DNA of 64,000 nucleotides from Rheinheimera salexigens (lineage in GTDB: Bacteria; Pseudomonadota; Gammaproteobacteria; Enterobacterales; Alteromonadaceae): contig NZ_MKEK01000001.1 of NCBI RefSeq assembly GCF_001752395.1, forward strand, positions 309,466 to 373,465. The letters are read 5' to 3'. Position 1 is the stretch's first letter. Each line of letters begins with the position of its first letter. The position numbers and the translations under genes are program-made. The notes under the pieces are model-generated. The model made no database searches and was not told where the DNA came from. It saw nothing but the letters and a program-made list of their open reading frames with translations. Below, piece after piece: positions 1 through 64,000 of the stretch.

Positions 1-1664
1 CGCTCGGCTATCTGCTTACTTTGGGTTTGTAATAACTTAGCATCAATTAGCACGCCATGACGCTCCATGCGGGATAGAACGTCTACTAGCGGCATTTCAA
101 TTTGCTGCAATACTTCTACTAGCTGTGGTTGCTGTTGTAGCTGAGGCCACAATGCTTGATGCAGTTGTAGAGTAATATCGGCATCTTCAGCGGCATACAC
201 TGCAGCTTGCTCGAGTTCAATTTGATTAAAGGTCAGTTGCTTGGCACCTTTACCCGCTATTTCTTCAAAACTGACGGTTTTTTTGCCCAGATGCTTTAAG
301 GCTAAACTGTCCATATCATGGCGACCTGCTACAGAGTTCAGCACGTAAGACTCCAGCATGGTGTCGAACTTAATACCTTTAAGCTGAATATTATAGCGAG
401 CTAGTACACTTTGGTCGTACTTTAAATTTTGGCCAACTTTAGCAAAATCATCACTTTCTAGCCAAAATGCTAATTGTTGCAATACCCAGTCGCGATCTAA
501 CTGTTCAGGTGCACCAATATAATCGTGGGCAACGGGTACATACCAAGCTTTATCAACACTGGTAGCCACTGATAACCCCACTAACTCGGCTAACATATAA
601 TCGAGACTTGTGGTTTCGGTATCAAAAGCGGTTAATTCACTTTGGCGTAAAGCGTCCAGCATAACGGCAAAATCAGCTTGGGTAAGCACAGTTTGATAGT
701 CGGTTATGCGTGGCTCTGCGGCTGTTATTTCATTTGCCACCAATTCTGCAGGCGTGTTTTCAGTTATTACTTCGTCGGGTGCCGCACTTAATATTTCTTT
801 TAACCAGCGATTAAACTCACATTCCTGATATAAAGCAGTCAAACTAGCGGTATCAACCTCAGTAATAGTGAGATCATTTAGCGTAACCGGCAATTCAACA
901 TCAAGTTTAATGGTGGCTAGTTGGAGAGACAGTTCAAGCTGGTCTTTAAACTCAACTAACTTAGCTTTCATGGTTTTTGCACCACGGAAACTTAGGGTTG
1001 CCACCTTATCTAACTGTTGATAAATGGCATCAATTGAGCCCATGCCTTGTAATAAGGCCACAGCCGTTTTTTCGCCTACGCCAGGTAACCCCGGTATATT
1101 GTCAGACTTATCACCCATTAAAGCTAAGTAATCAATAATTTGCTCTGGTGTAACGCCAAATTTTTCGACGACGCTATCTGGCTGTAAGATAGTGTTAGTC
1201 ATGGTATTAATTAGCGTGACATGCTGATTCACTAACTGGGCCATATCTTTATCACCAGTCGAAATTAACATGTCTCGACCGACTGCCGTCGCTTGTTTGG
1301 CTAAAGTACCAATAACATCGTCAGCTTCAACTCCGCTAATACAAATTAACGGTAAGCCCATGGCTTTAATAATTTTATGCAAAGGTTCAATTTGACTTCG
1401 CAGATCATCCGGCATGGCGATGCGATTAGCTTTATATTCGCTATACATTTCATTGCGAAACGTAGGGCCTTTAGCATCAAACACTACCGCCATTTGTGTC
1501 GGTTTATATTGGCGTAATAAACTTTTCAGCATATTAACGACACCATAAATGGCCCCCGTTGCTTCGCCACGGGAATTGGTTAAATGCGGTGGCGAATGGT
1601 AGGCACGAAATAAATAGGAAGAACCATCAACTAAAATAAGTGGACTGTCTGCGTTGCTAGTCAT
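1..1664 (-). CDS. polA: DNA polymerase I, N-terminal part (runs off the window)
   Basis: DNA polymerase I fills gaps and removes RNA primers during replication and repair. About 554 N-terminal residues are present. The reading starts at the ATG at 1664 ([20 protein letters not shown]), which matches the conserved PolA start, and opens with the 5'-3' exonuclease domain (motifs [41 protein letters not shown]). The 3'-5' proofreading-like domain follows, and the last residues ([11 protein letters not shown]) are the entry into the polymerase domain. The palm, fingers and thumb lie outside the window. Identification is by family resemblance over the whole visible length. Confidence 0.97.
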
Positions 1665-2250
1665 GAATTAAACATCCTGCAGAAATAAAGCTATAGCATG
1701 CCACAGCAGGCCTTATGCTGCTAGTTTCATTAGAGAATTAGCATAAGCACAACCTGTGGATAACTTTGTGCAAAACCTAGGAGTAAGCGCAGCGAGCTTA
1801 AACTGAAGCACTGGCGGGTTTATTTGTAAGTCGTTGAATTAGCTTTGTTTTTGTGGCGGTGGCAACTATTCCTTAGTCATTGTTACTATATATCCATTTT
1901 GTGGAAAACTGTTTTAACTTTGTGTTACTAGCGTTAACTAGTACCGAAAAAACTAATCCACTTAGCCAGTTAGATTAGCATAAAGTTAGCAGAAACCAAC
2001 CAAAACAAAAAATATTTTGTATTAAATATCACTTTATTTGGCTTAAAGCATTTGGCTTAGCAATATCTGCAGCGGCAAAGGTTAATCATTTAAAAAAAAT
2101 CTGCTATGATAATCGCAGTTAAATTAGCGACTAGTTGCCACTTTATTAGCAGCTAACTGCGGTTTGCGCGTGTTTTAAGCTTCCACTTTTTATTGCTTGG
2201 GGGCTATAATGCAACAAATTTCTACGGCTTTCATGACGGGATCACAGATA
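1665..2250. other. Intergenic region between polA and the cytochrome gene
   Basis: This stretch of nearly 600 bases separates divergent genes. It is A/T-rich and holds no convincing ORF. It contains one perfect DnaA-box match (TGTGGATAA, 1755-1763) and a likely promoter for the cytochrome gene near 2102-2110. An RNA gene cannot be excluded, but no strong hairpin followed by a T-run was seen. Confidence 0.5.
2102..2110 (+). promoter_or_regulatory. Possible extended -10 promoter element
   Basis: TGCTATGAT fits an extended -10 (TGnTATAAT) with five of six bases matching in the hexamer. It would give the downstream cytochrome gene a leader of about 130 bases. No good -35 is visible, as expected for extended -10 promoters. 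Prediction by eye only. Confidence 0.35.
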
Positions 2251-2643
2251 ATGAACAAACTGACCATTGCTATTGCCCTGCTTTTAATGACGTTAGGTGT
2301 CAATGCTAGCTCAGAATCAGATAATGCAGAGTTAGCTAAACGCTTAGCACCAGTAGGACAAGTGTATGTTGCTGGGGCCGTTGTTGCCTCAACTGACGCT
2401 TCAGGTCCTCGTAGTGGGGAAAAAGTTTATCAAACAAGTTGTTTTGCTTGTCATGGTACGGGTGCATTAGATGCCCCAAAAAAAGGTGACGCATCATGGA
2501 AGCCACGGTTAGAGCAAGGTTTTGATATTTTATTAAAACATTCTATTGAAGGTATTCGTAACATGCCTGCCCGCGGTACTTGTGCCGATTGTTCTGATGA
2601 TGAATTAGCCGCAGCGATTAAATTTATGACTGACGGCGTGTAA
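2251..2643 (+). CDS. Cytochrome c5 family protein (c-type, mono-haem)
   Basis: A small periplasmic electron carrier of about 130 residues. The chosen ATG begins a clear signal peptide (MNKLTIAIALLLMTLGVNAS). One haem attachment site CFACH follows, and the NMPARG segment supplies the likely axial Met. The tail CADCSDDEL carries the extra cysteine pair typical of cytochrome c5 (CycB/c555). In-frame starts 42-54 bases upstream would spoil the signal peptide, so they were not used. It stands alone with its own terminator; the redox partner is unknown. Confidence 0.88.
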   Translation: MNKLTIAIALLLMTLGVNASSESDNAELAKRLAPVGQVYVAGAVVASTDASGPRSGEKVYQTSCFACHGTGALDAPKKGDASWKPRLEQGFDILLKHSIEGIRNMPARGTCADCSDDELAAAIKFMTDGV

Positions 2644-2672
2644 TACTCAGACTAAATAAAATTTATTTTGGA

Positions 2673-2697
2673 AGCCGCGATAATCGCGGCTTTTTTA
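2673..2697 (+). terminator. Rho-independent terminator after the cytochrome gene
   Basis: A perfect 8-bp G/C-rich stem (AGCCGCGA with TCGCGGCT) and a 3-base loop are followed directly by six T residues, about 30 bases after the cytochrome stop codon. Confidence 0.9.
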
Positions 2698-2857
2698 TTG
2701 CTGCACTTATATAAGCCTAAGCAGACAAATAAACATCGATAAAGCTTCCATCTGGCGAAAATTTATGCATAATTGAAGTGTTAACATTAGTGCCCTTAAG
2801 TGGTACAGAATAAGAGCAAGCTAAACTTAGCCTATAGGGAAGATAAGAGCTAAATCT

Positions 2858-4675
2858 GTGTCTAAAAATAAAAACATCCATCTGCGGCGGCTAAAATTAT
2901 TAATCCAGCGCTATAAGCAGGCTTATATTACCCAAGGTGCCCTACTTAGATTATCTGAGTTAGCCAGTACCATTAGTGATATGCGCGATTTTTATCCCGC
3001 TATTCATAAAATGGTGGCTGAGTTTCTGCATGCAGAAAATTTCTATGTGGTGTTTTACGATAACAGTACTAACCAATATTCTGCACAATATTTTTCAGAT
3101 GAAAAAGATCAAGCCATTATCGACCAAGTATCCTCAAATGAGTTTTCTATAGGCTTAACCGGCTATGTCGCTCGTACTCGTCAAGCACTGTTATGTGATG
3201 AAGGGCTATTTAACACCTTAGTTGAACAAGGTGAGATTCAAGCGCAAGGTTCACCTTGTGCTCATTGGTTAGGTATTCCGTTGTGCCGCGAAGGTCAGGT
3301 TATCGGTGTGATGGCGATCCAATCTTATAATGCTCAATATCGTTATACCGAAGTTGATTTAGCATTGTTTAACAGTATTGGTGGCCACACTATTACTGCC
3401 TTAGATCGAGTAAAAAATCGTGAGTTGTTAGAAGAAACTGTGCGGCATCGTACAAAAGAATTACAAAGCACAAATATATCGTTAGAAAAAGAAATTCAAG
3501 AAAAAATTTATGCTGAAAAATTACAAGCGGCGCTGTATAGAATTTCAGAGATTACGGGCAGTAGCCAAGATATGGCCAGCTTTTATTTAGCCATGCAGCA
3601 AGTATTAGCAGAGTTAATGCCGGCAGAAAATTGCTTTATTGCTTTATTAAATAAAGATAAATCGACATTGAGCTTTCCATTTTATCTTGACCAGTATTCT
3701 GAACCAGCAATAGAGCGGCCACTAGGTCGAGGATTCACTGAATATATATTGCGCTGTGGTGAAGCAAAACTGATTAATGCTGAATATGCCACTAAATTAG
3801 TCTTAGCGGGTGAAATACAACGTGAAGTTTCAAATCCAAATAAGTTAAATCACTTTTGTACTAGCTGGTTAGGTGCTCCTCTTTTAGTTGAAGGCCAAGC
3901 CATAGGCGTGATAACGGTGCAGGCTTACCATCAGCAATATCAATATAGTGAGCAAGACCTGAGTATTTTACGTTTTGTGTCACAAAATATAGCCATTGCT
4001 ATTCAGCGCAAGTTAGCAACAGAGCAACAAAAACAACATCAAGAAGAGCTTGAGCGCAGAGTGTTTGAAAGCACTCAAGAGCTTAGACAAACTAATCTGT
4101 TTTTACGCCAGCAAGTTGAAGAGCGCAAAAAAGTCGAAGCGAAATTGTTTTATGAAGCCAATCATGACGCTTTAACTGGCTTAGCGAATAGACAAATGTT
4201 TTTACAGTTATTAAAGCAGCAATTTGCTTTAAGTAAACGGCAACCAAAACTGCAGATGGTTTTGTTGTATATTGATTTAGATCGATTTAAAAACATTAAC
4301 GACAGTTTAGGTCATCATATGGGGGATGCCTTTTTAGTTGAAGCTAGCCAGCGTTTAAAGCGATTAATTCGTGAGCATGATGTCGTTGCTAGATTAGGCG
4401 GTGATGAGTTTGTAGCCTTATTAACAAACTTACAATCTAAGCATGACGCTGAAGAAATAGCCCAGCGTATCGTTAATTCTTTAGAGCAGCCGTTTCAACT
4501 GGATGAGCATCAGGTTCACTCTGGTGCTAGCGTTGGCTTAGCTTACATGAAACCAGAGCATACCACTGCAGAAGCCTTGTTACGTGATGCAGATACCGCT
4601 ATGTATCAAGCTAAGTCTCAAGGACGAAATCAATTTATTGTCTTTAAAGATCCTGCTTCTGAGTCTGTAAGCTAA
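2858..4675 (+). CDS. Diguanylate cyclase with tandem GAF domains (GAF-GAF-GGDEF)
   Basis: Predicted cytoplasmic c-di-GMP synthase of 605 residues with a GTG start. Two related GAF sensor domains (about 40-185 and 225-390) share the pattern LGxPL..GQxIGV. Each is followed by a charged coiled-coil stretch (about 190-220 and 390-430). The C-terminal GGDEF domain (about 435-595) has an intact active-site loop (RLGGDEF, GGDEF at 514-518) and an intact inhibitory I-site (REHD, 505-508), so it should be catalytically active and product-inhibited. No EAL domain and no membrane segments are present. The GAF ligand cannot be told from sequence. It appears monocistronic and converges on rep. Confidence 0.92.
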   Translation: MSKNKNIHLRRLKLLIQRYKQAYITQGALLRLSELASTISDMRDFYPAIHKMVAEFLHAENFYVVFYDNSTNQYSAQYFSDEKDQAIIDQVSSNEFSIGLTGYVARTRQALLCDEGLFNTLVEQGEIQAQGSPCAHWLGIPLCREGQVIGVMAIQSYNAQYRYTEVDLALFNSIGGHTITALDRVKNRELLEETVRHRTKELQSTNISLEKEIQEKIYAEKLQAALYRISEITGSSQDMASFYLAMQQVLAELMPAENCFIALLNKDKSTLSFPFYLDQYSEPAIERPLGRGFTEYILRCGEAKLINAEYATKLVLAGEIQREVSNPNKLNHFCTSWLGAPLLVEGQAIGVITVQAYHQQYQYSEQDLSILRFVSQNIAIAIQRKLATEQQKQHQEELERRVFESTQELRQTNLFLRQQVEERKKVEAKLFYEANHDALTGLANRQMFLQLLKQQFALSKRQPKLQMVLLYIDLDRFKNINDSLGHHMGDAFLVEASQRLKRLIREHDVVARLGGDEFVALLTNLQSKHDAEEIAQRIVNSLEQPFQLDEHQVHSGASVGLAYMKPEHTTAEALLRDADTAMYQAKSQGRNQFIVFKDPASESVS

Positions 4676-4688
4676 CCCTATGCTTTGG

Positions 4689-6701
4689 TTATTTATTTAA
4701 TAGCTGACGCAGCCTTTCTAAATGAGCTTGACCGGTTTGTTGTCGTTGTTGCTCGGTTTTAACTGGCGCTTGTTTTTGCCAGTCTAAGTCATCTTGCGGT
4801 AATTCAAGTAAAAAACGACTAGGTTCTGGCTTAATCACTTCACCAAATTGCCGGCGCTCTTTGGCATAAGTAAAAATAAGCTCGCGCTGCGCCCGCGTAA
4901 CGCCAACATAAGCTAAGCGGCGTTCTTCTTCAACATTGCCTTCATCAATACTGGTTTGATGCGGTAAAATACCTTCTTCCATACCCACCATAAACACATA
5001 AGGGAACTCTAACCCTTTCGAAGCGTGGAAGGTGAGTAACTGGACTTGATCGGCATTATCTTCTTGCTCTTGCCGCTCCATCATGTCGCGTAAGGTTAAG
5101 CGGGTAACAACTTCGGGTAAGGTCATAGCCGGCTCGTCTTCTTTACCTGCCAACATTTCACTGATCCAGCGGTACAGTTCATTGATGTTTTTTAATGCCA
5201 TCTCAGCTGCTTTAGGGCTAGTACTGCTTTCAAATAACCAGGCTTCATAATGACTTTGGCGAATTAAATCGCGAATGGCTTCAGCAGGATCGGCGCGCTG
5301 CGCATTATCGGCGATTAAACTAATCCACTTGGCGAATTGTTGTACCGCATTTTGGCTGCGCGCGGATAAATGCATCGACAGCTCAGACTCACAGCAAGCG
5401 GCAAATAAACTAATTTGCTTTTCATTAGCTAATAGGCCAACTTTTTCTAATGTCGCGGCACCAATTTCACGGCGAGGGGTATTAATAATGCGCAATAACG
5501 CATTGTCGTCATCATGGTTTACCACTAAGCGCAAATACGCCATCATGTCTTTAATTTCACTGCGTGAGAAAAACGAGGTACCGCCAGAAATTTTGTACGG
5601 GATACGGTTAGTCATCAACGCTTTTTCAAACACCCGAGACTGATGGTTACCGCGATATAATAAAGCGTAGTCGCGATAATGACTGCGATTAATAAACCGA
5701 TGCGAGATGATTTCGGCCACAACTTTTTCAGCTTCATCTTCTTCATGTTTACACGGCAATACTTTTAACGGCACACCATAACCATTTTCACTAAATAGCT
5801 TTTTTTCAAACTCATGTGGATTATTAGCAATTAAAATATTAGCCGCTTTTAAAATACGCTCTGCTGAGCGATAATTTTGCTCTAATTTAATTACTTTTAA
5901 GCTGGGGAAGTCGGTTTTAAGTAACGATAAATTTTGCGGTTTAGCGCCGCGCCATGAATAAATAGACTGATCATCATCGCCCACCACAGTAAAGCGCTGT
6001 CGCTCGTTAACTAAGGCTTTCACTAATTGATACTGACTAGTATTGGTGTCTTGATATTCATCGACTAACAGATATTGAATTTTTTGCTGCCACTTTTCTT
6101 TTACTGCCTGATTATGCTGAAATAATAACGTTGGCATAAGAATTAAATCATCAAAATCTAAGGCATTATAAGCATTGAGTTGTTTAACATATTGCTGGTA
6201 ATAATTAGCAAAGCTTATATCTTGTGGGTCCGATGCATCGGCAATGGCTTTGGCCGGTAAAATAAGCTCGTTTTTCCAATGGCTAATCCGGCTTTGTAAG
6301 GCGCGTAATAAATCTTTGTCACCTTGAATATCGCTCTGACTAAGCTCTTTAATCAAAGCTAAACTGTCTTGGGCATCAAATAAGGTAAAATTAGCCTTAT
6401 AGCCAATATGGCGGTATTCTTTTTTAAGAATATCTAAGCCTAAGGTGTGAAAGGTCGAGATGGTTAAACCGCGCGTTGCCGTTTTGGGTAATTGTTGACT
6501 GATACGTTCGCGCATTTCGCGGGCGGCTTTATTGGTAAAGGTTACCGCAGCAATATGCCGAGCACTTAAATTACATTGCTGAATTAAATAGGCGATTTTA
6601 TTAATAATTACGCGAGTTTTACCGCTTCCTGCACCTGCTAACACTAAACAAGGCCCAGAAATATAATGAACAGCGGCATTTTGTTGCGAATTTAACTTCA
6701 T
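4689..6701 (-). CDS. rep: ATP-dependent DNA helicase Rep
   Basis: A superfamily 1A 3'-5' helicase that helps replication forks pass obstacles. Its 670 residues nearly equal the usual Rep length (about 673). Visible motifs are Walker A GAGSGKT (23-29), DEYQDTN (II), [13 protein letters not shown] (III), LEQNYRS (IV), [20 protein letters not shown] (V) and VGVTRAQ (VI). The HASKGLEFP segment and the length favour Rep over UvrD or PcrA. The ATG is preceded by AGGTG. The gene converges on the diguanylate cyclase with only 13 bases between the stops. Confidence 0.95.
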
Positions 6702-6879
6702 TTACACACCTAGATTAAGCACACAGCTGCAAAAACAACCAGTAAACGTTAATACGCCCTAGTTAGCTATTGTAACGAAAATTGAAAGCAAATAGCATGC
6801 ACCTAGCAAATTTAGCCACTAGAATAGTAAGACTGATAATTTAATAACGCCAAGTTGTATAGTGGCCAAGGAGAACAGC

Positions 6880-7167
6880 ATGATCGATCCAAAGAAAATT
6901 GAAGATATCGCCAAACAAATTAGTAACGTTATTCCGCCTCAGTTAAAGCAGTTTGCCGATAGCGCTGAAGGTAAAATTAAACAAATTTTACAACAGAAAT
7001 TAGCGGATATGGATTTTGTAAGCCGGGAAGAATTTGATGTTCAGCGCCAAGTATTATTACGTACCCGAGAAAAGCTGGAACAATTAGAGCAACAAGTTGC
7101 GGTGTTATTAGCCGAAACAACTGAAGATTTTGCGGCTAAAGACTTACCTTCTTCAGATCAGGTTTAA
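6880..7167 (+). CDS. ubiK: Ubiquinone biosynthesis accessory factor UbiK (YqiC/BMFP family)
   Basis: A short acidic protein of 95 residues that supports aerobic ubiquinone synthesis together with UbiJ. It is an amphipathic helix followed by a C-terminal coiled coil (SREEFDVQRQVLLRTREKLEQ), the typical BMFP layout. The ATG at 6880 has a perfect AAGGAG 8 bases upstream. A GTG 18 bases upstream would place that ribosome-binding site inside the gene, so it was rejected. The gene stands alone, as is usual for yqiC. Confidence 0.9.
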   Translation: MIDPKKIEDIAKQISNVIPPQLKQFADSAEGKIKQILQQKLADMDFVSREEFDVQRQVLLRTREKLEQLEQQVAVLLAETTEDFAAKDLPSSDQV

Positions 7168-7190
7168 AGGCGCACTTAGCGAGTAATAGA

Positions 7191-7224
7191 ACGGTTTAAG
7201 CTTAAAGTTAAAAGCTTAAACCGT
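7191..7224. repeat. 13-bp perfect inverted repeat downstream of ubiK
   Basis: ACGGTTTAAGCTT (7191-7203) and its exact complement (7212-7224) enclose an 8-base loop between the convergent ubiK and qmcA genes. No T-run follows on either strand, so it is a weak terminator at best. It may still protect 3' ends. A partial copy of the right arm (CTTAAACCG) recurs just downstream. Confidence 0.7.
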
Positions 7225-7269
7225 TGAATACTTAAACCGCTAAATACTTAAACAGGTAATAATACTGCA

Positions 7270-8205
7270 TTACGCTTTTGGTCTTGCCACTCGTAAAATT
7301 TCAGTTAAACCCGCCACTGCACCACCAATATTGGCTAGTTCAGCCGGCACTATCATCGTGTTATTGGTTTTGGCTAAATTACCGAACTCTTTAACGTATT
7401 GTTCGGCAACACGTAAGCTTACCGCTTCTGAACCACCTGGCTGATTAATGGCCTCGGCAATTTTACGCAGACCTTCTGCGGTAGCGATAGCAATTAGCTC
7501 AATTTCACGCGCGCGACCTTCGGCTTCATTGATCTGACGCATTTTATCCGCTTCTGACAGGTTAATAACTTCCTGTTGATGGCCTTCCGACACGTTAATC
7601 ATGGCTTGGCGCTCGCCTTCTGACCGAGCAATGGCGGCACGGCGTTCACGTTCAGCGCGCATTTGTTGCTCTAACGCGTCTTTAATACTATGCGGTAACT
7701 CAATATCAGCAATTTCATAGCGCAATACTTTTACGCCCCAAGGTGCGGCCGCTTCGTCTAAAGCTTTAACCACTTCTTCATTAATCTTGGCGCGTTCTTC
7801 AAAGGTTTTATCTAAATCAGTTTGGCCAATAACAGAACGCATGGTGGTTTGGGCTAGCTGTGCTGAGGCGTAACGGTAATTGTTTATACCGTAGCTAGCT
7901 TTGTGCGGGTCTATAACCTGTAGATATAAAATGCCATCAATACCCACTTGAATATTATCGCGAGTAACACAGGTTTGGCGCTGCACATCGATCACTTCTT
8001 CTTTTAGGCTGTGGGTATAAGCCACTTTGTCGATAAAGGGGATTAAAATATGAAAACCAGAATCTAAGGTGCGAGAATATTTACCTAAACGCTCGATAAC
8101 AAAGTTACTTTTTTGCGGCACTACGCGTGCGGTTTTAATAATGGTAATAATAACGGCTAAAGCAAAACCCGCCATTAAAATGGTATTAATGTTAATCTCA
8201 ACCAT
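7270..8205 (-). CDS. qmcA: SPFH/Band 7 membrane protein, QmcA (stomatin-like)
   Basis: A membrane-anchored SPFH-domain protein of 311 residues. One N-terminal membrane helix (about 8-24) precedes the SPFH domain (VVPQKSNFVIERLGKYSRTL to about residue 185), and a long alanine/glutamate-rich helix follows (about 185-260), as in QmcA/YbbK. Such proteins form large cages around inner-membrane proteases. The ATG at 8205 has AAGGAG upstream; a TTG one codon earlier is less likely. It lies just downstream of the NfeD gene on the same strand, the usual partnership. Confidence 0.92.
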   Translation of the reverse strand: MVEININTILMAGFALAVIITIIKTARVVPQKSNFVIERLGKYSRTLDSGFHILIPFIDKVAYTHSLKEEVIDVQRQTCVTRDNIQVGIDGILYLQVIDPHKASYGINNYRYASAQLAQTTMRSVIGQTDLDKTFEERAKINEEVVKALDEAAAPWGVKVLRYEIADIELPHSIKDALEQQMRAERERRAAIARSEGERQAMINVSEGHQQEVINLSEADKMRQINEAEGRAREIELIAIATAEGLRKIAEAINQPGGSEAVSLRVAEQYVKEFGNLAKTNNTMIVPAELANIGGAVAGLTEILRVARPKA

Positions 8206-8258
8206 CAAATTTACTCCTTAAATAGATGGAACTACGTTTAGTATATTGTTTTAGTTTA

Positions 8259-8705
8259 TTAATGTGGCTTTATGGTACTTACCTGTAGCTTAATGCCTTG
8301 ATTAGCAATAACCCAAGCAACATCGCCTGCTTGCAGTGGTTGCTCGGACTCGGCATCCCACTGTACGCCATTTAACACGACACGTCCGGCACCATGTTCA
8401 AAGGTACTGTGGACAATAACCCGACTACCAATATCGGAAGCAACGGCTGAGGGCTGTTCTGAACTGTCAGCGGTATAGCCAACAAACCAGCGTTTACACT
8501 GACTACGGACACTAAACAACAACACCAGTGATAACACAGCAAAAATTAAAAACTGCAGGCTATAGCTATCAATAATGCCGAAATTAAGTAATAAACCAAC
8601 AATAATGGCAGCAATACCAAAAAATACGGCAACAATACTGGTTGCCATTAACTCAGTCAGTATCAGGACTATACCGGCAATGATCCAAAGGGTGGCTATA
8701 TTCAC
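8259..8705 (-). CDS. NfeD-like membrane protein (YbbJ family)
   Basis: A 148-residue protein with two or three N-terminal membrane segments (about 5-70) and a C-terminal OB-fold NfeD domain (about 88-145: GSRVIVHSTFEHGAGRVVLNG). It starts with GTG, supported by GGAG 8 bases upstream. NfeD proteins partner with SPFH proteins, and qmcA follows 50 bases downstream, so the two probably form one operon. Confidence 0.88.
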   Translation of the reverse strand: MNIATLWIIAGIVLILTELMATSIVAVFFGIAAIIVGLLLNFGIIDSYSLQFLIFAVLSLVLLFSVRSQCKRWFVGYTADSSEQPSAVASDIGSRVIVHSTFEHGAGRVVLNGVQWDAESEQPLQAGDVAWVIANQGIKLQVSTIKPH

Positions 8706-8865
8706 CTAGGTTACTCCATTAATTAAATCTACTTTAGCTTAAGGCCATTTAGCCATTAACTTGTTAAAGCTAGTAGCTTGAATATACAGCATTAAGCTAG
8801 GCCAGTGACACTATATGAGTGACAGGTTCAAAAGCTACGCTAGCCACAGCAAAAGATCAATTTAG

Positions 8866-9663
8866 TTAAGCTTTATCATTCCGCTTAGCATCAATTAAGT
8901 CATATTGGCGTAGTTGCGGTATGGCTTGTTGTATTGCTGTTTCTAAAGCATCTAGTTTAATTAAGCTATCACATAACGCTTCGCCACGCTGCTCCAACAT
9001 ACCAACTTGGCTTTCGATACGTTGTTCTAATTGAGTACCAAAGTTATCCATTTTCTGGGAGAAGGCATCCATTCTCTGTTCAAAGCTGCCTTCGCCAGTC
9101 GTTAACGCTTTGCCAACCACCAGCATCATACTGCCAATTGATTGCGTAACGGCTTGCTCAATGGCTTGTTCAAACGCTTGGTCAAACACATCATCTAGGG
9201 TATCAAAGCGGCTACCGTACACGGTTATGCCATCTTCTTGCTGTAAAACTAAGCGTTCACTATAAGCTTTAATTTTAGTAACAGCTTGATTTAGCGCTGG
9301 TAACTTTGCAATGGGTTCTCCGGTTAACTCGCTGACAGCACTGTTAATGGCATCGCTAGCTAACACTAAGCTATCTTCTACTAAGCTTAGTGTTTGAATA
9401 GTTTGCTGCCGAATATCAGCTTGAAACTGTTGTAAGTTTTGTTGGGTAGCGCGATCCGTTGCAATGTTTTGGTTTTTTAACCATAACTGGCCCTGAGTAT
9501 TAATACGCCAAAGCTCTTTATCAGCCGCTTTTATGGCCACATTTTGAGAATTAACCACCAGATCTTTATCTAAATGGATGTCACAGCTGTGCTCTGACTT
9601 GGCGAGTGCAGCCTGACTGACGGTGCTGAGGAGTAAGCTACTGGCGATGATGATGGCTTTCAT
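8866..9663 (-). CDS. DUF2884 family exported protein (YggN-like)
   Basis: A 265-residue exported protein of unknown function. A signal peptide (MKAIIIASSLLLSTVSQAALA) is followed by HSCDIHLDKDLVV, the conserved opening of DUF2884/YggN, and then helical, glutamine-rich sequence. Two cysteines (in HSCDI and EALCDS) may form a disulfide. The ATG has AAAGGA upstream. It appears monocistronic. Confidence 0.8.
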   Translation of the reverse strand: MKAIIIASSLLLSTVSQAALAKSEHSCDIHLDKDLVVNSQNVAIKAADKELWRINTQGQLWLKNQNIATDRATQQNLQQFQADIRQQTIQTLSLVEDSLVLASDAINSAVSELTGEPIAKLPALNQAVTKIKAYSERLVLQQEDGITVYGSRFDTLDDVFDQAFEQAIEQAVTQSIGSMMLVVGKALTTGEGSFEQRMDAFSQKMDNFGTQLEQRIESQVGMLEQRGEALCDSLIKLDALETAIQQAIPQLRQYDLIDAKRNDKA

Positions 9664-10004
9664 AAGTTTGTCCTTTCTTAATATTGTTAGTCATTATGTT
9701 TTAAACGCGTTTTGGCGTGAATATGACTTAAACAAAGCAAACTTAAGGCCAGTTTTATATTGTTGTTTTTAAACGATTTAAATTTTATCTTGGCTGAGAG
9801 TTGAGGATAAGTTAGTGCATTTAACCATTAAATAGTTAAAAAAATCTAACAGTAATAGAAATAATAATATCGTTATAGGAGGAAAAATAGTGTTGAGAGC
9901 GAAATGTTTTGGTTATTGAAAACCAGCGGTGAGTATCAACAAATCTTGAGATCAGTATCAACATGCACCGCTAAATATAATGATTAATAAACAGTAACCG
10001 CTAA
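9664..10004. other. Intergenic region with a strong ribosome-binding site before a 9-codon ORF
   Basis: A/T-rich gap of about 340 bases between two minus-strand genes. On the plus strand a consensus AGGAGG near 9880 lies 6-7 bases before a GTG that opens a 9-codon frame (VLRAKCFGY, then stop). No other coding signal was seen. Promoter elements for the DUF2884 gene must lie in its left part but are not obvious. Confidence 0.4.
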
Positions 10005-10649
10005 TTATGGATTTACTACTTCTTGTTCGATAATCATATCAAGAACCCAACGCACACTAGAAGCGTCTGCGGCTGGATTTTTTAACGTAACTTCTTTTAT
10101 ACGTAAGCGATAAGCTACACCGGGTTGTGGCGTAAACCCTTCAATTTCATCATAAAATAATTGCCATTCTGCTTGCTTAGTATCACGTACTTTTAAGCAC
10201 TGTTGTACCGCAACACCGGTGCAGGTTTGGCGTTCGGCAGCAACATAGACTAACTTTGTGGTGGCATTGCTTAAGTCAGGTTGTAAGCTAAATTGGTACT
10301 GCTGATCTGCTTTAGATAAGGTCAGGGTTTTACCGGCAATAGCGACCTGCGGTCGGTTTTGCAAAAACTGACTAAAAGCTTGCTCACGTTCCATAGCGCT
10401 GGGTTCACAAGCCATCATAGTGCTAGCTAATTGAGAAACCACCAACTCGCCATTATCTATTTGGTAGTTACCCATAGTGTTATTACAGCCGGTAAAGCCA
10501 GAAATTTTACCTTCATGTAATGCTATTTGTAACGGCTTTTGTGTCGCATTTGCCTCTAGCTGTTGGTAGTCGCCTTGTGGCAAGTTAATTTGTTGACATG
10601 CTGTCAATAACACCATAGCTGAAAACACCGATAAACGTTTAATTAGCAT
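10005..10649 (-). CDS. META and DUF4377 domain lipoprotein
   Basis: A 214-residue lipoprotein. The signal peptide ends in a lipobox (LLTAC, Cys about 18). A META domain follows (about 28-118; hallmark GKISGFTGCNNTMGNY, then STMMACE with a paired cysteine), as in heat-shock protein HslJ. The C-terminal third (about 128-212: VYVAAERQTC...) matches DUF4377. META proteins are linked to envelope stress and novobiocin tolerance, but the biochemical role is unknown. A shorter paralog without DUF4377 lies beyond cysJIH at 15316-15690, and the two share a promoter layout. Confidence 0.87.
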   Translation of the reverse strand: MLIKRLSVFSAMVLLTACQQINLPQGDYQQLEANATQKPLQIALHEGKISGFTGCNNTMGNYQIDNGELVVSQLASTMMACEPSAMEREQAFSQFLQNRPQVAIAGKTLTLSKADQQYQFSLQPDLSNATTKLVYVAAERQTCTGVAVQQCLKVRDTKQAEWQLFYDEIEGFTPQPGVAYRLRIKEVTLKNPAADASSVRWVLDMIIEQEVVNP

Positions 10650-10681
10650 CTATTTGCTCCAATCATCCTGAATTGTTCAGC

Positions 10682-10709
10682 ATTATGGTACGGCTAGACC
10701 TAATGTAAG
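10682..10709 (-). promoter_or_regulatory. Promoter of the META/DUF4377 lipoprotein gene
   Basis: Read on the minus strand: -35 CTTACA (10709-10704), 16-base spacer, -10 CATAAT (10687-10682). The same layout (CTGACA, 16 bases, CATAAT) precedes the paralog at 15690, and the surrounding 80 bases are clearly related. That conservation supports the call. Confidence 0.6.
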
Positions 10710-10861
10710 CTGAACAACTTAAATTAAAATATCTAGGTTGGATAGACGACTAATATATATTTTTAATTACTTTTTGGAATATCAAAGAGAAATCCATTCT
10801 TATACATATATACGTATAGATGGCTAAAGTATCTGAAACAATTAAGTATACAGGATGCTTT

Positions 10862-12732
10862 ATGCTTTTATCTTCGCTAGTGGCGCAGGCCAGCCCATTG
10901 TCTGAGCAGCAAATAAGTCAGCTGCAAAATGTGGTTAGCCAATTAAACCCACTTCAACAAGCTTGGGTCAGCGGCTATCTTGCTGCCGGCGCCCAGCTAG
11001 CTGGGCAGAATGCGCTTCAAGGTCAGATTCAGGGTGCGCCTCAGCCTGCACCAGCTATCGCCAGTCTGACCATTTTATTTGGTTCGCAAACCGGCAACGC
11101 TCGCCATCTTGCTGAAGCACTAGCAAAACAAGTAACAGTTAAAGGCATTACGGCGAAAATTATTGATATGGCTGATTACAAAACTAGCCAGCTAAAAACG
11201 AGCAATATCTAATTATCATCACTTCTACTTATGGCGAAGGCGAGCCACCTGAAAATGCAGTCAGTATATATAATTTTTTATTTAGTAAAAAAGCGCCGCA
11301 ACTGGCTGGGTTAAAATATGCTGTTTTAGGTTTAGGTGATTCCAGTTATGAGTTTTTTTGCAAAACAGCACAAGACTTTGACCAACGCTTAACGGAGCTT
11401 GGAGCAACATCGGTGCAAACTCGAGCTGAGTTAGATGTTGATTATCAGACTGAAGCTGACAGCTGGACTGAGGCCGTGATGACTAAGCTAGAGCCTGAGC
11501 TAATTGCGAACAACGAGCCTAGTGCGCCATTATCGGCACAGGTTATTGCCTGGCCGGGTGTCGATGCCAATCAGGCAGCGGGTCAGACAGCCAGCCACTA
11601 TACTAGCGACAAGGCTAGCCAATACAGTAAACAAAACCCGTATGCAGCAGAGCTATATACGCTGCAAAAAATTACCGGTCGTAACTCCACTAAAGATGTG
11701 CGCCATATTGAAATTTCACTGGCCAACTCGGGCTTAAATTATCAGCCGGGAGATGCATTAGGCCTATATTTTTTAAACGACCCGCAATTAGTGCGGGAAT
11801 TATTGTTGTTAACCGCCATTGCACCCGATACGCCGGTAAATTTAGGCAGCGTTAGCTTAACGGTATGTCAAGCCTTAACCGAGCAGTTAGAGCTTACTCA
11901 ATCTTATCCAAGCTTTGTGGAGAAATATGCGATTGCTAGTAATAACTCAGCGCTAATCGCACTTAGTGGCGATAAAGCCATGTTACGAGACTACATTAAC
12001 AATCGACAAATTATTGATATTGTTCGCGAACACCCTGGGCTTATTCGAGCTCAGCAGCTGGTAAATGCGCTGCGCAAGCAACAACCGCGGCTGTACTCTA
12101 TCGCTTCATCACAAGCTGAAGTGGGTGATGAAGTGCACCTAACGGTAGGTGTGGTGCGCTATAACGCATTTGATAAAACTCATTTAGGTGGTGCTTCTGG
12201 TTTTCTGGCAGAGCGGTTAGCCGAGGGTGATAAGGTAAAGGTGTTTATTGAGCAGAATAACAACTTTCGCCTACCTGAGAATGACAATACTGCCACCATT
12301 ATGATTGGACCGGGTACCGGTATTGCGCCATTTCGAGCATTTTTACAAGAGCGTGAAGCACGTGCTGCCAATGGTAAAAATTGGCTGTTTTTTGGCACCC
12401 CCCATTTTACCCAAGACTTTTTATACCAACTAGAGCTACAAAACTATTTGAAAATTGGCCTGCTAACCAAGTTAGACCTAGCGTTTAGCCGTGATCAGTC
12501 TGAAAAAATTTATGTGCAAGATAAACTGCGCCAAAACGGTAAGGATATTTGGCAATGGCTAGAGCAGGGTGCGCATTTGTACCTGTGCGGTGATGGCAAC
12601 CGGATGGCTAAAGATGTACAGCACACGCTGCTGGCTATTGTGCAGCAACATGGCAATAAAACCGCAGAACAAGCCGAGCAGTATTTAGAACAGCTGCGAG
12701 TCGCCAAACGTTATCAGAAGGATGTGTACTAA
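10862..12732 (+). pseudogene. cysJ: Sulfite reductase (NADPH) flavoprotein alpha subunit, single-base frameshift
   Basis: CysJ passes electrons from NADPH via FAD and FMN to CysI. The start ATG at 10862 has AGGAT upstream and aligns with known CysJ. The flavodoxin domain (LFGSQTGNARHLAEALA) is broken near 11195: a run of five A where six are needed stops the first frame at 11212, and the next frame continues perfectly (YLIIITSTYGEGEPPENA). Restoring one base gives 623 residues with FAD-binding (RLYSIASS), GPGTGIAPFRAF and C-terminal NADPH motifs (LYLCGDGNRMAKDV). The rest of the gene is intact and overlaps cysI, so a sequencing error is more likely than decay. Confidence 0.93.
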
Positions 12733-14453
12733 TGAGTCAATTTACAATTAACCCAGATTTAGTGGCACCGGGCGTACTGTCGGGTAACGAGCTGTTAAAG
12801 GCCAATAGTCAGCATTTACGCGGTACTATTGCGGGGGATTTAACGAACCCGATCACTGGTGGTTTTGTTGGCGACAATTTTATGTTAATTCGCTTTCACG
12901 GTATGTATCAGCAAGACGATCGCGATATTCGTGCCGAGCGAGCTGCGCAAAAATTAGAACCCTTGCACAATGTGATGTTACGGGCTCGACTGCCGGGTGG
13001 CATTATTAGCCCCAAGCAATGGCTGGCACTGGATCAGTTTGCCGCAGACAACACCTTATATGGCAGCATTCGCTTAACGACACGGCAAACGTTTCAATTT
13101 CATGGTGTATTAAAGCCAAATATTAAACCTATGCATCAGTTTTTACACCATATTGGTATTGATAGTATTGCTACGGCCGGTGATGTTAACCGAAACGTGC
13201 TGTGCACGCCTAATCCAGTAGAATCTGTATTACATCAACAAGCCTATGAATGGGCGGCAAAGATTAGTGAGCATTTACTGCCTAAAACCCGAGCTTATGC
13301 TGAAATTTGGTTAGATGAAGAAAAAATCGAAACCACCGAAGTTGAACCTATTTTAGGCGATAGCTATTTACCGCGAAAATTTAAAACCGCTGTGGTAATA
13401 CCGCCAAATAATGACATTGATTTACATGCTAATGACTTAAGCTTTGTTGCTGTTGCTGAACATGGCAAATTAATAGGCTTTAACGTGTTAGTGGGTGGAG
13501 GGCTAGCCATGAGTTGGGGCGATAAAGCAACCTACCCTCGCATGGCCGATGAGCTAGGGTTTGTGCCATTACAGCATACGTTAAAAGTGGCAGAGCACGT
13601 GGTCAGTGTGCAGCGAGATTACGGTAACCGTTCAAATCGTAAGAATGCAAAAACTAAATATACTATAGATCGGATTGGTCTTGAGGTGTTTAAAGCCGAA
13701 GTAGCAAGCCGTGCTAACATTACCTTTGCAGCCATCAAACCGTATCACTTTACCAGTCGCGGTGACCGAATTGGTTGGGTACAAGGTATTGATGGTAAAC
13801 AGCATTTAACCCTATTTATTGAAAATGGTCGGGTATTAGATTTTGCCAATAAACCCTTAAAAACCGGTCTAGCCAAAATTGCCGCCATACATCAAGGCGA
13901 CTTTCGCATTACGGCTAACCAAAACCTGATTATTGCCGGCGTAGCAGCGGCGAAAAAAGCAGAAATTGAAGCGATTGCCCGTGCTCACGGCTTAATTGAT
14001 GATAGCCATAGTGCACTGCGTAAAAACTCGATGGCGTGCGTGGCGTTACCAACTTGCCCGCTGGCGATGGCCGAAGCCGAGCGCTATTTACCGGCATTTG
14101 TTAGTAAAGTTGAAACCTTGCTCACTAAACATAATATTGGCGATGAGCATATTATACTGCGCGTAACAGGCTGCCCGAACGGATGTGGTCGCACCATGCT
14201 GGCGGAAGTCGCCTTAGTTGGCCGTGCGCCGGGTAAATATAATCTATATTTAGGCGGTAACCGCGAAGGTACGCGTATTCCGCGTTTACTGTTGGATAAT
14301 GTGGCCGAAGCCGAGATTTTAGCGACCTTAGATAGCCTTATTGGCCGCTGGGCCAGCGAGCGTAGCAATAATAGTGAAGGTTTTGGCGATTTTGTAATAA
14401 GGGCTGGCGTAGTGACGCCGGTAGTGGTGCCTAAAGATGACTTTTATAGCTAA
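12732..14453 (+). CDS. cysI: Sulfite reductase (NADPH) hemoprotein beta subunit
   Basis: CysI reduces sulfite to sulfide with six electrons at a coupled sirohaem/4Fe-4S centre. Length is 573 residues against about 570 usually. The cluster ligands are all present: C436 and C442 (CVALPTC), C481 and C485 (CPNGC). The nitrite/sulfite reductase ferredoxin-like half domains and the arginine/lysine-rich anion site ([30 protein letters not shown]) are intact. The start overlaps the cysJ stop (TAATG), implying translational coupling. Confidence 0.97.
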
Positions 14454-14469
14454 ACAGGCCACAACTGCA

Positions 14470-15225
14470 ATGATAACTAAAGTGGAAAATCATAAATTTC
14501 GGACTATTTTGAATCAAGATGCCACGACGCAACAGCTATGGTTAGATCAAATTAATCAATTACTAGCGCCATTAACTGCACAACAGCGAGTGAATTGGGC
14601 GCTAGAGTACTTGCCACAACAGCCAATGCTAAGCTCAAGCTTTGGCATTCAAGCTGCGGTAATGTTGCACTTATTGTCACAACAGCAACCGGATATTCCC
14701 GTGGTACTCGTTGATACAGGCTATCTATTTGCTGAAACCTATCAGTTTATAGAGCAGTTAACTCAGCAGCTGAAACTAAATTTACAGGTGTATCGCGCTA
14801 ACCTAACCCCCGCTTGGCAAGAAGCACGTTATGGTCGTTTATGGCAAAGTGCAGAAGGTATTAAACAATATAATCAAATCAATAAAGTAGAGCCTATGCA
14901 ACGGGCACTTAAAGAGCTGCAAGTAGGCTGTTGGTTTACCGGCTTACGCCGTAGTCAAAGTAGTACTCGTGCCGATATAGCCGTAGTTGAAATTAGCCGC
15001 GGAGCAGTAAAAGTACAGCCGATTCTTGATTGGAGTAATAAAGACATATTTTATTACCTAAAACAACATGGCTTAAGTTATCACCCGCTTTGGGAGCAGG
15101 GCTATGTATCGGTTGGTGATACCCATTCCACGCGTAAGTTAGAGCTGGGAATGAGTGAAGAAGATACCCGATTTAATGGTTTTGGCCGCGAATGTGGTTT
15201 ACATGTAGACGGTGACGGTATTTAA
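14470..15225 (+). CDS. cysH: Phosphoadenylyl-sulfate (PAPS) reductase
   Basis: CysH reduces PAPS to sulfite using thioredoxin. The PP-loop-like segment ([11 protein letters not shown]), the substrate loop ([15 protein letters not shown]) and the C-terminal catalytic ECGLH are present. The extra cysteine pairs that mark the iron-sulfur APS-reductase type are absent, so this is the PAPS-specific form, in agreement with cysC in the window. ATG 14470 gives 251 residues and the best match to the family N-terminus. An ATG at 14437, inside cysI, would add 11 residues. It is the last gene of cysJIH. Confidence 0.95.
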
Positions 15226-15250
15226 ACTTTCTAAAGTAAAAGTAAGATCA

Positions 15251-15278
15251 CAAGCAAAAGCATTATTGCTTCTGCTTG
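15251..15278. terminator. Hairpin between convergent cysH and the META gene
   Basis: CAAGCAAAAGCA and TGCTTCTGCTTG form a 12-bp stem with one mismatch and a TTAT loop. The T-run is poor, so it may be a weak bidirectional terminator of the convergent genes. Confidence 0.5.
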
Positions 15279-15315
15279 CAAAACTAACAGTATAAATAAT
15301 AATTAACACTATGTT

Positions 15316-15690
15316 TTAGCGTAAGCTAAATTGATAAATTGTCTCATTTTCACTTAAGATTAATACGTTATCTTCTATGCTGACTTTGGGTCTGTTTTGT
15401 AAAAACTGATTAAACTGTTGTTCACGCTGCATATCTTCAGGTGCACAGGCCATCATGGTGCTTGCCAGTTGAGAAACAACAAGCTCGCCCTTATCTAAGC
15501 TATATTGGCCCATTACGTTATTACAGCCAGTAAAACCAGAAATTTTACCTTCTTGTAATAAGAGTTGTAATGGCTTTTCAGTTTCTTCAGCTGATAGTTG
15601 CTGATAGTCACCTTGCGGCAAGTTAACTTGTTGACAGGCGGCAAGTAAAGCCGCAGCAGAAAAAACTGTTAGACGTTTAAAAAATAGCAT
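15316..15690 (-). CDS. META domain lipoprotein (short paralog)
   Basis: A 124-residue lipoprotein with lipobox LLAAC and one META domain (GKISGFTGCNNVMGQY, STMMACA). It is closely related to the first two thirds of the lipoprotein at 10005-10649, with shared runs such as QQVNLPQGDYQQL-like and FLQNRP, but it ends exactly where DUF4377 begins in the longer copy. Upstream DNA is also related. The two copies probably arose by local duplication, with loss or gain of DUF4377. Function unknown beyond META/HslJ-like envelope stress proteins. Confidence 0.85.
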   Translation of the reverse strand: MLFFKRLTVFSAAALLAACQQVNLPQGDYQQLSAEETEKPLQLLLQEGKISGFTGCNNVMGQYSLDKGELVVSQLASTMMACAPEDMQREQQFNQFLQNRPKVSIEDNVLILSENETIYQFSLR

Positions 15691-15723
15691 ATTTTCACTC
15701 CAATTATTCTTAATTTGCTGATG

Positions 15724-15751
15724 ATTATGACAAAGCTTAGCTTGTTGTCAG
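15724..15751 (-). promoter_or_regulatory. Promoter of the short META lipoprotein gene
   Basis: Minus strand: -35 CTGACA (15751-15746), 16-base spacer, -10 CATAAT (15729-15724). It matches the layout upstream of the longer paralog. Confidence 0.6.
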
Positions 15752-15841
15752 CTGAACAGAATAATTAAAAAATAAATGCTAATCGATTAAAGCGATTGAT
15801 GTGATTTGTTTTATTCGTTTTAAAAGTAAAGAGTACTGGGC

Positions 15842-15847
15842 TATGAT
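15842..15847 (+). promoter_or_regulatory. Possible -10 element of ahpC
   Basis: TATGAT lies 49 bases before the ahpC start. The -35 region (TTTAAA at 15819-15824) is poor, as is common at activator-dependent promoters such as those controlled by OxyR. No convincing OxyR site was delimited. Confidence 0.35.
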
Positions 15848-15895
15848 AGCTGCAGTTGGAACAAAAACTATGAACTAACCTAAAGGAGTAAGACT

Positions 15896-16462
15896 ATGTC
15901 TTCTATTATTAATACAAAAATTAAGCCGTTCAATGCAACTGCATTTCATCAAGGTAAATTCGTACCAGTTTCAGAAAAAGATTTAGCCGGTAAATGGTCG
16001 GTAGTAGTATTTTACCCAGCTGACTTCACCTTTGTTTGTCCAACAGAGTTAGGCGACTTAGCTGATTTCTACCCTAAATTCCAAGAAGCTGGTGTTGAAG
16101 TATATTCAGTATCAACAGATACTCATTTCACGCACAAAGCGTGGCATGATGCTTCTGAAACTATCAAGAAAATTACCTACCCAATGATCGGTGACCCAAC
16201 AGGTACTATGACGCGTAACTTTGGCGTGATGATTGAAGAAGAAGGTTTAGCGTTACGTGGTTCTTTCGTTATTAACCCTGAAGGCGAAATCAAAGTTGCT
16301 GAAATTCACGACTTAGGCATTGGCCGTAGTGCTGCAGAATTGTTCCGTAAAGTACAAGCGGCACAATATGTTGCTAACCATGATGGCGAAGTATGTCCAG
16401 CTAAGTGGACTCCAGGTGAAGCAACTTTAGCTCCATCATTAGATTTAGTCGGTAAAATCTAA
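15896..16462 (+). CDS. ahpC: Alkyl hydroperoxide reductase subunit C (typical 2-Cys peroxiredoxin)
   Basis: AhpC reduces hydrogen peroxide and organic peroxides in the cytoplasm. The 188 residues hold the peroxidatic cysteine in [10 protein letters not shown] and the resolving cysteine in GEVCPAKW near the C-terminus, followed by the full C-terminal tail. A strong AAAGGAG precedes the ATG. Its reductase AhpF is encoded 204 bases downstream, with a hairpin in between. Confidence 0.97.
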
Positions 16463-16542
16463 GGCACAGCCTTTGTGCAAATGCTGACTGCGGTTATTTA
16501 CCCCAGTTAGCTACAATACGAGTAGTTTTAGTCGTGTTATCT

Positions 16543-16564
16543 CCGGGTGATTTACTTCGCCCGG
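16543..16564 (+). terminator. Intercistronic hairpin between ahpC and ahpF
   Basis: CCGGGTGA and TCGCCCGG pair over 8 bp (one G-U) around a TTTACT loop. Only a short T-stretch follows, so it looks like a leaky attenuator or mRNA-stabilising hairpin that keeps AhpC above AhpF, not a full stop. Confidence 0.6.
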
Positions 16565-16666
16565 CTTTCCCCAAGCTCAGCTTTTATCAATCTGGATTCA
16601 GGTTACGGCCAGGTTTTAGCTTAGTTGTGCCCAAAATTTATCGTCTAAACACATTAAGGAGTTTTT

Positions 16667-18211
16667 ATGTTAGATACTAACCTTAAACAAGCTTTGAAAA
16701 CCTATCTGCAGAACCTAAAAACTGAGGTTGAATTGGTAGTCTCTTTAGACGATAGCGCTAAAGCTGCAGAAGTTAATGACCTAGCAACGCAAATTGCTGA
16801 ATTATCTGATCTGGTAACATTGCGTCGCGATGATGAAGCACTAGAACGAAAACCATCGATGCTAGTACGCTCTGTGGCAAAGGGCACTGAAATTACCTTT
16901 GCTGGCGTACCTTTAGGCCATGAATTTACCTCTTTAGTCCTAGCTTTATTACACTCAGGTGGCCATCCTATTAAAGAGGATGCCGAGATTATTGAACAAA
17001 TTAGTCAATTACCGGGTAACTTCGCTTTTGAGACCTTTGTGTCATTAAGTTGCCAAACCTGCCCTGAAGTGGTGCAAGCATTAAACATTATGTCGGCCAT
17101 AAACCCTAATATCACCAACGTGATGATAGATGGTGCTTTGTTCCAGCAAGAAGTCGCGGACAAAAATGTGATGTCGGTACCGTCGGTGTATTTAAATGGT
17201 GAGCTATTCTCACAAGGCGCCATTACCTTAGAAAAAATCATTCAAAAAATTGATGTTAATGCTGAACAACGCCAAGCTGAAGCCCTAAAAAATAAAGCCG
17301 ACTTTGATGTTCTGGTGGTCGGTGGTGGCCCAGCAGGTGCAGCAGCCTCTATCTATGCTGCCCGTAAAGGCTTACAAACCGGCATTGTTGCCGAGCGCTT
17401 TGGTGGCCAAGTGGCTGATACCGTGGGTATCGAAAACTTTATTTCGGTTCAACATACTGAAGGGCCTAAGTTAGTTGCCAATCTAGAAGCCCATGTTCGT
17501 GAATACGATGTGGATATCATGAATGGTCAACGTGCGGTTAAGTTAAGTAAAGGCGACAAAATTCAGCTGGAATTAGCTAATGGTGCGGTACTGAACAGTA
17601 AAACCTTAGTATTATCTCCAGGTGCGCGCTGGCGTGAAATGAACGTGCCGGGTGAGCAAGAGTATCGCGGTAAAGGCGTCGCTTACTGTCCACATTGCGA
17701 TGGCCCGTTATTTAAAGGTAAACGTGTTGCCGTTATTGGTGGTGGTAATTCGGGTATCGAGGCCGCTATCGATTTAGCTGGTCTTGTTGAACATGTCACT
17801 GTACTGGAGTTTGCGCCGGAATTACGCGCCGATGCAGTATTAATTAAAAAAGCTAATTCTATGGCCAATATTACTATTATTACTGACGCTCAAAGCACAG
17901 AAGTCACTGGTGATGGCAATAGAGTAAACGGTATTAACTACACTGATCGTAAAACAGGCGACTCGCACCATGTTGAGTTGGCAGGTATTTTTGTCCAAAT
18001 TGGTTTAGTGCCTAATACTGAATGGTTACGTGGCGCTATTGAGTTATCACCTCGTGGCGAAATTATTATTGATGACCGTGGCCAAACCTCTATGCCTGGC
18101 GTATTTGCCGCCGGCGATGCGACAACAACACCGTTTAAGCAGATTATTATTGCCATGGGTGCCGGTGCCACGGCCTCGTTAGGCGCATTTGATTACTTAA
18201 TTCGCCACTAA
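16667..18211 (+). CDS. ahpF: Alkyl hydroperoxide reductase subunit F (NADH-dependent)
   Basis: AhpF is the flavoprotein that re-reduces AhpC with NADH. Its 514 residues carry an N-terminal tandem thioredoxin-fold domain with a CxxC ([10 protein letters not shown], about 126-129), then a thioredoxin reductase-like half with FAD motif [19 protein letters not shown], redox-active CPHC (YCPHCDGP), NAD motif [16 protein letters not shown] and C-terminal [15 protein letters not shown]. All catalytic pairs are present. A terminator follows the gene. Confidence 0.97.
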
Positions 18212-18279
18212 GTTCGCTTTTAAGTAAAAGTTGTAAATTTGGGTTATTTCACTCTTATCACTCCTAGCTCTTCCTCTTT

Positions 18280-18309
18280 GCGGTAACTTCGGTTGCCGCT
18301 TTTTTTTTG
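18280..18309 (+). terminator. Rho-independent terminator after ahpF
   Basis: GCGGTAAC and GTTGCCGC form an 8-bp stem (one G-U) capped by a stable TTCG tetraloop, with nine T residues directly after. Confidence 0.92.
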
Positions 18310-18507
18310 ACTTTTTATTGGCGCTATAAGTATTACAGTTAGCGTAATGAGTCATTAAATTAGCCAATGTAAATATATTAATCCTTCTGCTAATTCTATT
18401 TCGTTATATACAAGCGTAATTAATTATTACCGTAAAGACGTTTAGATGTCTAATCTAAATGCTGCAAAGTGAATCTTTATTGTTTTAATTACGGTGTAGG
18501 AGTGGCC

Positions 18508-19965
18508 ATGCAGTATTTACCTATTTTCGTTCAGTTAACGGATAAACCCGTTTTGGTAGTGGGTGGCGGTTCGGTTGCGCTGCGCAAGGCTGGTACGCTG
18601 TTAAGTGCTGGCGCTAAGCTAATTGTGGTTGCCCCCGAGTTTGCTGCTGAGTTTATCGCCTGGCAACAACAGGGTAAGGCTGAGTTAATTCATGGCTATT
18701 TTGTGCCTAGTTTGCTTGATAACAAACTATTGGTGATTGCTGCTACCAACAGCGATAGGGTTAACGCTGCTGTGTATAAAGCCGCAACTGCGCGCAATAT
18801 GCTGGTAAATACCGTAGACGACCAAGCTAAGTGTGGCTTTATATTCCCTGCCATTATTGATCGTAGCCCTATTCTCATTGCCATTTCTAGTTTTGGCACC
18901 GCGCCAGTGTTAGCAAGGCGATTGCGTGAAAAATTAGAAGCACTGTTACCGCAACATTTAGGTACATTGGCCCAGCTAGTGGGCGGCTTTCGTAGCAAAG
19001 TAAAGGCTAAGTTTACTAGCTTTGCGGCACGTAGGCAGTTTTGGGAGGGCGTATTTAATTCTGCTGTGGTACGCGAGGTACAAGCTAATCAATTAGACAA
19101 AGCCGAGCAACATTTACAGCAGTTACTTAATGCTCCGCAACAGTTAAGCGGAGAAGTCTATATTGTTGGCGCTGGTCCAGGCGACCCGGAGTTACTGACT
19201 CTTAAAGCACTGCAATTAATGCAACAAGCGGATGTGGTGGTGTATGACTATTTAGTATCACCACAGATCATAGAGTTGGTGCGTCGTGACGCCGAGAAAA
19301 TTTGTGTCGGTAAAAAAGCCGGTGAGCACTCAGTGCCGCAGCAAGACACCAATCAACTGCTAATAGATTTAGCGCTTAGCGGTAAAAAAGTTTGCCGTTT
19401 AAAAGGCGGTGATCCCTTTATTTTTGGCCGTGGCGGGGAAGAAATACAAGCCCTAGTGCCACATAAAATTGCTTTTCAGGTCGTGCCGGGTATTACCGCT
19501 GCTGCCGGTTGTGCTGCTTATGCAGGTATACCGTTAACCCACCGTGATCATGCTCAAAGTGTGCAGTTTGTTACGGGTCATTGCAAAAGTGAAGGCAGTG
19601 AACCCGAGTGGTTAAGCATGAGCAAGGCAAATCAAACCCTAGTCATTTACATGGGGTTAATGAAAGCGGGCCATATTCAGCAGCAGCTTATTCGCGCGGG
19701 GCGTAGCGGCGAAACATTAGTCGCCATCATTGAAAACGGCACTCGGCTTGAACAACGTATTGTGTCAGGTCAATTACAAGATTTAGCCCAGTTAGTACAA
19801 CAACATCAAATCAGCTCTCCCGCACTACTGGTTATTGGTGATGTAGTGAGTTTGCAACAGGACTTACATTGGTTTGGCCAAAGGCCGCAACCTGCCGTAC
19901 TTAATCAACCTGCCGTTTTTAGTCAAGCTACTGTATTTAATCAAAAACTAAGCCAGATGGCTTAA
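18508..19965 (+). CDS. cysG: Siroheme synthase, fused dehydrogenase/ferrochelatase and methyltransferase
   Basis: CysG makes sirohaem for CysI from uroporphyrinogen III. The N-terminal half is the NAD-dependent precorrin-2 dehydrogenase/ferrochelatase (VVGGGSVALRKAGTLL). The C-terminal half is the SAM-dependent uroporphyrinogen methyltransferase (VGAGPGDPELLTLKAL, GDPFIFGRGGEE, VVPGITAAAGCAAYAGIPLTHR). ATG 18508 has GTAGGAG upstream and fits the CysG start. The extreme C-terminus carries a repetitive tail (PAVLNQ, PAVFSQ, TVFNQ) not seen in typical CysG. It is first in the cysG-D-N-permease-C-Q operon. Confidence 0.96.
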   Translation: MQYLPIFVQLTDKPVLVVGGGSVALRKAGTLLSAGAKLIVVAPEFAAEFIAWQQQGKAELIHGYFVPSLLDNKLLVIAATNSDRVNAAVYKAATARNMLVNTVDDQAKCGFIFPAIIDRSPILIAISSFGTAPVLARRLREKLEALLPQHLGTLAQLVGGFRSKVKAKFTSFAARRQFWEGVFNSAVVREVQANQLDKAEQHLQQLLNAPQQLSGEVYIVGAGPGDPELLTLKALQLMQQADVVVYDYLVSPQIIELVRRDAEKICVGKKAGEHSVPQQDTNQLLIDLALSGKKVCRLKGGDPFIFGRGGEEIQALVPHKIAFQVVPGITAAAGCAAYAGIPLTHRDHAQSVQFVTGHCKSEGSEPEWLSMSKANQTLVIYMGLMKAGHIQQQLIRAGRSGETLVAIIENGTRLEQRIVSGQLQDLAQLVQQHQISSPALLVIGDVVSLQQDLHWFGQRPQPAVLNQPAVFSQATVFNQKLSQMA

Positions 19966-19975
19966 GGATTAACCG

Positions 19976-20887
19976 ATGTCAGAATTAACCAGCGCCCTAA
20001 CACACTTACAACAGCTTGAAGCAGAAAGCATTCATATTTTTCGTGAAGTTGCCGCCGAATTTAAAAAGCCGGTCATGCTGTACTCAATAGGCAAAGACTC
20101 ATCGGTATTATTGCACTTAGCACGTAAAGCTTTTGCGCCAGGCAAAATTCCGTTTCCATTGCTGCATGTTGATACCGGGTGGAAGTTTCGGGAAATGATT
20201 GAGTTTCGTGATCGTCTGGCCAAAACGTATAACTTTGAACTGCTGGTACATAAAAATCCAGAAGGCCTAAGCATGAATATAAATCCGTTTATACATGGTA
20301 GCGCCAAACATACCGACATTATGAAAACGGCTGGCTTAAAACAAGCGCTAAATAAATACGGTTTTGATGCCGCTTTTGGCGGTGCCAGACGGGATGAAGA
20401 AAAATCTCGAGCTAAAGAAAGGGTATATTCATTTCGCGACAAACATCACCGCTGGGATCCTAAAAATCAGCGACCAGAATTATGGAGACTGTATAACGGC
20501 GCCGTTAATGATAACGAGAGTATTCGGGTATTTCCATTATCAAACTGGACCGAGTTAGATATTTGGTTATATATCCTGCAAGAAAATATCGACATTGTAC
20601 CGCTGTATTTAGCTAAAAAGCGGCCAGTGCTAGAACGGAACGGCAGTCTTATTATGGTTGATGACGAACGCATGCCGCTAGAGGTTGGCGAAACGCCGCA
20701 GCTAAAATCTGTGCGGTTTCGCACGCTAGGCTGTTATCCACTAACAGGCGCTATTGAATCAACCGCCGATACCCTTGAATCCATAGTAGAAGAAATGCTG
20801 CGCGCTCGCACCTCAGAGCGGCAAGGGCGAGTTATTGATCAAGATCAGTCAGGTATGGAATTAAAAAAACGCGAGGGGTATTTCTAA
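19976..20887 (+). CDS. cysD: Sulfate adenylyltransferase small subunit
   Basis: CysD, together with the GTPase CysN, makes adenosine 5'-phosphosulfate (APS) from sulfate and ATP. Its 303 residues match the family, with the PP-loop ([18 protein letters not shown]), [16 protein letters not shown] and the conserved C-terminus ([10 protein letters not shown]). It lies 10 bases after cysG, and its stop overlaps the cysN start. Confidence 0.97.
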
Positions 20888-22326
20888 TGTCAGCAGCAAC
20901 GGTTACATCATTAAATCAGCAGTTAAATACGCTAGGTATTCGCGGTTACCTGCAACAACATCAAACTAAAGGCCTGTTGCGCGTGTTAACCTGCGGCAGT
21001 GTCGATGATGGCAAAAGCACCCTTATTGGCCGGCTGTTGCACGATAGCCAGCAGTTATATGATGATCAATTAGACGCATTAAAGCGTGATCATAAAGGCC
21101 GGAACAGCGATGGCGAATTAGAGCTAGCCATGTTGGTTGACGGCCTGCAGGCCGAGCGAGAACAAGGTATTACTATTGATGTGGCCTATCGCTATTTTTC
21201 CACCACCGAGCGCAAGTTTATCTTGGCCGACACCCCAGGTCATGAGCAGTACACACGCAATATGGCCACCGGCGCGTCTACGTCTGATGTGGCGATATTA
21301 TTAATTGATGCCCGTTACGGAGTACAAAAGCAAACTCGTCGTCATAGTTTTATTTGTGCTTTATTAGGCATTAAGCATTTAATTGTTGCGGTCAATAAAA
21401 TGGATATTATTGGTTACAGCGAACCGGCTTATTATGCCATTAAGCAACAAATTCAGGCCTTAATGGCGCAACTTCAGGTGCCAACGGTAGACATAGTGCC
21501 CATTAGCGCCTTAAAGGGTGAAAATATTTTAACCCGTTCAGCTAATATGCCTTGGTATACCGGTAGCGCACTACTGCCCCTGCTAGAAACACTGCCCATA
21601 CCGCAAAAAAACGGTAGCGCTACTCGTTTTCCGGTGCAATATGTCAATCGGCCAGATTTAAATTTTCGCGGCTTTGCAGGGACTGTAGTCAGTGGTCGTT
21701 TAGCAGTAGGCCAAGCTATTACCGCATATCCATCGGGTAACAAAACCACCATTAAGCAAATAATTACCTTTGCAGGCGAACAACCATCAGCTAGTGCAGG
21801 GCAAGCAGTAACGCTGACGTTAGATGACGAAATTGATATTAGTCGGGGTGACTGGTTAGTGCCCTCTACTGAAACCGTTACCCTGACTAACCGCGCCTTG
21901 GCGTATCTGGTGTGGTTTAATGACCAACCATTACAAACCGGCCGATTATATGATTTAAAACTGGCAACGCGTAAAACCAGCGTTAGTATTAATCGATTAA
22001 ATCATAAGGTGAATATTAATACTTTAGCCCAAGAATCTGCCGAAGATGTAACTATTAATGATATTGCCTTAGTTGAATTAGAACTGACCGAAACACTGCC
22101 ATTGGATACTTTTAAAAACCAACCCGGTACCGGTAACTTTATTTTGATTGATCGGCTAAGCAATACTACTGTAGCGGCCGGCTTAATTCAGAATGTTTTA
22201 GCGGAAGAAAGTACTAAGGCAGCGGATATTAGTGGCTTTGAAATAGAACTTAACAGCCTTATTCGTAAGCACTTCTGCCATTGGGGTGCCCGTGACGTGC
22301 GCGAGTTACTTAAGGCAGATAAGTAA
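20887..22326 (+). CDS. cysN: Sulfate adenylyltransferase large subunit (GTPase)
   Basis: CysN is an EF-Tu-like GTPase that drives sulfate adenylation by CysD. Its 479 residues contain G1 GSVDDGKSTL, G3 DTPGHEQYTRNMATGAS and G4 VNKMD, followed by two beta-barrel domains. It ends without an APS kinase domain; that function is on the separate cysC in the same operon. Overlapping TAATG junctions at both ends imply coupled translation. Confidence 0.97.
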   Translation: MSAATVTSLNQQLNTLGIRGYLQQHQTKGLLRVLTCGSVDDGKSTLIGRLLHDSQQLYDDQLDALKRDHKGRNSDGELELAMLVDGLQAEREQGITIDVAYRYFSTTERKFILADTPGHEQYTRNMATGASTSDVAILLIDARYGVQKQTRRHSFICALLGIKHLIVAVNKMDIIGYSEPAYYAIKQQIQALMAQLQVPTVDIVPISALKGENILTRSANMPWYTGSALLPLLETLPIPQKNGSATRFPVQYVNRPDLNFRGFAGTVVSGRLAVGQAITAYPSGNKTTIKQIITFAGEQPSASAGQAVTLTLDDEIDISRGDWLVPSTETVTLTNRALAYLVWFNDQPLQTGRLYDLKLATRKTSVSINRLNHKVNINTLAQESAEDVTINDIALVELELTETLPLDTFKNQPGTGNFILIDRLSNTTVAAGLIQNVLAEESTKAADISGFEIELNSLIRKHFCHWGARDVRELLKADK

Positions 22327-24047
22327 TGCTGTATCAGCAGTATGGTGTTATTGCGCTATTATTGGCACTAGTAGCAGCGCTTATTTTTAGTCAACGCTCG
22401 CCTGCGCTGTGGTTTGGCGGTGCTTTACTATTAAGTTATTTGGCCGGCTGGTTAACACTGGATGTTGCACTACAAAATTTTACTAATCCGTCACTACTTA
22501 CCTTAATATTACTGCTGTTAGTATCCATCGCTATTGAAAAATCACAACTGGTGAGTTGGTTAAGTCGAGGTTTTCAAGGTCGTTGCTTAGCCAGCGTTAT
22601 TGCCCGTTTAAGCTTGTCTAGCGCGTTAATGTCGGCCTTTATTAATAACACGGCGGTGGTAGCAGCGTTAATGGCTTCGTTACGGCATCATAACCACTTC
22701 GCAGCCTCTAAGTTACTGCTACCGCTATCATACAGCGCTATTTTAGGTGGCATGCTAACGCTAATTGGCACTTCTACCAACCTTATTGTTAACGGCTTTG
22801 TTGAACAAACGGGCGAGCCTGTACTGGGTTTTTTTGACTTTACCCTGCTTGGCGTTTTAGTGCTTATATCTGGGGGTATCGTGCTTATCATTGGTAGCCA
22901 CTGGTTGCCGGATAATCGTGAGCAAAGCGGTGCTAGCACGCCCTACTATTTAAGTGCACATGTACGCTCAGACAGCCAACTGATAGGGAAAACTGTTGAA
23001 CAAAATCAATTGCGTGATCTTAAAGCGCTATTTTTAGCTGAAATACAGCGCGGTTCAGAACGTATTTGCCCAGTAACACCCGAAACACTAATTGCAGCAG
23101 ACGACGAGCTGCGCTTTGTTGGTGATATAACGGCGGTGTCACGTTTACAGCAGTTTGCAGGTTTACAGCTACTACGCCAAGATCAGCAGCCCGGAGAGCT
23201 ACTTGAAGCGGTACTCAGTTACAGCTCACGCTTAGTCGGTAAAAGTTTAAAACAAAACCGTTTTCGCCATGAATATGATGCCGTAGTAATTGCTGTGCGC
23301 CGAGGGCATGAGCGGTTGCAAGGTGGCTTAGGTGACTTAGTGCTGCATGCCGGAGATGTACTTATTTTATCCGTTGGTCAGCATTTTCCTGGCCAGCATC
23401 AACTTAGCCAAGACTTTATTTATGTTAATGGTTTATCTATCAGCGCACCTTTGCCTAAAAGCCTGAGTAACTGGGTGTTATTCAGCTTTTTGGCGACATT
23501 GATGTTGGCTATTGTTGGTATTGTTCCACTGATTAAAAGTTTACCAATACTGTTAATAGGCTATGTTGCGGGTCGTGCTATAAACATAAAAGAATTAAAA
23601 AATCGTTTTCCATTAGAATTATGGGTTATTGTCGGCTCGGCAATTGGTTTAGCTCAGTTGATGATCCAAACCGGCATAGCCAGTAATATCGCCAATACGC
23701 TGATCCAGTGGCTTGATGGCAGCGGTGCTTACGGTGCGCTTATTGCGGTATTTATTGCTACTTGGCTATTTACTGAACTGGTCACAAACAACGCAGCCGC
23801 AGCGCTAACTTTTCCTATTGCTTATGCCATAGCCCAGAATTTAGGGGTGGACCCGGTACCTTTTTTTATGGCGGTCGCCTTTGGTGCTTCAGCCAGTTTT
23901 ATTTCCCCTTTTGGTTATCAAACAAATTTAATGGTGTATTCGGCGGGCAATTACCAGTTACGCGACTATATTCGACTTGGCGTACCCATGGTGTTGGCAT
24001 ACAGTGCAGTAGTATTGATATTTTTACCTCTAATTTACCCATTTTAA
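22326..24047 (+). CDS. SLC13/DASS-type permease with RCK_C (TrkA-C) domains, probable sulfate transporter
   Basis: A 573-residue membrane protein. N-terminal helices carry the DASS signature around FINNTAVVAAL and GGMLTLIGTSTNLIVN. A soluble middle section (about 210-370) holds two TrkA-C-like domains (SQLIGKTVEQNQLR, SRLVGKSLKQNRFR), and more helices follow with the second repeat VTNNAAAALTFPIAYA. This is the SAC1/SLT-like architecture linked to sulfate uptake. Overlap with cysN and the position before cysC make sulfate the likely substrate (inference). No CysPTWA system is present in the window. Confidence 0.88.
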   Translation: MLYQQYGVIALLLALVAALIFSQRSPALWFGGALLLSYLAGWLTLDVALQNFTNPSLLTLILLLLVSIAIEKSQLVSWLSRGFQGRCLASVIARLSLSSALMSAFINNTAVVAALMASLRHHNHFAASKLLLPLSYSAILGGMLTLIGTSTNLIVNGFVEQTGEPVLGFFDFTLLGVLVLISGGIVLIIGSHWLPDNREQSGASTPYYLSAHVRSDSQLIGKTVEQNQLRDLKALFLAEIQRGSERICPVTPETLIAADDELRFVGDITAVSRLQQFAGLQLLRQDQQPGELLEAVLSYSSRLVGKSLKQNRFRHEYDAVVIAVRRGHERLQGGLGDLVLHAGDVLILSVGQHFPGQHQLSQDFIYVNGLSISAPLPKSLSNWVLFSFLATLMLAIVGIVPLIKSLPILLIGYVAGRAINIKELKNRFPLELWVIVGSAIGLAQLMIQTGIASNIANTLIQWLDGSGAYGALIAVFIATWLFTELVTNNAAAALTFPIAYAIAQNLGVDPVPFFMAVAFGASASFISPFGYQTNLMVYSAGNYQLRDYIRLGVPMVLAYSAVVLIFLPLIYPF

Positions 24048-24050
24048 GTG

Positions 24051-24695
24051 ATGAAATGTATGAATAATAGCAATGCAATTAACGCTGAAAATAAGCCTGT
24101 AAATAAGGATATTAAATGGCAGCAACTCGATGTCACTACCGTCCAACGTGAGGTTTTATTGGGTCATAAAAGTGCTGTGTTATGGTTTACAGGCTTATCG
24201 GGTTCAGGTAAATCTACTATAGCGAATGCTCTAGAGCAGGCTTTAGCTGCCCAAGGCAAGCACACCTATTTATTAGACGGTGATAATGTACGGCATGGTT
24301 TGTGCGCCGATTTAGGCTTTAGCCCAGCTGATCGCAGTGAAAACTTGCGTCGTGTGGGCGCAGTTGCCGGTTTAATGGCTGACGCGGGGTTATTAGTACT
24401 TAGTGCTTTTATTTCACCGTATCGGCAGCAGCGTGAGTTGGTAAAAAGCTTTATAGCCGACGGTAAATTTATTGAAATACACATTGCTACACCGCTAGCA
24501 GTGTGCGAACAACGCGATGTTAAAGGCTTATATAAAAAAGCCCGTGCTGGTGAAATAAGTCAATTTACCGGTATTTCAGATCCGTACGAAGCACCCACTA
24601 CAGCAGATCTGGTGATTGATACTTCAATAACTTCACTGCAAGATAGCGTTAAGCAATTACTGCAACTATTGACGCTAAAGGAAATTATTAACTAA
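24051..24695 (+). CDS. cysC: Adenylyl-sulfate kinase
   Basis: CysC phosphorylates APS to PAPS. The protein of about 214 residues has the P-loop [14 protein letters not shown], the APS-binding segment [17 protein letters not shown] and the family stretch [12 protein letters not shown]. The ATG at 24051 follows the permease stop by 3 bases; a GTG immediately before it or an ATG at 24060 are also possible. No clear ribosome-binding site is visible, so coupling to the upstream gene is likely. Confidence 0.96.
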
Positions 24696-25469
24696 ATGAA
24701 ATTTTTACCTGATGTGATTAGCATTGCTGAACAAGCGGGTAGCGCGATTATGGCTATTTACCAGCAGGATAATACGGCGTTTAATATTACTGATAAAGCT
24801 GATACCTCACCGCTTACCGCTGCCGATTTAGCAGCTCATCAGCTTATTGTCAGCGCGTTAAGCAAGCTAACCCCACTACTGCCTATTTTGTCAGAAGAAG
24901 CCGCTGATATTAGCTGGGATATTCGTAAAAACTGGCAGCGTTATTGGCTAGTTGATCCGTTAGATGGCACCAAAGAATTTATTAAACGTAATGGCGAGTT
25001 TACGGTAAATATTGCCCTTATAGATAACGGCGAGCCAGTATTGGGTGTTATTTACGCGCCAGTATTAGGTAAAACCTATTACGCCAGTAAAGACCAAGGC
25101 GCTTTTATTAAAACTGGTACGGCTGTTAAGCAGGCTAAAGTAAGTACCCCAGGCAAAGTGATACGCATAGTGGGTAGCCGCAGTCACCCTAGCCCTGATT
25201 TGGCGGGTTATTTAAACCAATTCCCTCAACATGAAATGGTAGCGGTAGGTAGCTCGTTAAAGTTTTGTTTAGTGGCCGAAGGCGCCGCGGATGTTTATCC
25301 ACGCTTTGGCCCAACCATGCAATGGGACACCGGAGCGGGGCATATTATCGCCCTTGAAGCAGGTGCCAGCGTGCAATTTAGCGGTATTAGCAGCAAGGTA
25401 TATCAGCGTGAAGACTTGCAAAATCCTGAGTTTATTGTTTCAGCGTTAGTTACCATGACAGCAATATAA
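24696..25469 (+). CDS. cysQ: 3'(2'),5'-bisphosphate nucleotidase
   Basis: CysQ hydrolyses the by-product PAP left after PAPS reduction and so controls PAP/PAPS pools. The 257-residue inositol monophosphatase-like protein has metal-binding motifs LSEEA, VDPLDGTKEF and WDTGAGH. Its ATG directly abuts the cysC stop. It closes the sulfate-activation operon, and a hairpin follows. Confidence 0.95.
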   Translation: MKFLPDVISIAEQAGSAIMAIYQQDNTAFNITDKADTSPLTAADLAAHQLIVSALSKLTPLLPILSEEAADISWDIRKNWQRYWLVDPLDGTKEFIKRNGEFTVNIALIDNGEPVLGVIYAPVLGKTYYASKDQGAFIKTGTAVKQAKVSTPGKVIRIVGSRSHPSPDLAGYLNQFPQHEMVAVGSSLKFCLVAEGAADVYPRFGPTMQWDTGAGHIIALEAGASVQFSGISSKVYQREDLQNPEFIVSALVTMTAI

Positions 25470-25489
25470 ACTGCCGAGAATAGATGAGG

Positions 25490-25515
25490 CTAAGTTTATG
25501 AAACTTAGTTATTTT
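25490..25515 (+). terminator. Probable terminator of the cysG-cysQ operon
   Basis: CTAAGTTT and AAACTTAG form a perfect 8-bp stem with an ATG loop, followed by the T-rich TTATTTTAT, about 20 bases after the cysQ stop. The stem is A/T-rich and so of moderate strength. Confidence 0.6.
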
Positions 25516-25590
25516 ATACCAAAAAAACAATCATTTTAGGCAAAGTACGGCCATTTCCAGTACAATAATTGGAATTAATATAGGTGACGT

Positions 25591-26280
25591 ATGCGTTTAG
25601 ATAAATTTATTTGTGAAAGTACTGGCTTAACTCGTAGCCAAGCAGGAAAAGTGATCCGCCAAGGTGTAGTGACCTTAAATGGTAACAAAGTGAAACAGGC
25701 TGCACTGCAAGTTAGCACTGATGATGTGGTGTGTTTAAACGATCAGCAGATAGAAATAATTGGTTTACGCTATATTATGCTGCATAAACCAGCAGGCTAT
25801 ATCTGTTCGACTAGTGATCCGGATCACCCAACGGTATTTACTCTGCTAGAAGAGCCTTTGTTGGAGCGCTTACATACAGTAGGCAGACTGGATTTAGATA
25901 CCACAGGTTTAGTGTTAATTACAGATGATGGCCAATGGTCGCACCGCATTAGTAGTCCTAAGCATCATGTAGCTAAAACTTATAGAGTGTGGACCGCTGA
26001 TGCCATTCCTGCTTCAGCAATTGAACAATTTGCCCAAGGGGTAATGTTGCGCAGTGAAACCAATCCTACTTTACCAGCAACTTTAGAAATACTGGGCGAA
26101 AAAGAAGCGCTGCTAACCATTCAAGAAGGCCGTTATCATCAAGTTAAGCGCATGTTTGCTGCCATTGGTAATAAAGTCGACAAACTACATCGTCAGCAAA
26201 TTGGCAATATAACCTTGCCTGACGATTTAGCCGAAGGCGCTTATCGAGCGCTTACTGCAGCTGAATATGCGCAGTTGTAA
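25591..26280 (+). CDS. rsuA: 16S rRNA pseudouridine(516) synthase
   Basis: RsuA modifies U516 of 16S rRNA. Length is 229 residues (E. coli 231). An N-terminal S4 RNA-binding domain (MRLDKFICESTGLTRSQAG) is followed by the catalytic domain with the aspartate in GRLDLDTTGLVL, then SHRISSPKHHVAKTY and EGRYHQVKRMFAAIGN. The CSTSDPDHPTV segment is specific to RsuA over RluB, RluE or RluF. It overlaps the START-domain gene by 14 bases. Confidence 0.95.
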   Translation: MRLDKFICESTGLTRSQAGKVIRQGVVTLNGNKVKQAALQVSTDDVVCLNDQQIEIIGLRYIMLHKPAGYICSTSDPDHPTVFTLLEEPLLERLHTVGRLDLDTTGLVLITDDGQWSHRISSPKHHVAKTYRVWTADAIPASAIEQFAQGVMLRSETNPTLPATLEILGEKEALLTIQEGRYHQVKRMFAAIGNKVDKLHRQQIGNITLPDDLAEGAYRALTAAEYAQL

Positions 26281-26932
26281 ACGCCTGATGCGAGTATTGC
26301 TGCTAGTTTTGCAAGTTTTGATAATGTGTTGGTCTTTAGTTGCAGCCGCCAATGACTCTGACTGGCAGCTATATAAGCAAACGGCGACGGTAAAAGTACA
26401 TTTTCGGCAGCTGGATAAAGCACGTTTAGAAATTAATGCAGAGCTACAAACCCAATCAAAACTGGGTGCGTTTATGCATTTGCTCAATGATACTCCAGCA
26501 ATAACAAACTGGGTTGATGGCGCTGAACGGGCGCAAGTCATCGCGCAGGTAAATCCACATAGCCATGTCGTACATAGTTATTTTTCTGGATTTTGGCCCG
26601 TTTCACCACGAGATATGATTACGCAATCTATCTGGTCACAAGATGAGATAAGCGGTGTATTAAGCATAGATATCATCGATCGCGGCCAAGATTATCCAGC
26701 GCAAAAAGGCTACGTGCGAATGGAGCAAGTATCGGGTCGTTGGCAACTAACACCGCTGACGGAAGGTGGGGTATTAATTCAATATCAAGGCCAAGCCGAT
26801 CCTGCGGGTAAACTGCCGCACTTTATAGGTAATAAAGCTGCATTAAAGGCCAGTTTTAATACCTTTAAAAATTTAGAGCATATCCTCAGTCGCTATCAAG
26901 AACCCTACCCAGGTATTAACGAGAAAAATTAG
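26267..26932 (+). CDS. START domain-containing exported protein
   Basis: A protein of about 221 residues with an N-terminal signal peptide or anchor (LLLVLQVLIMCWSLVAAA), then a START-like lipid-binding fold (about 30-215; SGFWPVSPRDMITQSIW is typical). START proteins bind hydrophobic ligands; the ligand here is unknown. The first ATG lies inside rsuA; a second at 26288 is also compatible with a signal peptide. Neither has a clear ribosome-binding site, suggesting coupling to rsuA. Confidence 0.82.
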   Translation: MRSCKRLMRVLLLVLQVLIMCWSLVAAANDSDWQLYKQTATVKVHFRQLDKARLEINAELQTQSKLGAFMHLLNDTPAITNWVDGAERAQVIAQVNPHSHVVHSYFSGFWPVSPRDMITQSIWSQDEISGVLSIDIIDRGQDYPAQKGYVRMEQVSGRWQLTPLTEGGVLIQYQGQADPAGKLPHFIGNKAALKASFNTFKNLEHILSRYQEPYPGINEKN

Positions 26933-26933
26933 A

Positions 26934-26977
26934 GCGCTAACCAGCCGATAATAGTGTGTTCTCGGCTGAGATAGCGC
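26934..26977. terminator. Long hairpin between convergent genes
   Basis: A two-part stem (GCGCTA with TAGCGC, inner CAGCCGA with TCGGCTG) surrounds a 13-base loop. It lies between the START-domain gene and the tail of the pigment operon, and is probably a bidirectional terminator, although T-runs are short. Confidence 0.6.
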
Positions 26978-26998
26978 AAATGATTCTCAGTGAGTTTG

Positions 26999-27433
26999 TT
27001 AGAATTTTACTAACTCACCTTTTAATGCAACACCTGCCATAATACGGCCAGCACCACATTGAAACTCAGTAGTGCTAGTAAATTCATTATTTTTATAGTT
27101 AGAGCGAATATTGACAACAGCATCATAGCCACGCTTTTGCGCCGCATCTTGTAGTGCTTTAATTGCAGATAATAATACCCATTGGCAAGCTTCTTGGTCT
27201 GATTTGCCTAGACCATTGGTTTTTTTATTCGTGCTAATTTCACCCCAGTTACTCATCACGGTAGCGTGGTTTTGCCCAGCAAAATAAAACGGCACATCTA
27301 ACAGTGCTTGTTTCGCTTTATCCGTGCCAATAATATCCGCTAAAGGCAGGGTTTGTATGTCATCGCGTGCAGTAGCAGCTGCAGAAAAAAACACCGTGCT
27401 TAACGCTGCAGCTAAAACTAACTTAGTTTTCAT
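26999..27433 (-). CDS. Uncharacterised exported protein at the 3' end of the pigment operon
   Basis: A 144-residue protein with a clear signal peptide (MKTKLVLAAALSTVFFSAAATA). The mature part has two cysteines (EACQW, EFQCGAG), a stretch GYDAVVNIRSNY and an alternating strand/helix pattern that recalls the RcsF/YbjQ fold, although that link is weak. It overlaps the MipA/OmpV gene by 11 bases, and its AAGGAG ribosome-binding site lies inside that gene. It is therefore the last gene of the pigment operon. No function is assigned. Confidence 0.75.
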   Translation of the reverse strand: MKTKLVLAAALSTVFFSAAATARDDIQTLPLADIIGTDKAKQALLDVPFYFAGQNHATVMSNWGEISTNKKTNGLGKSDQEACQWVLLSAIKALQDAAQKRGYDAVVNIRSNYKNNEFTSTTEFQCGAGRIMAGVALKGELVKF

Positions 27434-28265
27434 AAATAACTCCTTGTTGATTAAATATCCAAGCTAAGGCCATACCAAAACTGACATTATGTTGACGCTG
27501 TACAAGCGGGCTGTCACGATAGCTTGCCTGCTGTAAATTATCATAGCGAACAAAGCTACCTAGCCACCATTGCTGATATCGCCAACTTAATCCACTTGAT
27601 AAACGCCAACCGGAAAAGCCACCATCTGCCTGATACTGCGTTCTTTGTAGGTTAACATATTGTTGCTCAACGCCATACAAATACTGATGAAATTGCGCCG
27701 AACTCCAAATAGCTGAAAGTTGGCTGCTAAATTGTATGTTGTTATTTAGAGATTTACGCCAACGCAACTGAGGCTCAAACCGCCAACCAACACTTTGCCA
27801 ATGTTGTAAATTAGTTGCAACCGCTTTTCTCAGTGCTACACGTAATGTTAGCTCACTGCTATCGACTTGGTGCAGATTATAATCTAGTGTCGAGCCAAAC
27901 TCTGCTATCCAAAGCAAGTCAGGCATGTCTTTTCGATAGGGGTTATTTTCGCTGTTAACGGGTAGTGCGCCAGCAAAGCTTAGGTTTACAGACCAGTCTT
28001 TTGCCTTAAATAACTGCCCTAAAGCTTCTGTTTGATTGACCTTAATTTTTTCGCTTTGATAAAATAGGTATGGAAAAGGCAGCAGATAATGTTGATTGAC
28101 CGTTGAGCCTAGATAATCGGGTAACTGGCTGTAAGTCACACCAACACCAAAAGCAAATTGTGGCTTAATGTCTATTGTTGGTTCTGTATTAGCCTTAGCT
28201 GTACTCAGGCTAATAGGGCTAAAATATAATGCCAAAAGCATCAGTAAGTAGCGGTACAGTTTCAT
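27423..28265 (-). CDS. MipA/OmpV family outer membrane protein
   Basis: A 280-residue outer-membrane beta-barrel. A signal peptide (ending STAKA) is followed by GVGVTYSQLPDYLGS, the typical MipA/OmpV opening, then alternating amphipathic strands rich in aromatic residues and a C-terminal strand (FGMALAWIF). Related proteins act as porins or murein-synthesis scaffolds. It starts 3 bases after apeR on the same strand, so it is probably co-transcribed with the aryl polyene genes and may help pigment or envelope export (inference). Confidence 0.85.
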   Translation of the reverse strand: MKLYRYLLMLLALYFSPISLSTAKANTEPTIDIKPQFAFGVGVTYSQLPDYLGSTVNQHYLLPFPYLFYQSEKIKVNQTEALGQLFKAKDWSVNLSFAGALPVNSENNPYRKDMPDLLWIAEFGSTLDYNLHQVDSSELTLRVALRKAVATNLQHWQSVGWRFEPQLRWRKSLNNNIQFSSQLSAIWSSAQFHQYLYGVEQQYVNLQRTQYQADGGFSGWRLSSGLSWRYQQWWLGSFVRYDNLQQASYRDSPLVQRQHNVSFGMALAWIFNQQGVIYEN

Positions 28266-28268
28266 AAC

Positions 28269-29498
28269 TTACTTAAGCCAACGATTAAAAATTAGAGAGG
28301 TATTAATACCACCAAAAGCAAAGTTGTTGCTCATTACATAGTTGGTTTGTAAGTTTCGGCCTTGGCCCATAATATAATCTAGTGCCGCACAATCAGGATC
28401 AACTTCCGTCAGATTTAAGGTTGGTGCAAACCAATTGTCATGCAACATCATTATACTGGCCCAGCTTTCAATAGCACCGCAGGCGCCAAGCGTATGACCA
28501 AGATAGCTTTTTAGCGAGCTAAAAGGGGTATTGCTGCCAAATACCCGTGCTGTAGCGTGACTTTCTGCAATGTCACCACGGTCGGTAGCCGTACCATGGG
28601 CGTTTACATAACCTATGCTGCTAGCGGCTATATTGGCATCTTCTAGCGCCAAGCGCATAGCACTTTCCATCGTAGTGTCGGTAGGTTGAGTAACGTGGAC
28701 GCCATCAGAATTTGAACCAAAACCGACTATTTCAGCATAAATTGTGGCGCCACGGGCCAGCGCATGCTCAAGTTCTTCTAGTATTAAGGTGCCTGAACCT
28801 TCGCCAATGACTAAGCCATCGCGGCCCTTATCAAAGGGGCTAGGTGTTGATTTTGGCTTGTTGTTTTTTGTACTAGTGGCATACAGGGTATCAAACACAG
28901 CAGCTTCAGTGGCACAAAGCTCTTCTGCACCACCCGCGACCATCAGTAGTTGTTTACCGTATTTAATCGCTTCATAAGCATAACCAATACCTTGTGAGCC
29001 TGAAGTACAAGCTGAGCTAGTGGTATAGACTCGCCCTTTTATACCAAAAAATACGCCAACGTTTACGGCTGTAGTGTGAGCCATCATTTGAATATAGCTA
29101 GTGGCGGTGACGCCGGTCATATCGCCAGTATCCATCATGCGGCCAAAGGCTAAAATGGGGTCAGTACTGCCAATAGAAGAACCAAAAGCAACACCACAAC
29201 GACCATCTGTTAATGCTGGGTGCGTTAACAAACCGGCATTAATTAATGCTAGCTCAGTGCTTCGGGTAGCCATTAACGACACGCGGCCCATTGAGCGAAC
29301 CATTTTACGCGAGTAATGTTCAGGCTTTTTAAAATGCAGTATCGGTGCGGCTAAACGCGTGCTCATGCTGCTGAACTTATCCCATTGCGGCATAGTAGCC
29401 ACCGCATTTTCGCCTTGGATAATCCGCTGCTTAAATTCAGGCCAGCTATCGCCAAAGGCGGTAATTACTGACATACCGGTGACAACCACTCGTTTCAT
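28269..29498 (-). CDS. apeR: Beta-ketoacyl-ACP synthase, ApeR-like
   Basis: A FabF-type ketosynthase of 409 residues with the full triad: Cys164 (SSACTSGS), His in NAHGTATDRGD and His in KSYLGHTLGACG. The order KS (30672-31856), dehydratase, ketoreductase, KS matches apeO-apeP-apeQ-apeR of aryl polyene clusters, where ApeR is the second elongating ketosynthase. Its start overlaps the apeQ stop by one base. Confidence 0.88.
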   Translation of the reverse strand: MKRVVVTGMSVITAFGDSWPEFKQRIIQGENAVATMPQWDKFSSMSTRLAAPILHFKKPEHYSRKMVRSMGRVSLMATRSTELALINAGLLTHPALTDGRCGVAFGSSIGSTDPILAFGRMMDTGDMTGVTATSYIQMMAHTTAVNVGVFFGIKGRVYTTSSACTSGSQGIGYAYEAIKYGKQLLMVAGGAEELCATEAAVFDTLYATSTKNNKPKSTPSPFDKGRDGLVIGEGSGTLILEELEHALARGATIYAEIVGFGSNSDGVHVTQPTDTTMESAMRLALEDANIAASSIGYVNAHGTATDRGDIAESHATARVFGSNTPFSSLKSYLGHTLGACGAIESWASIMMLHDNWFAPTLNLTEVDPDCAALDYIMGQGRNLQTNYVMSNNFAFGGINTSLIFNRWLK

Positions 29499-30220
29499 TA
29501 GACTAACCCACCATTAACCGAAATAACTTGTCGCGTAATATAAGCAGCTGGCTCTGAAAATAAAAATGCTACAGTAGCCGCAACTTCGTTAGTTGTTCCT
29601 GCGCGACGTAACGGGATCATCTTCATCACTTCATCTGCTGCCACATCTTGCACCATATCGGTTTTAATTAAGCCCGGAGCTACGCAATTGACAGTAATTT
29701 TACGCTTAGCCAATTCTAACGCTAGTGCTTTAGTGGCACCAATCAGCCCAGCTTTTGATGCACTGTAATTAACTTGACCGCGATTGCCCGCTATGCCAGA
29801 AACTGACGCCATAGTGACAATGCGGCCACCTTGACGCAGCTGAATCATTGGCATAACACTGGGGTGTAATACATTATAAAAACCATCTAAATTGGTATGA
29901 ATTACCTGATCCCAATCTTGTTCAGTCAAAGCAGGAAAGGCGCCATCACGGGTAATACCCGCGTTACATACTACGCCATAATAGGCTCCGTTCTGAGCAA
30001 TATCCTGCTCTATCGCTGCCCGAGCGGCTGCGCGGTCGGCAACGTCAAACTGCAACACCGAAGCTTGACGGCCAAGAGCCTGAATACTCTGAGCTACAGC
30101 GTCTGCACTGTCCCGACCCGAACGACAATGTACGACTATATCAAACCCTTGTTCCGCCAAACGTAAGGCGATAGCTTTACCAATACCACGGCTTGAGCCG
30201 GTAACCAATACTCTTTTCAT
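29498..30220 (-). CDS. apeQ: 3-oxoacyl-ACP reductase, ApeQ-like (FabG family)
   Basis: A short-chain dehydrogenase of 240 residues that reduces the beta-keto group in each polyene elongation round. It has the Rossmann motif TGSSRGIGKAIALRLA, NAG (CNAGITRDG), catalytic Ser, Tyr and Lys (SVSG, YSASKAG) and a FabG-like C-terminus (SVNGGLV). ATG 30220 has ACGGAG upstream; an in-frame start 18 bases earlier would lie inside apeP. Confidence 0.92.
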   Translation of the reverse strand: MKRVLVTGSSRGIGKAIALRLAEQGFDIVVHCRSGRDSADAVAQSIQALGRQASVLQFDVADRAAARAAIEQDIAQNGAYYGVVCNAGITRDGAFPALTEQDWDQVIHTNLDGFYNVLHPSVMPMIQLRQGGRIVTMASVSGIAGNRGQVNYSASKAGLIGATKALALELAKRKITVNCVAPGLIKTDMVQDVAADEVMKMIPLRRAGTTNEVAATVAFLFSEPAAYITRQVISVNGGLV

Positions 30221-30222
30221 TA

Positions 30223-30675
30223 CTACTCCGTTAGCCATTCTTGATAGTCATCAGGTTCAAATACATTCAGCCTTGCGCTAACTAACACTTGCTCTTGGCT
30301 GCTAATACTGCATTCAAATACGCTTAAACCAGAGGATTCCCGCACTAGCTCTTTTGCAAGCACTGTTAACTCAGTGCCTGCAATAAACTCTGTTACTTGT
30401 GGTAGGTATTTACGACAACCTAATAAAAAGCCGATTTTTACTTGGCCGCCGGCTTTTAATCGATTAGCCCCAGCATATGCGGCTATGGTTTGCGCCATAT
30501 ATTCAATACCGACATAAGCGGGTACTGCCTTACTAGCCGCATCATAGAACGGGCTGTTTTCAGATATCGCTACTCGGCAGATACCATAATCATCGCCAGC
30601 CTCTACAAAATGGTCGAGCAAAATCATCGGCGCTCGATGTGGTAATACTTGCTCTATGCTATAGCCTGTAATCAT
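30223..30675 (-). CDS. apeP: Hotdog-fold 3-hydroxyacyl-ACP dehydratase, ApeP-like
   Basis: A 150-residue hotdog protein that opens with the helix HRAPMILLDHFVEAGDDYG and contains AYVGIEYMAQTIAAYAG, as in ApeP dehydratases of APE systems. ApeP acts with the FabZ-like ApeI (40109-40465) to dehydrate the growing polyene. It overlaps the upstream ketosynthase by 4 bases. Confidence 0.9.
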   Translation of the reverse strand: MITGYSIEQVLPHRAPMILLDHFVEAGDDYGICRVAISENSPFYDAASKAVPAYVGIEYMAQTIAAYAGANRLKAGGQVKIGFLLGCRKYLPQVTEFIAGTELTVLAKELVRESSGLSVFECSISSQEQVLVSARLNVFEPDDYQEWLTE

Positions 30676-31856
30676 GTTGTTCTACCCAGAATCAATGCCA
30701 TATTATTGCCACCAAAGGCAAAAGAATTAGACAGACAGTATTGTGTTTGCTGTTGCTGCTGTTTTGTTACCAAATTCAATTGAGGCAAGTTAGGATCTGG
30801 TGCTGCATCCCAGCAATGTGGAATCAAGTTTTGCTCGGTATTATAAGCTGATAAGGTTAACCAGCATAGTGCAGCTTCAATTGCACCTGCTGCGCCTAGC
30901 GTGTGACCAGTCATTGCTTTGGTAGAACTAGCCGGAGTATTGGTTAACTCTAATTGGCTTAAGGCCTGACTTTCCATACTGTCATTTAGCGGTGTGGCTG
31001 TGCCATGTAAATTAATATAATCTAACTGTGCCGGTGTTATACCTGCATTAGTACAAGCTTGCTTAATTGCGGCTATAGCACCTCGGCCTTCAGGGTGAGG
31101 GGCTGACATATGATGGGCATCAGACGAGGCACCGGCTCCAAGCAAGGCAATACCGGCAGAGGCTTTTTGCATTAGAAATAGTGCTGCACCTTCACCAATA
31201 TTAATGCCATCACGATTTGCACTAAAAGGCTGACAATAACCTGCAGAGGTTGATTCAAGTGCGTGAAAACCATTTAAGGTCAATTGGCATAAAGAATCGA
31301 CACCGCCTACTATTACGGCATCCGCTAGATCTGCTTGCAATAAGCTACGGGCACTCATTAAGGCCCGTGCGCTAGATGAACAAGCAGTTGAAATTGCATA
31401 GCAAGGGCCACTAACCTCGGCCAACTTAGCAATAAAGTCAGCGGGTGCCACCATTTCTTGCATTTTATAATGATAACCATTGGGATAGTTCTGCTGTTGC
31501 ATATAGTGTTGCATAGCACGCTCACCTTCGGCTATTCCTGATGTGCTAGTGCCTAATATCACAGCAATACGCGCCGGCCCAAATTGTTGTCGGGCCGCTG
31601 TCACTTCAGTCACAATTTGTTCAAATGCTAAGGCTGCAAGCTGATTATTTCGGCTTTGGTAGTAAGCTGGCCAATGTGATAAGTCTGGTAAATCAGCATT
31701 GACTTCACCGACCACCACTGCTTGTTCAGAATATAATAAATCAGTGCGCCAGCGCATCCCTTCACGGCTGCCAGATATGGCGTTTTGCCACACCTGCTGT
31801 TTTGACTGACCCAGTGCACAACATATGCCCATGGCACTAAGTATCATTCTGGTCAT
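30672..31856 (-). CDS. apeO: Beta-ketoacyl-ACP synthase, ApeO-like (KS of the KS-CLF pair)
   Basis: A 394-residue ketosynthase with Cys159 (STACSSSARAL), His in NLHGTATPLND and His in TGHTLGAAG. In characterised APE systems ApeO elongates the polyene as a heterodimer with the chain-length-factor-like ApeC; here the candidate partner is 43613-44317 at the front of the operon. It overlaps both neighbours by 4 bases. Confidence 0.88.
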   Translation of the reverse strand: MTRMILSAMGICCALGQSKQQVWQNAISGSREGMRWRTDLLYSEQAVVVGEVNADLPDLSHWPAYYQSRNNQLAALAFEQIVTEVTAARQQFGPARIAVILGTSTSGIAEGERAMQHYMQQQNYPNGYHYKMQEMVAPADFIAKLAEVSGPCYAISTACSSSARALMSARSLLQADLADAVIVGGVDSLCQLTLNGFHALESTSAGYCQPFSANRDGINIGEGAALFLMQKASAGIALLGAGASSDAHHMSAPHPEGRGAIAAIKQACTNAGITPAQLDYINLHGTATPLNDSMESQALSQLELTNTPASSTKAMTGHTLGAAGAIEAALCWLTLSAYNTEQNLIPHCWDAAPDPNLPQLNLVTKQQQQQTQYCLSNSFAFGGNNMALILGRTT

Positions 31857-32419
31857 GGTAAAAAATCCTGCTGTAATGTGGTAATTTTCAGGCTATAGAT
31901 AGGCGCAGTAATAGTGATACTTTGTCCCACAGCTAACTGCGCTGAGTTAGTAATTTGCAATAATTGCTTTCCATCTTTATCGTATAAACCGCGTTCATTG
32001 GCAGATTGCTGTATTGTCAGTTGTAGCAATCTAGAACGCACTTTCTCTTCACTAAACAAAGCTATTTGCATTTGAGCTAGTAGCGTTTTAGCAAACTCAG
32101 GCTGGTTAAAAGGTGCCATACCAGACACCGTCAACTGGTGGTCTGGTTGATAATTAAGCCGCCACAACTCTTGTCCTAACGGTGATATAGCGATTAACAA
32201 TACTGCTTCTGGTTGCAATAAAGCACTGATAATAAATTGCTGTTGTTGCTGTTGCTCATCAAGCCAGATCACTTGCTGTAATATTTGCTGAGACTGGCCT
32301 GGCCAAGCATCGCTTAATTGGTAATAGCCCTTACCAAACGCTGTCCAACCAGCATCTGGCGCAGGCTTTGACTGGCATCCGCTTAGCAATAAAGCGAACA
32401 TCAGAATTACTCGATACAT
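31853..32419 (-). CDS. DUF3261 lipoprotein of the aryl polyene locus
   Basis: A 188-residue lipoprotein (lipobox LLSGC). DUF3261 proteins occur almost only in APE and related clusters and are thought to serve pigment export or anchoring together with the LolA-like and MMPL proteins; the exact role is unknown. The chain is glutamine-rich (DEQQQQQQF). It overlaps its neighbours by 4 bases downstream and 13 upstream, within the coupled operon. Confidence 0.82.
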   Translation of the reverse strand: MYRVILMFALLLSGCQSKPAPDAGWTAFGKGYYQLSDAWPGQSQQILQQVIWLDEQQQQQQFIISALLQPEAVLLIAISPLGQELWRLNYQPDHQLTVSGMAPFNQPEFAKTLLAQMQIALFSEEKVRSRLLQLTIQQSANERGLYDKDGKQLLQITNSAQLAVGQSITITAPIYSLKITTLQQDFLP

Positions 32420-33641
32420 ATTTCCCTTAACACATTCATTCTACGTTCTGTTTCAGCCACATAAGGGTTTGTTTCATCCCAAGCGTAACCCGCTAAAATT
32501 GCACTGATCATAGCTGTTACCCCATCGTTACGCTTACTACTAAAAATTACATCTTGAAAGCGGCCATCATACCAAGCTTCAACAAAATAGCGGAAGGTAC
32601 TAATGCCTTTACGTAGCGGCACGCTATACTCCTGCTCCCAGTCGGGCTGCTCACCGTTCAGCTGTCGTAATACTAATCGTACCGCGGTAACCGATGAGCG
32701 CAAAGCTATCGTGACACCAGAAGAGAATACTGGGTCAAGAAACTCACCGGCATTACCCAGCAATGCATAATTTTTACCATACAATTGTCGAACGTTGGCG
32801 GAATAACCGGTAAGCGTTCTAACTTCACGTATTGGCTTGGCATTACTTAACAAGGTGGCTAATTCCGGAGTTTGTTGCAGTTGCTGCCATAAGTTTTCTT
32901 GGGCTGATAAGCGACTATCAAAGCGTTCAGCTTTACCTACCACACCAAAGCTGGCTGTACCATCACTAAATGGAATTAACCAAAACCAGACATCTTGATG
33001 TTGATCATGAACGGTAATTAATATTTTATTGCGGTCAAAAGTAGGGCTAGTAATGCCATCTTTTATATGACAAAAATTGGCCTGTCGTACGGGAAAGTTT
33101 GACGGTACTTCTAAATCTAATAAACGCGGTAAAACCCGACCAAAACCACTGGCATCTAACACAAAATTAGCACTAAGTTGGCTGCTGTTGCCTTGTTCGT
33201 CTTCAACCGTTAATACGGTTATTGCGGGGGCAGAGTTATCAAAACCTGTGACAGTAATACCATAACGGATTTCTAGGCCTTTTTTTCAGCTTCGTCTGCT
33301 AATAGCTTATCAAATTGAGCCCGTTTTACTTGAAAGGTAGTACCAGGCCCAGAACTAAATTTTTTGGTGAAATCAAAATTAGTATGCATACCTCGTCTTA
33401 AAAAGGCGGCACCGTCTTTATATTGAAACCCTAACAGTTCAGCTTGTTGCTGTACAGCAGGCTCTAAGCCAGCTATTGTTAAAAACTCCATGCAATGCGG
33501 TAGTAAACTTTCACCGATGGTAAAACGAGGGAAATGTTGCTTTTCGATACTAAGCACTCGTTTCCCCGCATCAGCCAGCATAGCACCAGCAGTACTGCCA
33601 GATGGACCGGCACCAATAATAATAACATCAAAGTGCTGCAT
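32407..33641 (-). pseudogene. FAD-dependent oxidoreductase of the pigment locus, single-base frameshift
   Basis: Related to FAD monooxygenases and halogenases (geranylgeranyl-reductase-like). The FAD motif IIIGAGPSGSTAGAMLADAG is at the N-terminus and GNAGEFLDPVFSSGV later. The frame is broken near 33285 by a run of seven A/T where eight would be needed: the first part ends EAEKKA-stop, while the other frame continues with KGLEIRYGITVTGFDN. Restoring one base gives 411 residues with no further damage, so an error is more likely than decay. It sits between the exporter and the DUF3261 gene. The substrate is unknown; hydroxylation or halogenation of the aryl head is a guess. Confidence 0.85.
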
Positions 33642-35894
33642 GAATTTTGCTCTCCTTTACAGCCAAGACACTAAGCAATGGCGATAGTACACACGCTAAA
33701 GCCACGCCTAAAAATACCGTTAAGCCAAAGCTAGCTATGGCTGGGGTTTTACTAAAAGCCAATAAGCCAAAGGCTAAACAGCTAGTGGTTGCCGATAATA
33801 AGACAGCCTGCACCACATCCTTATGCTGTAGTTTGGCGGTGAAAAATATACCGTAATCTAAGGCTAATGCCAGCACCAGTAAGGCGGCAATTAGATTAAA
33901 AATATTCAACTGTTGTTGCAGTTGTAAGCTCAGTAATAAAGCACTGCTGATCGCCAACAATAGCATTAACATAATAGCGCTTGCTGCATGGCTGCCTCGG
34001 CGCCAGAATAAAATAACCACTGCAAGCGCTAACGCGAGCGCTAACCAGATACTGAGCTGATAGCGTAGTTTTTTGACACTCGCATTAGTATCCGCAATTG
34101 GGTCTAGCCAGTAGGCTTGTGGGTAAGTGGTAAGTAACGCTAAATCACTGCTGGTTAAAGCTACCTTGCTTAGTAAAATAATACTAGCAAATTGACTATT
34201 AAGCGGCTGTATTTGCTGCATAAAATCAGCAGGGAAACTTTCAGGAGTAAGTCGATTGGTTATTATTGCAGGTGGCTTAAGCTGTAACTGTTGCAAATAG
34301 TCTTGTATAGATTCGCTTTGATAAGCTTGTTGTAATAGTTGCTGCACTTCAAGTTGTAATTGTAAAGGCGGTACACGCTGCACCGTTGCTTGCCAGTTAC
34401 CTAGTTTGCCTTGCTGCTGCCAAGTATGCAGTAATGGCTGTAAGGCATGCTCATGTTGTAATAGCTGCTCAGTACTATCACCTAGTAAAACAATAAAACG
34501 GCTATCCCAGTTTTGGCCGCCGGCGTGGCGCACTTGTTGCTCTTGTTGCAGTAATTCAGCTGGGCTTTGATTAAACAGCCGGACATCATCACTAAATTGC
34601 ATTTGTACTAACAAGCCACTACTTACCAATATCAAGGTAATGACAAGACTGGTCAGTACCCACTTAGGACTTGTCCGACAATAGCCTTGGCTGAGGCGGG
34701 CACAAAACCGTAATAAGTATGGATTTACGGTCATGCTTGCTGGAGGAAGCCAATGTTCAAATACCATTTTTACGGTTAAAAAAGCCACAGACAAACCGAC
34801 ACACATAAAGACCGCAACTTGATTCAAAATTGGAAAAGGTAAAAAATAAGCGCCAGATAGCCTAATAAAGTAGTAATTAAACCCAACAGTAACGACGGCA
34901 ACATGCGCTTAAACGCTTTGCTGCCTTTATTAGCCGCTAGCATGCCATGAAAGGAGTAATCAATAGCAATGCCAATCAAGGTTGTGGCAAACACCAACCC
35001 TAGCACATGCGGTTGCTCGAAAATCAGTAGTACGGCGGCTAAACCAAACGCAGAGGCGCAACTTAAGGTTGTTAATGCCAGCACTAAAGGTCGCCAATTA
35101 GCAAAGCTAAACCAAATTAACAATAAAATAGCGGTTAATGAAATACCACCATAGAACTGCATTTCAAAACTGGCATTTTCAGCGGCGACTACGGCATGAA
35201 ATAATACGCCACTGCGATCGATATTGAGCCTAGGCCATTGCTGTTGCAACTGCAGTAATTGCTGCTCTAAGGCCTCAGCGACAACTTGAGCATTATTGCG
35301 CTCAAAAGGGTCAATATCTAAGCTTGCATACAGCAATACCGCCGGTTGGCCTTGCTGAGTTAATTCAAACCAAGCTGGACGCAGTAACAGACCCTTACTA
35401 TTATTTTGCTGTTCTACGCGTTGCTGAGTAAGTAATAGAGGGTCTTGCTGTAAGGCGTTTGTTAATAAGGGAGAGGGGCTATATAGTCGTTGCCAAGCAG
35501 CATTAACTAAGGGTTGATAGTGGCCAGAGCGTAACAAGGTTAAATGCTCAGGGCTAACTAATAACGCTTGATGCTGCTGATACAATGTCTGCAATTGCTC
35601 AAAGGCAGCGCCGGGTTTAAGCCAATGTAAATGGGTTATAGGCTGTTGTTGTAATTGACGGGCTGCTTGTTGTAGTTCGGCCAGTGAAGTACCGCTAAGC
35701 AATAGGCTAACATGTCGGCTGCTGTTGTTTTGTTGCACTAACTGTTGCTGCCAAGCCGAACTGCTTCCCGGTAAAGCTGCGCTAATATTACTGCTCCAAT
35801 GCGCAGATGGCACAGCCATAATCAGATAGAGCAGCACTGTTAACGTGGCTAACAACCACAGATATAAATATTTTTTACTGCTTAGCTGGCTCAC
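33628..35894 (-). pseudogene. MMPL/RND-type exporter of the aryl polyene locus, single-base frameshift
   Basis: An inner-membrane transporter with two MMPL repeats, each with a large periplasmic loop and a helix bundle (LVFATTLIGIAIDYSFHGML in repeat 1, LALALDYGIFFTAKL in repeat 2). APE clusters normally carry one such protein of about 770 residues, probably for pigment export. Here the frame breaks near 34842 at a run of six A/T where seven would be needed: one frame ends IFYLFQF-stop, the next resumes PFPILNQVAVF. Adding one base gives 755 continuous residues. The GTG start overlaps the LolA-like gene stop. Confidence 0.88.
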
Positions 35895-36415
35895 TAAAGC
35901 AGGTCTTCTGTTTGTAAGCTTATCATGGTGCTATTGCCATTTACTTCTTGCAAAGTAAGGCTATTAAGCTCGGTTTTTCCACACAATACTATCTGACTAA
36001 ATAACTGTTCTAAAGGCGCTTGCTTTGGTTGCAGCTGCATGCAATTACCTGCGATTATTTGTAGCTGAAACTGTTGCTGAATAAAGTCGCTATCTTGCTG
36101 TAATACCGCCAACATTAATTGGCCAACAAACTCACTGCCGGCAACAGCAATATACTCCTGCTGTTGCCATTGGCTGATCCCGGTTGCCTTAATTAACAGC
36201 TTGCTCTCAACGGGCGTAGTGGTATGCCAAAGCATTTGGTGCGGCGCTATATCTAAATAACCACTACTGCGAAGGGGGACCGGCAAACCTTGCAAATTTT
36301 TAACTTGCTTAAACCATACTTTGCCTTGTAAAGGTTGCCACGGCATTTGCACAGCATTAGCGAGGCTGCTGTAAACACTGCACAGTAGCAACATAACCAA
36401 GTGTCTAGATTTCAT
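35894..36415 (-). CDS. LolA-like outer membrane lipoprotein carrier protein
   Basis: A 173-residue periplasmic protein with a signal peptide (MLLLCSVYSSLANA), then a LolA-related half-barrel (QMPWQPLQGKVWFKQVKNLQ, GYLDIAPHQMLWHT). In APE clusters this family stands next to the MMPL exporter and probably ferries the hydrophobic pigment across the periplasm (inference from context). It overlaps both neighbours. Confidence 0.82.
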   Translation of the reverse strand: MKSRHLVMLLLCSVYSSLANAVQMPWQPLQGKVWFKQVKNLQGLPVPLRSSGYLDIAPHQMLWHTTTPVESKLLIKATGISQWQQQEYIAVAGSEFVGQLMLAVLQQDSDFIQQQFQLQIIAGNCMQLQPKQAPLEQLFSQIVLCGKTELNSLTLQEVNGNSTMISLQTEDLL

Positions 36416-36837
36416 GGTTTAGCATAACCTAGCTTTTCAAATAGTATAGCCGGAGACTCAAAGCACATCTGCTGAGTACTCAGGTCAATAGCGACCTGAA
36501 TAGTACTAGCTTTAGTTAACTTTTTACCCGTAGCCACATCGGTAATTAAATAGTCGATCCGCAACCGGTTTTCCCACTCTTTTAACGTGGCTACTACTTT
36601 TATTTTATGGGCGAATAAAGCCGATCCCACGTATTTTATGGACATATCCACTATCGGCCACATATAACCAGAGTCTGACATGTCGTTGTAATCATAGTTA
36701 AAACTACGTAATAATTCACAACGAGCTACTTCTAAATACTTTACGTAATGACCATGCCAAACTACTTGCATTGCGTCAACGTCAAAAAAGGGCACATCAA
36801 TAATGATTTCAGCCTGCTTTAGGGCTTTACTTTGCAT
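36412..36837 (-). CDS. apeK: Thioesterase, 4HBT family (ApeK-like)
   Basis: A hotdog thioesterase of 141 residues with the 4-hydroxybenzoyl-CoA thioesterase signature (VPFFDVDAMQVVWHGHYVKY; catalytic Asp in FDVDAM). ApeK in APE systems is a thioesterase that can release chains from the ACP. Its ATG overlaps the ammonia-lyase stop by 11 bases. Confidence 0.87.
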   Translation of the reverse strand: MQSKALKQAEIIIDVPFFDVDAMQVVWHGHYVKYLEVARCELLRSFNYDYNDMSDSGYMWPIVDMSIKYVGSALFAHKIKVVATLKEWENRLRIDYLITDVATGKKLTKASTIQVAIDLSTQQMCFESPAILFEKLGYAKP

Positions 36838-38416
36838 CTTGAGCTTCCTGATATAAAGGCCACTGCTGTTGTTGAATTTGCGCGATTAGCTGACGCAAGC
36901 TGTGCTCTAGCGGTCTATCTTCTTGTAATAATGGGTAGTCAGTTTGCAGTTGATTTAACATCTGCTGTATATCCGCGGTTAGGCTGGCTTGATGTAACTC
37001 ACCCTGATTAATTCTAAGCTGCACCCCTTGTTGTACCGCTAATAAAGAGGCGGCAACGACTTGCTCGGTTAATTGTAAAACGCGTAAACAGTCGCGTGCA
37101 GCAATAGTGCCCATACTGACTTTATCTTGGTTGTGGCATTCAGTAGATCGCGAAAATACGCTAGCAGGCATGGTTAGCTTTAATGCTTCAGCGGTCCAAG
37201 CACTACAGCCAATTTGTACGGCTTTAAAGCCATGATTAAGATGACGTCGTTCAGTTGAAGCACCTGATAAATTTGATGGTAAGCCATTGTTAAACTTACT
37301 ATCCACTAACAATGCCATTTGTCTATCATGTAAATCTGCTAAATTGGCTACTGCCGTTTTCATGCTGTCCATTACCATGGCAATATGACCACCATAAAAA
37401 TGGCCACCATGTAGTACGTGCTCACCAATACCATCAATGATTGGGTTATCATTGGCACTGTTTAGTTCGTTTTCGATAGTTTGTTTAAACCACGGTAATG
37501 CATCGCGTAATACGCCAATAATATGTGGTGCACAGCGAATAGAGTATCTATCTTGTAAGCGGTCTGAATTACGAGGATGTTCATGGTGGTTTAGATCATT
37601 TCTAATCCAGCTAGCAACCTCATTTTGGCCAATGTGTGGCTTTACGCTAAACAAAATTTCATCAAAGTGATTACTATTACCTTTTAGGGCCAAGCTGGCC
37701 AAGGCAGTAATTCGGCTAGATAAACGAGTTAAATACTCTGCCCGATGATAGGCTAAACAGGCCAGAGCTGTCATGACAGCCGTGCCATTCATAATAGCTA
37801 AGCCTTCTTTTGGTCTTAATTTAATGGGGGCTAAACCGTGCTCTGGCAACACATCGACCACTAGGCGAATTTCGTTGTTATGATAGACCTCTCGCTCACC
37901 AATTAAACTTGCGGCAACATATGACAATGGCGTTAAATCGCCACTGGCACCAACACTGCCCTCTTGTGGGATCCGCGGTATAATATTGTGATTTAAATAC
38001 GCTGTTAACTGCTTTAGTAAGGGCCAGCTAACCCCTGAATAACCTTGGGTTAGTGAACATAAGCGAGTTGCTAATATTGCTCGGCCTTGTTCGGCGGTAA
38101 AATAATCGCCTAAGCCACAGCCATGAAAGCGAATTAAATGAATAGGTAATTCATGCACTTGTGATAAAGGCACCTTGACTGTGCAACTATCGCCATACCC
38201 CGTTGTTACACCATAAATAACGCCATCTTCTGCTAATAACTTATCTAAGAAGGCGACACCAGCGTCTATCTGCTGCTGAAAAAATGAATCTTGGCTTAGC
38301 GCAACAGGTAAATTTTGTTGGGCTATGGCGGTAATTTGTTCAATGCTAATCCGACCACTACCAAAAGTAACAGTAGAAGAGGAGTGCTTAACAGGGTCAG
38401 TTACTACTGTTGTCAC
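36827..38416 (-). CDS. Aromatic amino acid ammonia-lyase (HAL/TAL family), probable tyrosine ammonia-lyase
   Basis: A 529-residue MIO-enzyme that eliminates ammonia from an aromatic amino acid. It has the catalytic loop Tyr68 (IYGVTTGYG) and the self-cyclising triad Ala157-Ser158-Gly159 (GSVGASGDLTPLS). The substrate-selectivity pair is Phe97-His98 (LIRFHGCGLG), where histidine ammonia-lyases have Ser-His. Within a flexirubin/APE locus it probably makes 4-coumarate as starter. The GTG at 38416 has AAGGA 8-9 bases upstream and overlaps the acyltransferase gene by 20 bases; the longer upstream frame was rejected. Confidence 0.88.
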   Translation of the reverse strand: MTTVVTDPVKHSSSTVTFGSGRISIEQITAIAQQNLPVALSQDSFFQQQIDAGVAFLDKLLAEDGVIYGVTTGYGDSCTVKVPLSQVHELPIHLIRFHGCGLGDYFTAEQGRAILATRLCSLTQGYSGVSWPLLKQLTAYLNHNIIPRIPQEGSVGASGDLTPLSYVAASLIGEREVYHNNEIRLVVDVLPEHGLAPIKLRPKEGLAIMNGTAVMTALACLAYHRAEYLTRLSSRITALASLALKGNSNHFDEILFSVKPHIGQNEVASWIRNDLNHHEHPRNSDRLQDRYSIRCAPHIIGVLRDALPWFKQTIENELNSANDNPIIDGIGEHVLHGGHFYGGHIAMVMDSMKTAVANLADLHDRQMALLVDSKFNNGLPSNLSGASTERRHLNHGFKAVQIGCSAWTAEALKLTMPASVFSRSTECHNQDKVSMGTIAARDCLRVLQLTEQVVAASLLAVQQGVQLRINQGELHQASLTADIQQMLNQLQTDYPLLQEDRPLEHSLRQLIAQIQQQQWPLYQEAQDAK

Positions 38417-39380
38417 CAGAATGTTCCTTGTGTTGTTTGGCCGTTGGAAGTTGCCAAAAATCATAAAAATTAAACCATTGAAGAGGGTAACGGCAAGCAA
38501 AGGTTTCTAGTACTTTAGCGTAGCGTTGTGCCAACTCAGTTAACACTTGCTGCCTATGCTTACGCGGTATATGAATACCATCAGAAAAGGGTTCAAAGAT
38601 AAGGTTGTAGCTTTGCTGTTGCTTTAGGCAAAACATTAAATAAACAGGGCATTGCAGCACACTTGCTAGCACCCAAGGGCCAACTGCAAAAGGAGCAGGT
38701 TTACCCATGAAATCTGCCCATACGGCACGCTCAGGCGTTTGAGCAGAGATACGATCGCCAACAATCACAACTAACTCACCGCGCTCTATGCAATCGCTTA
38801 GCATGACACTAACGGCAGGTGTTAATGCTGTGACTTCGATTAAGTGCAAATCAACATCACTGCTGCTTTCTTTTAAAATACGATTAAATGCCGCAGTGTG
38901 CTGAGTATGAGCCAGAATATTAATACGAATAGGGTATTTACTGCGTACCAGCGCTCGGCAAACCTCTTGATTGCCTAAGTGGCTGCCAATGATTACTGCG
39001 CCCTTGCCAGAAAGAGCAATTTTTTCAAAGGACAAGCTGCCGCCATAGCTGACGTTGTTTTGTGATAAGCGGCCTAACCAAGCGTCAATCTTGGCTAATG
39101 CAGCTAGCGCAAACTGCCAAAAATGTTTATAGCTTTGCCAATAGTTTGGTTGTTGTTTGAAAGGGCTAGCTGGCCCTTTAAAATGATGTACTTGTTGCAG
39201 AAATTGTAATGACGCATTCCGAGCATTGCGGTCTTTCAAAAAGAAATAGGCTAATATAGGAGCTAAACAAAACATTATTAGCCACTTACCACCAAAGCGA
39301 TATAAAGTGAGTAACGCTCGGATCGCTAGGTAACTGCCATTTTCAGCCTTACTGGCCCAGTGGGTTGGTTTAGCTTTCAT
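38397..39380 (-). CDS. LpxL/HtrB-family acyltransferase
   Basis: A 327-residue membrane-anchored acyltransferase related to lipid A acyltransferases. An N-terminal hydrophobic segment (LIMFCLAPILAYFFL) is followed by the HX4E-type catalytic site (IGSHLGNQEV) and GDRISAQTPERAVWADFMGKP. In E. coli APE clusters a glycosyl-/acyltransferase fusion occurs; here the two activities are separate adjacent genes. It may attach or esterify the polyene to its anchor or to the resorcinol (inference). Confidence 0.85.
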   Translation of the reverse strand: MKAKPTHWASKAENGSYLAIRALLTLYRFGGKWLIMFCLAPILAYFFLKDRNARNASLQFLQQVHHFKGPASPFKQQPNYWQSYKHFWQFALAALAKIDAWLGRLSQNNVSYGGSLSFEKIALSGKGAVIIGSHLGNQEVCRALVRSKYPIRINILAHTQHTAAFNRILKESSSDVDLHLIEVTALTPAVSVMLSDCIERGELVVIVGDRISAQTPERAVWADFMGKPAPFAVGPWVLASVLQCPVYLMFCLKQQQSYNLIFEPFSDGIHIPRKHRQQVLTELAQRYAKVLETFACRYPLQWFNFYDFWQLPTAKQHKEHSGDNSSN

Positions 39381-40116
39381 ATTTGACTCGTTGCTGGCGC
39401 GTTAGCAATTTTGGCACACGGCAAAGCATGCCAAAAAATAACCTAGTATGCATTTTTGTAATGAGCCAATTATCTCTTAGCATATTAAAATTAGAACGAC
39501 CACCTAATGGATAAATAACCTTGGTGGAAATAAAGTGTACCGGGATGTCGTGCCAAAACAAACGCACCATAATGTCGGTATCAAAATCCATGCGCTGGCC
39601 TATAGAGTAACGTTGAATAATAGCGTTGCTACTATGCAATGGATAGACCCGAAACCCTAGCATTGAGTCTTTAATTTGCCAAGAAAGCGTTTCAATCCGT
39701 ACCCAAAAATGCGTGATTTCACGGCCGATTTTTCGCCCCAAAGGCATAGAGCTATCATATAACGGGGCGCCGCTAATAAGCGCTTCAGGATACTGCGTGG
39801 CTTTTTGCCAAAATAAGGGCACATCATTTACATCATGCTGACCGTCAGCATCAATTTGTAAGCCATGGCTAAAGCCTTGTTGATAGGCATATTGGATAGC
39901 TGTACACATCGCTACGCCTTTACCGGAGTTTTGGGCTAAGGTAATAATATTAACTTGGGAATACTGTGCAGCTAACTCGGCTAGCACCTGTTTGGTAGCA
40001 ATGTTTGAGCCATCATCAGCAATAATAATTGAATAACCAAAGGGTAATAGCTGCTGAACAGTGAGCTTAATAGTGTCATGGTGGTTATAAATCGGAATAA
40101 TAAAGCAGTTATTCAT
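39370..40116 (-). CDS. Glycosyltransferase family 2 protein
   Basis: A 248-residue GT-A fold enzyme with N-terminal IIPIYNHHDTIKLTV, nucleotide-sugar motif IIADDGSN and metal-binding GLQIDADGQHDVNDVP. The C-terminal part has no strong membrane helices. It belongs to the APE locus type in which a GT2 acts beside an LpxL-like acyltransferase. Acceptor and sugar are unknown. It overlaps both neighbours by about 10 bases. Confidence 0.87.
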   Translation of the reverse strand: MNNCFIIPIYNHHDTIKLTVQQLLPFGYSIIIADDGSNIATKQVLAELAAQYSQVNIITLAQNSGKGVAMCTAIQYAYQQGFSHGLQIDADGQHDVNDVPLFWQKATQYPEALISGAPLYDSSMPLGRKIGREITHFWVRIETLSWQIKDSMLGFRVYPLHSSNAIIQRYSIGQRMDFDTDIMVRLFWHDIPVHFISTKVIYPLGGRSNFNMLRDNWLITKMHTRLFFGMLCRVPKLLTRQQRVKYES

Positions 40117-40465
40117 CGTTTTTTAGCGTCCATTTTAAACGCCCCGAGGCCACTTTTTCACCTTGTTTTATATAGCTAAACAGGGTGGTGTTTGCCGCGC
40201 TTAATTCTAGAGATAGTAATAGCCGATCTTGCGGGCGAATCATTATCTGAAACTTTAAAACTTCTACTGAGGCAACTTCGACTAGCTGAGGAAAGTACTG
40301 TTTACAATATTGTACAACCCAATGCAGTTGGCTAACACCTGCCAGGACGGGTGCTTGTGGAAAGTGGCCATCGAAATAAGCAATATCTGGACTAATATCC
40401 AGCTGTAATTCAATCTTATTAGGCGTCTGTTGTTGTAGCTGTACCACAGGAAATAAGTTAGTCAT
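40109..40465 (-). CDS. apeI: FabZ-like 3-hydroxyacyl-ACP dehydratase, ApeI
   Basis: A 118-residue hotdog protein with the FabZ/FabA active-site helix (YFDGHFPQAPVLAGVSQLHW, His in GHFP). ApeI pairs with ApeP to form the polyene dehydratase in characterised systems. The end overlaps the glycosyltransferase start. Confidence 0.87.
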   Translation of the reverse strand: MTNLFPVVQLQQQTPNKIELQLDISPDIAYFDGHFPQAPVLAGVSQLHWVVQYCKQYFPQLVEVASVEVLKFQIMIRPQDRLLLSLELSAANTTLFSYIKQGEKVASGRLKWTLKNDE

Positions 40466-41810
40466 GATAAAACAAGGCTTCCAGTTGCTGCAGTGGCAGT
40501 TTACCCTGCTGATTAAAGGGCAGTGCTGACACGTACCGATATTTTCTTGGTAACATTACTCGTTCAAAGCGTTGCAGTAAATGTTGCTTTATGTGTTGAT
40601 TTACTGCTAGTTTTCCTTGTTGTTGCAACAACGTTTCGCCGTCTTCGGTTAATACTACCGCTAACGCTAATTGTACTTTCGCTTGGCGTAGCACCAAAGC
40701 CGCAGCTTGGCCAACCAAAGGGGACAAAAGGCAGTGCTGCTCAACTTCGGGCAATGATAAACGTTTTTCTTCAATTTTCACAATGCGGTCAAGTCGGCCT
40801 AATAGCCGAAAATGTTTGGCGCTTAATAACTGCACTTGATCAGAGGTGGTAAAGTTGCCTGCAACATCTAGGTAAGGTGAAGAGACTTGTAGTGCTTGCT
40901 GGTCATTTTGGCTAATACTCACAGCATCGAACACTTGCCAAACTGCATCTGCTATATCACGCTGACGAAAGGCAATGCCACCGGTTTCAGTACTACCAAA
41001 TACCTCAATAGGTGCTTGTTTTAGCGCGGCTAGATAGCGCGGAGGAACGTCATCAGCTAAAGGTCCGCCAGAACTAAAAATAGCTAAACAGTGCTGGGCA
41101 GCGGGTGCAAGAATTGCAATGTCATCAAATCTAGCCAAGTGTGCTGGGCTAGCAACAAAGACCACTTGATGGCGTTGTAGTAGGTCTTGCCATTGCTCTA
41201 AATAGCTTAACTGAACTCGGTATTGTAAATGACCATAACATAGCGGCCATAATAAACGAAAGAGTAAGCCATATATATGTTGATAAGAGACGGTGGCGGC
41301 AAATAAGGTTTGCTGATTAAACTCTGACCCAAACTGAGCTTGCAGCACTTGCACCTCAAGCAGTAGTTGCGACAATTTTTTGCTAATAAGCTTAGGCTGG
41401 CCGGTAGAGCCCGACGTAAAAAAGCTTATCTTGGTTAGGTTATCTAACGGTAATGAGTCATGATATAACGGCTGGTTCTTACTACTCAACGGATCACTTT
41501 CAGGCAGTATCACGGGCGTTTTCCAATCACAGTTTTGCATTGCTAGCGTTAATGTCTGCGGTTGATTATCTGGCGCTATTACAATATGTTTGCCCTGCTG
41601 AGACAAAGCAATAAACCAAAGTGAAAACCATAAACTGTCCGGATGATACAGTAAAACCGTATCGCCAGACTGGCTATCAATAAAGTTGTTTACTTGTTGT
41701 AACTGGCATTGCCACTGTTGGGCAGTGGTAATGCTAGTACCGTCGGTAAATAACGGCTGTGCTGGCGAGGGCCAACTTAACTGCCAGTAATTATTTTGCT
41801 GCTTTAACAA
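40458..41810 (-). CDS. apeH: AMP-dependent acyl-ACP ligase (ApeH-like)
   Basis: A 450-residue ANL-superfamily enzyme that activates the aryl starter acid (4-coumarate or 4-hydroxybenzoate) and loads it on the ACP. It has the P-loop-like FFTSGSTGQPKLISKKL, A5-like VFGSTETGGIAFRQ, RLLGRLDRIVKIEEKRLS and a C-terminal lysine in NQQGKLP. The chain is shorter than most ligases (the N-terminal subdomain is reduced), as is usual for the APE type. It overlaps both neighbours. Confidence 0.88.
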   Translation of the reverse strand: MLKQQNNYWQLSWPSPAQPLFTDGTSITTAQQWQCQLQQVNNFIDSQSGDTVLLYHPDSLWFSLWFIALSQQGKHIVIAPDNQPQTLTLAMQNCDWKTPVILPESDPLSSKNQPLYHDSLPLDNLTKISFFTSGSTGQPKLISKKLSQLLLEVQVLQAQFGSEFNQQTLFAATVSYQHIYGLLFRLLWPLCYGHLQYRVQLSYLEQWQDLLQRHQVVFVASPAHLARFDDIAILAPAAQHCLAIFSSGGPLADDVPPRYLAALKQAPIEVFGSTETGGIAFRQRDIADAVWQVFDAVSISQNDQQALQVSSPYLDVAGNFTTSDQVQLLSAKHFRLLGRLDRIVKIEEKRLSLPEVEQHCLLSPLVGQAAALVLRQAKVQLALAVVLTEDGETLLQQQGKLAVNQHIKQHLLQRFERVMLPRKYRYVSALPFNQQGKLPLQQLEALFYHD

Positions 41811-42345
41811 CGCGCCGTACCTGCCACTCGATAAACATCAATAATCCCATTAGTACGTAAGCTATAAAACCGTTGTACAACAGCCATAAATCCCAATCGC
41901 CTAAAGTAGCGGTTAACAAAGCAATGCTGCCATTTATTAGAAAAAACAGACACCAGACTTGTGTTACTTTACGGGTGTAAGTTTGCGCTTTTTGATCAAG
42001 CTCGCCGTCCATTAACCTTGCTATACGCTCAACTACCGTGGGCGGATAAAGCAATGAATAACCAAATAACAACAACATACCGGCATTCATCCAAACGGGA
42101 TAGTACAGCATTGCATGTTCAGCTTGTCCTAGCAGCATCGCCAGTATCAAACTTAAGCAAGTGACCAAAAAAAAACTACGGCTAGCTAAACCTCCTTGGC
42201 CGGTAAAAGATTTAAACAGTGCGATACCGGCAATCGGCAACAATGCTGCTGCCGGGTGCCAATGGTTTATTGCCCACCACACGTAAAGGGGGTAGAGCAA
42301 TAACGCAACTTTTAAAGCACGTTTAAGCCAAGCTTTTATTTGCAT
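41791..42345 (-). CDS. COG4648 integral membrane protein of the aryl polyene locus
   Basis: About 184 residues with five or six membrane helices (for example LLLYPLYVWWAIN, FFLVTCLSLILAMLL, VWCLFFLINGSIALLTATL, AYVLMGLLMFIEWQV). This family is found next to the ACP and acyl-ACP ligase genes in APE clusters, but its function is unknown. ATG 42345 lies inside the ACP gene; a TTG 9 bases upstream is possible. Confidence 0.82.
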   Translation of the reverse strand: MQIKAWLKRALKVALLLYPLYVWWAINHWHPAAALLPIAGIALFKSFTGQGGLASRSFFLVTCLSLILAMLLGQAEHAMLYYPVWMNAGMLLLFGYSLLYPPTVVERIARLMDGELDQKAQTYTRKVTQVWCLFFLINGSIALLTATLGDWDLWLLYNGFIAYVLMGLLMFIEWQVRRVVKAAK

Positions 42346-42592
42346 TACGTTCAATTAACGCATAAACCGCATTAACTACATCACCAACAGTGCGCACCGT
42401 CTTAAATGCTTCGGGTTCAATTTTCTTCCCGGTCATTTCACGCAACTTCACTACTAAATCAACAGCATCAATGCTGTCTAGGTCTAAATCTTCGTAAAGG
42501 TGCGCATCTAAGTGTATTTGTTCGCCATCAAGCTCGAACTCTTTTACCATAAGCTGTTGCAGCAGGTTAAACACATCTTGTTTCGTTTTCAT
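42323..42592 (-). CDS. apeF: Acyl carrier protein (second of a pair)
   Basis: An 89-residue acidic four-helix carrier with the phosphopantetheine attachment Ser40 in DLDLDSIDAVDLVVKL. It lies directly after another ACP gene, as apeE and apeF do in APE clusters. Assignment of E versus F is by order only. Presumably it is loaded by the Sfp-type transferase at 52528-53106. Confidence 0.87.
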   Translation of the reverse strand: MKTKQDVFNLLQQLMVKEFELDGEQIHLDAHLYEDLDLDSIDAVDLVVKLREMTGKKIEPEAFKTVRTVGDVVNAVYALIERNANKSLA

Positions 42593-42595
42593 TGT

Positions 42596-42859
42596 TTACT
42601 CCACTAACTGCTGTTGCTTAACATACAATGCTAATTTATTTAGGCTGGCAAAATGCTGTTTATTTTGTTCAGAGTTTGCATCAGGTTTAATATTATATTG
42701 TTTCTTTAATGCCTGGCCTAATTCCAATGCATCAATTGAATCTAACCCTAAGCCGTCAACAAATAACGGTGCGTCATCATCTATATCATCTGGAGTTATA
42801 TCTTCCAGCTCCAATGTATTAATAATTAGCTGCTTAAGTTCGAGTTTCAAAGAGTCCAT
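42596..42859 (-). CDS. apeE: Acyl carrier protein (first of a pair)
   Basis: An 87-residue carrier protein with Ser41 in GLGLDSIDALELG. It starts one base after the acyltransferase stop and precedes the second ACP by 3 bases. In APE systems the two carriers split starter loading and chain elongation. Confidence 0.87.
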   Translation of the reverse strand: MDSLKLELKQLIINTLELEDITPDDIDDDAPLFVDGLGLDSIDALELGQALKKQYNIKPDANSEQNKQHFASLNKLALYVKQQQLVE

Positions 42860-42860
42860 G

Positions 42861-43625
42861 TTACTTCACTGCCTGTTGATAAAAATACTGTAAATCCCTA
42901 GTCAACTGGCGGGCAGCTAACGAAGGGGACTGAATGCGTTCCAAATAATCGGTAAGCTGAATATCTTGTAAATATTTAATGCTCAACGTTGGCTTTTTTG
43001 CGGGAACCTGATACCACTTTTCCTGTTTAGTGAGGGTACTTGGCTGGCAACAAATATACAATGCTAGATAGCCCCGCTTTGCTCGAAGCGCGATATTAGC
43101 AGCGCCACGCTGAAATACCAATGTAGATCCTGGAGTACTGCGAGTACCTTCTGGAAAAATGATTAAATTATTACCTTTATTTAAAGAGGCTGCACAATCA
43201 TCTAATAGCTTGTCTGGATCAGAATTACTAATATAACCAGTGCTAGTGATTACACCGCGCATAAAAGGATTGGAAAATAATTGTGCTTTTACCACACAAT
43301 CGGCTTGTGGTGTCATAGCAATTAGCGCTACCACGTCAATCAAGCTAGGATGATTAGCAATAATAATTTGGCCGCGAGCCTGCTCTAATTGAGCAGAGGC
43401 GGTAAAGTTGAAATTAAAAATACCGACAAAACGCATCAAGGCAATAAAACCTTTAAACGCTTTATGCACAGTATGCCGAGCATGGCGTTTACGTTGTTCT
43501 AAATCACGAATAAATAAACGCTGTAGCGGAAATACGGTTAAAGACAGTAAAACACCGCCAATACCGAAAACGGCAAAGCAAAACCCTGTCGCTAGAATAC
43601 GATACCAATGATTTAATTGTTGCAT
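42861..43625 (-). CDS. PlsC-family 1-acylglycerol-3-phosphate-type acyltransferase (ApeD-like)
   Basis: A membrane-associated acyltransferase of about 254 residues. An N-terminal hydrophobic helix (ILATGFCFAVFGIGGVLLSL) is followed by the HX4D catalytic site (IIANHPSLIDVVALI) and FPEGTRSTPGS. It could transfer the polyene acyl chain to a lipid or to the resorcinol. ATG 43625 has AAGG 8 bases upstream and overlaps the CLF gene; an ATG 24 bases earlier is less likely. Confidence 0.85.
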   Translation of the reverse strand: MQQLNHWYRILATGFCFAVFGIGGVLLSLTVFPLQRLFIRDLEQRKRHARHTVHKAFKGFIALMRFVGIFNFNFTASAQLEQARGQIIIANHPSLIDVVALIAMTPQADCVVKAQLFSNPFMRGVITSTGYISNSDPDKLLDDCAASLNKGNNLIIFPEGTRSTPGSTLVFQRGAANIALRAKRGYLALYICCQPSTLTKQEKWYQVPAKKPTLSIKYLQDIQLTDYLERIQSPSLAARQLTRDLQYFYQQAVK

Positions 43626-44317
43626 TTTTTTGCCTTGCTCCACTGCCATTGCCGCTGATGACCAGGCAAAATTAACTGTTCTTGCTCACCTTGTAAAAAA
43701 GTTAATAACTTAAGCGCCTGATCAGCGTCCGCTAGACTTTGCTCATTGGGATGCATAGTAAACTGGACTAATTCACCTTCAGTACGGTGCAGCAGGATCG
43801 CTAGAGCGATAGACGCTGACGGGTCTTGGCAAAATTGCTGATAGGGTTCAGGTACAGGCTCATCTGCGTAAACGACGAGAAGTTGCATTAAATCAGGCTC
43901 GCTATAAAAGCGAGCAGCAGCCTCTAATACCGCATAATGCAAGCTATCAGCACCCGCCGCTATGGCATTGCTATCGGCCTGATTTTGGCTATACATACTA
44001 AATTGGCCGCTAATAGCATTATGCACAGATAAGGCAAACTGCGAGGGTGATAACAGCTCCTGATTACCCAATTGTTGCAGCAGCATTAACGTTTTATGCA
44101 AATCACCGTGACGAGAAGAAAAAATGGTTGGTAGAGGAGTATTGTCGTGCTGTTCAACAGCTTGTAGAGCAACATCAAAGGCGAGTTTGGTCATTTTGCT
44201 AAAGCGTCGACGTGTCATCGCTGGCACTTGGCTTAAAGTAGGTTGTGCTGAAACTATAGCGCCATCTTTGTTTGCTGACGGCGTCCAAACCGCCCAGGAT
44301 TTTATATATAATTCCAC
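43613..44317 (-). CDS. apeC: Ketosynthase-like chain length factor (ApeC-like)
   Basis: A 234-residue protein of the beta-ketoacyl synthase N-terminal-like family. It aligns with the first half of a ketosynthase (RHGDLHKTLMLLQQL, SPSQFALSVHNAISGQFSM) but the active-site cysteine is replaced and the C-terminal half with both histidines is missing. In characterised APE systems such a protein (ApeC) pairs with the ketosynthase ApeO. It has a GTG start and is first in the roughly 17-kb minus-strand operon. Confidence 0.85.
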   Translation of the reverse strand: MELYIKSWAVWTPSANKDGAIVSAQPTLSQVPAMTRRRFSKMTKLAFDVALQAVEQHDNTPLPTIFSSRHGDLHKTLMLLQQLGNQELLSPSQFALSVHNAISGQFSMYSQNQADSNAIAAGADSLHYAVLEAAARFYSEPDLMQLLVVYADEPVPEPYQQFCQDPSASIALAILLHRTEGELVQFTMHPNEQSLADADQALKLLTFLQGEQEQLILPGHQRQWQWSKAKKCNN

Positions 44318-44488
44318 GTCAGCATCATCCCTATCCTAAATTAATAACACTAAAAAGCGGCTATGATATATAAATTAGTTATAAAAAGTAAATTAAAAAC
44401 ACTTTAATTCAATATTGATTGACCCTAAGGGCAGTTAGCGGGCAAAATCATCGGCTTGAAATATTCAATTGGGATAAAGTGATACAAG
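44318..44488. promoter_or_regulatory. Divergent control region between the APE operon and darA
   Basis: A 171-base A/T-rich gap that must hold the promoters of the minus-strand APE operon and the plus-strand darAB genes. For the minus strand, TTTACT, 18 bases, TATCAT is a plausible -35/-10 (about 44390-44361). No clear operator was found. Shared placement suggests co-regulation of both pigment halves. Confidence 0.5.
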
Positions 44489-45406
44489 ATGCGCAGAATC
44501 TTAGTTATAAATTATTCGCAAACGGGCCAACTTAATAGGCTTGTTTCTTCTGTCTGTACTCCTTTATTAACGGCAGATGACATTCAAGTTGATTTTATTG
44601 CTGTGCAACCGGTTACACCTTATCCGTTTCCTTGGTCTTTGATTCGCTTTTTTTCTGTTTTTCCAGAAACAGTATTACAAATTCCGCAGCCACTGCTGCC
44701 TCCCACGACCGAATTAGCCGAAAAGTACGATCTGATTATCTTAGCTTATCAGGTGTGGTTTTTATCGCCATCCTTGCCCATTAGCAGCTTTTTACAGACC
44801 CCCCTAGCGCAACAGATTTTTAAGAATACGCCTGTTGTTACTTTGATTGGCTGTCGCAACATGTGGCTAATGGCACAAGAAAAAGTTAAAGTTCACTTGC
44901 AGCGGCTACAAGCTAGGCTGGTTGATAATATTGCGTTAATTGATAAATGCGGTAGTGCAGCCAGCTTTATTGCCACGCCAATGTGGATGTTTACGGGCAA
45001 GCAAAAAGCCAAGTCTTGGCTGCCAAAGGCTGGAATTAGTGAGCAAGATATCAAGGCGGCGAGTCGCTTTGGTGATCGCATCGCCCAGCGGCTTCAAGAA
45101 GATAGCAGCGCTATTACCTGCAGCATGTTAACCGGTTTACAAGCAGTGACTATTGATGAAAAACTGATTGCGAGTGAGCGGGTAGGTAACCATAGTTTTA
45201 GTGTCTGGGCCAAGTTGTTATACCGGTTAGGCCCAGAGCAGAGCATACGCCGTAAGTTTGGTCTTGCAGTCTACGTGTGCTTTTTATTGCTATTAATAAT
45301 TACCGTAGTGCCTATTACCACCTTGGCTAAGAAGCTACTTGCTCCCCTAACGAAAAAACGTATTGCTAAGCAAAAACGCTATTTTGCGGCTCCGTCCGGC
45401 GAATAA
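44489..45406 (+). CDS. darA: Dialkylresorcinol condensing enzyme DarA
   Basis: A 305-residue protein with an N-terminal flavodoxin-like fold (ILVINYSQTGQLNRLV), a central part rich in WFLSPSLPISSFL-type motifs and a C-terminal membrane helix (VCFLLLLIITVVPITTL, about 259-275) with a basic tail. This is the DarA layout. DarA and DarB join two acyl chains into the cyclohexanedione precursor of dialkylresorcinols. It is divergent from the APE operon and 51 bases ahead of darB. Confidence 0.9.
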   Translation: MRRILVINYSQTGQLNRLVSSVCTPLLTADDIQVDFIAVQPVTPYPFPWSLIRFFSVFPETVLQIPQPLLPPTTELAEKYDLIILAYQVWFLSPSLPISSFLQTPLAQQIFKNTPVVTLIGCRNMWLMAQEKVKVHLQRLQARLVDNIALIDKCGSAASFIATPMWMFTGKQKAKSWLPKAGISEQDIKAASRFGDRIAQRLQEDSSAITCSMLTGLQAVTIDEKLIASERVGNHSFSVWAKLLYRLGPEQSIRRKFGLAVYVCFLLLLIITVVPITTLAKKLLAPLTKKRIAKQKRYFAAPSGE

Positions 45407-45457
45407 AGTAGTAATAAGTAGTAATAAACAGTGAAGACATGAGTTGAAGGGAATTTG

Positions 45458-46621
45458 ATGTCAGTAAAGCCAGTGTATATTAGTCGTATTGCAGCAGAGT
45501 TACCTTTTGATGCAGTATCAAATGAAGATATGGAGTCCCGACTGGGGCAAGTAGGCAATAAACCTTCTCGCGCTAGACGGTTAATTTTACGCAGTAATGG
45601 TATTAAACAGCGTCATTACGTTATCGATCCAGCTACGGGAAAAGCAGCGTTTAATAATGCCCAGCTAGCTGCTTTGGCCATTCGTAAGCTTTGTGCAACA
45701 CCGGAACAGTTAAATAGTATTGAATGCCTAGTGGCTAGTAGCTCAGCACCCGATCAATTGATGCCGAACCATGCGGTTATGGTACACGGTGAGCTTGGTA
45801 ATCCGCCGTGCGAAGTGGTTGCAACGGCAGGTATTTGTCTCTGTGGTATTACGGCTTTAAAGTACGCTTGGATGAGTGTTGCCAGTGGAAATAGCGAAAA
45901 TGCGGTAGCGTGCGGCTCTGAAGTGGCTTCCAATATGATGCATGCTCGTAACTTTAGTGCTGAAAGCGCTGCGAAACTTGCCCAACTAGATAAGCAACCT
46001 GAGTTAGCATTTGAAAAAGACTTTTTACGCTGGATGCTGTCTGACGGTGCCGGTGCGGTTTGGTTGCAAAATAAACCTGCAGAAAAAGGGCTAAGCCTAC
46101 GCATTCACTGGATTGAAATTATTTCATTTGCCAACCAATTACCGGCTTGTATGTATGCAGGTGCTGAACAAACTGCCACTGGCTTACAGGGCTGGACCCA
46201 GTTTGATGCCGCCGGTCGTGCTGAGCAATCGGTGATGTCCGTTAAGCAAAATGTTAAACTGTTAAATGAAAATATTGTCACGGTAACCGTCGAGCAAGCC
46301 TTACAACGCGTATTGCAAAAACACCCTATGTTACCTGAACAAATAGATTATTTTTTACCACATTATTCTTCAGAATATTTTCGCGATCGGTTATTAGTAG
46401 GGTTAGAAAATATTGATTTTGTGATCCCACAACATAAATGGTTTACTAATTTAACCAGCAAAGGTAATACTGGTTCAGCCTCTATTTTTATTATGCTAGA
46501 AGAGCTTTTTCACAGCGGAAAACTGCAAGTAGGCGAAAAAATTCTCTGTTACATTCCCGAAAGTGGTCGTTTTTCAAGTGCCTTTATGTTGTTAGAGGTA
46601 GCCAGTAATGGAGCTGGATGA
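45458..46621 (+). CDS. darB: Beta-ketoacyl-ACP synthase III-type DarB
   Basis: A 387-residue KAS III homolog that performs the head-to-head condensation in dialkylresorcinol synthesis. Likely catalytic residues are Cys127 (TAGICLCG), His in FLPHYSSEYF and Asn in KGNTGSASI. The ATG at 45458 has GAAGGGA upstream; a TTG directly before it is less likely. The 3' end overlaps the next gene by 14 bases. Confidence 0.92.
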   Translation: MSVKPVYISRIAAELPFDAVSNEDMESRLGQVGNKPSRARRLILRSNGIKQRHYVIDPATGKAAFNNAQLAALAIRKLCATPEQLNSIECLVASSSAPDQLMPNHAVMVHGELGNPPCEVVATAGICLCGITALKYAWMSVASGNSENAVACGSEVASNMMHARNFSAESAAKLAQLDKQPELAFEKDFLRWMLSDGAGAVWLQNKPAEKGLSLRIHWIEIISFANQLPACMYAGAEQTATGLQGWTQFDAAGRAEQSVMSVKQNVKLLNENIVTVTVEQALQRVLQKHPMLPEQIDYFLPHYSSEYFRDRLLVGLENIDFVIPQHKWFTNLTSKGNTGSASIFIMLEELFHSGKLQVGEKILCYIPESGRFSSAFMLLEVASNGAG

Positions 46622-47024
46622 TGTGCCTCAAGATGACAGCAGCAGTTATGGTGGTCATAAAAAGCTCCTGTACGCGACCACGCGTGATGGCCGTTATACC
46701 GGTACGCAAAGTAGCGGCTGGGATACCGAGGCCTTTGCTACCACTTTAGCGGTAGAAACATTAGAACAGCAAGCGCATGAGGCCCATAAGCAGTGGCAAC
46801 AAGGGCTCTTGTCGCCCCTACCTTTTTTGATGTATCAGGCTAGGTTAGATGAAGCAGGCCTAAGTCAGATCAGTGGCTTTTGGCGCTGGCGTATTCGCCG
46901 TCATTTTAATCCCGCTCATTATCGGGGTCTATCTAGCACCATCTTACAACGATACAGTGACGCCCTTGCTGTACCTTTGTCTCAACTTCAAGCCTATCAG
47001 TTGCAAGCTAATCAGCAGGTATAA
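46608..47024 (+). CDS. Uncharacterised small protein of the DAR locus
   Basis: A 138-residue hydrophilic protein with no signal peptide and no recognised domain. It has an acidic N-terminus, then YATTRDGRYTGTQSSGWDTE, a helical middle (ETLEQQAHEAHKQW) and a basic FWRWRIRRHFNP segment. It overlaps darB by 14 bases, has its own GAGGT ribosome-binding site inside darB, and ends one base before the BtrH_N gene. The tight packing says it belongs to the pathway; its role is unknown. Confidence 0.75.
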   Translation: MELDDVPQDDSSSYGGHKKLLYATTRDGRYTGTQSSGWDTEAFATTLAVETLEQQAHEAHKQWQQGLLSPLPFLMYQARLDEAGLSQISGFWRWRIRRHFNPAHYRGLSSTILQRYSDALAVPLSQLQAYQLQANQQV

Positions 47025-47025
47025 T

Positions 47026-48030
47026 ATGACCTTTACTCATCAACAAAGCGCACATTGTGAAAGCGGTGTAATGTCTAGCTTATTGACAAATGCCGGCTTT
47101 GCTATCAGTGAGCCAATGGTATTTGGATTATCATCGGCATTAGCTTTTGCTTATTTACCTATTGTTAAGCTAAATGGCATGCCATTAATTGCGTATCGGA
47201 TGCCGCCAAAGCATATTATTAATACTTTGAATAAACGCTTAGGTTTGAATATTCAGAGTCAACGTTTTAGCCGAGTTGAGGCGGGTCAGTTGGCACTTGA
47301 TCAGGCTTTAGCCAATCAGCAAGCTGTTGGCTTACAAACTAGTGTGTTTTGGTTACCCTATTTTCCAGCAGAAATGCGTTTTCATTTTAACGCCCATAAC
47401 TTACTGGTTTACGGTAAAGAAAATGATAATTACTTAATTAGTGACCCAGTATTTGAAGAAGTGGTGCAATGTGACAGTATGGCACTAAATAAAGCCCGTT
47501 TTGCTAAAGGCGCCTTGGCGCCTAAAGGTTTAATGTATACCTTAGGGCGCACGCCAACTGAGGTAAACTGGCCTAAGCTTATTCGGCAAAGTATTAAAGC
47601 CACTACCCGTATTCTCGATGGTTTACCTTTACCTTGGATTGGTGTGCGCGGTATTTTTCATTTAGCTAAGCAAATTGAAAAGCTGGATCCTAGCGCTAAG
47701 AAGTATAATCGACTATATCTGACCCATATCGTACGGATGCAAGAAGAGATTGGTACTGGAGGGGCTGGGTTTCGTTTTATGTACGCCTCATTTTTACAAG
47801 AAGCGGCAACAAAACTTAATGAGCCGGTATTGCACGATGCCGCCAATCAAATGACCTTAATTGGTGATGGCTGGCGCGGCTTTGCGTCACAATTGGTGCA
47901 GTATTGTAAAGCCAAACAAGCGGATACAGATTTTTCGGTACTGGCCACCAGCTTACGGCAATTGGCTGTGCAAGAGCGTCAATTGATGCAACAGTTAGCG
48001 GCGTGGAGCAAACAGACTGCGAATGGTTAA
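47026..48030 (+). CDS. BtrH N-terminal domain protein
   Basis: A 334-residue protein of the BtrH_N superfamily (papain-like acyltransferases/peptidases first seen in butirosin biosynthesis). The Cys in AHCESGVMSSLL and the His in FNAHNLLVYG, followed by NYLISDP, form the expected catalytic pair. A helical C-terminal half follows (about 190-330). BtrH moves an acyl group from an ACP to an amine; here it may transfer a polyene or alkyl chain from an ACP (inference). Start ATG at 47026, one base after the preceding stop. Confidence 0.87.
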   Translation: MTFTHQQSAHCESGVMSSLLTNAGFAISEPMVFGLSSALAFAYLPIVKLNGMPLIAYRMPPKHIINTLNKRLGLNIQSQRFSRVEAGQLALDQALANQQAVGLQTSVFWLPYFPAEMRFHFNAHNLLVYGKENDNYLISDPVFEEVVQCDSMALNKARFAKGALAPKGLMYTLGRTPTEVNWPKLIRQSIKATTRILDGLPLPWIGVRGIFHLAKQIEKLDPSAKKYNRLYLTHIVRMQEEIGTGGAGFRFMYASFLQEAATKLNEPVLHDAANQMTLIGDGWRGFASQLVQYCKAKQADTDFSVLATSLRQLAVQERQLMQQLAAWSKQTANG

Positions 48031-48034
48031 ACCG

Positions 48035-48580
48035 TTAACGCGCTGCCGTGGCAAAATCACTAAACTGCCAATTTTTAGGCTGCCAGTGACCAGGGCGTAG
48101 ATGCACAGCCTGCCCACTCAGTTGGTTGTTGCCTTGTAGGCAGCGGATTAATAGTGCCTCTGGTACTATATCGCAATGTAAGTCGGCATAAGCTAACTCG
48201 GCTAATGGCTGCCACGGCTCGCTTCCGGCACCAATAAACACATTGGGGCCATCTAAATTTAACATTTGAGCCGCATAAAAGCTGGCAGCATTACTGACAC
48301 TATTTACAAATTCAAATGGCTTAGGCAGTTGCTGCTGAACAATAACGGTATCTAATAAAGCATACATATTAGCTAAGGATGGATAATCCGCAGCTAAATA
48401 AATACCGCAACGACTCGCGAGTTGGCCGCGAAATGGCAGTGCCAACAATAATGTTAGCAACGCTAATCGATCCATACGCCGCGGCATACGTGGCAATTGT
48501 TGCTTTAATTGTTGCTTTAGCATCTTGTCAGTACTATTAGCATCGAGGGTTAGCTCGTAATGTTGGACAACACTAAACAT
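48035..48580 (-). CDS. Truncated ketosynthase-like protein (possible chain length factor)
   Basis: About 181 residues that resemble only the N-terminal half of a ketosynthase: MDRLALLTLLLALPF, then VNSVSNAASFYAAQMLNLDG, where the nucleophile position lacks cysteine. Both catalytic histidines are absent. It overlaps the upstream ketosynthase (TGATG), mirroring the ApeO/ApeC arrangement, so it may be that enzyme's non-catalytic partner. The ATG at 48580 has GAGGAA upstream. Confidence 0.7.
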   Translation of the reverse strand: MFSVVQHYELTLDANSTDKMLKQQLKQQLPRMPRRMDRLALLTLLLALPFRGQLASRCGIYLAADYPSLANMYALLDTVIVQQQLPKPFEFVNSVSNAASFYAAQMLNLDGPNVFIGAGSEPWQPLAELAYADLHCDIVPEALLIRCLQGNNQLSGQAVHLRPGHWQPKNWQFSDFATAAR

Positions 48581-49671
48581 CAGCACTTCCTCAACAGTAA
48601 GCTGGCATTATTGCCGCCAAAGCCAAAAAAGTTTGCCATTACAATATCTTGTGATTTAAGTGCTACTTCTTCATGACTAAAAGGTAGGCTTGCTTCACTA
48701 GCATAAGGTAAAGCGGGAATAGTGCTCTCTTGTGCTGAAGCAAACAACAGCGCCAATTCACTTAAACCGCAGGCACCTAAGGTGTGGCCTAAATAGGGTT
48801 TCAACACCGCTAAAGGCGGAACTTTATCCGCAAATAGGCGTCTGATACCGTTTTGCTCAGCGGTGTCGTTAGCGGGAGTTGCGGTACCATGTAATTTAAG
48901 TAAAGCAAGATGAGCGGGGTTAACGCGACTTTGCTCTAACGCTAGCTGCATAACTTGAGCAATATGGCTGCCATCTTCTGAGGTAGTCGTAATATTGTAT
49001 GTGTCACAAGCACTATATCCTCCTAGCAACTCGGCAGTTGGGGTGTTATCTGGAAGTGTGCTCACTACCACAGTGGCATAGGCTTCGCCTAATATTAGGC
49101 CATCACGTTGCGGGTGAAACGGTCGGTATTGGCCACTACTGCTGGTTAATTCTAAGGTACTAAAGCCAGAACGAGTAATTTTACCCGGTGGCTCAAACGC
49201 TAATATTAACACATGGCGGTATAAGCCCGCTTGTAGCAGACGCTGGCCATAAAGCAGTGCATTAGCTGCGCTAGTACAGGCGGTATTGATAATACGTACG
49301 GCAGCAAAATCAAATTCAGCAGTAAGTTTATGCTTAAAGCTATCGAAAGAAGGCATCAAGGCATAGCTTAGCGGCTGACCTTGTTCTAACCGCTGTTCTA
49401 GCAGGCTGACATCTAGCGCTGTAGACGCAACGAGTAATAAGCATTCAGACGCGGCTAAGCCAGCTGCATCCAGCGTTGTTTGTAATAGCTGATGTAATCT
49501 TTCATGTAAGGCTAGATCCGCACCGGTTACCGCAAAATAGGGTAGTGACAATGCATCTTCAGCATAACTAGGTAAGGGCAGCTCACCTTTAGCGTATCGT
49601 GCAGCCGCTTGCGGTAGATCCGTCGCCAAAGCAGAACTCAAATGAAACTGGCTAAGATAAACGGCTGTCAT
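48580..49671 (-). CDS. Beta-ketoacyl-ACP synthase of the DAR locus
   Basis: A 363-residue FabF-like ketosynthase, shorter than the APE ones. The triad is present: Cys132 (NTACTSAANALL), His in KLHGTATPAND and His in KPYLGHTLGACG. Together with the ACP at 49668-49934 and the hotdog protein at 51980-52405 it probably makes the fatty acyl precursor for DarB (inference). It overlaps the ACP gene by 4 bases. Confidence 0.87.
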   Translation of the reverse strand: MTAVYLSQFHLSSALATDLPQAAARYAKGELPLPSYAEDALSLPYFAVTGADLALHERLHQLLQTTLDAAGLAASECLLLVASTALDVSLLEQRLEQGQPLSYALMPSFDSFKHKLTAEFDFAAVRIINTACTSAANALLYGQRLLQAGLYRHVLILAFEPPGKITRSGFSTLELTSSSGQYRPFHPQRDGLILGEAYATVVVSTLPDNTPTAELLGGYSACDTYNITTTSEDGSHIAQVMQLALEQSRVNPAHLALLKLHGTATPANDTAEQNGIRRLFADKVPPLAVLKPYLGHTLGACGLSELALLFASAQESTIPALPYASEASLPFSHEEVALKSQDIVMANFFGFGGNNASLLLRKC

Positions 49672-49934
49672 TTATTTGCCAAAATATAGTCAGCGATACT
49701 ATCAATATTATGCAGTACTTTACGGCCTTGGCTTGCGCCTTCTATGCGAACGCCATAGTGTTTTTGTACAGCTAAGCTAAGCTGTAAGGCATCTAGGCTA
49801 TCTAAATCGAGTCGACTAGTATTACCAAATAATACTTCATTATTACTAATATCTTGCGATTCCAGCTCATCTTCCTTGTCACACTCAAGTATAAGCAATT
49901 GTTTTAATTTTTCAGTTAATAAATTGCGGTCCAT
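49668..49934 (-). CDS. Acyl carrier protein of the DAR locus
   Basis: An 88-residue carrier protein with attachment Ser46 in RLDLDSLDALQL. It differs from the paired APE carriers and is placed between the ABC permease and the ketosynthase, suggesting a dedicated carrier for this arm of the pathway. Confidence 0.86.
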   Translation of the reverse strand: MDRNLLTEKLKQLLILECDKEDELESQDISNNEVLFGNTSRLDLDSLDALQLSLAVQKHYGVRIEGASQGRKVLHNIDSIADYILANK

Positions 49935-51103
49935 TTTATTCGACTCAGCTTAAATTGATAAATGAAGTACGCTAAAGTAAAACTACTTAGCGCAAATAAG
50001 GTTAGTTTTAAAGCGGCAGGGACAATGTCAGTAACACCACCGTGGCCCGTTAATAAAATAAGGCAACCATCCAATGCCCAACTCATTGGTGACAAGGCTG
50101 CTAGCTGTTGCATTGCTTCTGGCATAACTGACTTTGGCACCATAATACCGCCAATGGCAGCTAAAATAATATTACAGCCGCCACTTAGCATCAGAGCCTG
50201 CTCATTACTACGTACTAGGCTAGCAATTAAAAAGCCAAAACAGCTACTGCATAACGCTATGCTACAGGCCAAAACTAAGTATGCAAGTACACTACCATTT
50301 AACTGTAATGGCTCTAAACCTAACATGGGTAACAACCAGCGACTTACCGCAAGCAACACAGTAAACTGCAATAAATTAATGAAAAAATAGGGTAAGCATT
50401 TACCAACAGCTAGTGTGAGAGGGGGTAAATTGGCAGACTTTAATCGTAATAAAGTACCGCTTTGCTGCTCAGAAAGCAGTGTGTTTGCCATAGGAAGCAT
50501 AACGAAAAACATACCAAAAATTAACCAAGCCGGTACGCTATGCTGGCTAGCGCTAGCCTGATCAAAAACCTGACCGCCACGGCCTCTATCTTGCTCATCA
50601 AGGGTGCTATCGGTTTGCTGTCGTACAATCGCCAGTTGTTGGCTTAAGCTTTGTTGATCAGACAACATCTCATTGGCGGTTAAAAAAGCCTGTAAACGGG
50701 TTTGAGCCAAGCTTAAGGTAACCGCTGCTCGTATCTGCTGACGCAGTACAGGGGCGGTACTGGCTGGGAAAATAAGCTGGAGTTGGGGTAATGAGGCTGT
50801 CGTTTCTTGTTCTAGTAACGCACTAAACTCAGTACTAGTAATAACCGTTATCGTCTCTTCGCCGCTTTGAGGTACCAACATGACTTGCTCAGCCAATGCG
50901 GCGGCAAAAAAACGACTATTAGTGTCATCAGAGTGTTGAATCAGCTGCAAGCTAGCTGACGCGGGCTCGCCAGAATTAAGATCGGATAAGGCAAACGACA
51001 TCAATAGCACAAACGTTAGCGGCATTAAAAAGAGCACGGCTAAAGCATGCAGATCTCGGTAGAGTATACGCCACTCTTTACTCAATAATGCCCACAACCT
51101 CAT
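49916..51103 (-). CDS. ABC-2 type transporter permease
   Basis: A 395-residue membrane protein with one N-terminal helix (LAVLFLMPLTFVLLMSFAL), a large extracytoplasmic domain (about 45-215) and five helices toward the C-terminus. This is the ABC-2/YhhJ-like exporter layout. Its ATPase gene overlaps the start by 4 bases. Probably it exports the pigment or a precursor (inference from cluster context). Confidence 0.88.
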   Translation of the reverse strand: MRLWALLSKEWRILYRDLHALAVLFLMPLTFVLLMSFALSDLNSGEPASASLQLIQHSDDTNSRFFAAALAEQVMLVPQSGEETITVITSTEFSALLEQETTASLPQLQLIFPASTAPVLRQQIRAAVTLSLAQTRLQAFLTANEMLSDQQSLSQQLAIVRQQTDSTLDEQDRGRGGQVFDQASASQHSVPAWLIFGMFFVMLPMANTLLSEQQSGTLLRLKSANLPPLTLAVGKCLPYFFINLLQFTVLLAVSRWLLPMLGLEPLQLNGSVLAYLVLACSIALCSSCFGFLIASLVRSNEQALMLSGGCNIILAAIGGIMVPKSVMPEAMQQLAALSPMSWALDGCLILLTGHGGVTDIVPAALKLTLFALSSFTLAYFIYQFKLSRIKWTAIY

Positions 51104-51987
51104 AGCTGGCCCCCAGTGACATGCAAATACAGTTGCTCCAACGAAGGTTTGCCGTAGCGTATTAAGTCAGGTTGCACAGGCTGGGCTGTAATAAACTGGT
51201 TTAAGCTTTGCCATTGGTCTGCACTCGACAGGTCTATAATACTGCCTCGGGCTATCGGTTGTGCGGTTAATGCCAAGTTTGCCAGTAACTCTAACCAGCC
51301 ACTGGGTTCTTGCTGTGGCCATTGCACCATTAATTGCCAACTCTCTGAACCAAATTGGCTAAGTGGAACGTCTAGTAAGAGCTTGCCTTGTTGCATCACT
51401 AGTATGCGACTAGCGATTTGCTCAATTTCTTGAAGATAATGGCTAGTGTAAAGTAACGTTTTGCCAGCAGCTGCTAGCTGCTTAACCGCGGTAAGTAATT
51501 GCTGACGCGATTGGGCATCAACACCCACTGTTGCTTCATCGAAAAGATATACCTCTGCTGGCTGTAAGATACCAATAGCAAAGTTCAGCCGTCGCTGCCA
51601 GCCACCAGATAAGGTTGCAGCACGTTGCTTTAATCTGGCGTTTAAGTTGCAAGCATCAATTACAGTTTGCAATTGCTGCTGTCGTTGTCTGCCTTGAAGT
51701 TGGTATATATCGGCAAAGAAAGTGAGGTTTTCAATAATGCTAAGTTGACTATAAAATGCTAAATGTTGCGGCACCAAACCAACGCGCATATCCGCTTGTT
51801 GCCAAATTAACTGGCCACTTACGGGCTGGGTCAGCCCGCTTAACAATGAAAATAATGTGGTTTTACCTGCACCATTGGCACCTAATAACCCTACTATATC
51901 TCCTGCTTGTAGTAACAAGTCTATCCCAGCCAAAGCATCTATATCGGCTCCTGGGTAGCGATAGCACACAGCTGATAATTTAAGCAT
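51100..51987 (-). CDS. ABC transporter ATP-binding protein
   Basis: A 295-residue ATPase with Walker A GANGAGKTTLFS, Q-loop VGLVPQHLAFY, signature TLSGGWQRRLN, Walker B VYLFDEATVGVD and switch His in YTSHYLQE. It pairs with the ABC-2 permease encoded next. It overlaps the hotdog gene by 8 bases. Confidence 0.92.
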   Translation of the reverse strand: MLKLSAVCYRYPGADIDALAGIDLLLQAGDIVGLLGANGAGKTTLFSLLSGLTQPVSGQLIWQQADMRVGLVPQHLAFYSQLSIIENLTFFADIYQLQGRQRQQQLQTVIDACNLNARLKQRAATLSGGWQRRLNFAIGILQPAEVYLFDEATVGVDAQSRQQLLTAVKQLAAAGKTLLYTSHYLQEIEQIASRILVMQQGKLLLDVPLSQFGSESWQLMVQWPQQEPSGWLELLANLALTAQPIARGSIIDLSSADQWQSLNQFITAQPVQPDLIRYGKPSLEQLYLHVTGGQL

Positions 51988-52405
51988 GTTCTATTACCAT
52001 CAATAAGTTACCGCTAAGCAAAACTTCATCTTGGCTTATCTCAAATTGATACTGGGCACCTAACCCATTGTTATTTAGTAATTCGCAGCGAACGATTACA
52101 GGCTTAGCTTCAGCAACAGTCTGGTATATTTTTAAGCGCTGTACTTTTACCACATAGGCCCGTTTAGCTTGCTTTGACTGACTTGCGCCATGTACCCCAC
52201 AAAGTTGCGCGGCAGCTTCATAGAGTAAGTAGCTTGGACAATCTGGGCCATATAAAGCCAGGCAATCAGCTGTTGTTGCACCAACAATACGCGTCGGCTC
52301 AATTTGACTAACAGAGTCTAGCCAAAGTGCAGTACCTCTATGCGGTAATAGTTGTTTTAAAGCAGCGCGATTCAAAGGATTAATGTGCCTGGAAATTAAA
52401 AGCAA
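51980..52405 (-). CDS. Hotdog-fold dehydratase-like protein (ApeP family)
   Basis: A 141-residue protein with LLPHRGTALWLDSVSQIEP and YLLYEAAAQLCGVHGA, resembling ApeP at 30223-30675. A TTG start is the only fitting one in frame, which is unusual and may mean low expression. It is first in the five-gene operon feeding the DAR arm and could dehydrate a 3-hydroxyacyl-ACP. Confidence 0.8.
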   Translation of the reverse strand: MLLISRHINPLNRAALKQLLPHRGTALWLDSVSQIEPTRIVGATTADCLALYGPDCPSYLLYEAAAQLCGVHGASQSKQAKRAYVVKVQRLKIYQTVAEAKPVIVRCELLNNNGLGAQYQFEISQDEVLLSGNLLMVIEHA

Positions 52406-52457
52406 GAAGTCTACCCCAGCGACAAAGCATTGTCACGGCAGATCTTAATAGCCAAGG

Positions 52458-52488
52458 TGTGACAGTCGCTCAGATTCACAGGTATACT
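52458..52488 (+). promoter_or_regulatory. Probable promoter of the phosphopantetheinyl transferase gene
   Basis: -35 GTGACA (52459-52464), 18-base spacer, -10 TATACT (52483-52488), about 40 bases before the start codon. Confidence 0.5.
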
Positions 52489-52527
52489 GGCAAACATTAG
52501 CACAGCTAGAGAAACTAGGGCTAAAAT

Positions 52528-53106
52528 ATGATTTTGCTAAGCTACAGGTTGCAATTATTGTCGTTACAACAATGTCGCCAACATCTCACTAATAAAGAAT
52601 GGCAATATGCGCAAACATTAAGCCAAAAACGTCAGCTCCAGTTTTGTAATGGTCGCGCCCTGACTCGTCAATTACTGCAACAACATTTTTGTTACAGTGT
52701 TGCTAGCGTCGCGATAGAATTACCCTCAGATAAAGCACCGGCATTAACGGTTTGTCATCAGCCTTGGCATCTCTCTATTAGCCACTCAGGCCAAGTAGTT
52801 GCAGTGGCTGTAAGCAAAAAAAGTCGCTTAGGTTTAGATGTTGAAAAAATAAAATCACGGAATATTGCAGAGTTTAGTGCCGAATATGCAGCATTAACCA
52901 ATGCGGATAATTTAACGGCTTTTTATCGATGCTGGACTGCAGCAGAAGCTTACAGTAAGTATAGTGCTGAGCCTTTGTTAAGTGTTTTACAGCAGCCCTT
53001 AGCAAAAGAAGTACAGTATAAGCACTTGTTATTATCTGGTTATATGCTTTGCTTATGCAGTAAGCAAAACAATGTTCAATATTTAATCTACGAGGATAAT
53101 ATATGA
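52528..53106 (+). CDS. 4'-phosphopantetheinyl transferase (Sfp type)
   Basis: A 192-residue enzyme that converts apo-ACPs to holo form. It has the family motifs LSISHSGQVVAVAVS, GLDVEKIKSRN and FYRCWTAAEAYSKY (W-T-x-x-E-A-x-x-K). Length and motifs match short Sfp/AcpT-like forms. Its position beside the pigment genes suggests it serves the three ACPs there. Confidence 0.9.
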   Translation: MILLSYRLQLLSLQQCRQHLTNKEWQYAQTLSQKRQLQFCNGRALTRQLLQQHFCYSVASVAIELPSDKAPALTVCHQPWHLSISHSGQVVAVAVSKKSRLGLDVEKIKSRNIAEFSAEYAALTNADNLTAFYRCWTAAEAYSKYSAEPLLSVLQQPLAKEVQYKHLLLSGYMLCLCSKQNNVQYLIYEDNI

Positions 53107-53348
53107 GTTTTCTATGGTTTTTAATAATAGGTGCTATAGCTGGCTGGTTAGCTGGGTTGATTATGAAAGGCAGCGGTTTTGGTCTTTTGATCAATATCGT
53201 CGTCGGGATTATAGGCGCTTTACTTGGTGGCTTTATATTTGGTTTATTAGGCTTAGGGTCTTATGGCTTAATTGGCTCTTTAGTCACGGCAACCGTGGGC
53301 GCTGTGGTGTTGTTATTCTTAATTGGTTTAATCAAAAAGAATGGCTAA
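53103..53348 (+). CDS. GlsB/YeaQ/YmgE family stress membrane protein
   Basis: An 81-residue membrane protein with three glycine-rich helices (LWFLIIGAIAGWLAGLIMKG, NIVVGIIGALLGGFIFGLLG, SLVTATVGAVVLLFLIGLIKK). Family members are transglycosylase-associated, stress-induced proteins of unclear function. It overlaps the transferase gene by 4 bases and has GAGGAT upstream. Confidence 0.9.
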   Translation: MSFLWFLIIGAIAGWLAGLIMKGSGFGLLINIVVGIIGALLGGFIFGLLGLGSYGLIGSLVTATVGAVVLLFLIGLIKKNG

Positions 53349-53373
53349 TTAACTCTGATTGATTTCTGATTGA

Positions 53374-53616
53374 TTAAAATAAATCTAACGATTCACCGTT
53401 TTGCGGTGAGTCATTTTCTTTTTTTTGTTTGACCTGAATACGCTGCCGACGTTGCGCTAGCAACTTTAAAATTCGGGCCTGCTCTGCAACCGGTTTATCA
53501 TGCCAGTTAAAACGTTCATCTCGCGAGCGTAAACAGCCGATGCAATAGCCTCTGTTATTGCTTTGGCAGACACCAATACACGGATTGGGTAAGTCAAATA
53601 GTTCTAGCTGAGACAC
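53374..53616 (-). CDS. DUF1289 domain protein
   Basis: An 80-residue small cytoplasmic protein with the DUF1289 signature PCIGVCQSNNRGYCIGCLRS (four cysteines that probably bind a metal), then WHDKPVAEQARILKLLAQRR. Function unknown. Confidence 0.88.
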   Translation of the reverse strand: MSQLELFDLPNPCIGVCQSNNRGYCIGCLRSRDERFNWHDKPVAEQARILKLLAQRRQRIQVKQKKENDSPQNGESLDLF

Positions 53617-53795
53617 TACAAGCCCTCCTCGATAGCAATAACAGATAGCTCAAGTGTAAGCTGCGACCTTGCTAACTAGCAAATATGACATTTATCAATA
53701 TACCAAAATTAAAAGGCCAGATTATAAAAAAACAGTTGACTTAAGACTGATAGACGGCTATTTCTATAGGTAGGTCAGTTGGCGAATGTATTAAA

Positions 53796-53823
53796 TTGCT
53801 GACTTAAGACAACGAATTTTAAT
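53796..53823 (+). promoter_or_regulatory. Possible ilv operon promoter
   Basis: TTGCTG (53796-53801), 16-base spacer, TTTAAT (53818-53823) is the best -35/-10 pair before the leader peptide. It overlaps one copy of an 11-base repeat (TGACTTAAGAC). Confidence 0.35.
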
Positions 53824-53865
53824 TTATAACCTAATTTATAACAGAAAAGTTATTAAGAGCAATTT

Positions 53866-53958
53866 ATGCGTATAGCTAGTTTTCTAAATATTATTATCCT
53901 CATTAGCGTGGTGATTATTAGTCGCCGCGGGGGCGCGTATTTGGAAAAAATAAACTAG
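53866..53958 (+). CDS. ilvL: ilv operon leader peptide (attenuator peptide)
   Basis: A 30-codon ORF just upstream of a G/C-rich terminator before ilvG. Eight of its codons are Ile, three Leu and two Val, with a dense run NIIILISVVIIS in the middle. This is the composition expected of the IlvL leader, where stalling at Ile, Leu or Val codons prevents termination. It ends with TAG 17 bases before the terminator stem. No strong ribosome-binding site beyond AAGAG is visible. Confidence 0.9.
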   Translation: MRIASFLNIIILISVVIISRRGGAYLEKIN

Positions 53959-53974
53959 CTTACATTGCTTTTCC

Positions 53975-54009
53975 AAAAACCCCCGCTTCGCAAGAATCGG
54001 GGGTTTTTT
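53975..54009 (+). terminator. ilv attenuator terminator
   Basis: AAAAACCCCCG and CGGGGGTTTTT form an 11-bp stem with a 12-base loop and end in a T-run. The GCGGGGG at 53927-53933, inside the leader ORF, is complementary to CCCCCGC at 53980-53986 and could form the antiterminator. Confidence 0.9.
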
Positions 54010-54057
54010 CGTTTAAGGCTTACAACAAACAAATTTAACGGTACATGAGGATAGAAA

Positions 54058-55713
54058 ATGACAGGCGCAGAAATAGTGGTTCAAGTACTGCAGCAGCACG
54101 GCGTTGAAACCATTTTTGGCTATCCCGGTGGCGCCATTATGCCAATTTACGATGCGTTGTATCAAAGCCAACTGAAGCATTATTTATGTCGGCATGAACA
54201 AGGTGCAGCTTTCTCTGCCGTCGGCTATGCCCGAGCTTCAGGCAAAGTAGGCGTGTGCATGGCCACTTCAGGCCCTGGTGCAACCAACATCATAACCTCT
54301 CTTGCCGATGCCTTGTTAGATTCTGTTCCTGTAGTTGCTATCACTGGCCAAGTATCGCAAACCGTAATGGGCACTGATGCCTTTCAAGAAATTGACGTTT
54401 TAGGCTTAAGCTTAGCCGTGACCAAGCACAGCTTTATGGTGCGCCATGTTGATGAATTAGCCGACATCTTGCAGCAAGCCTTTGTTTTAGCTAGTTCTGG
54501 CCGGCCGGGACCGGTGTTAGTTGATATTCCTAAAGATGTGCAACTGGCTGCTGCTAGCGCTGCCGAGCTACCTGCTATAGCAGCAACCAGCAATAATGAG
54601 ATAGCCACTTCTTTAGCTAATGCTGCTAAAGCGCGCGAGTTAATAGCACAAGCAAAACGGCCCATGGCTTATATCGGCGGTGGCGTGCATATGGCCGATG
54701 CCATGGCGGAATTACAACAGTTTTTGCAAGCTAACCCTATGCCCTCGGTAACGACGTTAAAAGCCATGGGTTCAGTAGCCAAAGATAACCGCTATTATTT
54801 AGGTATGTTGGGTATGCATGGCACCCAAGCAGCTAATTTAGCCGTACAACAATGTGATTTATTAATCTGTTTAGGTGCCCGATTTGATGACAGGGTGACT
54901 GGCAATTTAGACAAATTTGCTGCCGGCGCTAAGGTGATCCATGTTGACATCGACCCGGCTGAAATCAATAAAGTTCGCTTTGCTGATGCCGCATTATTAG
55001 GCGACATGAAGCAAATATTACCGGCAATCAGCAGCGAAACAGACTGTAAAGAGTGGTTAAGCCATTGCTTAGCATTAAAACAACAATTTGGCTGGCGCTA
55101 TGATCATCCGGGTGAGCGTATTTATGCCCCGTTATTATTAAAGCAATTAAGCGAGCGGATGCCGGACAACACGGTAGTCAGTTGTGATGTGGGCCAGCAC
55201 CAAATGTGGGTGGCGCAGCATATGCGCTTTAACAGTCCGCGGAATCATTTATCCAGTGGTGGTTTAGGCACGATGGGATTTGGTTTACCAGCGGCCATTG
55301 GCGCTAAACTAGCCCGGCCCACTGATACGGTGATCACGGTGTCGGGTGATGGTTCATTTATGATGAACGTGCAAGAGTTAGCCACTATTAAACGTTTTCG
55401 TTTACCGGTCAAAATCGTCATTATTGATAATCAACGCTTAGGTATGGTTAAGCAATGGCAGCAACTATTTTTTAATGAGCGCTACAGCGAAACTGACTTG
55501 TCCGATAATCCTGACTTTGTGGCCTTAGCGGCGGCGTTCGCTATCCCGGGCCATCGTATCAGCCGTAAAGAAGAAGTCGCAGATGCATTAGAAGCCATGT
55601 TTACGTGGCCTGGGGCTTATTTACTGCATGTATCAATAGATGAACAAGATAACGTTTGGCCTTTAGTACCACCTGGGGCTGGCAATGAAAGTATGTTAAT
55701 GGAGGCAAACTAA
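54058..55713 (+). CDS. ilvG: Acetolactate synthase II large subunit
   Basis: IlvG is the ThDP enzyme that makes acetolactate or acetohydroxybutyrate, the first step of Val, Leu and Ile synthesis. Its 551 residues have the ThDP glutamate region ([19 protein letters not shown]), [15 protein letters not shown], the FAD-binding middle and the C-terminal [18 protein letters not shown]. The frame is intact, unlike in E. coli K-12. Its stop overlaps the ilvM start. Confidence 0.96.
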
Positions 55714-55967
55714 TGCAACATGTAATAACCATCACTGCGACAAATACGCCGACTGTTATCGAACGTTTATTACAGGTAACCCGTTATCGCGGCTATCAAC
55801 TGCTAGGCTTAGAGTTTAACGCTGTAGCGAATAGTCTGGGCCTAGAGATAACCTTAACAGTGAGTAGCGAAAAGCCCATCCAGTTGCTGACTAATCAGCT
55901 AAATAAATTACATGATATTCAACAATTACAATTAGCTGGTGCAACCTTAGCTGTGTTGCAGGCTTAA
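55713..55967 (+). CDS. ilvM: Acetolactate synthase II small subunit
   Basis: An 84-residue ACT-like regulatory subunit (E. coli IlvM 87). The ACT fold starts ITATNTPTVIERLLQVTRYR. It overlaps ilvG by one base and precedes ilvD by 37 bases; no ilvE lies between them. Confidence 0.9.
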   Translation: MQHVITITATNTPTVIERLLQVTRYRGYQLLGLEFNAVANSLGLEITLTVSSEKPIQLLTNQLNKLHDIQQLQLAGATLAVLQA

Positions 55968-56004
55968 TTTTTTAGCTTAAATTTTATTACGGAGTGTCAC
56001 CGCT

Positions 56005-57870
56005 ATGCCAAAACTACGATCCGCCACTGTTACTGAAGGCCGCAATATGGCAGGTGCTCGTGCGCTCTGGCGTGCTACAGGTGTTAAAGATACCGATTTT
56101 GGTAAACCCATTATTGCGGTTGTTAACTCATTTTGTGAATTTGTTCCTGGTCATGTTCATTTGCGCGATCTAGGAAAATTAGTTGCCGCCAGCATTGAAG
56201 AAGCTGGCGGTATTGCTAAAGAGTTTAATACCATTGCAGTAGATGACGGTATTGCGATGGGCCACGGCGGCATGCTGTATAGCCTGCCATCGCGCGAGTT
56301 AATTGCCGACTCGGTAGAGTATATGATCAATGCGCACTGCGCCGATGCCATCGTGTGTATTTCGAACTGCGATAAAATAACTCCAGGTATGTTAATGGCA
56401 GCATTACGCTTAAATGTGCCAGCTATTTTTATTTCTGGTGGCCCAATGGAAGCGGGTAAAACCAAATTATCTGACCAAATTATCAAATTAGATTTAGTGG
56501 ATGCTATGGTATCAGGCGCTGATCCTACGGTGTCAGATGAAGACAGCGACGCAATAGAGAAAAGTGCTTGCCCAACCTGCGGCAGTTGTTCCGGTATGTT
56601 TACCGCCAACTCAATGAACTGCTTAATTGAAGCTTTAGGCTTAGCCCAACCGGGTAATGGCTCTTTGTTAGCGACTCATGCCGATCGTAAAGAATTATTT
56701 GTTCAGGCCGGTTTTCGGATTATGGAGTTATGTAATCGTTGGTATAAACAAGATGATGCCAGCGCTTTACCGCGTAATATTGCCAATAAAACTGCGTTTG
56801 AAAACGCCATGATGTTAGATATTGCCATGGGCGGGTCCACCAATACCGTGCTGCATTTATTAGCAGCGGCGATAGAAGGTGAAGTGGATTTTACCATGGA
56901 CGATATCGACCGCTTATCTCGCATAGTGCCGCATCTGTGTAAAGTGGCGCCTTCAACACCTAAATATCATATGGAAGACGTACATCGCGCCGGTGGTGTA
57001 ATGGCCATATTAGCCGAGCTTAATCGTGCTGGCTTATTGAATGCCAATACGCCGCATGTCTCGGGTACAAATTTAGCGGCTGTACTGGCCGAGTGGGATA
57101 TCGCTTCTACCGGTACCGATGCCGCTAAGCAAATGTATCTTGCCGGTCCTGCCGGTATTCGTACCACTAAAGCGTTTTCGCAAAGCTGCCGTTATCCCAG
57201 CTTAGATGATGATCGTGCAGAAGGCTGTATTCGCAGTCAACAACATGCTTATTCGCAAGATGGTGGTTTAGCGGTGTTATTTGGCAACATTGCCCCTCAA
57301 GGCTGTATTGTAAAAACCGCAGGTGTTGAGCCAGAAAACCTAGTATTTACCGGTCGTGCGCGTATTTTTGAAAGCCAAGATGATGCTGTCAGCGCAATTT
57401 TAGCCAAACAAGTCATTGCGGGTGATGCGGTAATTATTCGTTACGAAGGCCCTAAAGGTGGCCCGGGTATGCAAGAAATGCTGTATCCAACCAGCTACTT
57501 AAAATCGATGGGTTTAGGCAAAGCCTGTGCCTTAATTACCGATGGTCGATTTTCTGGGGGGACGTCAGGCTTATCAATTGGCCATGTATCACCAGAAGCG
57601 GCTAGTGGTGGTGCCATCGCGCTTGTTGAAGAAGGCGATACTATTGAGATTGATATTCCGCAGCGAAAAATTGCTATCGCTGTTAGCGATCAGATACTGG
57701 CTGAGCGGCGTAAGGCTATGGAAGCTAAGGGCAAACAAGCATGGAAGCCAGAGAATAGACAACGGCCGGTGAGTAACGCTTTAAAAGCTTATGCTTTGCT
57801 GGCAAGTAGTGCAGATAAAGGTGCGGTACGTGATATTGCAAAATTAGAACAATTAACCAACAGTCGCTAG
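56005..57870 (+). CDS. ilvD: Dihydroxy-acid dehydratase
   Basis: IlvD dehydrates dihydroxy-acids to the 2-keto acids of valine and isoleucine. Length is 621 residues (E. coli 616). The iron-sulfur ligands are visible in SNCDKITPG and [17 protein letters not shown], and the conserved [20 protein letters not shown] lies near the C-terminus. It is third in the operon. Confidence 0.97.
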
Positions 57871-57897
57871 TAATTAAAGACCAGCAGTGGAGTAACA

Positions 57898-59541
57898 ATG
57901 AGTAACCTGGCAACAGTTCAACAATACGTAGATAAATCTAGTGCTGCTACTAATGCGGTCACTGATTCTTGTGCTAAAACAGATACAGAATTAATGCAGC
58001 AGTATTTACGTGAAATTTTACTGTCGCCAGTGTATCAAGCTGCAGTAGAAACCCCCTTAGATGGCATGGCGAAACTCAGTCAGCGCTTAGGCCATCAAGT
58101 GCTGTTAAAGCGTGAAGATAAGCAACCGGTGTATTCCTTTAAAATCCGTGGTGCTTTTCATAAGTTGCATAAAGTACAGCAACAAAGTCCGAATAGCGCG
58201 GTAGTGTGCGCCTCGGCGGGTAATCATGCGCAAGGTGTGGCGCTATCTGCAAGTAAACTGGGCTTAAAAGCGACTATTGTCATGCCTATTACCACGCCAG
58301 AAATTAAAGTGGCTGCGGTTAAAGCCTTAGGTGGCAATGTGGTATTGCATGGCACTGCGTTTGATGAAGCCAATAGTTACGCCATGAACTTAGCCAATAC
58401 TGATGGTGCTATTTATATCCCCCCTTTTGACGATGCTGATGTTATTGCTGGCCAAGGTACGGTAGCTAAAGAATTACTCAGTCAACATAATCAATTAGAT
58501 ACTGTTTTTATTCCGGTAGGTGGTGGCGGTATTCTTGCCGGAATGGCGGTGTATATTAAAGCTATTCAGCCTAATGTTCGGGTAATAGGTGTTGAGCCTG
58601 AAGATGCCGCCTGCTTTCAAGCGGCACTTGCTGCTGGCCATCCCGTCACGTTAGATCGGGTGGGCTTATTTGCCGATGGTGTTGCCGTGAAACGGATAGG
58701 CACGGAAACCTTTAATTTAGCCCGGCGCTTTTGTGATCAGGTTATCACTGTGTCTAGTGACGAAATTTGTGCTGCGATTAAAGATATTTTTGATGATTTA
58801 CGGGCCGTGGCCGAACCTGCAGGCGCTTTAGCATTAGCGGGCTTAAAAAAATACAGTCAGCAGCTACAGCAAAAACAAACACAAGCGCAGACACAACAGC
58901 AGTCATTAGCTAAGCCGCAGCAACTGGCGGCAGTATTAAGTGGCGCTAATTTAAACTTTGATACCTTACGTTATGTTTCTGAACGTTGTGAGTTGGGGGA
59001 GAAGAAAGAAGCGGTATTTGCGGTAACCATTCCGGAGGAAAAAGGCAGCTTTCGCCGTTTTTGCCAAGCATTGGGCGGGCGCGCGATTACTGAGTTTAAT
59101 TATCGATATGCCAGTGATAATAAAGCCCATATTTTTGTCGGCATTAAATTACGTTATGGCCAATCAGAATTAGATACCGTTAAGCAATTATTGAGCGCAG
59201 CCGGTTATCAGTATCAAGATTTATCGGATGACGAACTGGCCAAGCAACATGTGCGCTATATGGTTGGCGGTATACCACCGAGAAAATTACAAGAGCAAGT
59301 GTATCAGTTTAACTTTCCGGAATACCCCGGAGCCTTAATGAATTTTTTAAACACCTTAGGCGAAAATTGTAATATCACTCTGTTCCATTATCGTAATCAT
59401 GGTGCGGCAACCGGAGATGTGTTGGCTGGTTTTGAAGTGGCGAGCCATGATGATATTAAGCCGTTTTTACAGACGTTAGGTTATCAATATCAACTCGTCA
59501 GTAGTAATCAGAGTTATCAAGCATTTTTAACCGCAGAATAG
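57898..59541 (+). CDS. ilvA: Threonine ammonia-lyase, biosynthetic
   Basis: IlvA deaminates threonine to 2-oxobutyrate, the committed step to isoleucine. A PLP-binding catalytic domain (KREDKQPVYSFKIRGAF, with PLP lysine; VGGGGILAG) is followed by two ACT-like regulatory domains (KEAVFAVTIPEEKGSFRRF, YQFNFPEYPGALMNFL). At 547 residues it is longer than E. coli (514): there is an N-terminal extension of about 30 residues and a Gln-rich insert (about 321-343) joining the catalytic and regulatory parts. Confidence 0.96.
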   Translation: MSNLATVQQYVDKSSAATNAVTDSCAKTDTELMQQYLREILLSPVYQAAVETPLDGMAKLSQRLGHQVLLKREDKQPVYSFKIRGAFHKLHKVQQQSPNSAVVCASAGNHAQGVALSASKLGLKATIVMPITTPEIKVAAVKALGGNVVLHGTAFDEANSYAMNLANTDGAIYIPPFDDADVIAGQGTVAKELLSQHNQLDTVFIPVGGGGILAGMAVYIKAIQPNVRVIGVEPEDAACFQAALAAGHPVTLDRVGLFADGVAVKRIGTETFNLARRFCDQVITVSSDEICAAIKDIFDDLRAVAEPAGALALAGLKKYSQQLQQKQTQAQTQQQSLAKPQQLAAVLSGANLNFDTLRYVSERCELGEKKEAVFAVTIPEEKGSFRRFCQALGGRAITEFNYRYASDNKAHIFVGIKLRYGQSELDTVKQLLSAAGYQYQDLSDDELAKQHVRYMVGGIPPRKLQEQVYQFNFPEYPGALMNFLNTLGENCNITLFHYRNHGAATGDVLAGFEVASHDDIKPFLQTLGYQYQLVSSNQSYQAFLTAE

Positions 59542-59596
59542 CTAATAGCAGAGCAACTAAAACAGAGTAAATAGCTGGCTGTAATCGGTTTGCTGC

Positions 59597-59636
59597 ATCG
59601 GCTTAGACATAAAGCTAAGCCGATATTGTTTTTTTT
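59597..59636 (+). terminator. Rho-independent terminator of ilvGMDA
   Basis: ATCGGCTTAG and CTAAGCCGAT form a perfect 10-bp stem with an 8-base loop, then ATTG and eight T. It overlaps the 3' end of the convergent hydrolase gene. Confidence 0.88.
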
Positions 59637-60478
59637 AATTGCTCTGTAACAGCGGTTATTATTTGCTTATCTTGCCAATATTGGTTGTGGGATAATGGGT
59701 TCCAGCTTGCCGCAAGCCAGCCAAAAAAGCCGCCACCGGCATTAATACTATAATCGGTAACTAATTGTTGATAACCCGGCGATAAATCGGCTAACGGCCA
59801 ACCTAACACATCATCTTTATCGTAATAATTATGCCAAAAAAAGTCAGGGCTAGGCCGAGTAATTGGCACAATTTGCTCCATAGCATGGGCAGCAACAAAG
59901 ATCGGAATATTACAACCCGTGGTAATTAAACCGGCTAAAGCGTTGCCTTGTAAAAAAGCAATATCGTCATCAGTTAACGGTATATCGCCGCTAATAGCGG
60001 CTTGATAAGCGCGTATATTTTGCCATATACCGGCTGTAACCTTTTTGCCAGCACGGGCGCAGCCGGCATCCCATAAGTAACAAGAAAAAACATGGCCGCC
60101 TAAAGAGTGAGCTAAAATGACTACCTTGCCGCTTGGACTAAGCTGTTGTTTTGCGACATACAGCGCCCGAGCAATACTGAGTTGGGCAAAAAGATAACTA
60201 CTATTTTCTGCTTCTTTGCGATGCTCTAAACCTGCCGCATCGGCAAAGCCAAATAACATAAAGCGTCGCAGCTTATTCCATCGTAACCGAAAACCAATTG
60301 CTTGCCAGACACGCTGTTCGTTTTGCTGCAGAATATCTTGATAATAAACACTGTTGCTATGCAACTGCTTGGCGTTAATACCTAGCTGGCGCAGGACGGT
60401 TTTTAGCAGTTTATTAGCATAGCCAGAGTCTGTTTCTCCCATACCATGTAGTGTAATTAACGCCGCTTGTTGCATCAT
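59615..60478 (-). CDS. Alpha/beta hydrolase fold protein
   Basis: A 287-residue predicted serine hydrolase without signal peptide. It opens with ALITLHGMGETDSGYANKL (oxyanion region HGMG) and has the nucleophile elbow VVILAHSLGGHVFSCYLW. The catalytic Asp/His are not certain. The substrate is unknown. GGAG precedes the ATG. It lies on the same strand as the lipoprotein/amidase pair, 57 bases away. Confidence 0.75.
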   Translation of the reverse strand: MMQQAALITLHGMGETDSGYANKLLKTVLRQLGINAKQLHSNSVYYQDILQQNEQRVWQAIGFRLRWNKLRRFMLFGFADAAGLEHRKEAENSSYLFAQLSIARALYVAKQQLSPSGKVVILAHSLGGHVFSCYLWDAGCARAGKKVTAGIWQNIRAYQAAISGDIPLTDDDIAFLQGNALAGLITTGCNIPIFVAAHAMEQIVPITRPSPDFFWHNYYDKDDVLGWPLADLSPGYQQLVTDYSINAGGGFFGWLAASWNPLSHNQYWQDKQIITAVTEQLKKTISA

Positions 60479-60535
60479 TACTGCTCCAAAGTTTTTGGTT
60501 AATACTTTAGTAAAGCATTAAGTTTAATCCAATGA

Positions 60536-60907
60536 TTAAAATAATGCCTCGCAGGTCTGAGAGTCACAGGCAAAGTACCATCGTTGCTCTGCACATTGGA
60601 TATGGCCAGTCGCACCGGCTCTAATCTGCCAATTACAGTTAGCTTGTTGATATTGTACCGGTCCTTCAATAGCGCATGGAGCATAATCATAATAGTCGTG
60701 TAATGTGTTGCTATCGATTAATTTAGCCTGCTTAAAAAATGCTAATGCTTCGCGATTGCTTAAATCGACATCACTAGGAGTACAGCGAGTAATTTCATCA
60801 GAATTAAAATCGGCAACATATAACGCGGTTAATTGCTCAGTATTAAAAGCAACATTATTAGCGCAAGCAGTTAATAATATTGTGATTAAAAAAGTGAAAA
60901 CGCGCAT
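60536..60907 (-). CDS. Small cysteine-rich lipoprotein
   Basis: A 123-residue lipoprotein with lipobox LLTAC followed by a cysteine-rich mature part (C in RCTPSD, YAPCAIEG, ANCNWQ, IQCAEQ, FACDSQTCEALF). No known domain. Its ATG overlaps the amidase stop by one base and the ribosome-binding site AAAGGAG lies in the amidase gene. Tight coupling and the periplasmic location make it a candidate immunity protein of the amidase (inference). Confidence 0.75.
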   Translation of the reverse strand: MRVFTFLITILLTACANNVAFNTEQLTALYVADFNSDEITRCTPSDVDLSNREALAFFKQAKLIDSNTLHDYYDYAPCAIEGPVQYQQANCNWQIRAGATGHIQCAEQRWYFACDSQTCEALF

Positions 60908-61506
60908 TACCAACTCGCTCCTTTAGCTTCGCCAGGATGTTTATAAGAGACTTGGGGATGTCGATATACATCTTCACCAGATAAACCAAAGTGGCAATAT
61001 AACTCTGCAACTAACCATTTTAACGATTCATTTTGTAGCGGATTCACCGCTTCGTATTGTTGATCATTTAAATGCTTACCAACGATCTCAATACCTAAAG
61101 CGTCACTGTTTACAGGGTATCTATCTGGATAGGACTTCTGACGCTCATGGTTATCTATAGCTTTAATTTGACTTGACCACGATTTGGCCAATATTTTTGC
61201 CATTTCTACACTGTTACAATTATCTTTATTTAAGGTAAGACATTTCGATTTAATTAACCGTCCAACATGGTAACAGCGTTTAGCTGTGCTTGCCGTTTGA
61301 TAAATTGTGCCATCTTTACCAATAAGAAAGTGGGCACCATTGCCACCACCGTTATAGCTATTAAATGTGTGCTGTGCAGTGGGTGCATCGGTCTGATGAA
61401 CTACTATAGCTTTTACAGAGGATAAGTTGCCGTGCTCAATGCTTTCGAAACGTTTAAGTTGTACTTTGCTGTCTATTAGCATGCCTTGCTGGTCTATTGT
61501 CGACAT
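60907..61506 (-). CDS. N-acetylmuramoyl-L-alanine amidase (Amidase_2/PGRP fold)
   Basis: A 199-residue zinc amidase that cleaves the bond between muramic acid and L-Ala in peptidoglycan. Likely metal ligands are His in VVHQTDAP, His in VYRHPQ and the following KHPGEA position; NSDALGIEIVG is the family beta-strand. There is no signal peptide, so it needs another route to the cell wall, as phage endolysins or type VI effectors do. It is followed by an overlapping lipoprotein gene. Confidence 0.85.
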   Translation of the reverse strand: MSTIDQQGMLIDSKVQLKRFESIEHGNLSSVKAIVVHQTDAPTAQHTFNSYNGGGNGAHFLIGKDGTIYQTASTAKRCYHVGRLIKSKCLTLNKDNCNSVEMAKILAKSWSSQIKAIDNHERQKSYPDRYPVNSDALGIEIVGKHLNDQQYEAVNPLQNESLKWLVAELYCHFGLSGEDVYRHPQVSYKHPGEAKGASW

Positions 61507-61715
61507 GATTTACCTTTAACTTGCTGCAGTATCTGTATAGATATAGCGCAGCTTTAATTAAATGTAAATTATAATTTAATTAAATGGGTGTTATCAGTTT
61601 TATTTTTAGAGCCCGACAACAATTTTTAACATCTGTAAGCTGATAGTTGGATAGTAATTATTGTACCGATTGAGTAAGCTCGATACATATAATAACAATA
61701 CAAATAGTGTGATCA

Positions 61716-62978
61716 ATGGATGTAGTAGCTAATAATAACAATAGTTGGGTCAATAAAATTCGCGCTTTAGGCCCTGGCATTTTAATGGCAACAGCAGCAA
61801 TAGGGGGCTCGCATTTAGTGGCATCTACGCAAGCTGGCGCCTTATTTGGTTGGCAACTGGCTTGGTTAATACTGTTAGTTAACGTACTTAAATATCCGTT
61901 TTTTCGTTTTGCTGTCGATTATACCTTGCTGACAAAACAAAATTTATTACAAGGCTATCAGCAAAAAGGGCGTGGCTACTTTTATAGCTTTATTGTGTTG
62001 AATATTATTGCTGCGGTGGTAAACACGGCCGGGGTTTTACTGCTTACCGCTAGCTTATTACAATATGTTTTACCTTGGTTGTTGCCGGTAAGTACATTGT
62101 CAGTAAGTACATTGTGCTGGTTAATTTTAGCCGTCTGTTTATTAATCTTATTATTAGGTAAGTTCAATGCGTTAGATAATGTGGCTAAAGTCATTATGCT
62201 ATTGCTGACGGTCACCACTTTTATCGCGGCAGGTATAGCCTTTTATCATGGTGCCCAAGTACCGGCTGATTATGTGCCTGTGTCGCCTTGGACCTTAGCA
62301 AGTTTAGGCTTTTTGGTGGCGTTAATGGGCTGGATGCCGGCACCGATTGAAATTTCAGTTATTAGCTCGGTGTGGCTGCAAGCCAAGCAAGAGCAGATGC
62401 CGATTAATCGCCAGCAAGGTTTATTTGATTTTAATTTAGGCTATTGGCTTACTGCTATTTTAGCACTAACTTTTTTATCGCTAGGGGCGTTAGTCCAATA
62501 TGGTACGGATCAACCAATAGCATTAGCCGGTTCGACCTTTGCTCAGCAACTTATTAATATGTATGCCAGCACTATTGGCAGTTGGTCAGCGCCGTTAGTG
62601 GCATTAATCGCATTTTTATGTATGTTTGGTACCACCTTAACCGTGTTAGATGGTTATGCGCGCACGCTAAATTTGTCATTTATGCAATTAGGTTGGTTTA
62701 AAGGTGTCGTTGGCTATAAATTTTGGCTAGTAGCGCAAGCAGCCAGTGGAATGTTGCTGATATTGTTTTTTGAAGGGGCGTTGGCACCGATGCTTACCTT
62801 TGCCATGACATTATCTTTTTTAACCACACCAGTATTTGCGTGGTTAAATTACAGCTTAATGCAGAACAATGCCGCCATTAAACTTAACCGCGGCTTGCGC
62901 TGGTTAAGTTGGGCAGGCTTAACCTATTTAACCGGCTTTGCGTTACTGTTTTTGGTTTGGTATCTTGCTTTAGCGTAA
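61716..62978 (+). CDS. Divergent Nramp-family transporter
   Basis: A 420-residue protein with about eleven membrane helices and the Nramp fold (LGPGILMATAAIGGSHLVAST at helix 1, MGWMPAPIEISVISSVW at helix 6). The canonical metal-binding motifs DPGN (helix 1) and MPH (helix 6) are replaced by IGGSH and MPAP, so it is unlikely to carry Mn2+ or Fe2+ in the usual way. The substrate is unknown. It converges on the GNAT gene with a 9-base overlap. Confidence 0.82.
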   Translation: MDVVANNNNSWVNKIRALGPGILMATAAIGGSHLVASTQAGALFGWQLAWLILLVNVLKYPFFRFAVDYTLLTKQNLLQGYQQKGRGYFYSFIVLNIIAAVVNTAGVLLLTASLLQYVLPWLLPVSTLSVSTLCWLILAVCLLILLLGKFNALDNVAKVIMLLLTVTTFIAAGIAFYHGAQVPADYVPVSPWTLASLGFLVALMGWMPAPIEISVISSVWLQAKQEQMPINRQQGLFDFNLGYWLTAILALTFLSLGALVQYGTDQPIALAGSTFAQQLINMYASTIGSWSAPLVALIAFLCMFGTTLTVLDGYARTLNLSFMQLGWFKGVVGYKFWLVAQAASGMLLILFFEGALAPMLTFAMTLSFLTTPVFAWLNYSLMQNNAAIKLNRGLRWLSWAGLTYLTGFALLFLVWYLALA

Positions 62979-63218
62979 AAATCGTTGCACGTAGCTGCAG
63001 CTGGCATAAATAGTAAATTGCTGCTGCTTGGCCCAGCTAAGGCCTGTTCTGACCAGTTTTTCGGCTAAGCCTTTGCCGCGAAAGGCTGGCGGAACAAAAG
63101 TGTGGTTAAAGTCGATATCATTATTGTTTAATTGATAATCGAGTACGGCTTCATTGCCATCGAGCTGCAACACAAAGCGCTGTAGTTCAGGTTGGTGTTG
63201 TACTGTTGCTGATTCCAT
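62970..63218 (-). CDS. Small GNAT-type N-acetyltransferase
   Basis: An 82-residue single-domain acetyltransferase (YjdJ-like) with the acetyl-CoA-binding motif PPAFRGKGLAEKLVRTGLSWA. It lacks the N-terminal part of larger GNATs, as is normal for this group. ATG 63218 has AGGAG upstream. It probably forms an operon with the gene just upstream. Confidence 0.87.
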   Translation of the reverse strand: MESATVQHQPELQRFVLQLDGNEAVLDYQLNNNDIDFNHTFVPPAFRGKGLAEKLVRTGLSWAKQQQFTIYASCSYVQRFLR

Positions 63219-63220
63219 TA

Positions 63221-63487
63221 TTACTCCTGGTCTATCCAAGGTGTTTGCGGCAGTAAGCTTAAATGGGCAATATAACGCTCTAAATTAAAATCTTGCTGAT
63301 GCTCAATAACATCAATCATTTCCGGTGCTAAAGCACAGGCAATCAGTTCTATGGCGTCATCACGGCTATTGCCGGTCATACACAAGCGCAGTAAGGTGGC
63401 TTTGACTTCTTTAGGGTAATTATCGGCTAATTGGTTTTCCACCACTTCAAATAGCATGGCTTGATCTAGCTGTTCTTCATCGCTCAT
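63221..63487 (-). CDS. Uncharacterised acidic protein
   Basis: An 88-residue acidic helical protein (MSDEEQLDQAMLFEVVENQL, NSRDDAIELIACALAPEMIDVI). No known domain and no signal peptide. It ends 2 bases before the GNAT gene on the same strand. The upstream extension to 63532 is possible, but the internal ATG gives the more natural start. Confidence 0.7.
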   Translation of the reverse strand: MSDEEQLDQAMLFEVVENQLADNYPKEVKATLLRLCMTGNSRDDAIELIACALAPEMIDVIEHQQDFNLERYIAHLSLLPQTPWIDQE

Positions 63488-63670
63488 GAATATCTCGTCA
63501 AAAAATATAAACTCTGCTGCAGTATGGAACATCTGCTTGTTATTGCCAACAATGCAGGAGCTATTTTACAAGCTTAGTGGATGATTAGCGGGGTGACATA
63601 ACAGAGCCAACGGCTAAACAGGCGTATTGGTCAATACTTGCGACACCGCACTGCTGTTGTTGGCAGTAAA

Positions 63671-64000
63671 TTATTTTCTGTCCTGCCAGCGCGCCAAAAA
63701 ATACAGTGCGGTGCCCAGTAGCACAAATAGCGTGGTAGCAATGACCGACGATAAACTGACTTGCAGTGCTAGCCAACCACAGGCCAGTATGCCTAGCAGC
63801 GGAATGCTGTAACCCAATGGCAGCACAAAGCTATCGCGGGTAGCCAGTTTTGGCCGTAGCACTGGTACGGCGGCGCAGGTGAGGCCATATAGCAGCAAGC
63901 GTGATACCACAGTCGCGGCTGCCAGCCATAAAAATGAGCCATATAAGGTAAGACATAGCGCCAAGACGCCAAAAAAGATAATAGAGTTAGCTGGTGTTAA
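63671..64000 (-). CDS. Amino acid permease, C-terminal part (APC family; runs off the window)
   Basis: The 109 visible residues show at least three membrane helices and the APC-type segment TPANSIIFFGVLALCLTLYGSF, then YGLTCAAVPVLRPK and a final helix pair ending RWQDRK. The pattern is that of amino acid/polyamine permeases. The rest of the gene lies beyond base 64000. The substrate is not assignable. Confidence 0.8.
   Translation of the reverse strand, partial: LTPANSIIFFGVLALCLTLYGSFLWLAAATVVSRLLLYGLTCAAVPVLRPKLATRDSFVLPLGYSIPLLGILACGWLALQVSLSSVIATTLFVLLGTALYFLARWQDRK

Follow-up and report, generated by a model that had tools for sequence, protein, structure and literature searches.

A probable aryl polyene-dialkylresorcinol pigment locus in Rheinheimera salexigens and its optional dialkylresorcinol block

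In the gammaproteobacterium Rheinheimera salexigens, genes for an aryl polyene (APE) and for a dialkylresorcinol (DAR) lie side by side, which raises the question of whether both serve one pigment and from where the locus came. We analysed a stretch of 64,000 nucleotides, in the following called the window, for which a preliminary description had proposed a flexirubin-like yellow pigment and a locus that may have moved between phyla. The most probable reading of these pigment genes is a hybrid APE-DAR locus, arcuflavin- or flexirubin-like in its logic, in a gammaproteobacterium of the Rheinheimera group; we assign to this reading a probability of roughly 0.78. APE-DAR hybrids in Proteobacteria, gammaproteobacteria included, have already been published, and this kind of locus is not new.

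Organization of the gene set

The gene set consists of three parts: the APE locus (26999-44317, minus strand), a DAR block of about 8 kb (44489-52405), and a phosphopantetheinyl transferase (PPTase; 52528-53106, plus strand, PF01648). In the order of coordinates, the APE locus begins with a small protein without family match (26999-27433), which adjoins the locus in the window and in nine congeners, and a MipA-type outer-membrane protein (27423-28265, PF06629; as arcC in Azoarcus). Two ketosynthases, which we take to be ApeO-like (28269-29498; NF006587, 727.6 bits, cut-off 470) and ApeR-like (30672-31856; NF006618, 533.1 bits, cut-off 407), both have the Cys-His-His motifs and enclose a ketoreductase (29498-30238, PF13561) and an ApeP-like dehydratase (30223-30675, PF22817). 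These are followed by a DUF3261 protein (31853-32419, PF11659) and by two genes that are split by frameshifts, namely a flavin-dependent halogenase-like gene (32407-33641, PF04820 in both pieces) and an MMPL-type exporter gene (33628-35894; MMPL in the second piece and HpnN matches, both under cut-off). Next are a LolA-like carrier (35894-36415; PF03548 marginally under cut-off, TIGR00547 and LolA2_flexi below cut-off), a 4HBT thioesterase (36412-36837, PF13279), and an aromatic amino-acid ammonia-lyase of the TAL/PAL type (36827-38500; PF00221, motifs, and tree), whose true start is probably downstream of the ORF start. A lipid A-type acyltransferase (38397-39380, PF03279), a GT2 glycosyltransferase (39370-40116, PF00535), and an ApeI-like dehydratase (40109-40465, PF22818) precede an AMP-forming ligase (40458-41810; PF00501, TIGR02372 below cut-off), which presumably acts on the aryl starter; no other ORF of the 34 scanned encodes an AMP-binding enzyme. 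The APE locus ends with a hydrophobic protein with no family above cut-off (41791-42354), two ACPs (42323-42592 and 42596-42859; PF00550 and an LDSID motif in each), a PlsC-type acyltransferase (42861-43649, PF01553), and a ketosynthase N-domain (43613-44317, PF13723), which resembles a chain-length factor (CLF) and lacks the active-site motifs.

The first four genes of the DAR block are on the plus strand. DarA (44489-45406) matched no Pfam or NCBIfam model in the profile search and was identified by synteny and by named relatives annotated as 'dialkylresorcinol condensing enzyme', the closest of which is from Rheinheimera sp. D18 (85%). It is followed by the ketosynthase III DarB (45455-46621; NF005293, 584.5 bits, cut-off 450), a DarG family protein (46608-47024; NF053536, 159.1 bits, cut-off 70) at the position of Azoarcus darD, and the BtrH-related acyltransferase DarH (47026-48030; NF053550, 483.1 bits, cut-off 300), which corresponds to Azoarcus darE. 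The remaining genes, on the minus strand, encode a conserved protein without family (48035-48586; position of darK), a ketosynthase (48580-49671; PF02801, Cys and one His motif; darJ), an ACP (49668-49934; PF00550 marginally under cut-off, LDSLD motif; darC), the permease (49916-51103; PF12698; darI) and the ATPase (51100-51987; PF00005; darF) of an ABC exporter, and a FabZ-like dehydratase (51980-52405; FabZ matches below cut-off), which is absent together with the block. The protein 48035-48586 was considered as a second chain-length factor; this candidate was rejected, as the search returned 0 families at E 1 and no meaningful match to 43613-44317.

The window accordingly holds the APE core genes (KS, CLF, KR, DH, ACP, ligase) as well as darA and darB with the accessory DarG, DarH, KS, ACP, and ABC genes. 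Coordinates and strands bear out the preliminary description in that darA and darB diverge from the APE genes. The APE set that it called complete is present, except that the exporter and the halogenase-like gene are frameshifted. The genes of its further KS-ACP-ABC operon were found as well, but they are no extra operon: they are the remainder of the known DAR cluster (Azoarcus; PMC3949708, Table 1) and are absent as one block together with darA and darB. DarG and DarH, which it had left unnamed, belong to the same block. The PPTase described as private exists and goes with the APE part, because it stays where the DAR block is missing.

Proposed product and pathway

Gene content and published precedent point best to an ester of an APE acid with a DAR as the product, and every reaction step proposed here for this strain is inferred. 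The ammonia-lyase and the AMP-forming ligase would make and activate an aryl-acrylate starter, and the polyene would be built by KS/CLF, KR, and the two dehydratases on the two ACPs. The KS/ACP/dehydratase set of the DAR block may provide a fatty acyl precursor, while DarB and DarA would convert two acyl chains to the dialkylresorcinol. Cys 11 of DarH (with His 124 and Asp 140) could take the polyenoyl group from the carrier to a resorcinol hydroxyl, and the LolA, MMPL, and ABC components would carry the product to the outer membrane.

The proposal of a flexirubin-like yellow pigment can be kept with respect to the ester, but not with respect to the narrow flexirubin models: the FlxA tyrosine ammonia-lyase model (NF053541, 348.6 bits, cut-off 700), resorcinol_DarB (NF053539, 475 bits, cut-off 550), and flexirubin_DarG (NF053545, 111.8 bits, cut-off 170) all scored below cut-off. 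By our reading of the alignment columns, the lyase has the ASG triad and, at motif 2, a Gln instead of the Glu of HAL, which is the TAL signature according to the legend of Fig. S1 in PMC3992019. In motif 1, the His at the first position is absent and Phe-His is found instead; the FlxA of Chitinophaga pinensis, described in the same paper as a TAL, departs from the TAL/PAL motif 1, too. Seven Bacteroidota rows have RSH or KSH in this motif, whereas the window has RFHGCG. A KOH colour test would be indecisive, because arcuflavin gave no colour shift in alkali (PMC3949708).

The DAR block is an optional module in the genus

Ten genomes of the genus have the APE locus at an identical site; the DAR block of 8.2 kb is present in five of them and missing from the other five. 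Four congeners are syntenic with the window across the whole locus, APE and DAR parts included. In the five DAR-negative congeners with the same APE locus (G007, G009, G012, G015, G029), the block is absent as a whole, from darA to the dehydratase, and the gap between CLF and PPTase amounts to 114-218 bp, compared to 8197-8243 bp with the block. The DAR block is thus an optional module at a fixed site. Four of the five DAR-negative congeners lack MipA or have only part of it.

On the APE tree, at least three gains or losses of the block are needed; this count refers to the APE tree alone, because a flank tree of three genes (supports 44 to 85) disagrees with it for G030, G013, and G007. Resolution of the DAR tree, for which G033 served as root, is weak (49). 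When the two groups of block holders are compared with each other, their DAR proteins are 78-80% alike and their APE proteins 72-73%. The higher likeness of the DAR proteins also fits a later exchange of the block between the groups; as different genes are compared, we draw no conclusion from it.

The five genomes with and the five without the block constitute a natural experiment, in which the same APE genes occur with or without DAR genes. This pattern allows one to ask by which enzyme polyene and resorcinol are esterified and what use the resorcinol part has.

DarH and the ester step

BtrH has a role in acyl transfer from a carrier protein. The NCBI model NF053550 already calls DarH a BtrH-related acyltransferase, and Cys 11, His 124, and Asp 140, a criterion of our own, are invariant in 55 of 55 alignment rows and in all three outgroup rows. 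With this set of residues, DarH may join the polyene to the resorcinol. A sequence search of DarH against solved structures gave 0 matches at E 1, and in the literature searched no experiment on its role was found. For the wider proposal, namely that DarH is the acyltransferase that forms the ester in APE-DAR pigments generally (flexirubin, arcuflavin) and that the DAR block of the Rheinheimera group is a plug-in, repeatedly gained and lost at one site, which switches between plain APE and hybrid pigment, we see even odds. A BtrH-type protein could also serve some other acyl transfer.

Alternatively, DarH might do something else, and a FlxW-like ligase or a different acyltransferase of the locus might form the ester. 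A ligase-like FlxW was proposed for the ester in PMC3992019, and the locus does contain the acyltransferases 42861-43649 and 38397-39380. However, it has a single AMP ligase, and both acyltransferases are kept in the five DAR-negative congeners and are consequently not specific to the ester, which makes this alternative doubtful.

Frameshifts in the exporter and halogenase-like genes

The MMPL-type exporter is represented by two ORFs (34824-35894 and 33628-34827) and the halogenase-like gene by two others (33273-33641 and 32407-33162), with a frameshift between the pieces in each case. As both genes are interrupted in the assembly, this strain may or may not produce the pigment. If the locus were decaying in this strain, both would be pseudogenes and the product could be missing, unexported, or unhalogenated. 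In agreement with decay, nine congeners have each of the two genes as a single uninterrupted frame, and of the three breaks within 264 kb around the locus, two fall in these neighbouring genes; the third split ORF reads as uvrA. On the other hand, both breaks in the locus are at or near homopolymer runs. Moreover, 3 of 101 comparable ORFs of the genome G020 are broken in this assembly over the 264 kb, whereas the reverse comparison found none of 102 ORFs split in G020. Base-calling errors explain these data equally well; for this reason we did not adopt the breaks as certain pseudogenes, and we regard decay as rather unlikely.

One product or two

The neighbouring clusters could also make two independent products that are not esterified to each other, namely a DAR in free form and an APE that is either free or bound to lipid. 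The APE part occurs alone at the same site in five congeners and is to this extent independent of the DAR part; in addition, a different, HPR-type DAR cluster has been described in Pseudomonas (PMC10165715). The distribution of the genes argues for cooperation instead. In a set of 398 Pseudomonadota genomes, the 13 in which DarB reaches 450 bits are also the 13 in which DarH reaches 300 bits, an agreement that is partly plain linkage, as DarH adjoins DarB. The CLF-type family PF13723, which is not exclusive to APE loci, scored above cut-off in 13 of these 13 genomes and in 76 of the 385 others; PF22817, a second APE marker, was found in only nine of the 13. The association holds even for unlinked loci: in seven of the 13 genomes, the DAR and APE loci are on different contigs or more than 70 kb apart, where separate draft contigs may still be near each other. 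Four of the 13 genomes are from one family. Of 33 genomes selected through a DarB DNA motif, DarH exceeded the cut-off in 30 and PF13723 was present in 32; Legionella shakespearei, from this set, has neither. Where a weaker or motif-picked DarB-like protein occurs without DarH, PF13723 is likewise present in three of eight genomes. A dedicated BtrH-type acyltransferase accompanies DarB, and Azoarcus makes a hybrid with the same kind of gene set (PMC3949708). Two separate products are hence improbable, and we keep the hybrid pigment as the preferred reading.

Origin of the locus

That a Bacteroidota flexirubin locus moved into the Rheinheimera lineage can practically be dismissed: although the logic of ammonia-lyase, ligase, darA/B, DarH, and LolA is common to both, the DarH and DarB of the window join those of congeners and then Pseudomonas-type rows (support 100/99 and 100/96), the 19 DarH rows from Bacteroidota fall together in a group of their own (92/75; 94% of 200 bootstrap trees), the lyase is 61-69% identical to that of nine genomes from other genera of the same class, compared to 30-39% for the best matches of nine Bacteroidota, and the cut-offs for FlxA, flexirubin DarG, and resorcinol_DarB were not reached. 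The comparison of DarB and lyase with Bacteroidota homologs, suggested as a check in the preliminary description, placed the Bacteroidota apart, and in the DarB, DarH, and lyase trees the window is inside proteobacterial clades. A recent move between phyla is thus not supported. An ancient exchange may have occurred, since Campylobacterota and one genome of the same order (G377) intermingle.

In the DarB tree, which excluded three rows that were too short (L036, L046, L048), the Bacteroidota are joined by Legionella and by the two plasmid rows from Bacteroidales, four Campylobacterota rows are beside them, and G323 (Pseudomonadota, 56% complete) falls next to them. The lyase search gave no match in five of 37 genomes (four of the same class and Rodentibacter), and the lyase tree left out two of the nine Bacteroidota (G452 and G461, 30-33%). 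The lyase of G429, only 34% identical, is probably a histidine ammonia-lyase; its branch, which is very long, joins the Bacteroidota. Plasmid-borne copies were considered and rejected: the DarB-like proteins of eight plasmid records are all less than 60% identical, and neither darA nor DarH is annotated in the three plasmid regions opened, for which the gene table is incomplete.

Comparison with known systems

The closest precedent in gene content is arcuflavin, the APE-DAR hybrid of Azoarcus sp. BH72, for which mass spectrometry supports a polyene-DAR ester and mutants with insertions in two APE genes were colourless (PMC3949708). That paper describes darA, darB, darD, darE (BtrH-like), the ABC genes darF and darI, the ACP darC, the KS darJ, and darK for the DAR part, and a halogenase, MipA, LolA, GT, and exporter for the APE part, all with likenesses in the window. 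In Azoarcus, a hydroxybenzoate starter is supplied by a XanB2-type chorismate enzyme, whereas the window has an ammonia-lyase; moreover, the two polyene loci of Azoarcus are unlinked to each other, whereas APE and DAR genes are adjacent here. In Chitinophaga pinensis and Flavobacterium johnsoniae, the flexirubin clusters share with the window the ammonia-lyase/ligase start, the polyene genes, and darA/B (PMC3992019), and DarH is also present in Bacteroidota relatives; they differ in that lyase, DarB, and DarG of the window score under the narrow flexirubin models and that Bacteroidota stand apart in the trees.

Of the well-sampled groups in the DarH tree, Pseudomonas is nearest to the window, though a different genus. 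In P. chaetocerotis and strain 8O, an APE cluster of the E. coli/V. fischeri type is connected to a DAR cluster (PMC10165715); in the four sampled genomes of family f28, which are with the named Pseudomonas rows in the DarH tree, the two loci are separated by 73 kb or more or are placed on different contigs. A resorcinol-aryl polyene hybrid cluster is also present in Pseudoalteromonas (P. distincta strains and P. arctica), reported in PMC9966250 for three strains only, where it coincides with yellow-orange colour; it is gammaproteobacterial like the window and from a different genus, and the likeness refers to its description, gene order aside. The Rheinheimera locus is another reason against using flexirubin-like pigments as a marker of Bacteroidota, a point already made in PMC3949708.

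Composition and integrity of the locus

Positions 26999-53106 of the window yielded 34 ORFs, all of which were scanned with Pfam and 25 with NCBIfam. According to these scans, the region falls into three parts: the aryl polyene (APE) locus occupies 26999-44317 of the minus strand and is followed by a dialkylresorcinol (DAR) block at 44489-52405 and, on the plus strand, by a phosphopantetheinyl transferase (PPTase) gene (52528-53106). Within the DAR block, darA, darB, darG and darH are encoded on the plus strand, whereas a protein without family, a ketosynthase (KS), an ACP, two ABC genes and a dehydratase are located on the minus strand. DarB (584.5 bits; NF005293, cut-off 450), DarG (159.1 bits; NF053536, cut-off 70) and DarH (483.1 bits; NF053550, cut-off 300) exceed the cut-offs of their models. 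No Pfam or NCBIfam model matched DarA; among the best 120 of 5427 relatives, those bearing names, from Rheinheimera and Pseudomonas, are mostly called 'dialkylresorcinol condensing enzyme'. The closest named DarH is that of Rheinheimera sp. MMS21-TC3 (92% identity). The preliminary description had APE and DAR genes joined in one locus; judged by its genes, this APE-DAR pigment locus is real and well conserved. Directly outside the APE locus lies a START-domain protein (26267-26932), which is kept in the nine congeners compared at 46-55% identity, below its neighbours. The window spans contig positions 309466-373465 in a genome of 3.44 Mb; outside it, a second, weaker DarB-like ketosynthase III is encoded in this genome (contig positions 3396082-3397191; 365.5 bits, under the NF005293 cut-off of 450).

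The APE set had been called complete. It had been missed that two genes of the locus, one halogenase-like and one for an MMPL-type exporter, carry a frameshift that divides each of them into two ORFs; both breaks sit in or close to homopolymer runs. Both are read in a single frame with no internal stop in four congeners having the whole locus and in five having APE genes only. As a control, 264 kb of the window's genome were compared with 260 kb of the congener G020, considering those G020 ORFs that are 150 aa or longer and have a counterpart with at least 60% identity. Three of 101 ORFs are split in the window's assembly (halogenase-like, MMPL-type, and one uvrA-like), versus none of 102 in the reverse direction. 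The third, which we take from its sequence to be uvrA, lies outside the window (contig positions about 283,070-285,900), is open in G020, and hints at assembly errors. These counts fit a somewhat error-prone assembly; that two of the three breaks affect neighbouring genes would also fit real decay.

Variation within the genus

The ApeP-like dehydratase PF22817, used as APE marker, occurs in 10 of 31 genomes of the genus; DarH, searched for in 60 genomes, was found in five of the genus, all among these ten. All ten loci share the same APE genes, from the ketosynthase at 28269 to the chain-length-factor-like ketosynthase (CLF) at 43613, and are flanked by corresponding genes; four of the five loci without DAR have only part of MipA or none of it. 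The spacing between CLF and PPTase is 8197-8243 bp in five genomes and 114-218 bp in five. In a tree of 11 APE genes rooted with G033, the DAR-negative genomes stand in three places (G007; G012; G009, G015 and G029), G012 being sister to G013 (95) inside a three-genome group with G030 (100); on this tree, the DAR block must have been gained or lost at least three times. An unrooted DAR tree of the five genomes with the block shows the branching pattern of the APE tree, and identities within the groups are alike (window versus G020: DAR 87.8%, APE 89.2%; G030 versus G013: 87.1% and 88.9%), which suggests that DAR and APE genes have been co-resident rather than that the block has freshly arrived. 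Between the two holder groups, DAR identity (78-80%) is higher than APE identity (72-73%), and a small flank tree (three genes) places G030, G013 and G007 otherwise than the APE tree; the block may therefore have been exchanged, or the locus may have recombined.

Co-occurrence of DarB, DarH and the CLF-type family

Of 398 evenly sampled Pseudomonadota genomes, 13 have a DarB that reaches its cut-off and 13 a DarH that does so; both sets consist of the same genomes. The CLF-type family PF13723 exceeds its cut-off in all 13, versus 76 of the 385 others (p = 1.7e-9 assuming independence, which is only a guide, as the genomes are related and the 13 belong to 10 families); PF22817 is found in nine of the 13. 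In five of the 13 genomes, the DAR and APE loci are found on separate contigs; they are more than 70 kb apart in two genomes and within 28 kb in six. PF13723 was detected in 20 of 20 DarH-positive Pseudomonadota tested, and in three of eight genomes that lack DarH and whose only DarB-like protein is a weaker one or was picked by motif. A DNA motif of DarB served to choose 33 named genomes (Bacteroidota, Campylobacterota, Rodentibacter, Legionella); DarH exceeds its cut-off in 30 of them, two have partial matches only and one has none, and PF13723 occurs in 32; in this set, Legionella shakespearei gave neither a DarH nor a PF13723 match. Two DarH copies over the cut-off are encoded in each of three Bacteroidales (G452, G467, G474), one of 461-468 bits and a weaker one of 322-326 bits; in G452 and G474, some 9 kb separate the copies. 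Sulfurimonas G459 likewise has two copies over the cut-off, with strong scores of 495 and 490 bits. On two Bacteroidales plasmids (L026, L027; Phocaeicola, Prevotella), a DarB-like gene adjoins a TetR-family regulator, and no annotated darA or DarH is near it.

Candidate functions of DarH and the ammonia-lyase

BtrH, to which DarH (47026-48030) is related, uses a cysteine to transfer acyl groups from a carrier protein. By family, DarH would do likewise; in the alignment, Cys11, His124 and Asp140 are conserved in every one of 55 rows, as well as in all three distant outgroup rows. The Pfam scan revealed only one AMP ligase in the locus, which would be required for the starter, so that no second candidate is available for a role like that proposed for the ligase-like FlxW of Chitinophaga (PMC3992019). 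Because, in addition, both other acyltransferases are also present in DAR-negative loci, DarH is our candidate for the enzyme that forms the ester, with about even odds. The gene list of PMC3949708, the only source found linking BtrH to flexirubin or dialkylresorcinol, has darE of Azoarcus as 'BtrH-like peptidase', with no role assigned there. This proposal and the optional DAR block are the parts of the finding worth testing.

The ammonia-lyase aligns with Gln as in TAL/PAL, not with the Glu of histidine ammonia-lyases, yet has Phe-His at the switch position. A TAL/PAL-type substrate is putative, and so is the ring hydroxyl that would depend on it.

Phylogeny

In the DarH tree (58 rows), the closest rows to the window are four congeners (100/97), followed by the single protein P0010 (98/94) and by rows including named Pseudomonas (100/99); the 19 Bacteroidota rows form a single group (92/75; 94% of 200 bootstrap trees). 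The DarB tree (56 rows) concurs, placing the window with four rows of family f28 (100/96), whose genomes group with named Pseudomonas in the DarH tree. In a search of 37 genomes, ammonia-lyases are 61-69% identical to that of the window in nine same-class genomes outside the genus, 40-42% in three Campylobacterota, 30-39% in nine Bacteroidota, and only 34% in the same-class genome G429; four same-class genomes and Rodentibacter gave no match. In the lyase tree, seven Bacteroidota rows (100/99) and 19 gammaproteobacterial rows (99/99) form separate groups. The preliminary description had considered a move of the locus between phyla; a recent one is supported neither by the DarH tree nor by the DarB and lyase phylogenies proposed there as a check. 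Campylobacterota and G377, a genome of the same order as the window, intermingle in both dar trees, which points to an exchange between phyla that probably occurred elsewhere. G377 groups with part of the Campylobacterota L081-L089 and L099 (Sulfurimonas, Sulfurospirillum, Halarcobacter, Arcobacter and others); these encode DarB and DarH together with the CLF-type family and likely hold APE-DAR loci.

Comparison with published clusters

The DAR block contains the same kinds of DAR genes (darA, B, D, E, F, I, C, J, K) as listed for the arcuflavin cluster of Azoarcus BH72 (PMC3949708). The KS, ACP and ABC exporter genes, initially regarded as a further operon, are therefore part of the DAR cluster. 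The darG/darH of the Azoarcus list, two small toxin-antitoxin-like genes, differ from the NCBI-named DarG and DarH and are missing from the window block, which in turn has a dehydratase absent from that dar gene list (PMC3949708). Within titles and abstract openings of the ten hits listed for Rheinheimera and aryl polyene, flexirubin or resorcinol, no description of an APE-DAR hybrid of Rheinheimera was found; an arylpolyene cluster is listed for Rheinheimera sp. D18 (PMC7155750). Gammaproteobacterial APE-DAR hybrids are in print for Pseudoalteromonas (PMC9966250) and Pseudomonas (PMC10165715), and the window locus belongs to this already known kind of APE-DAR pigment locus.
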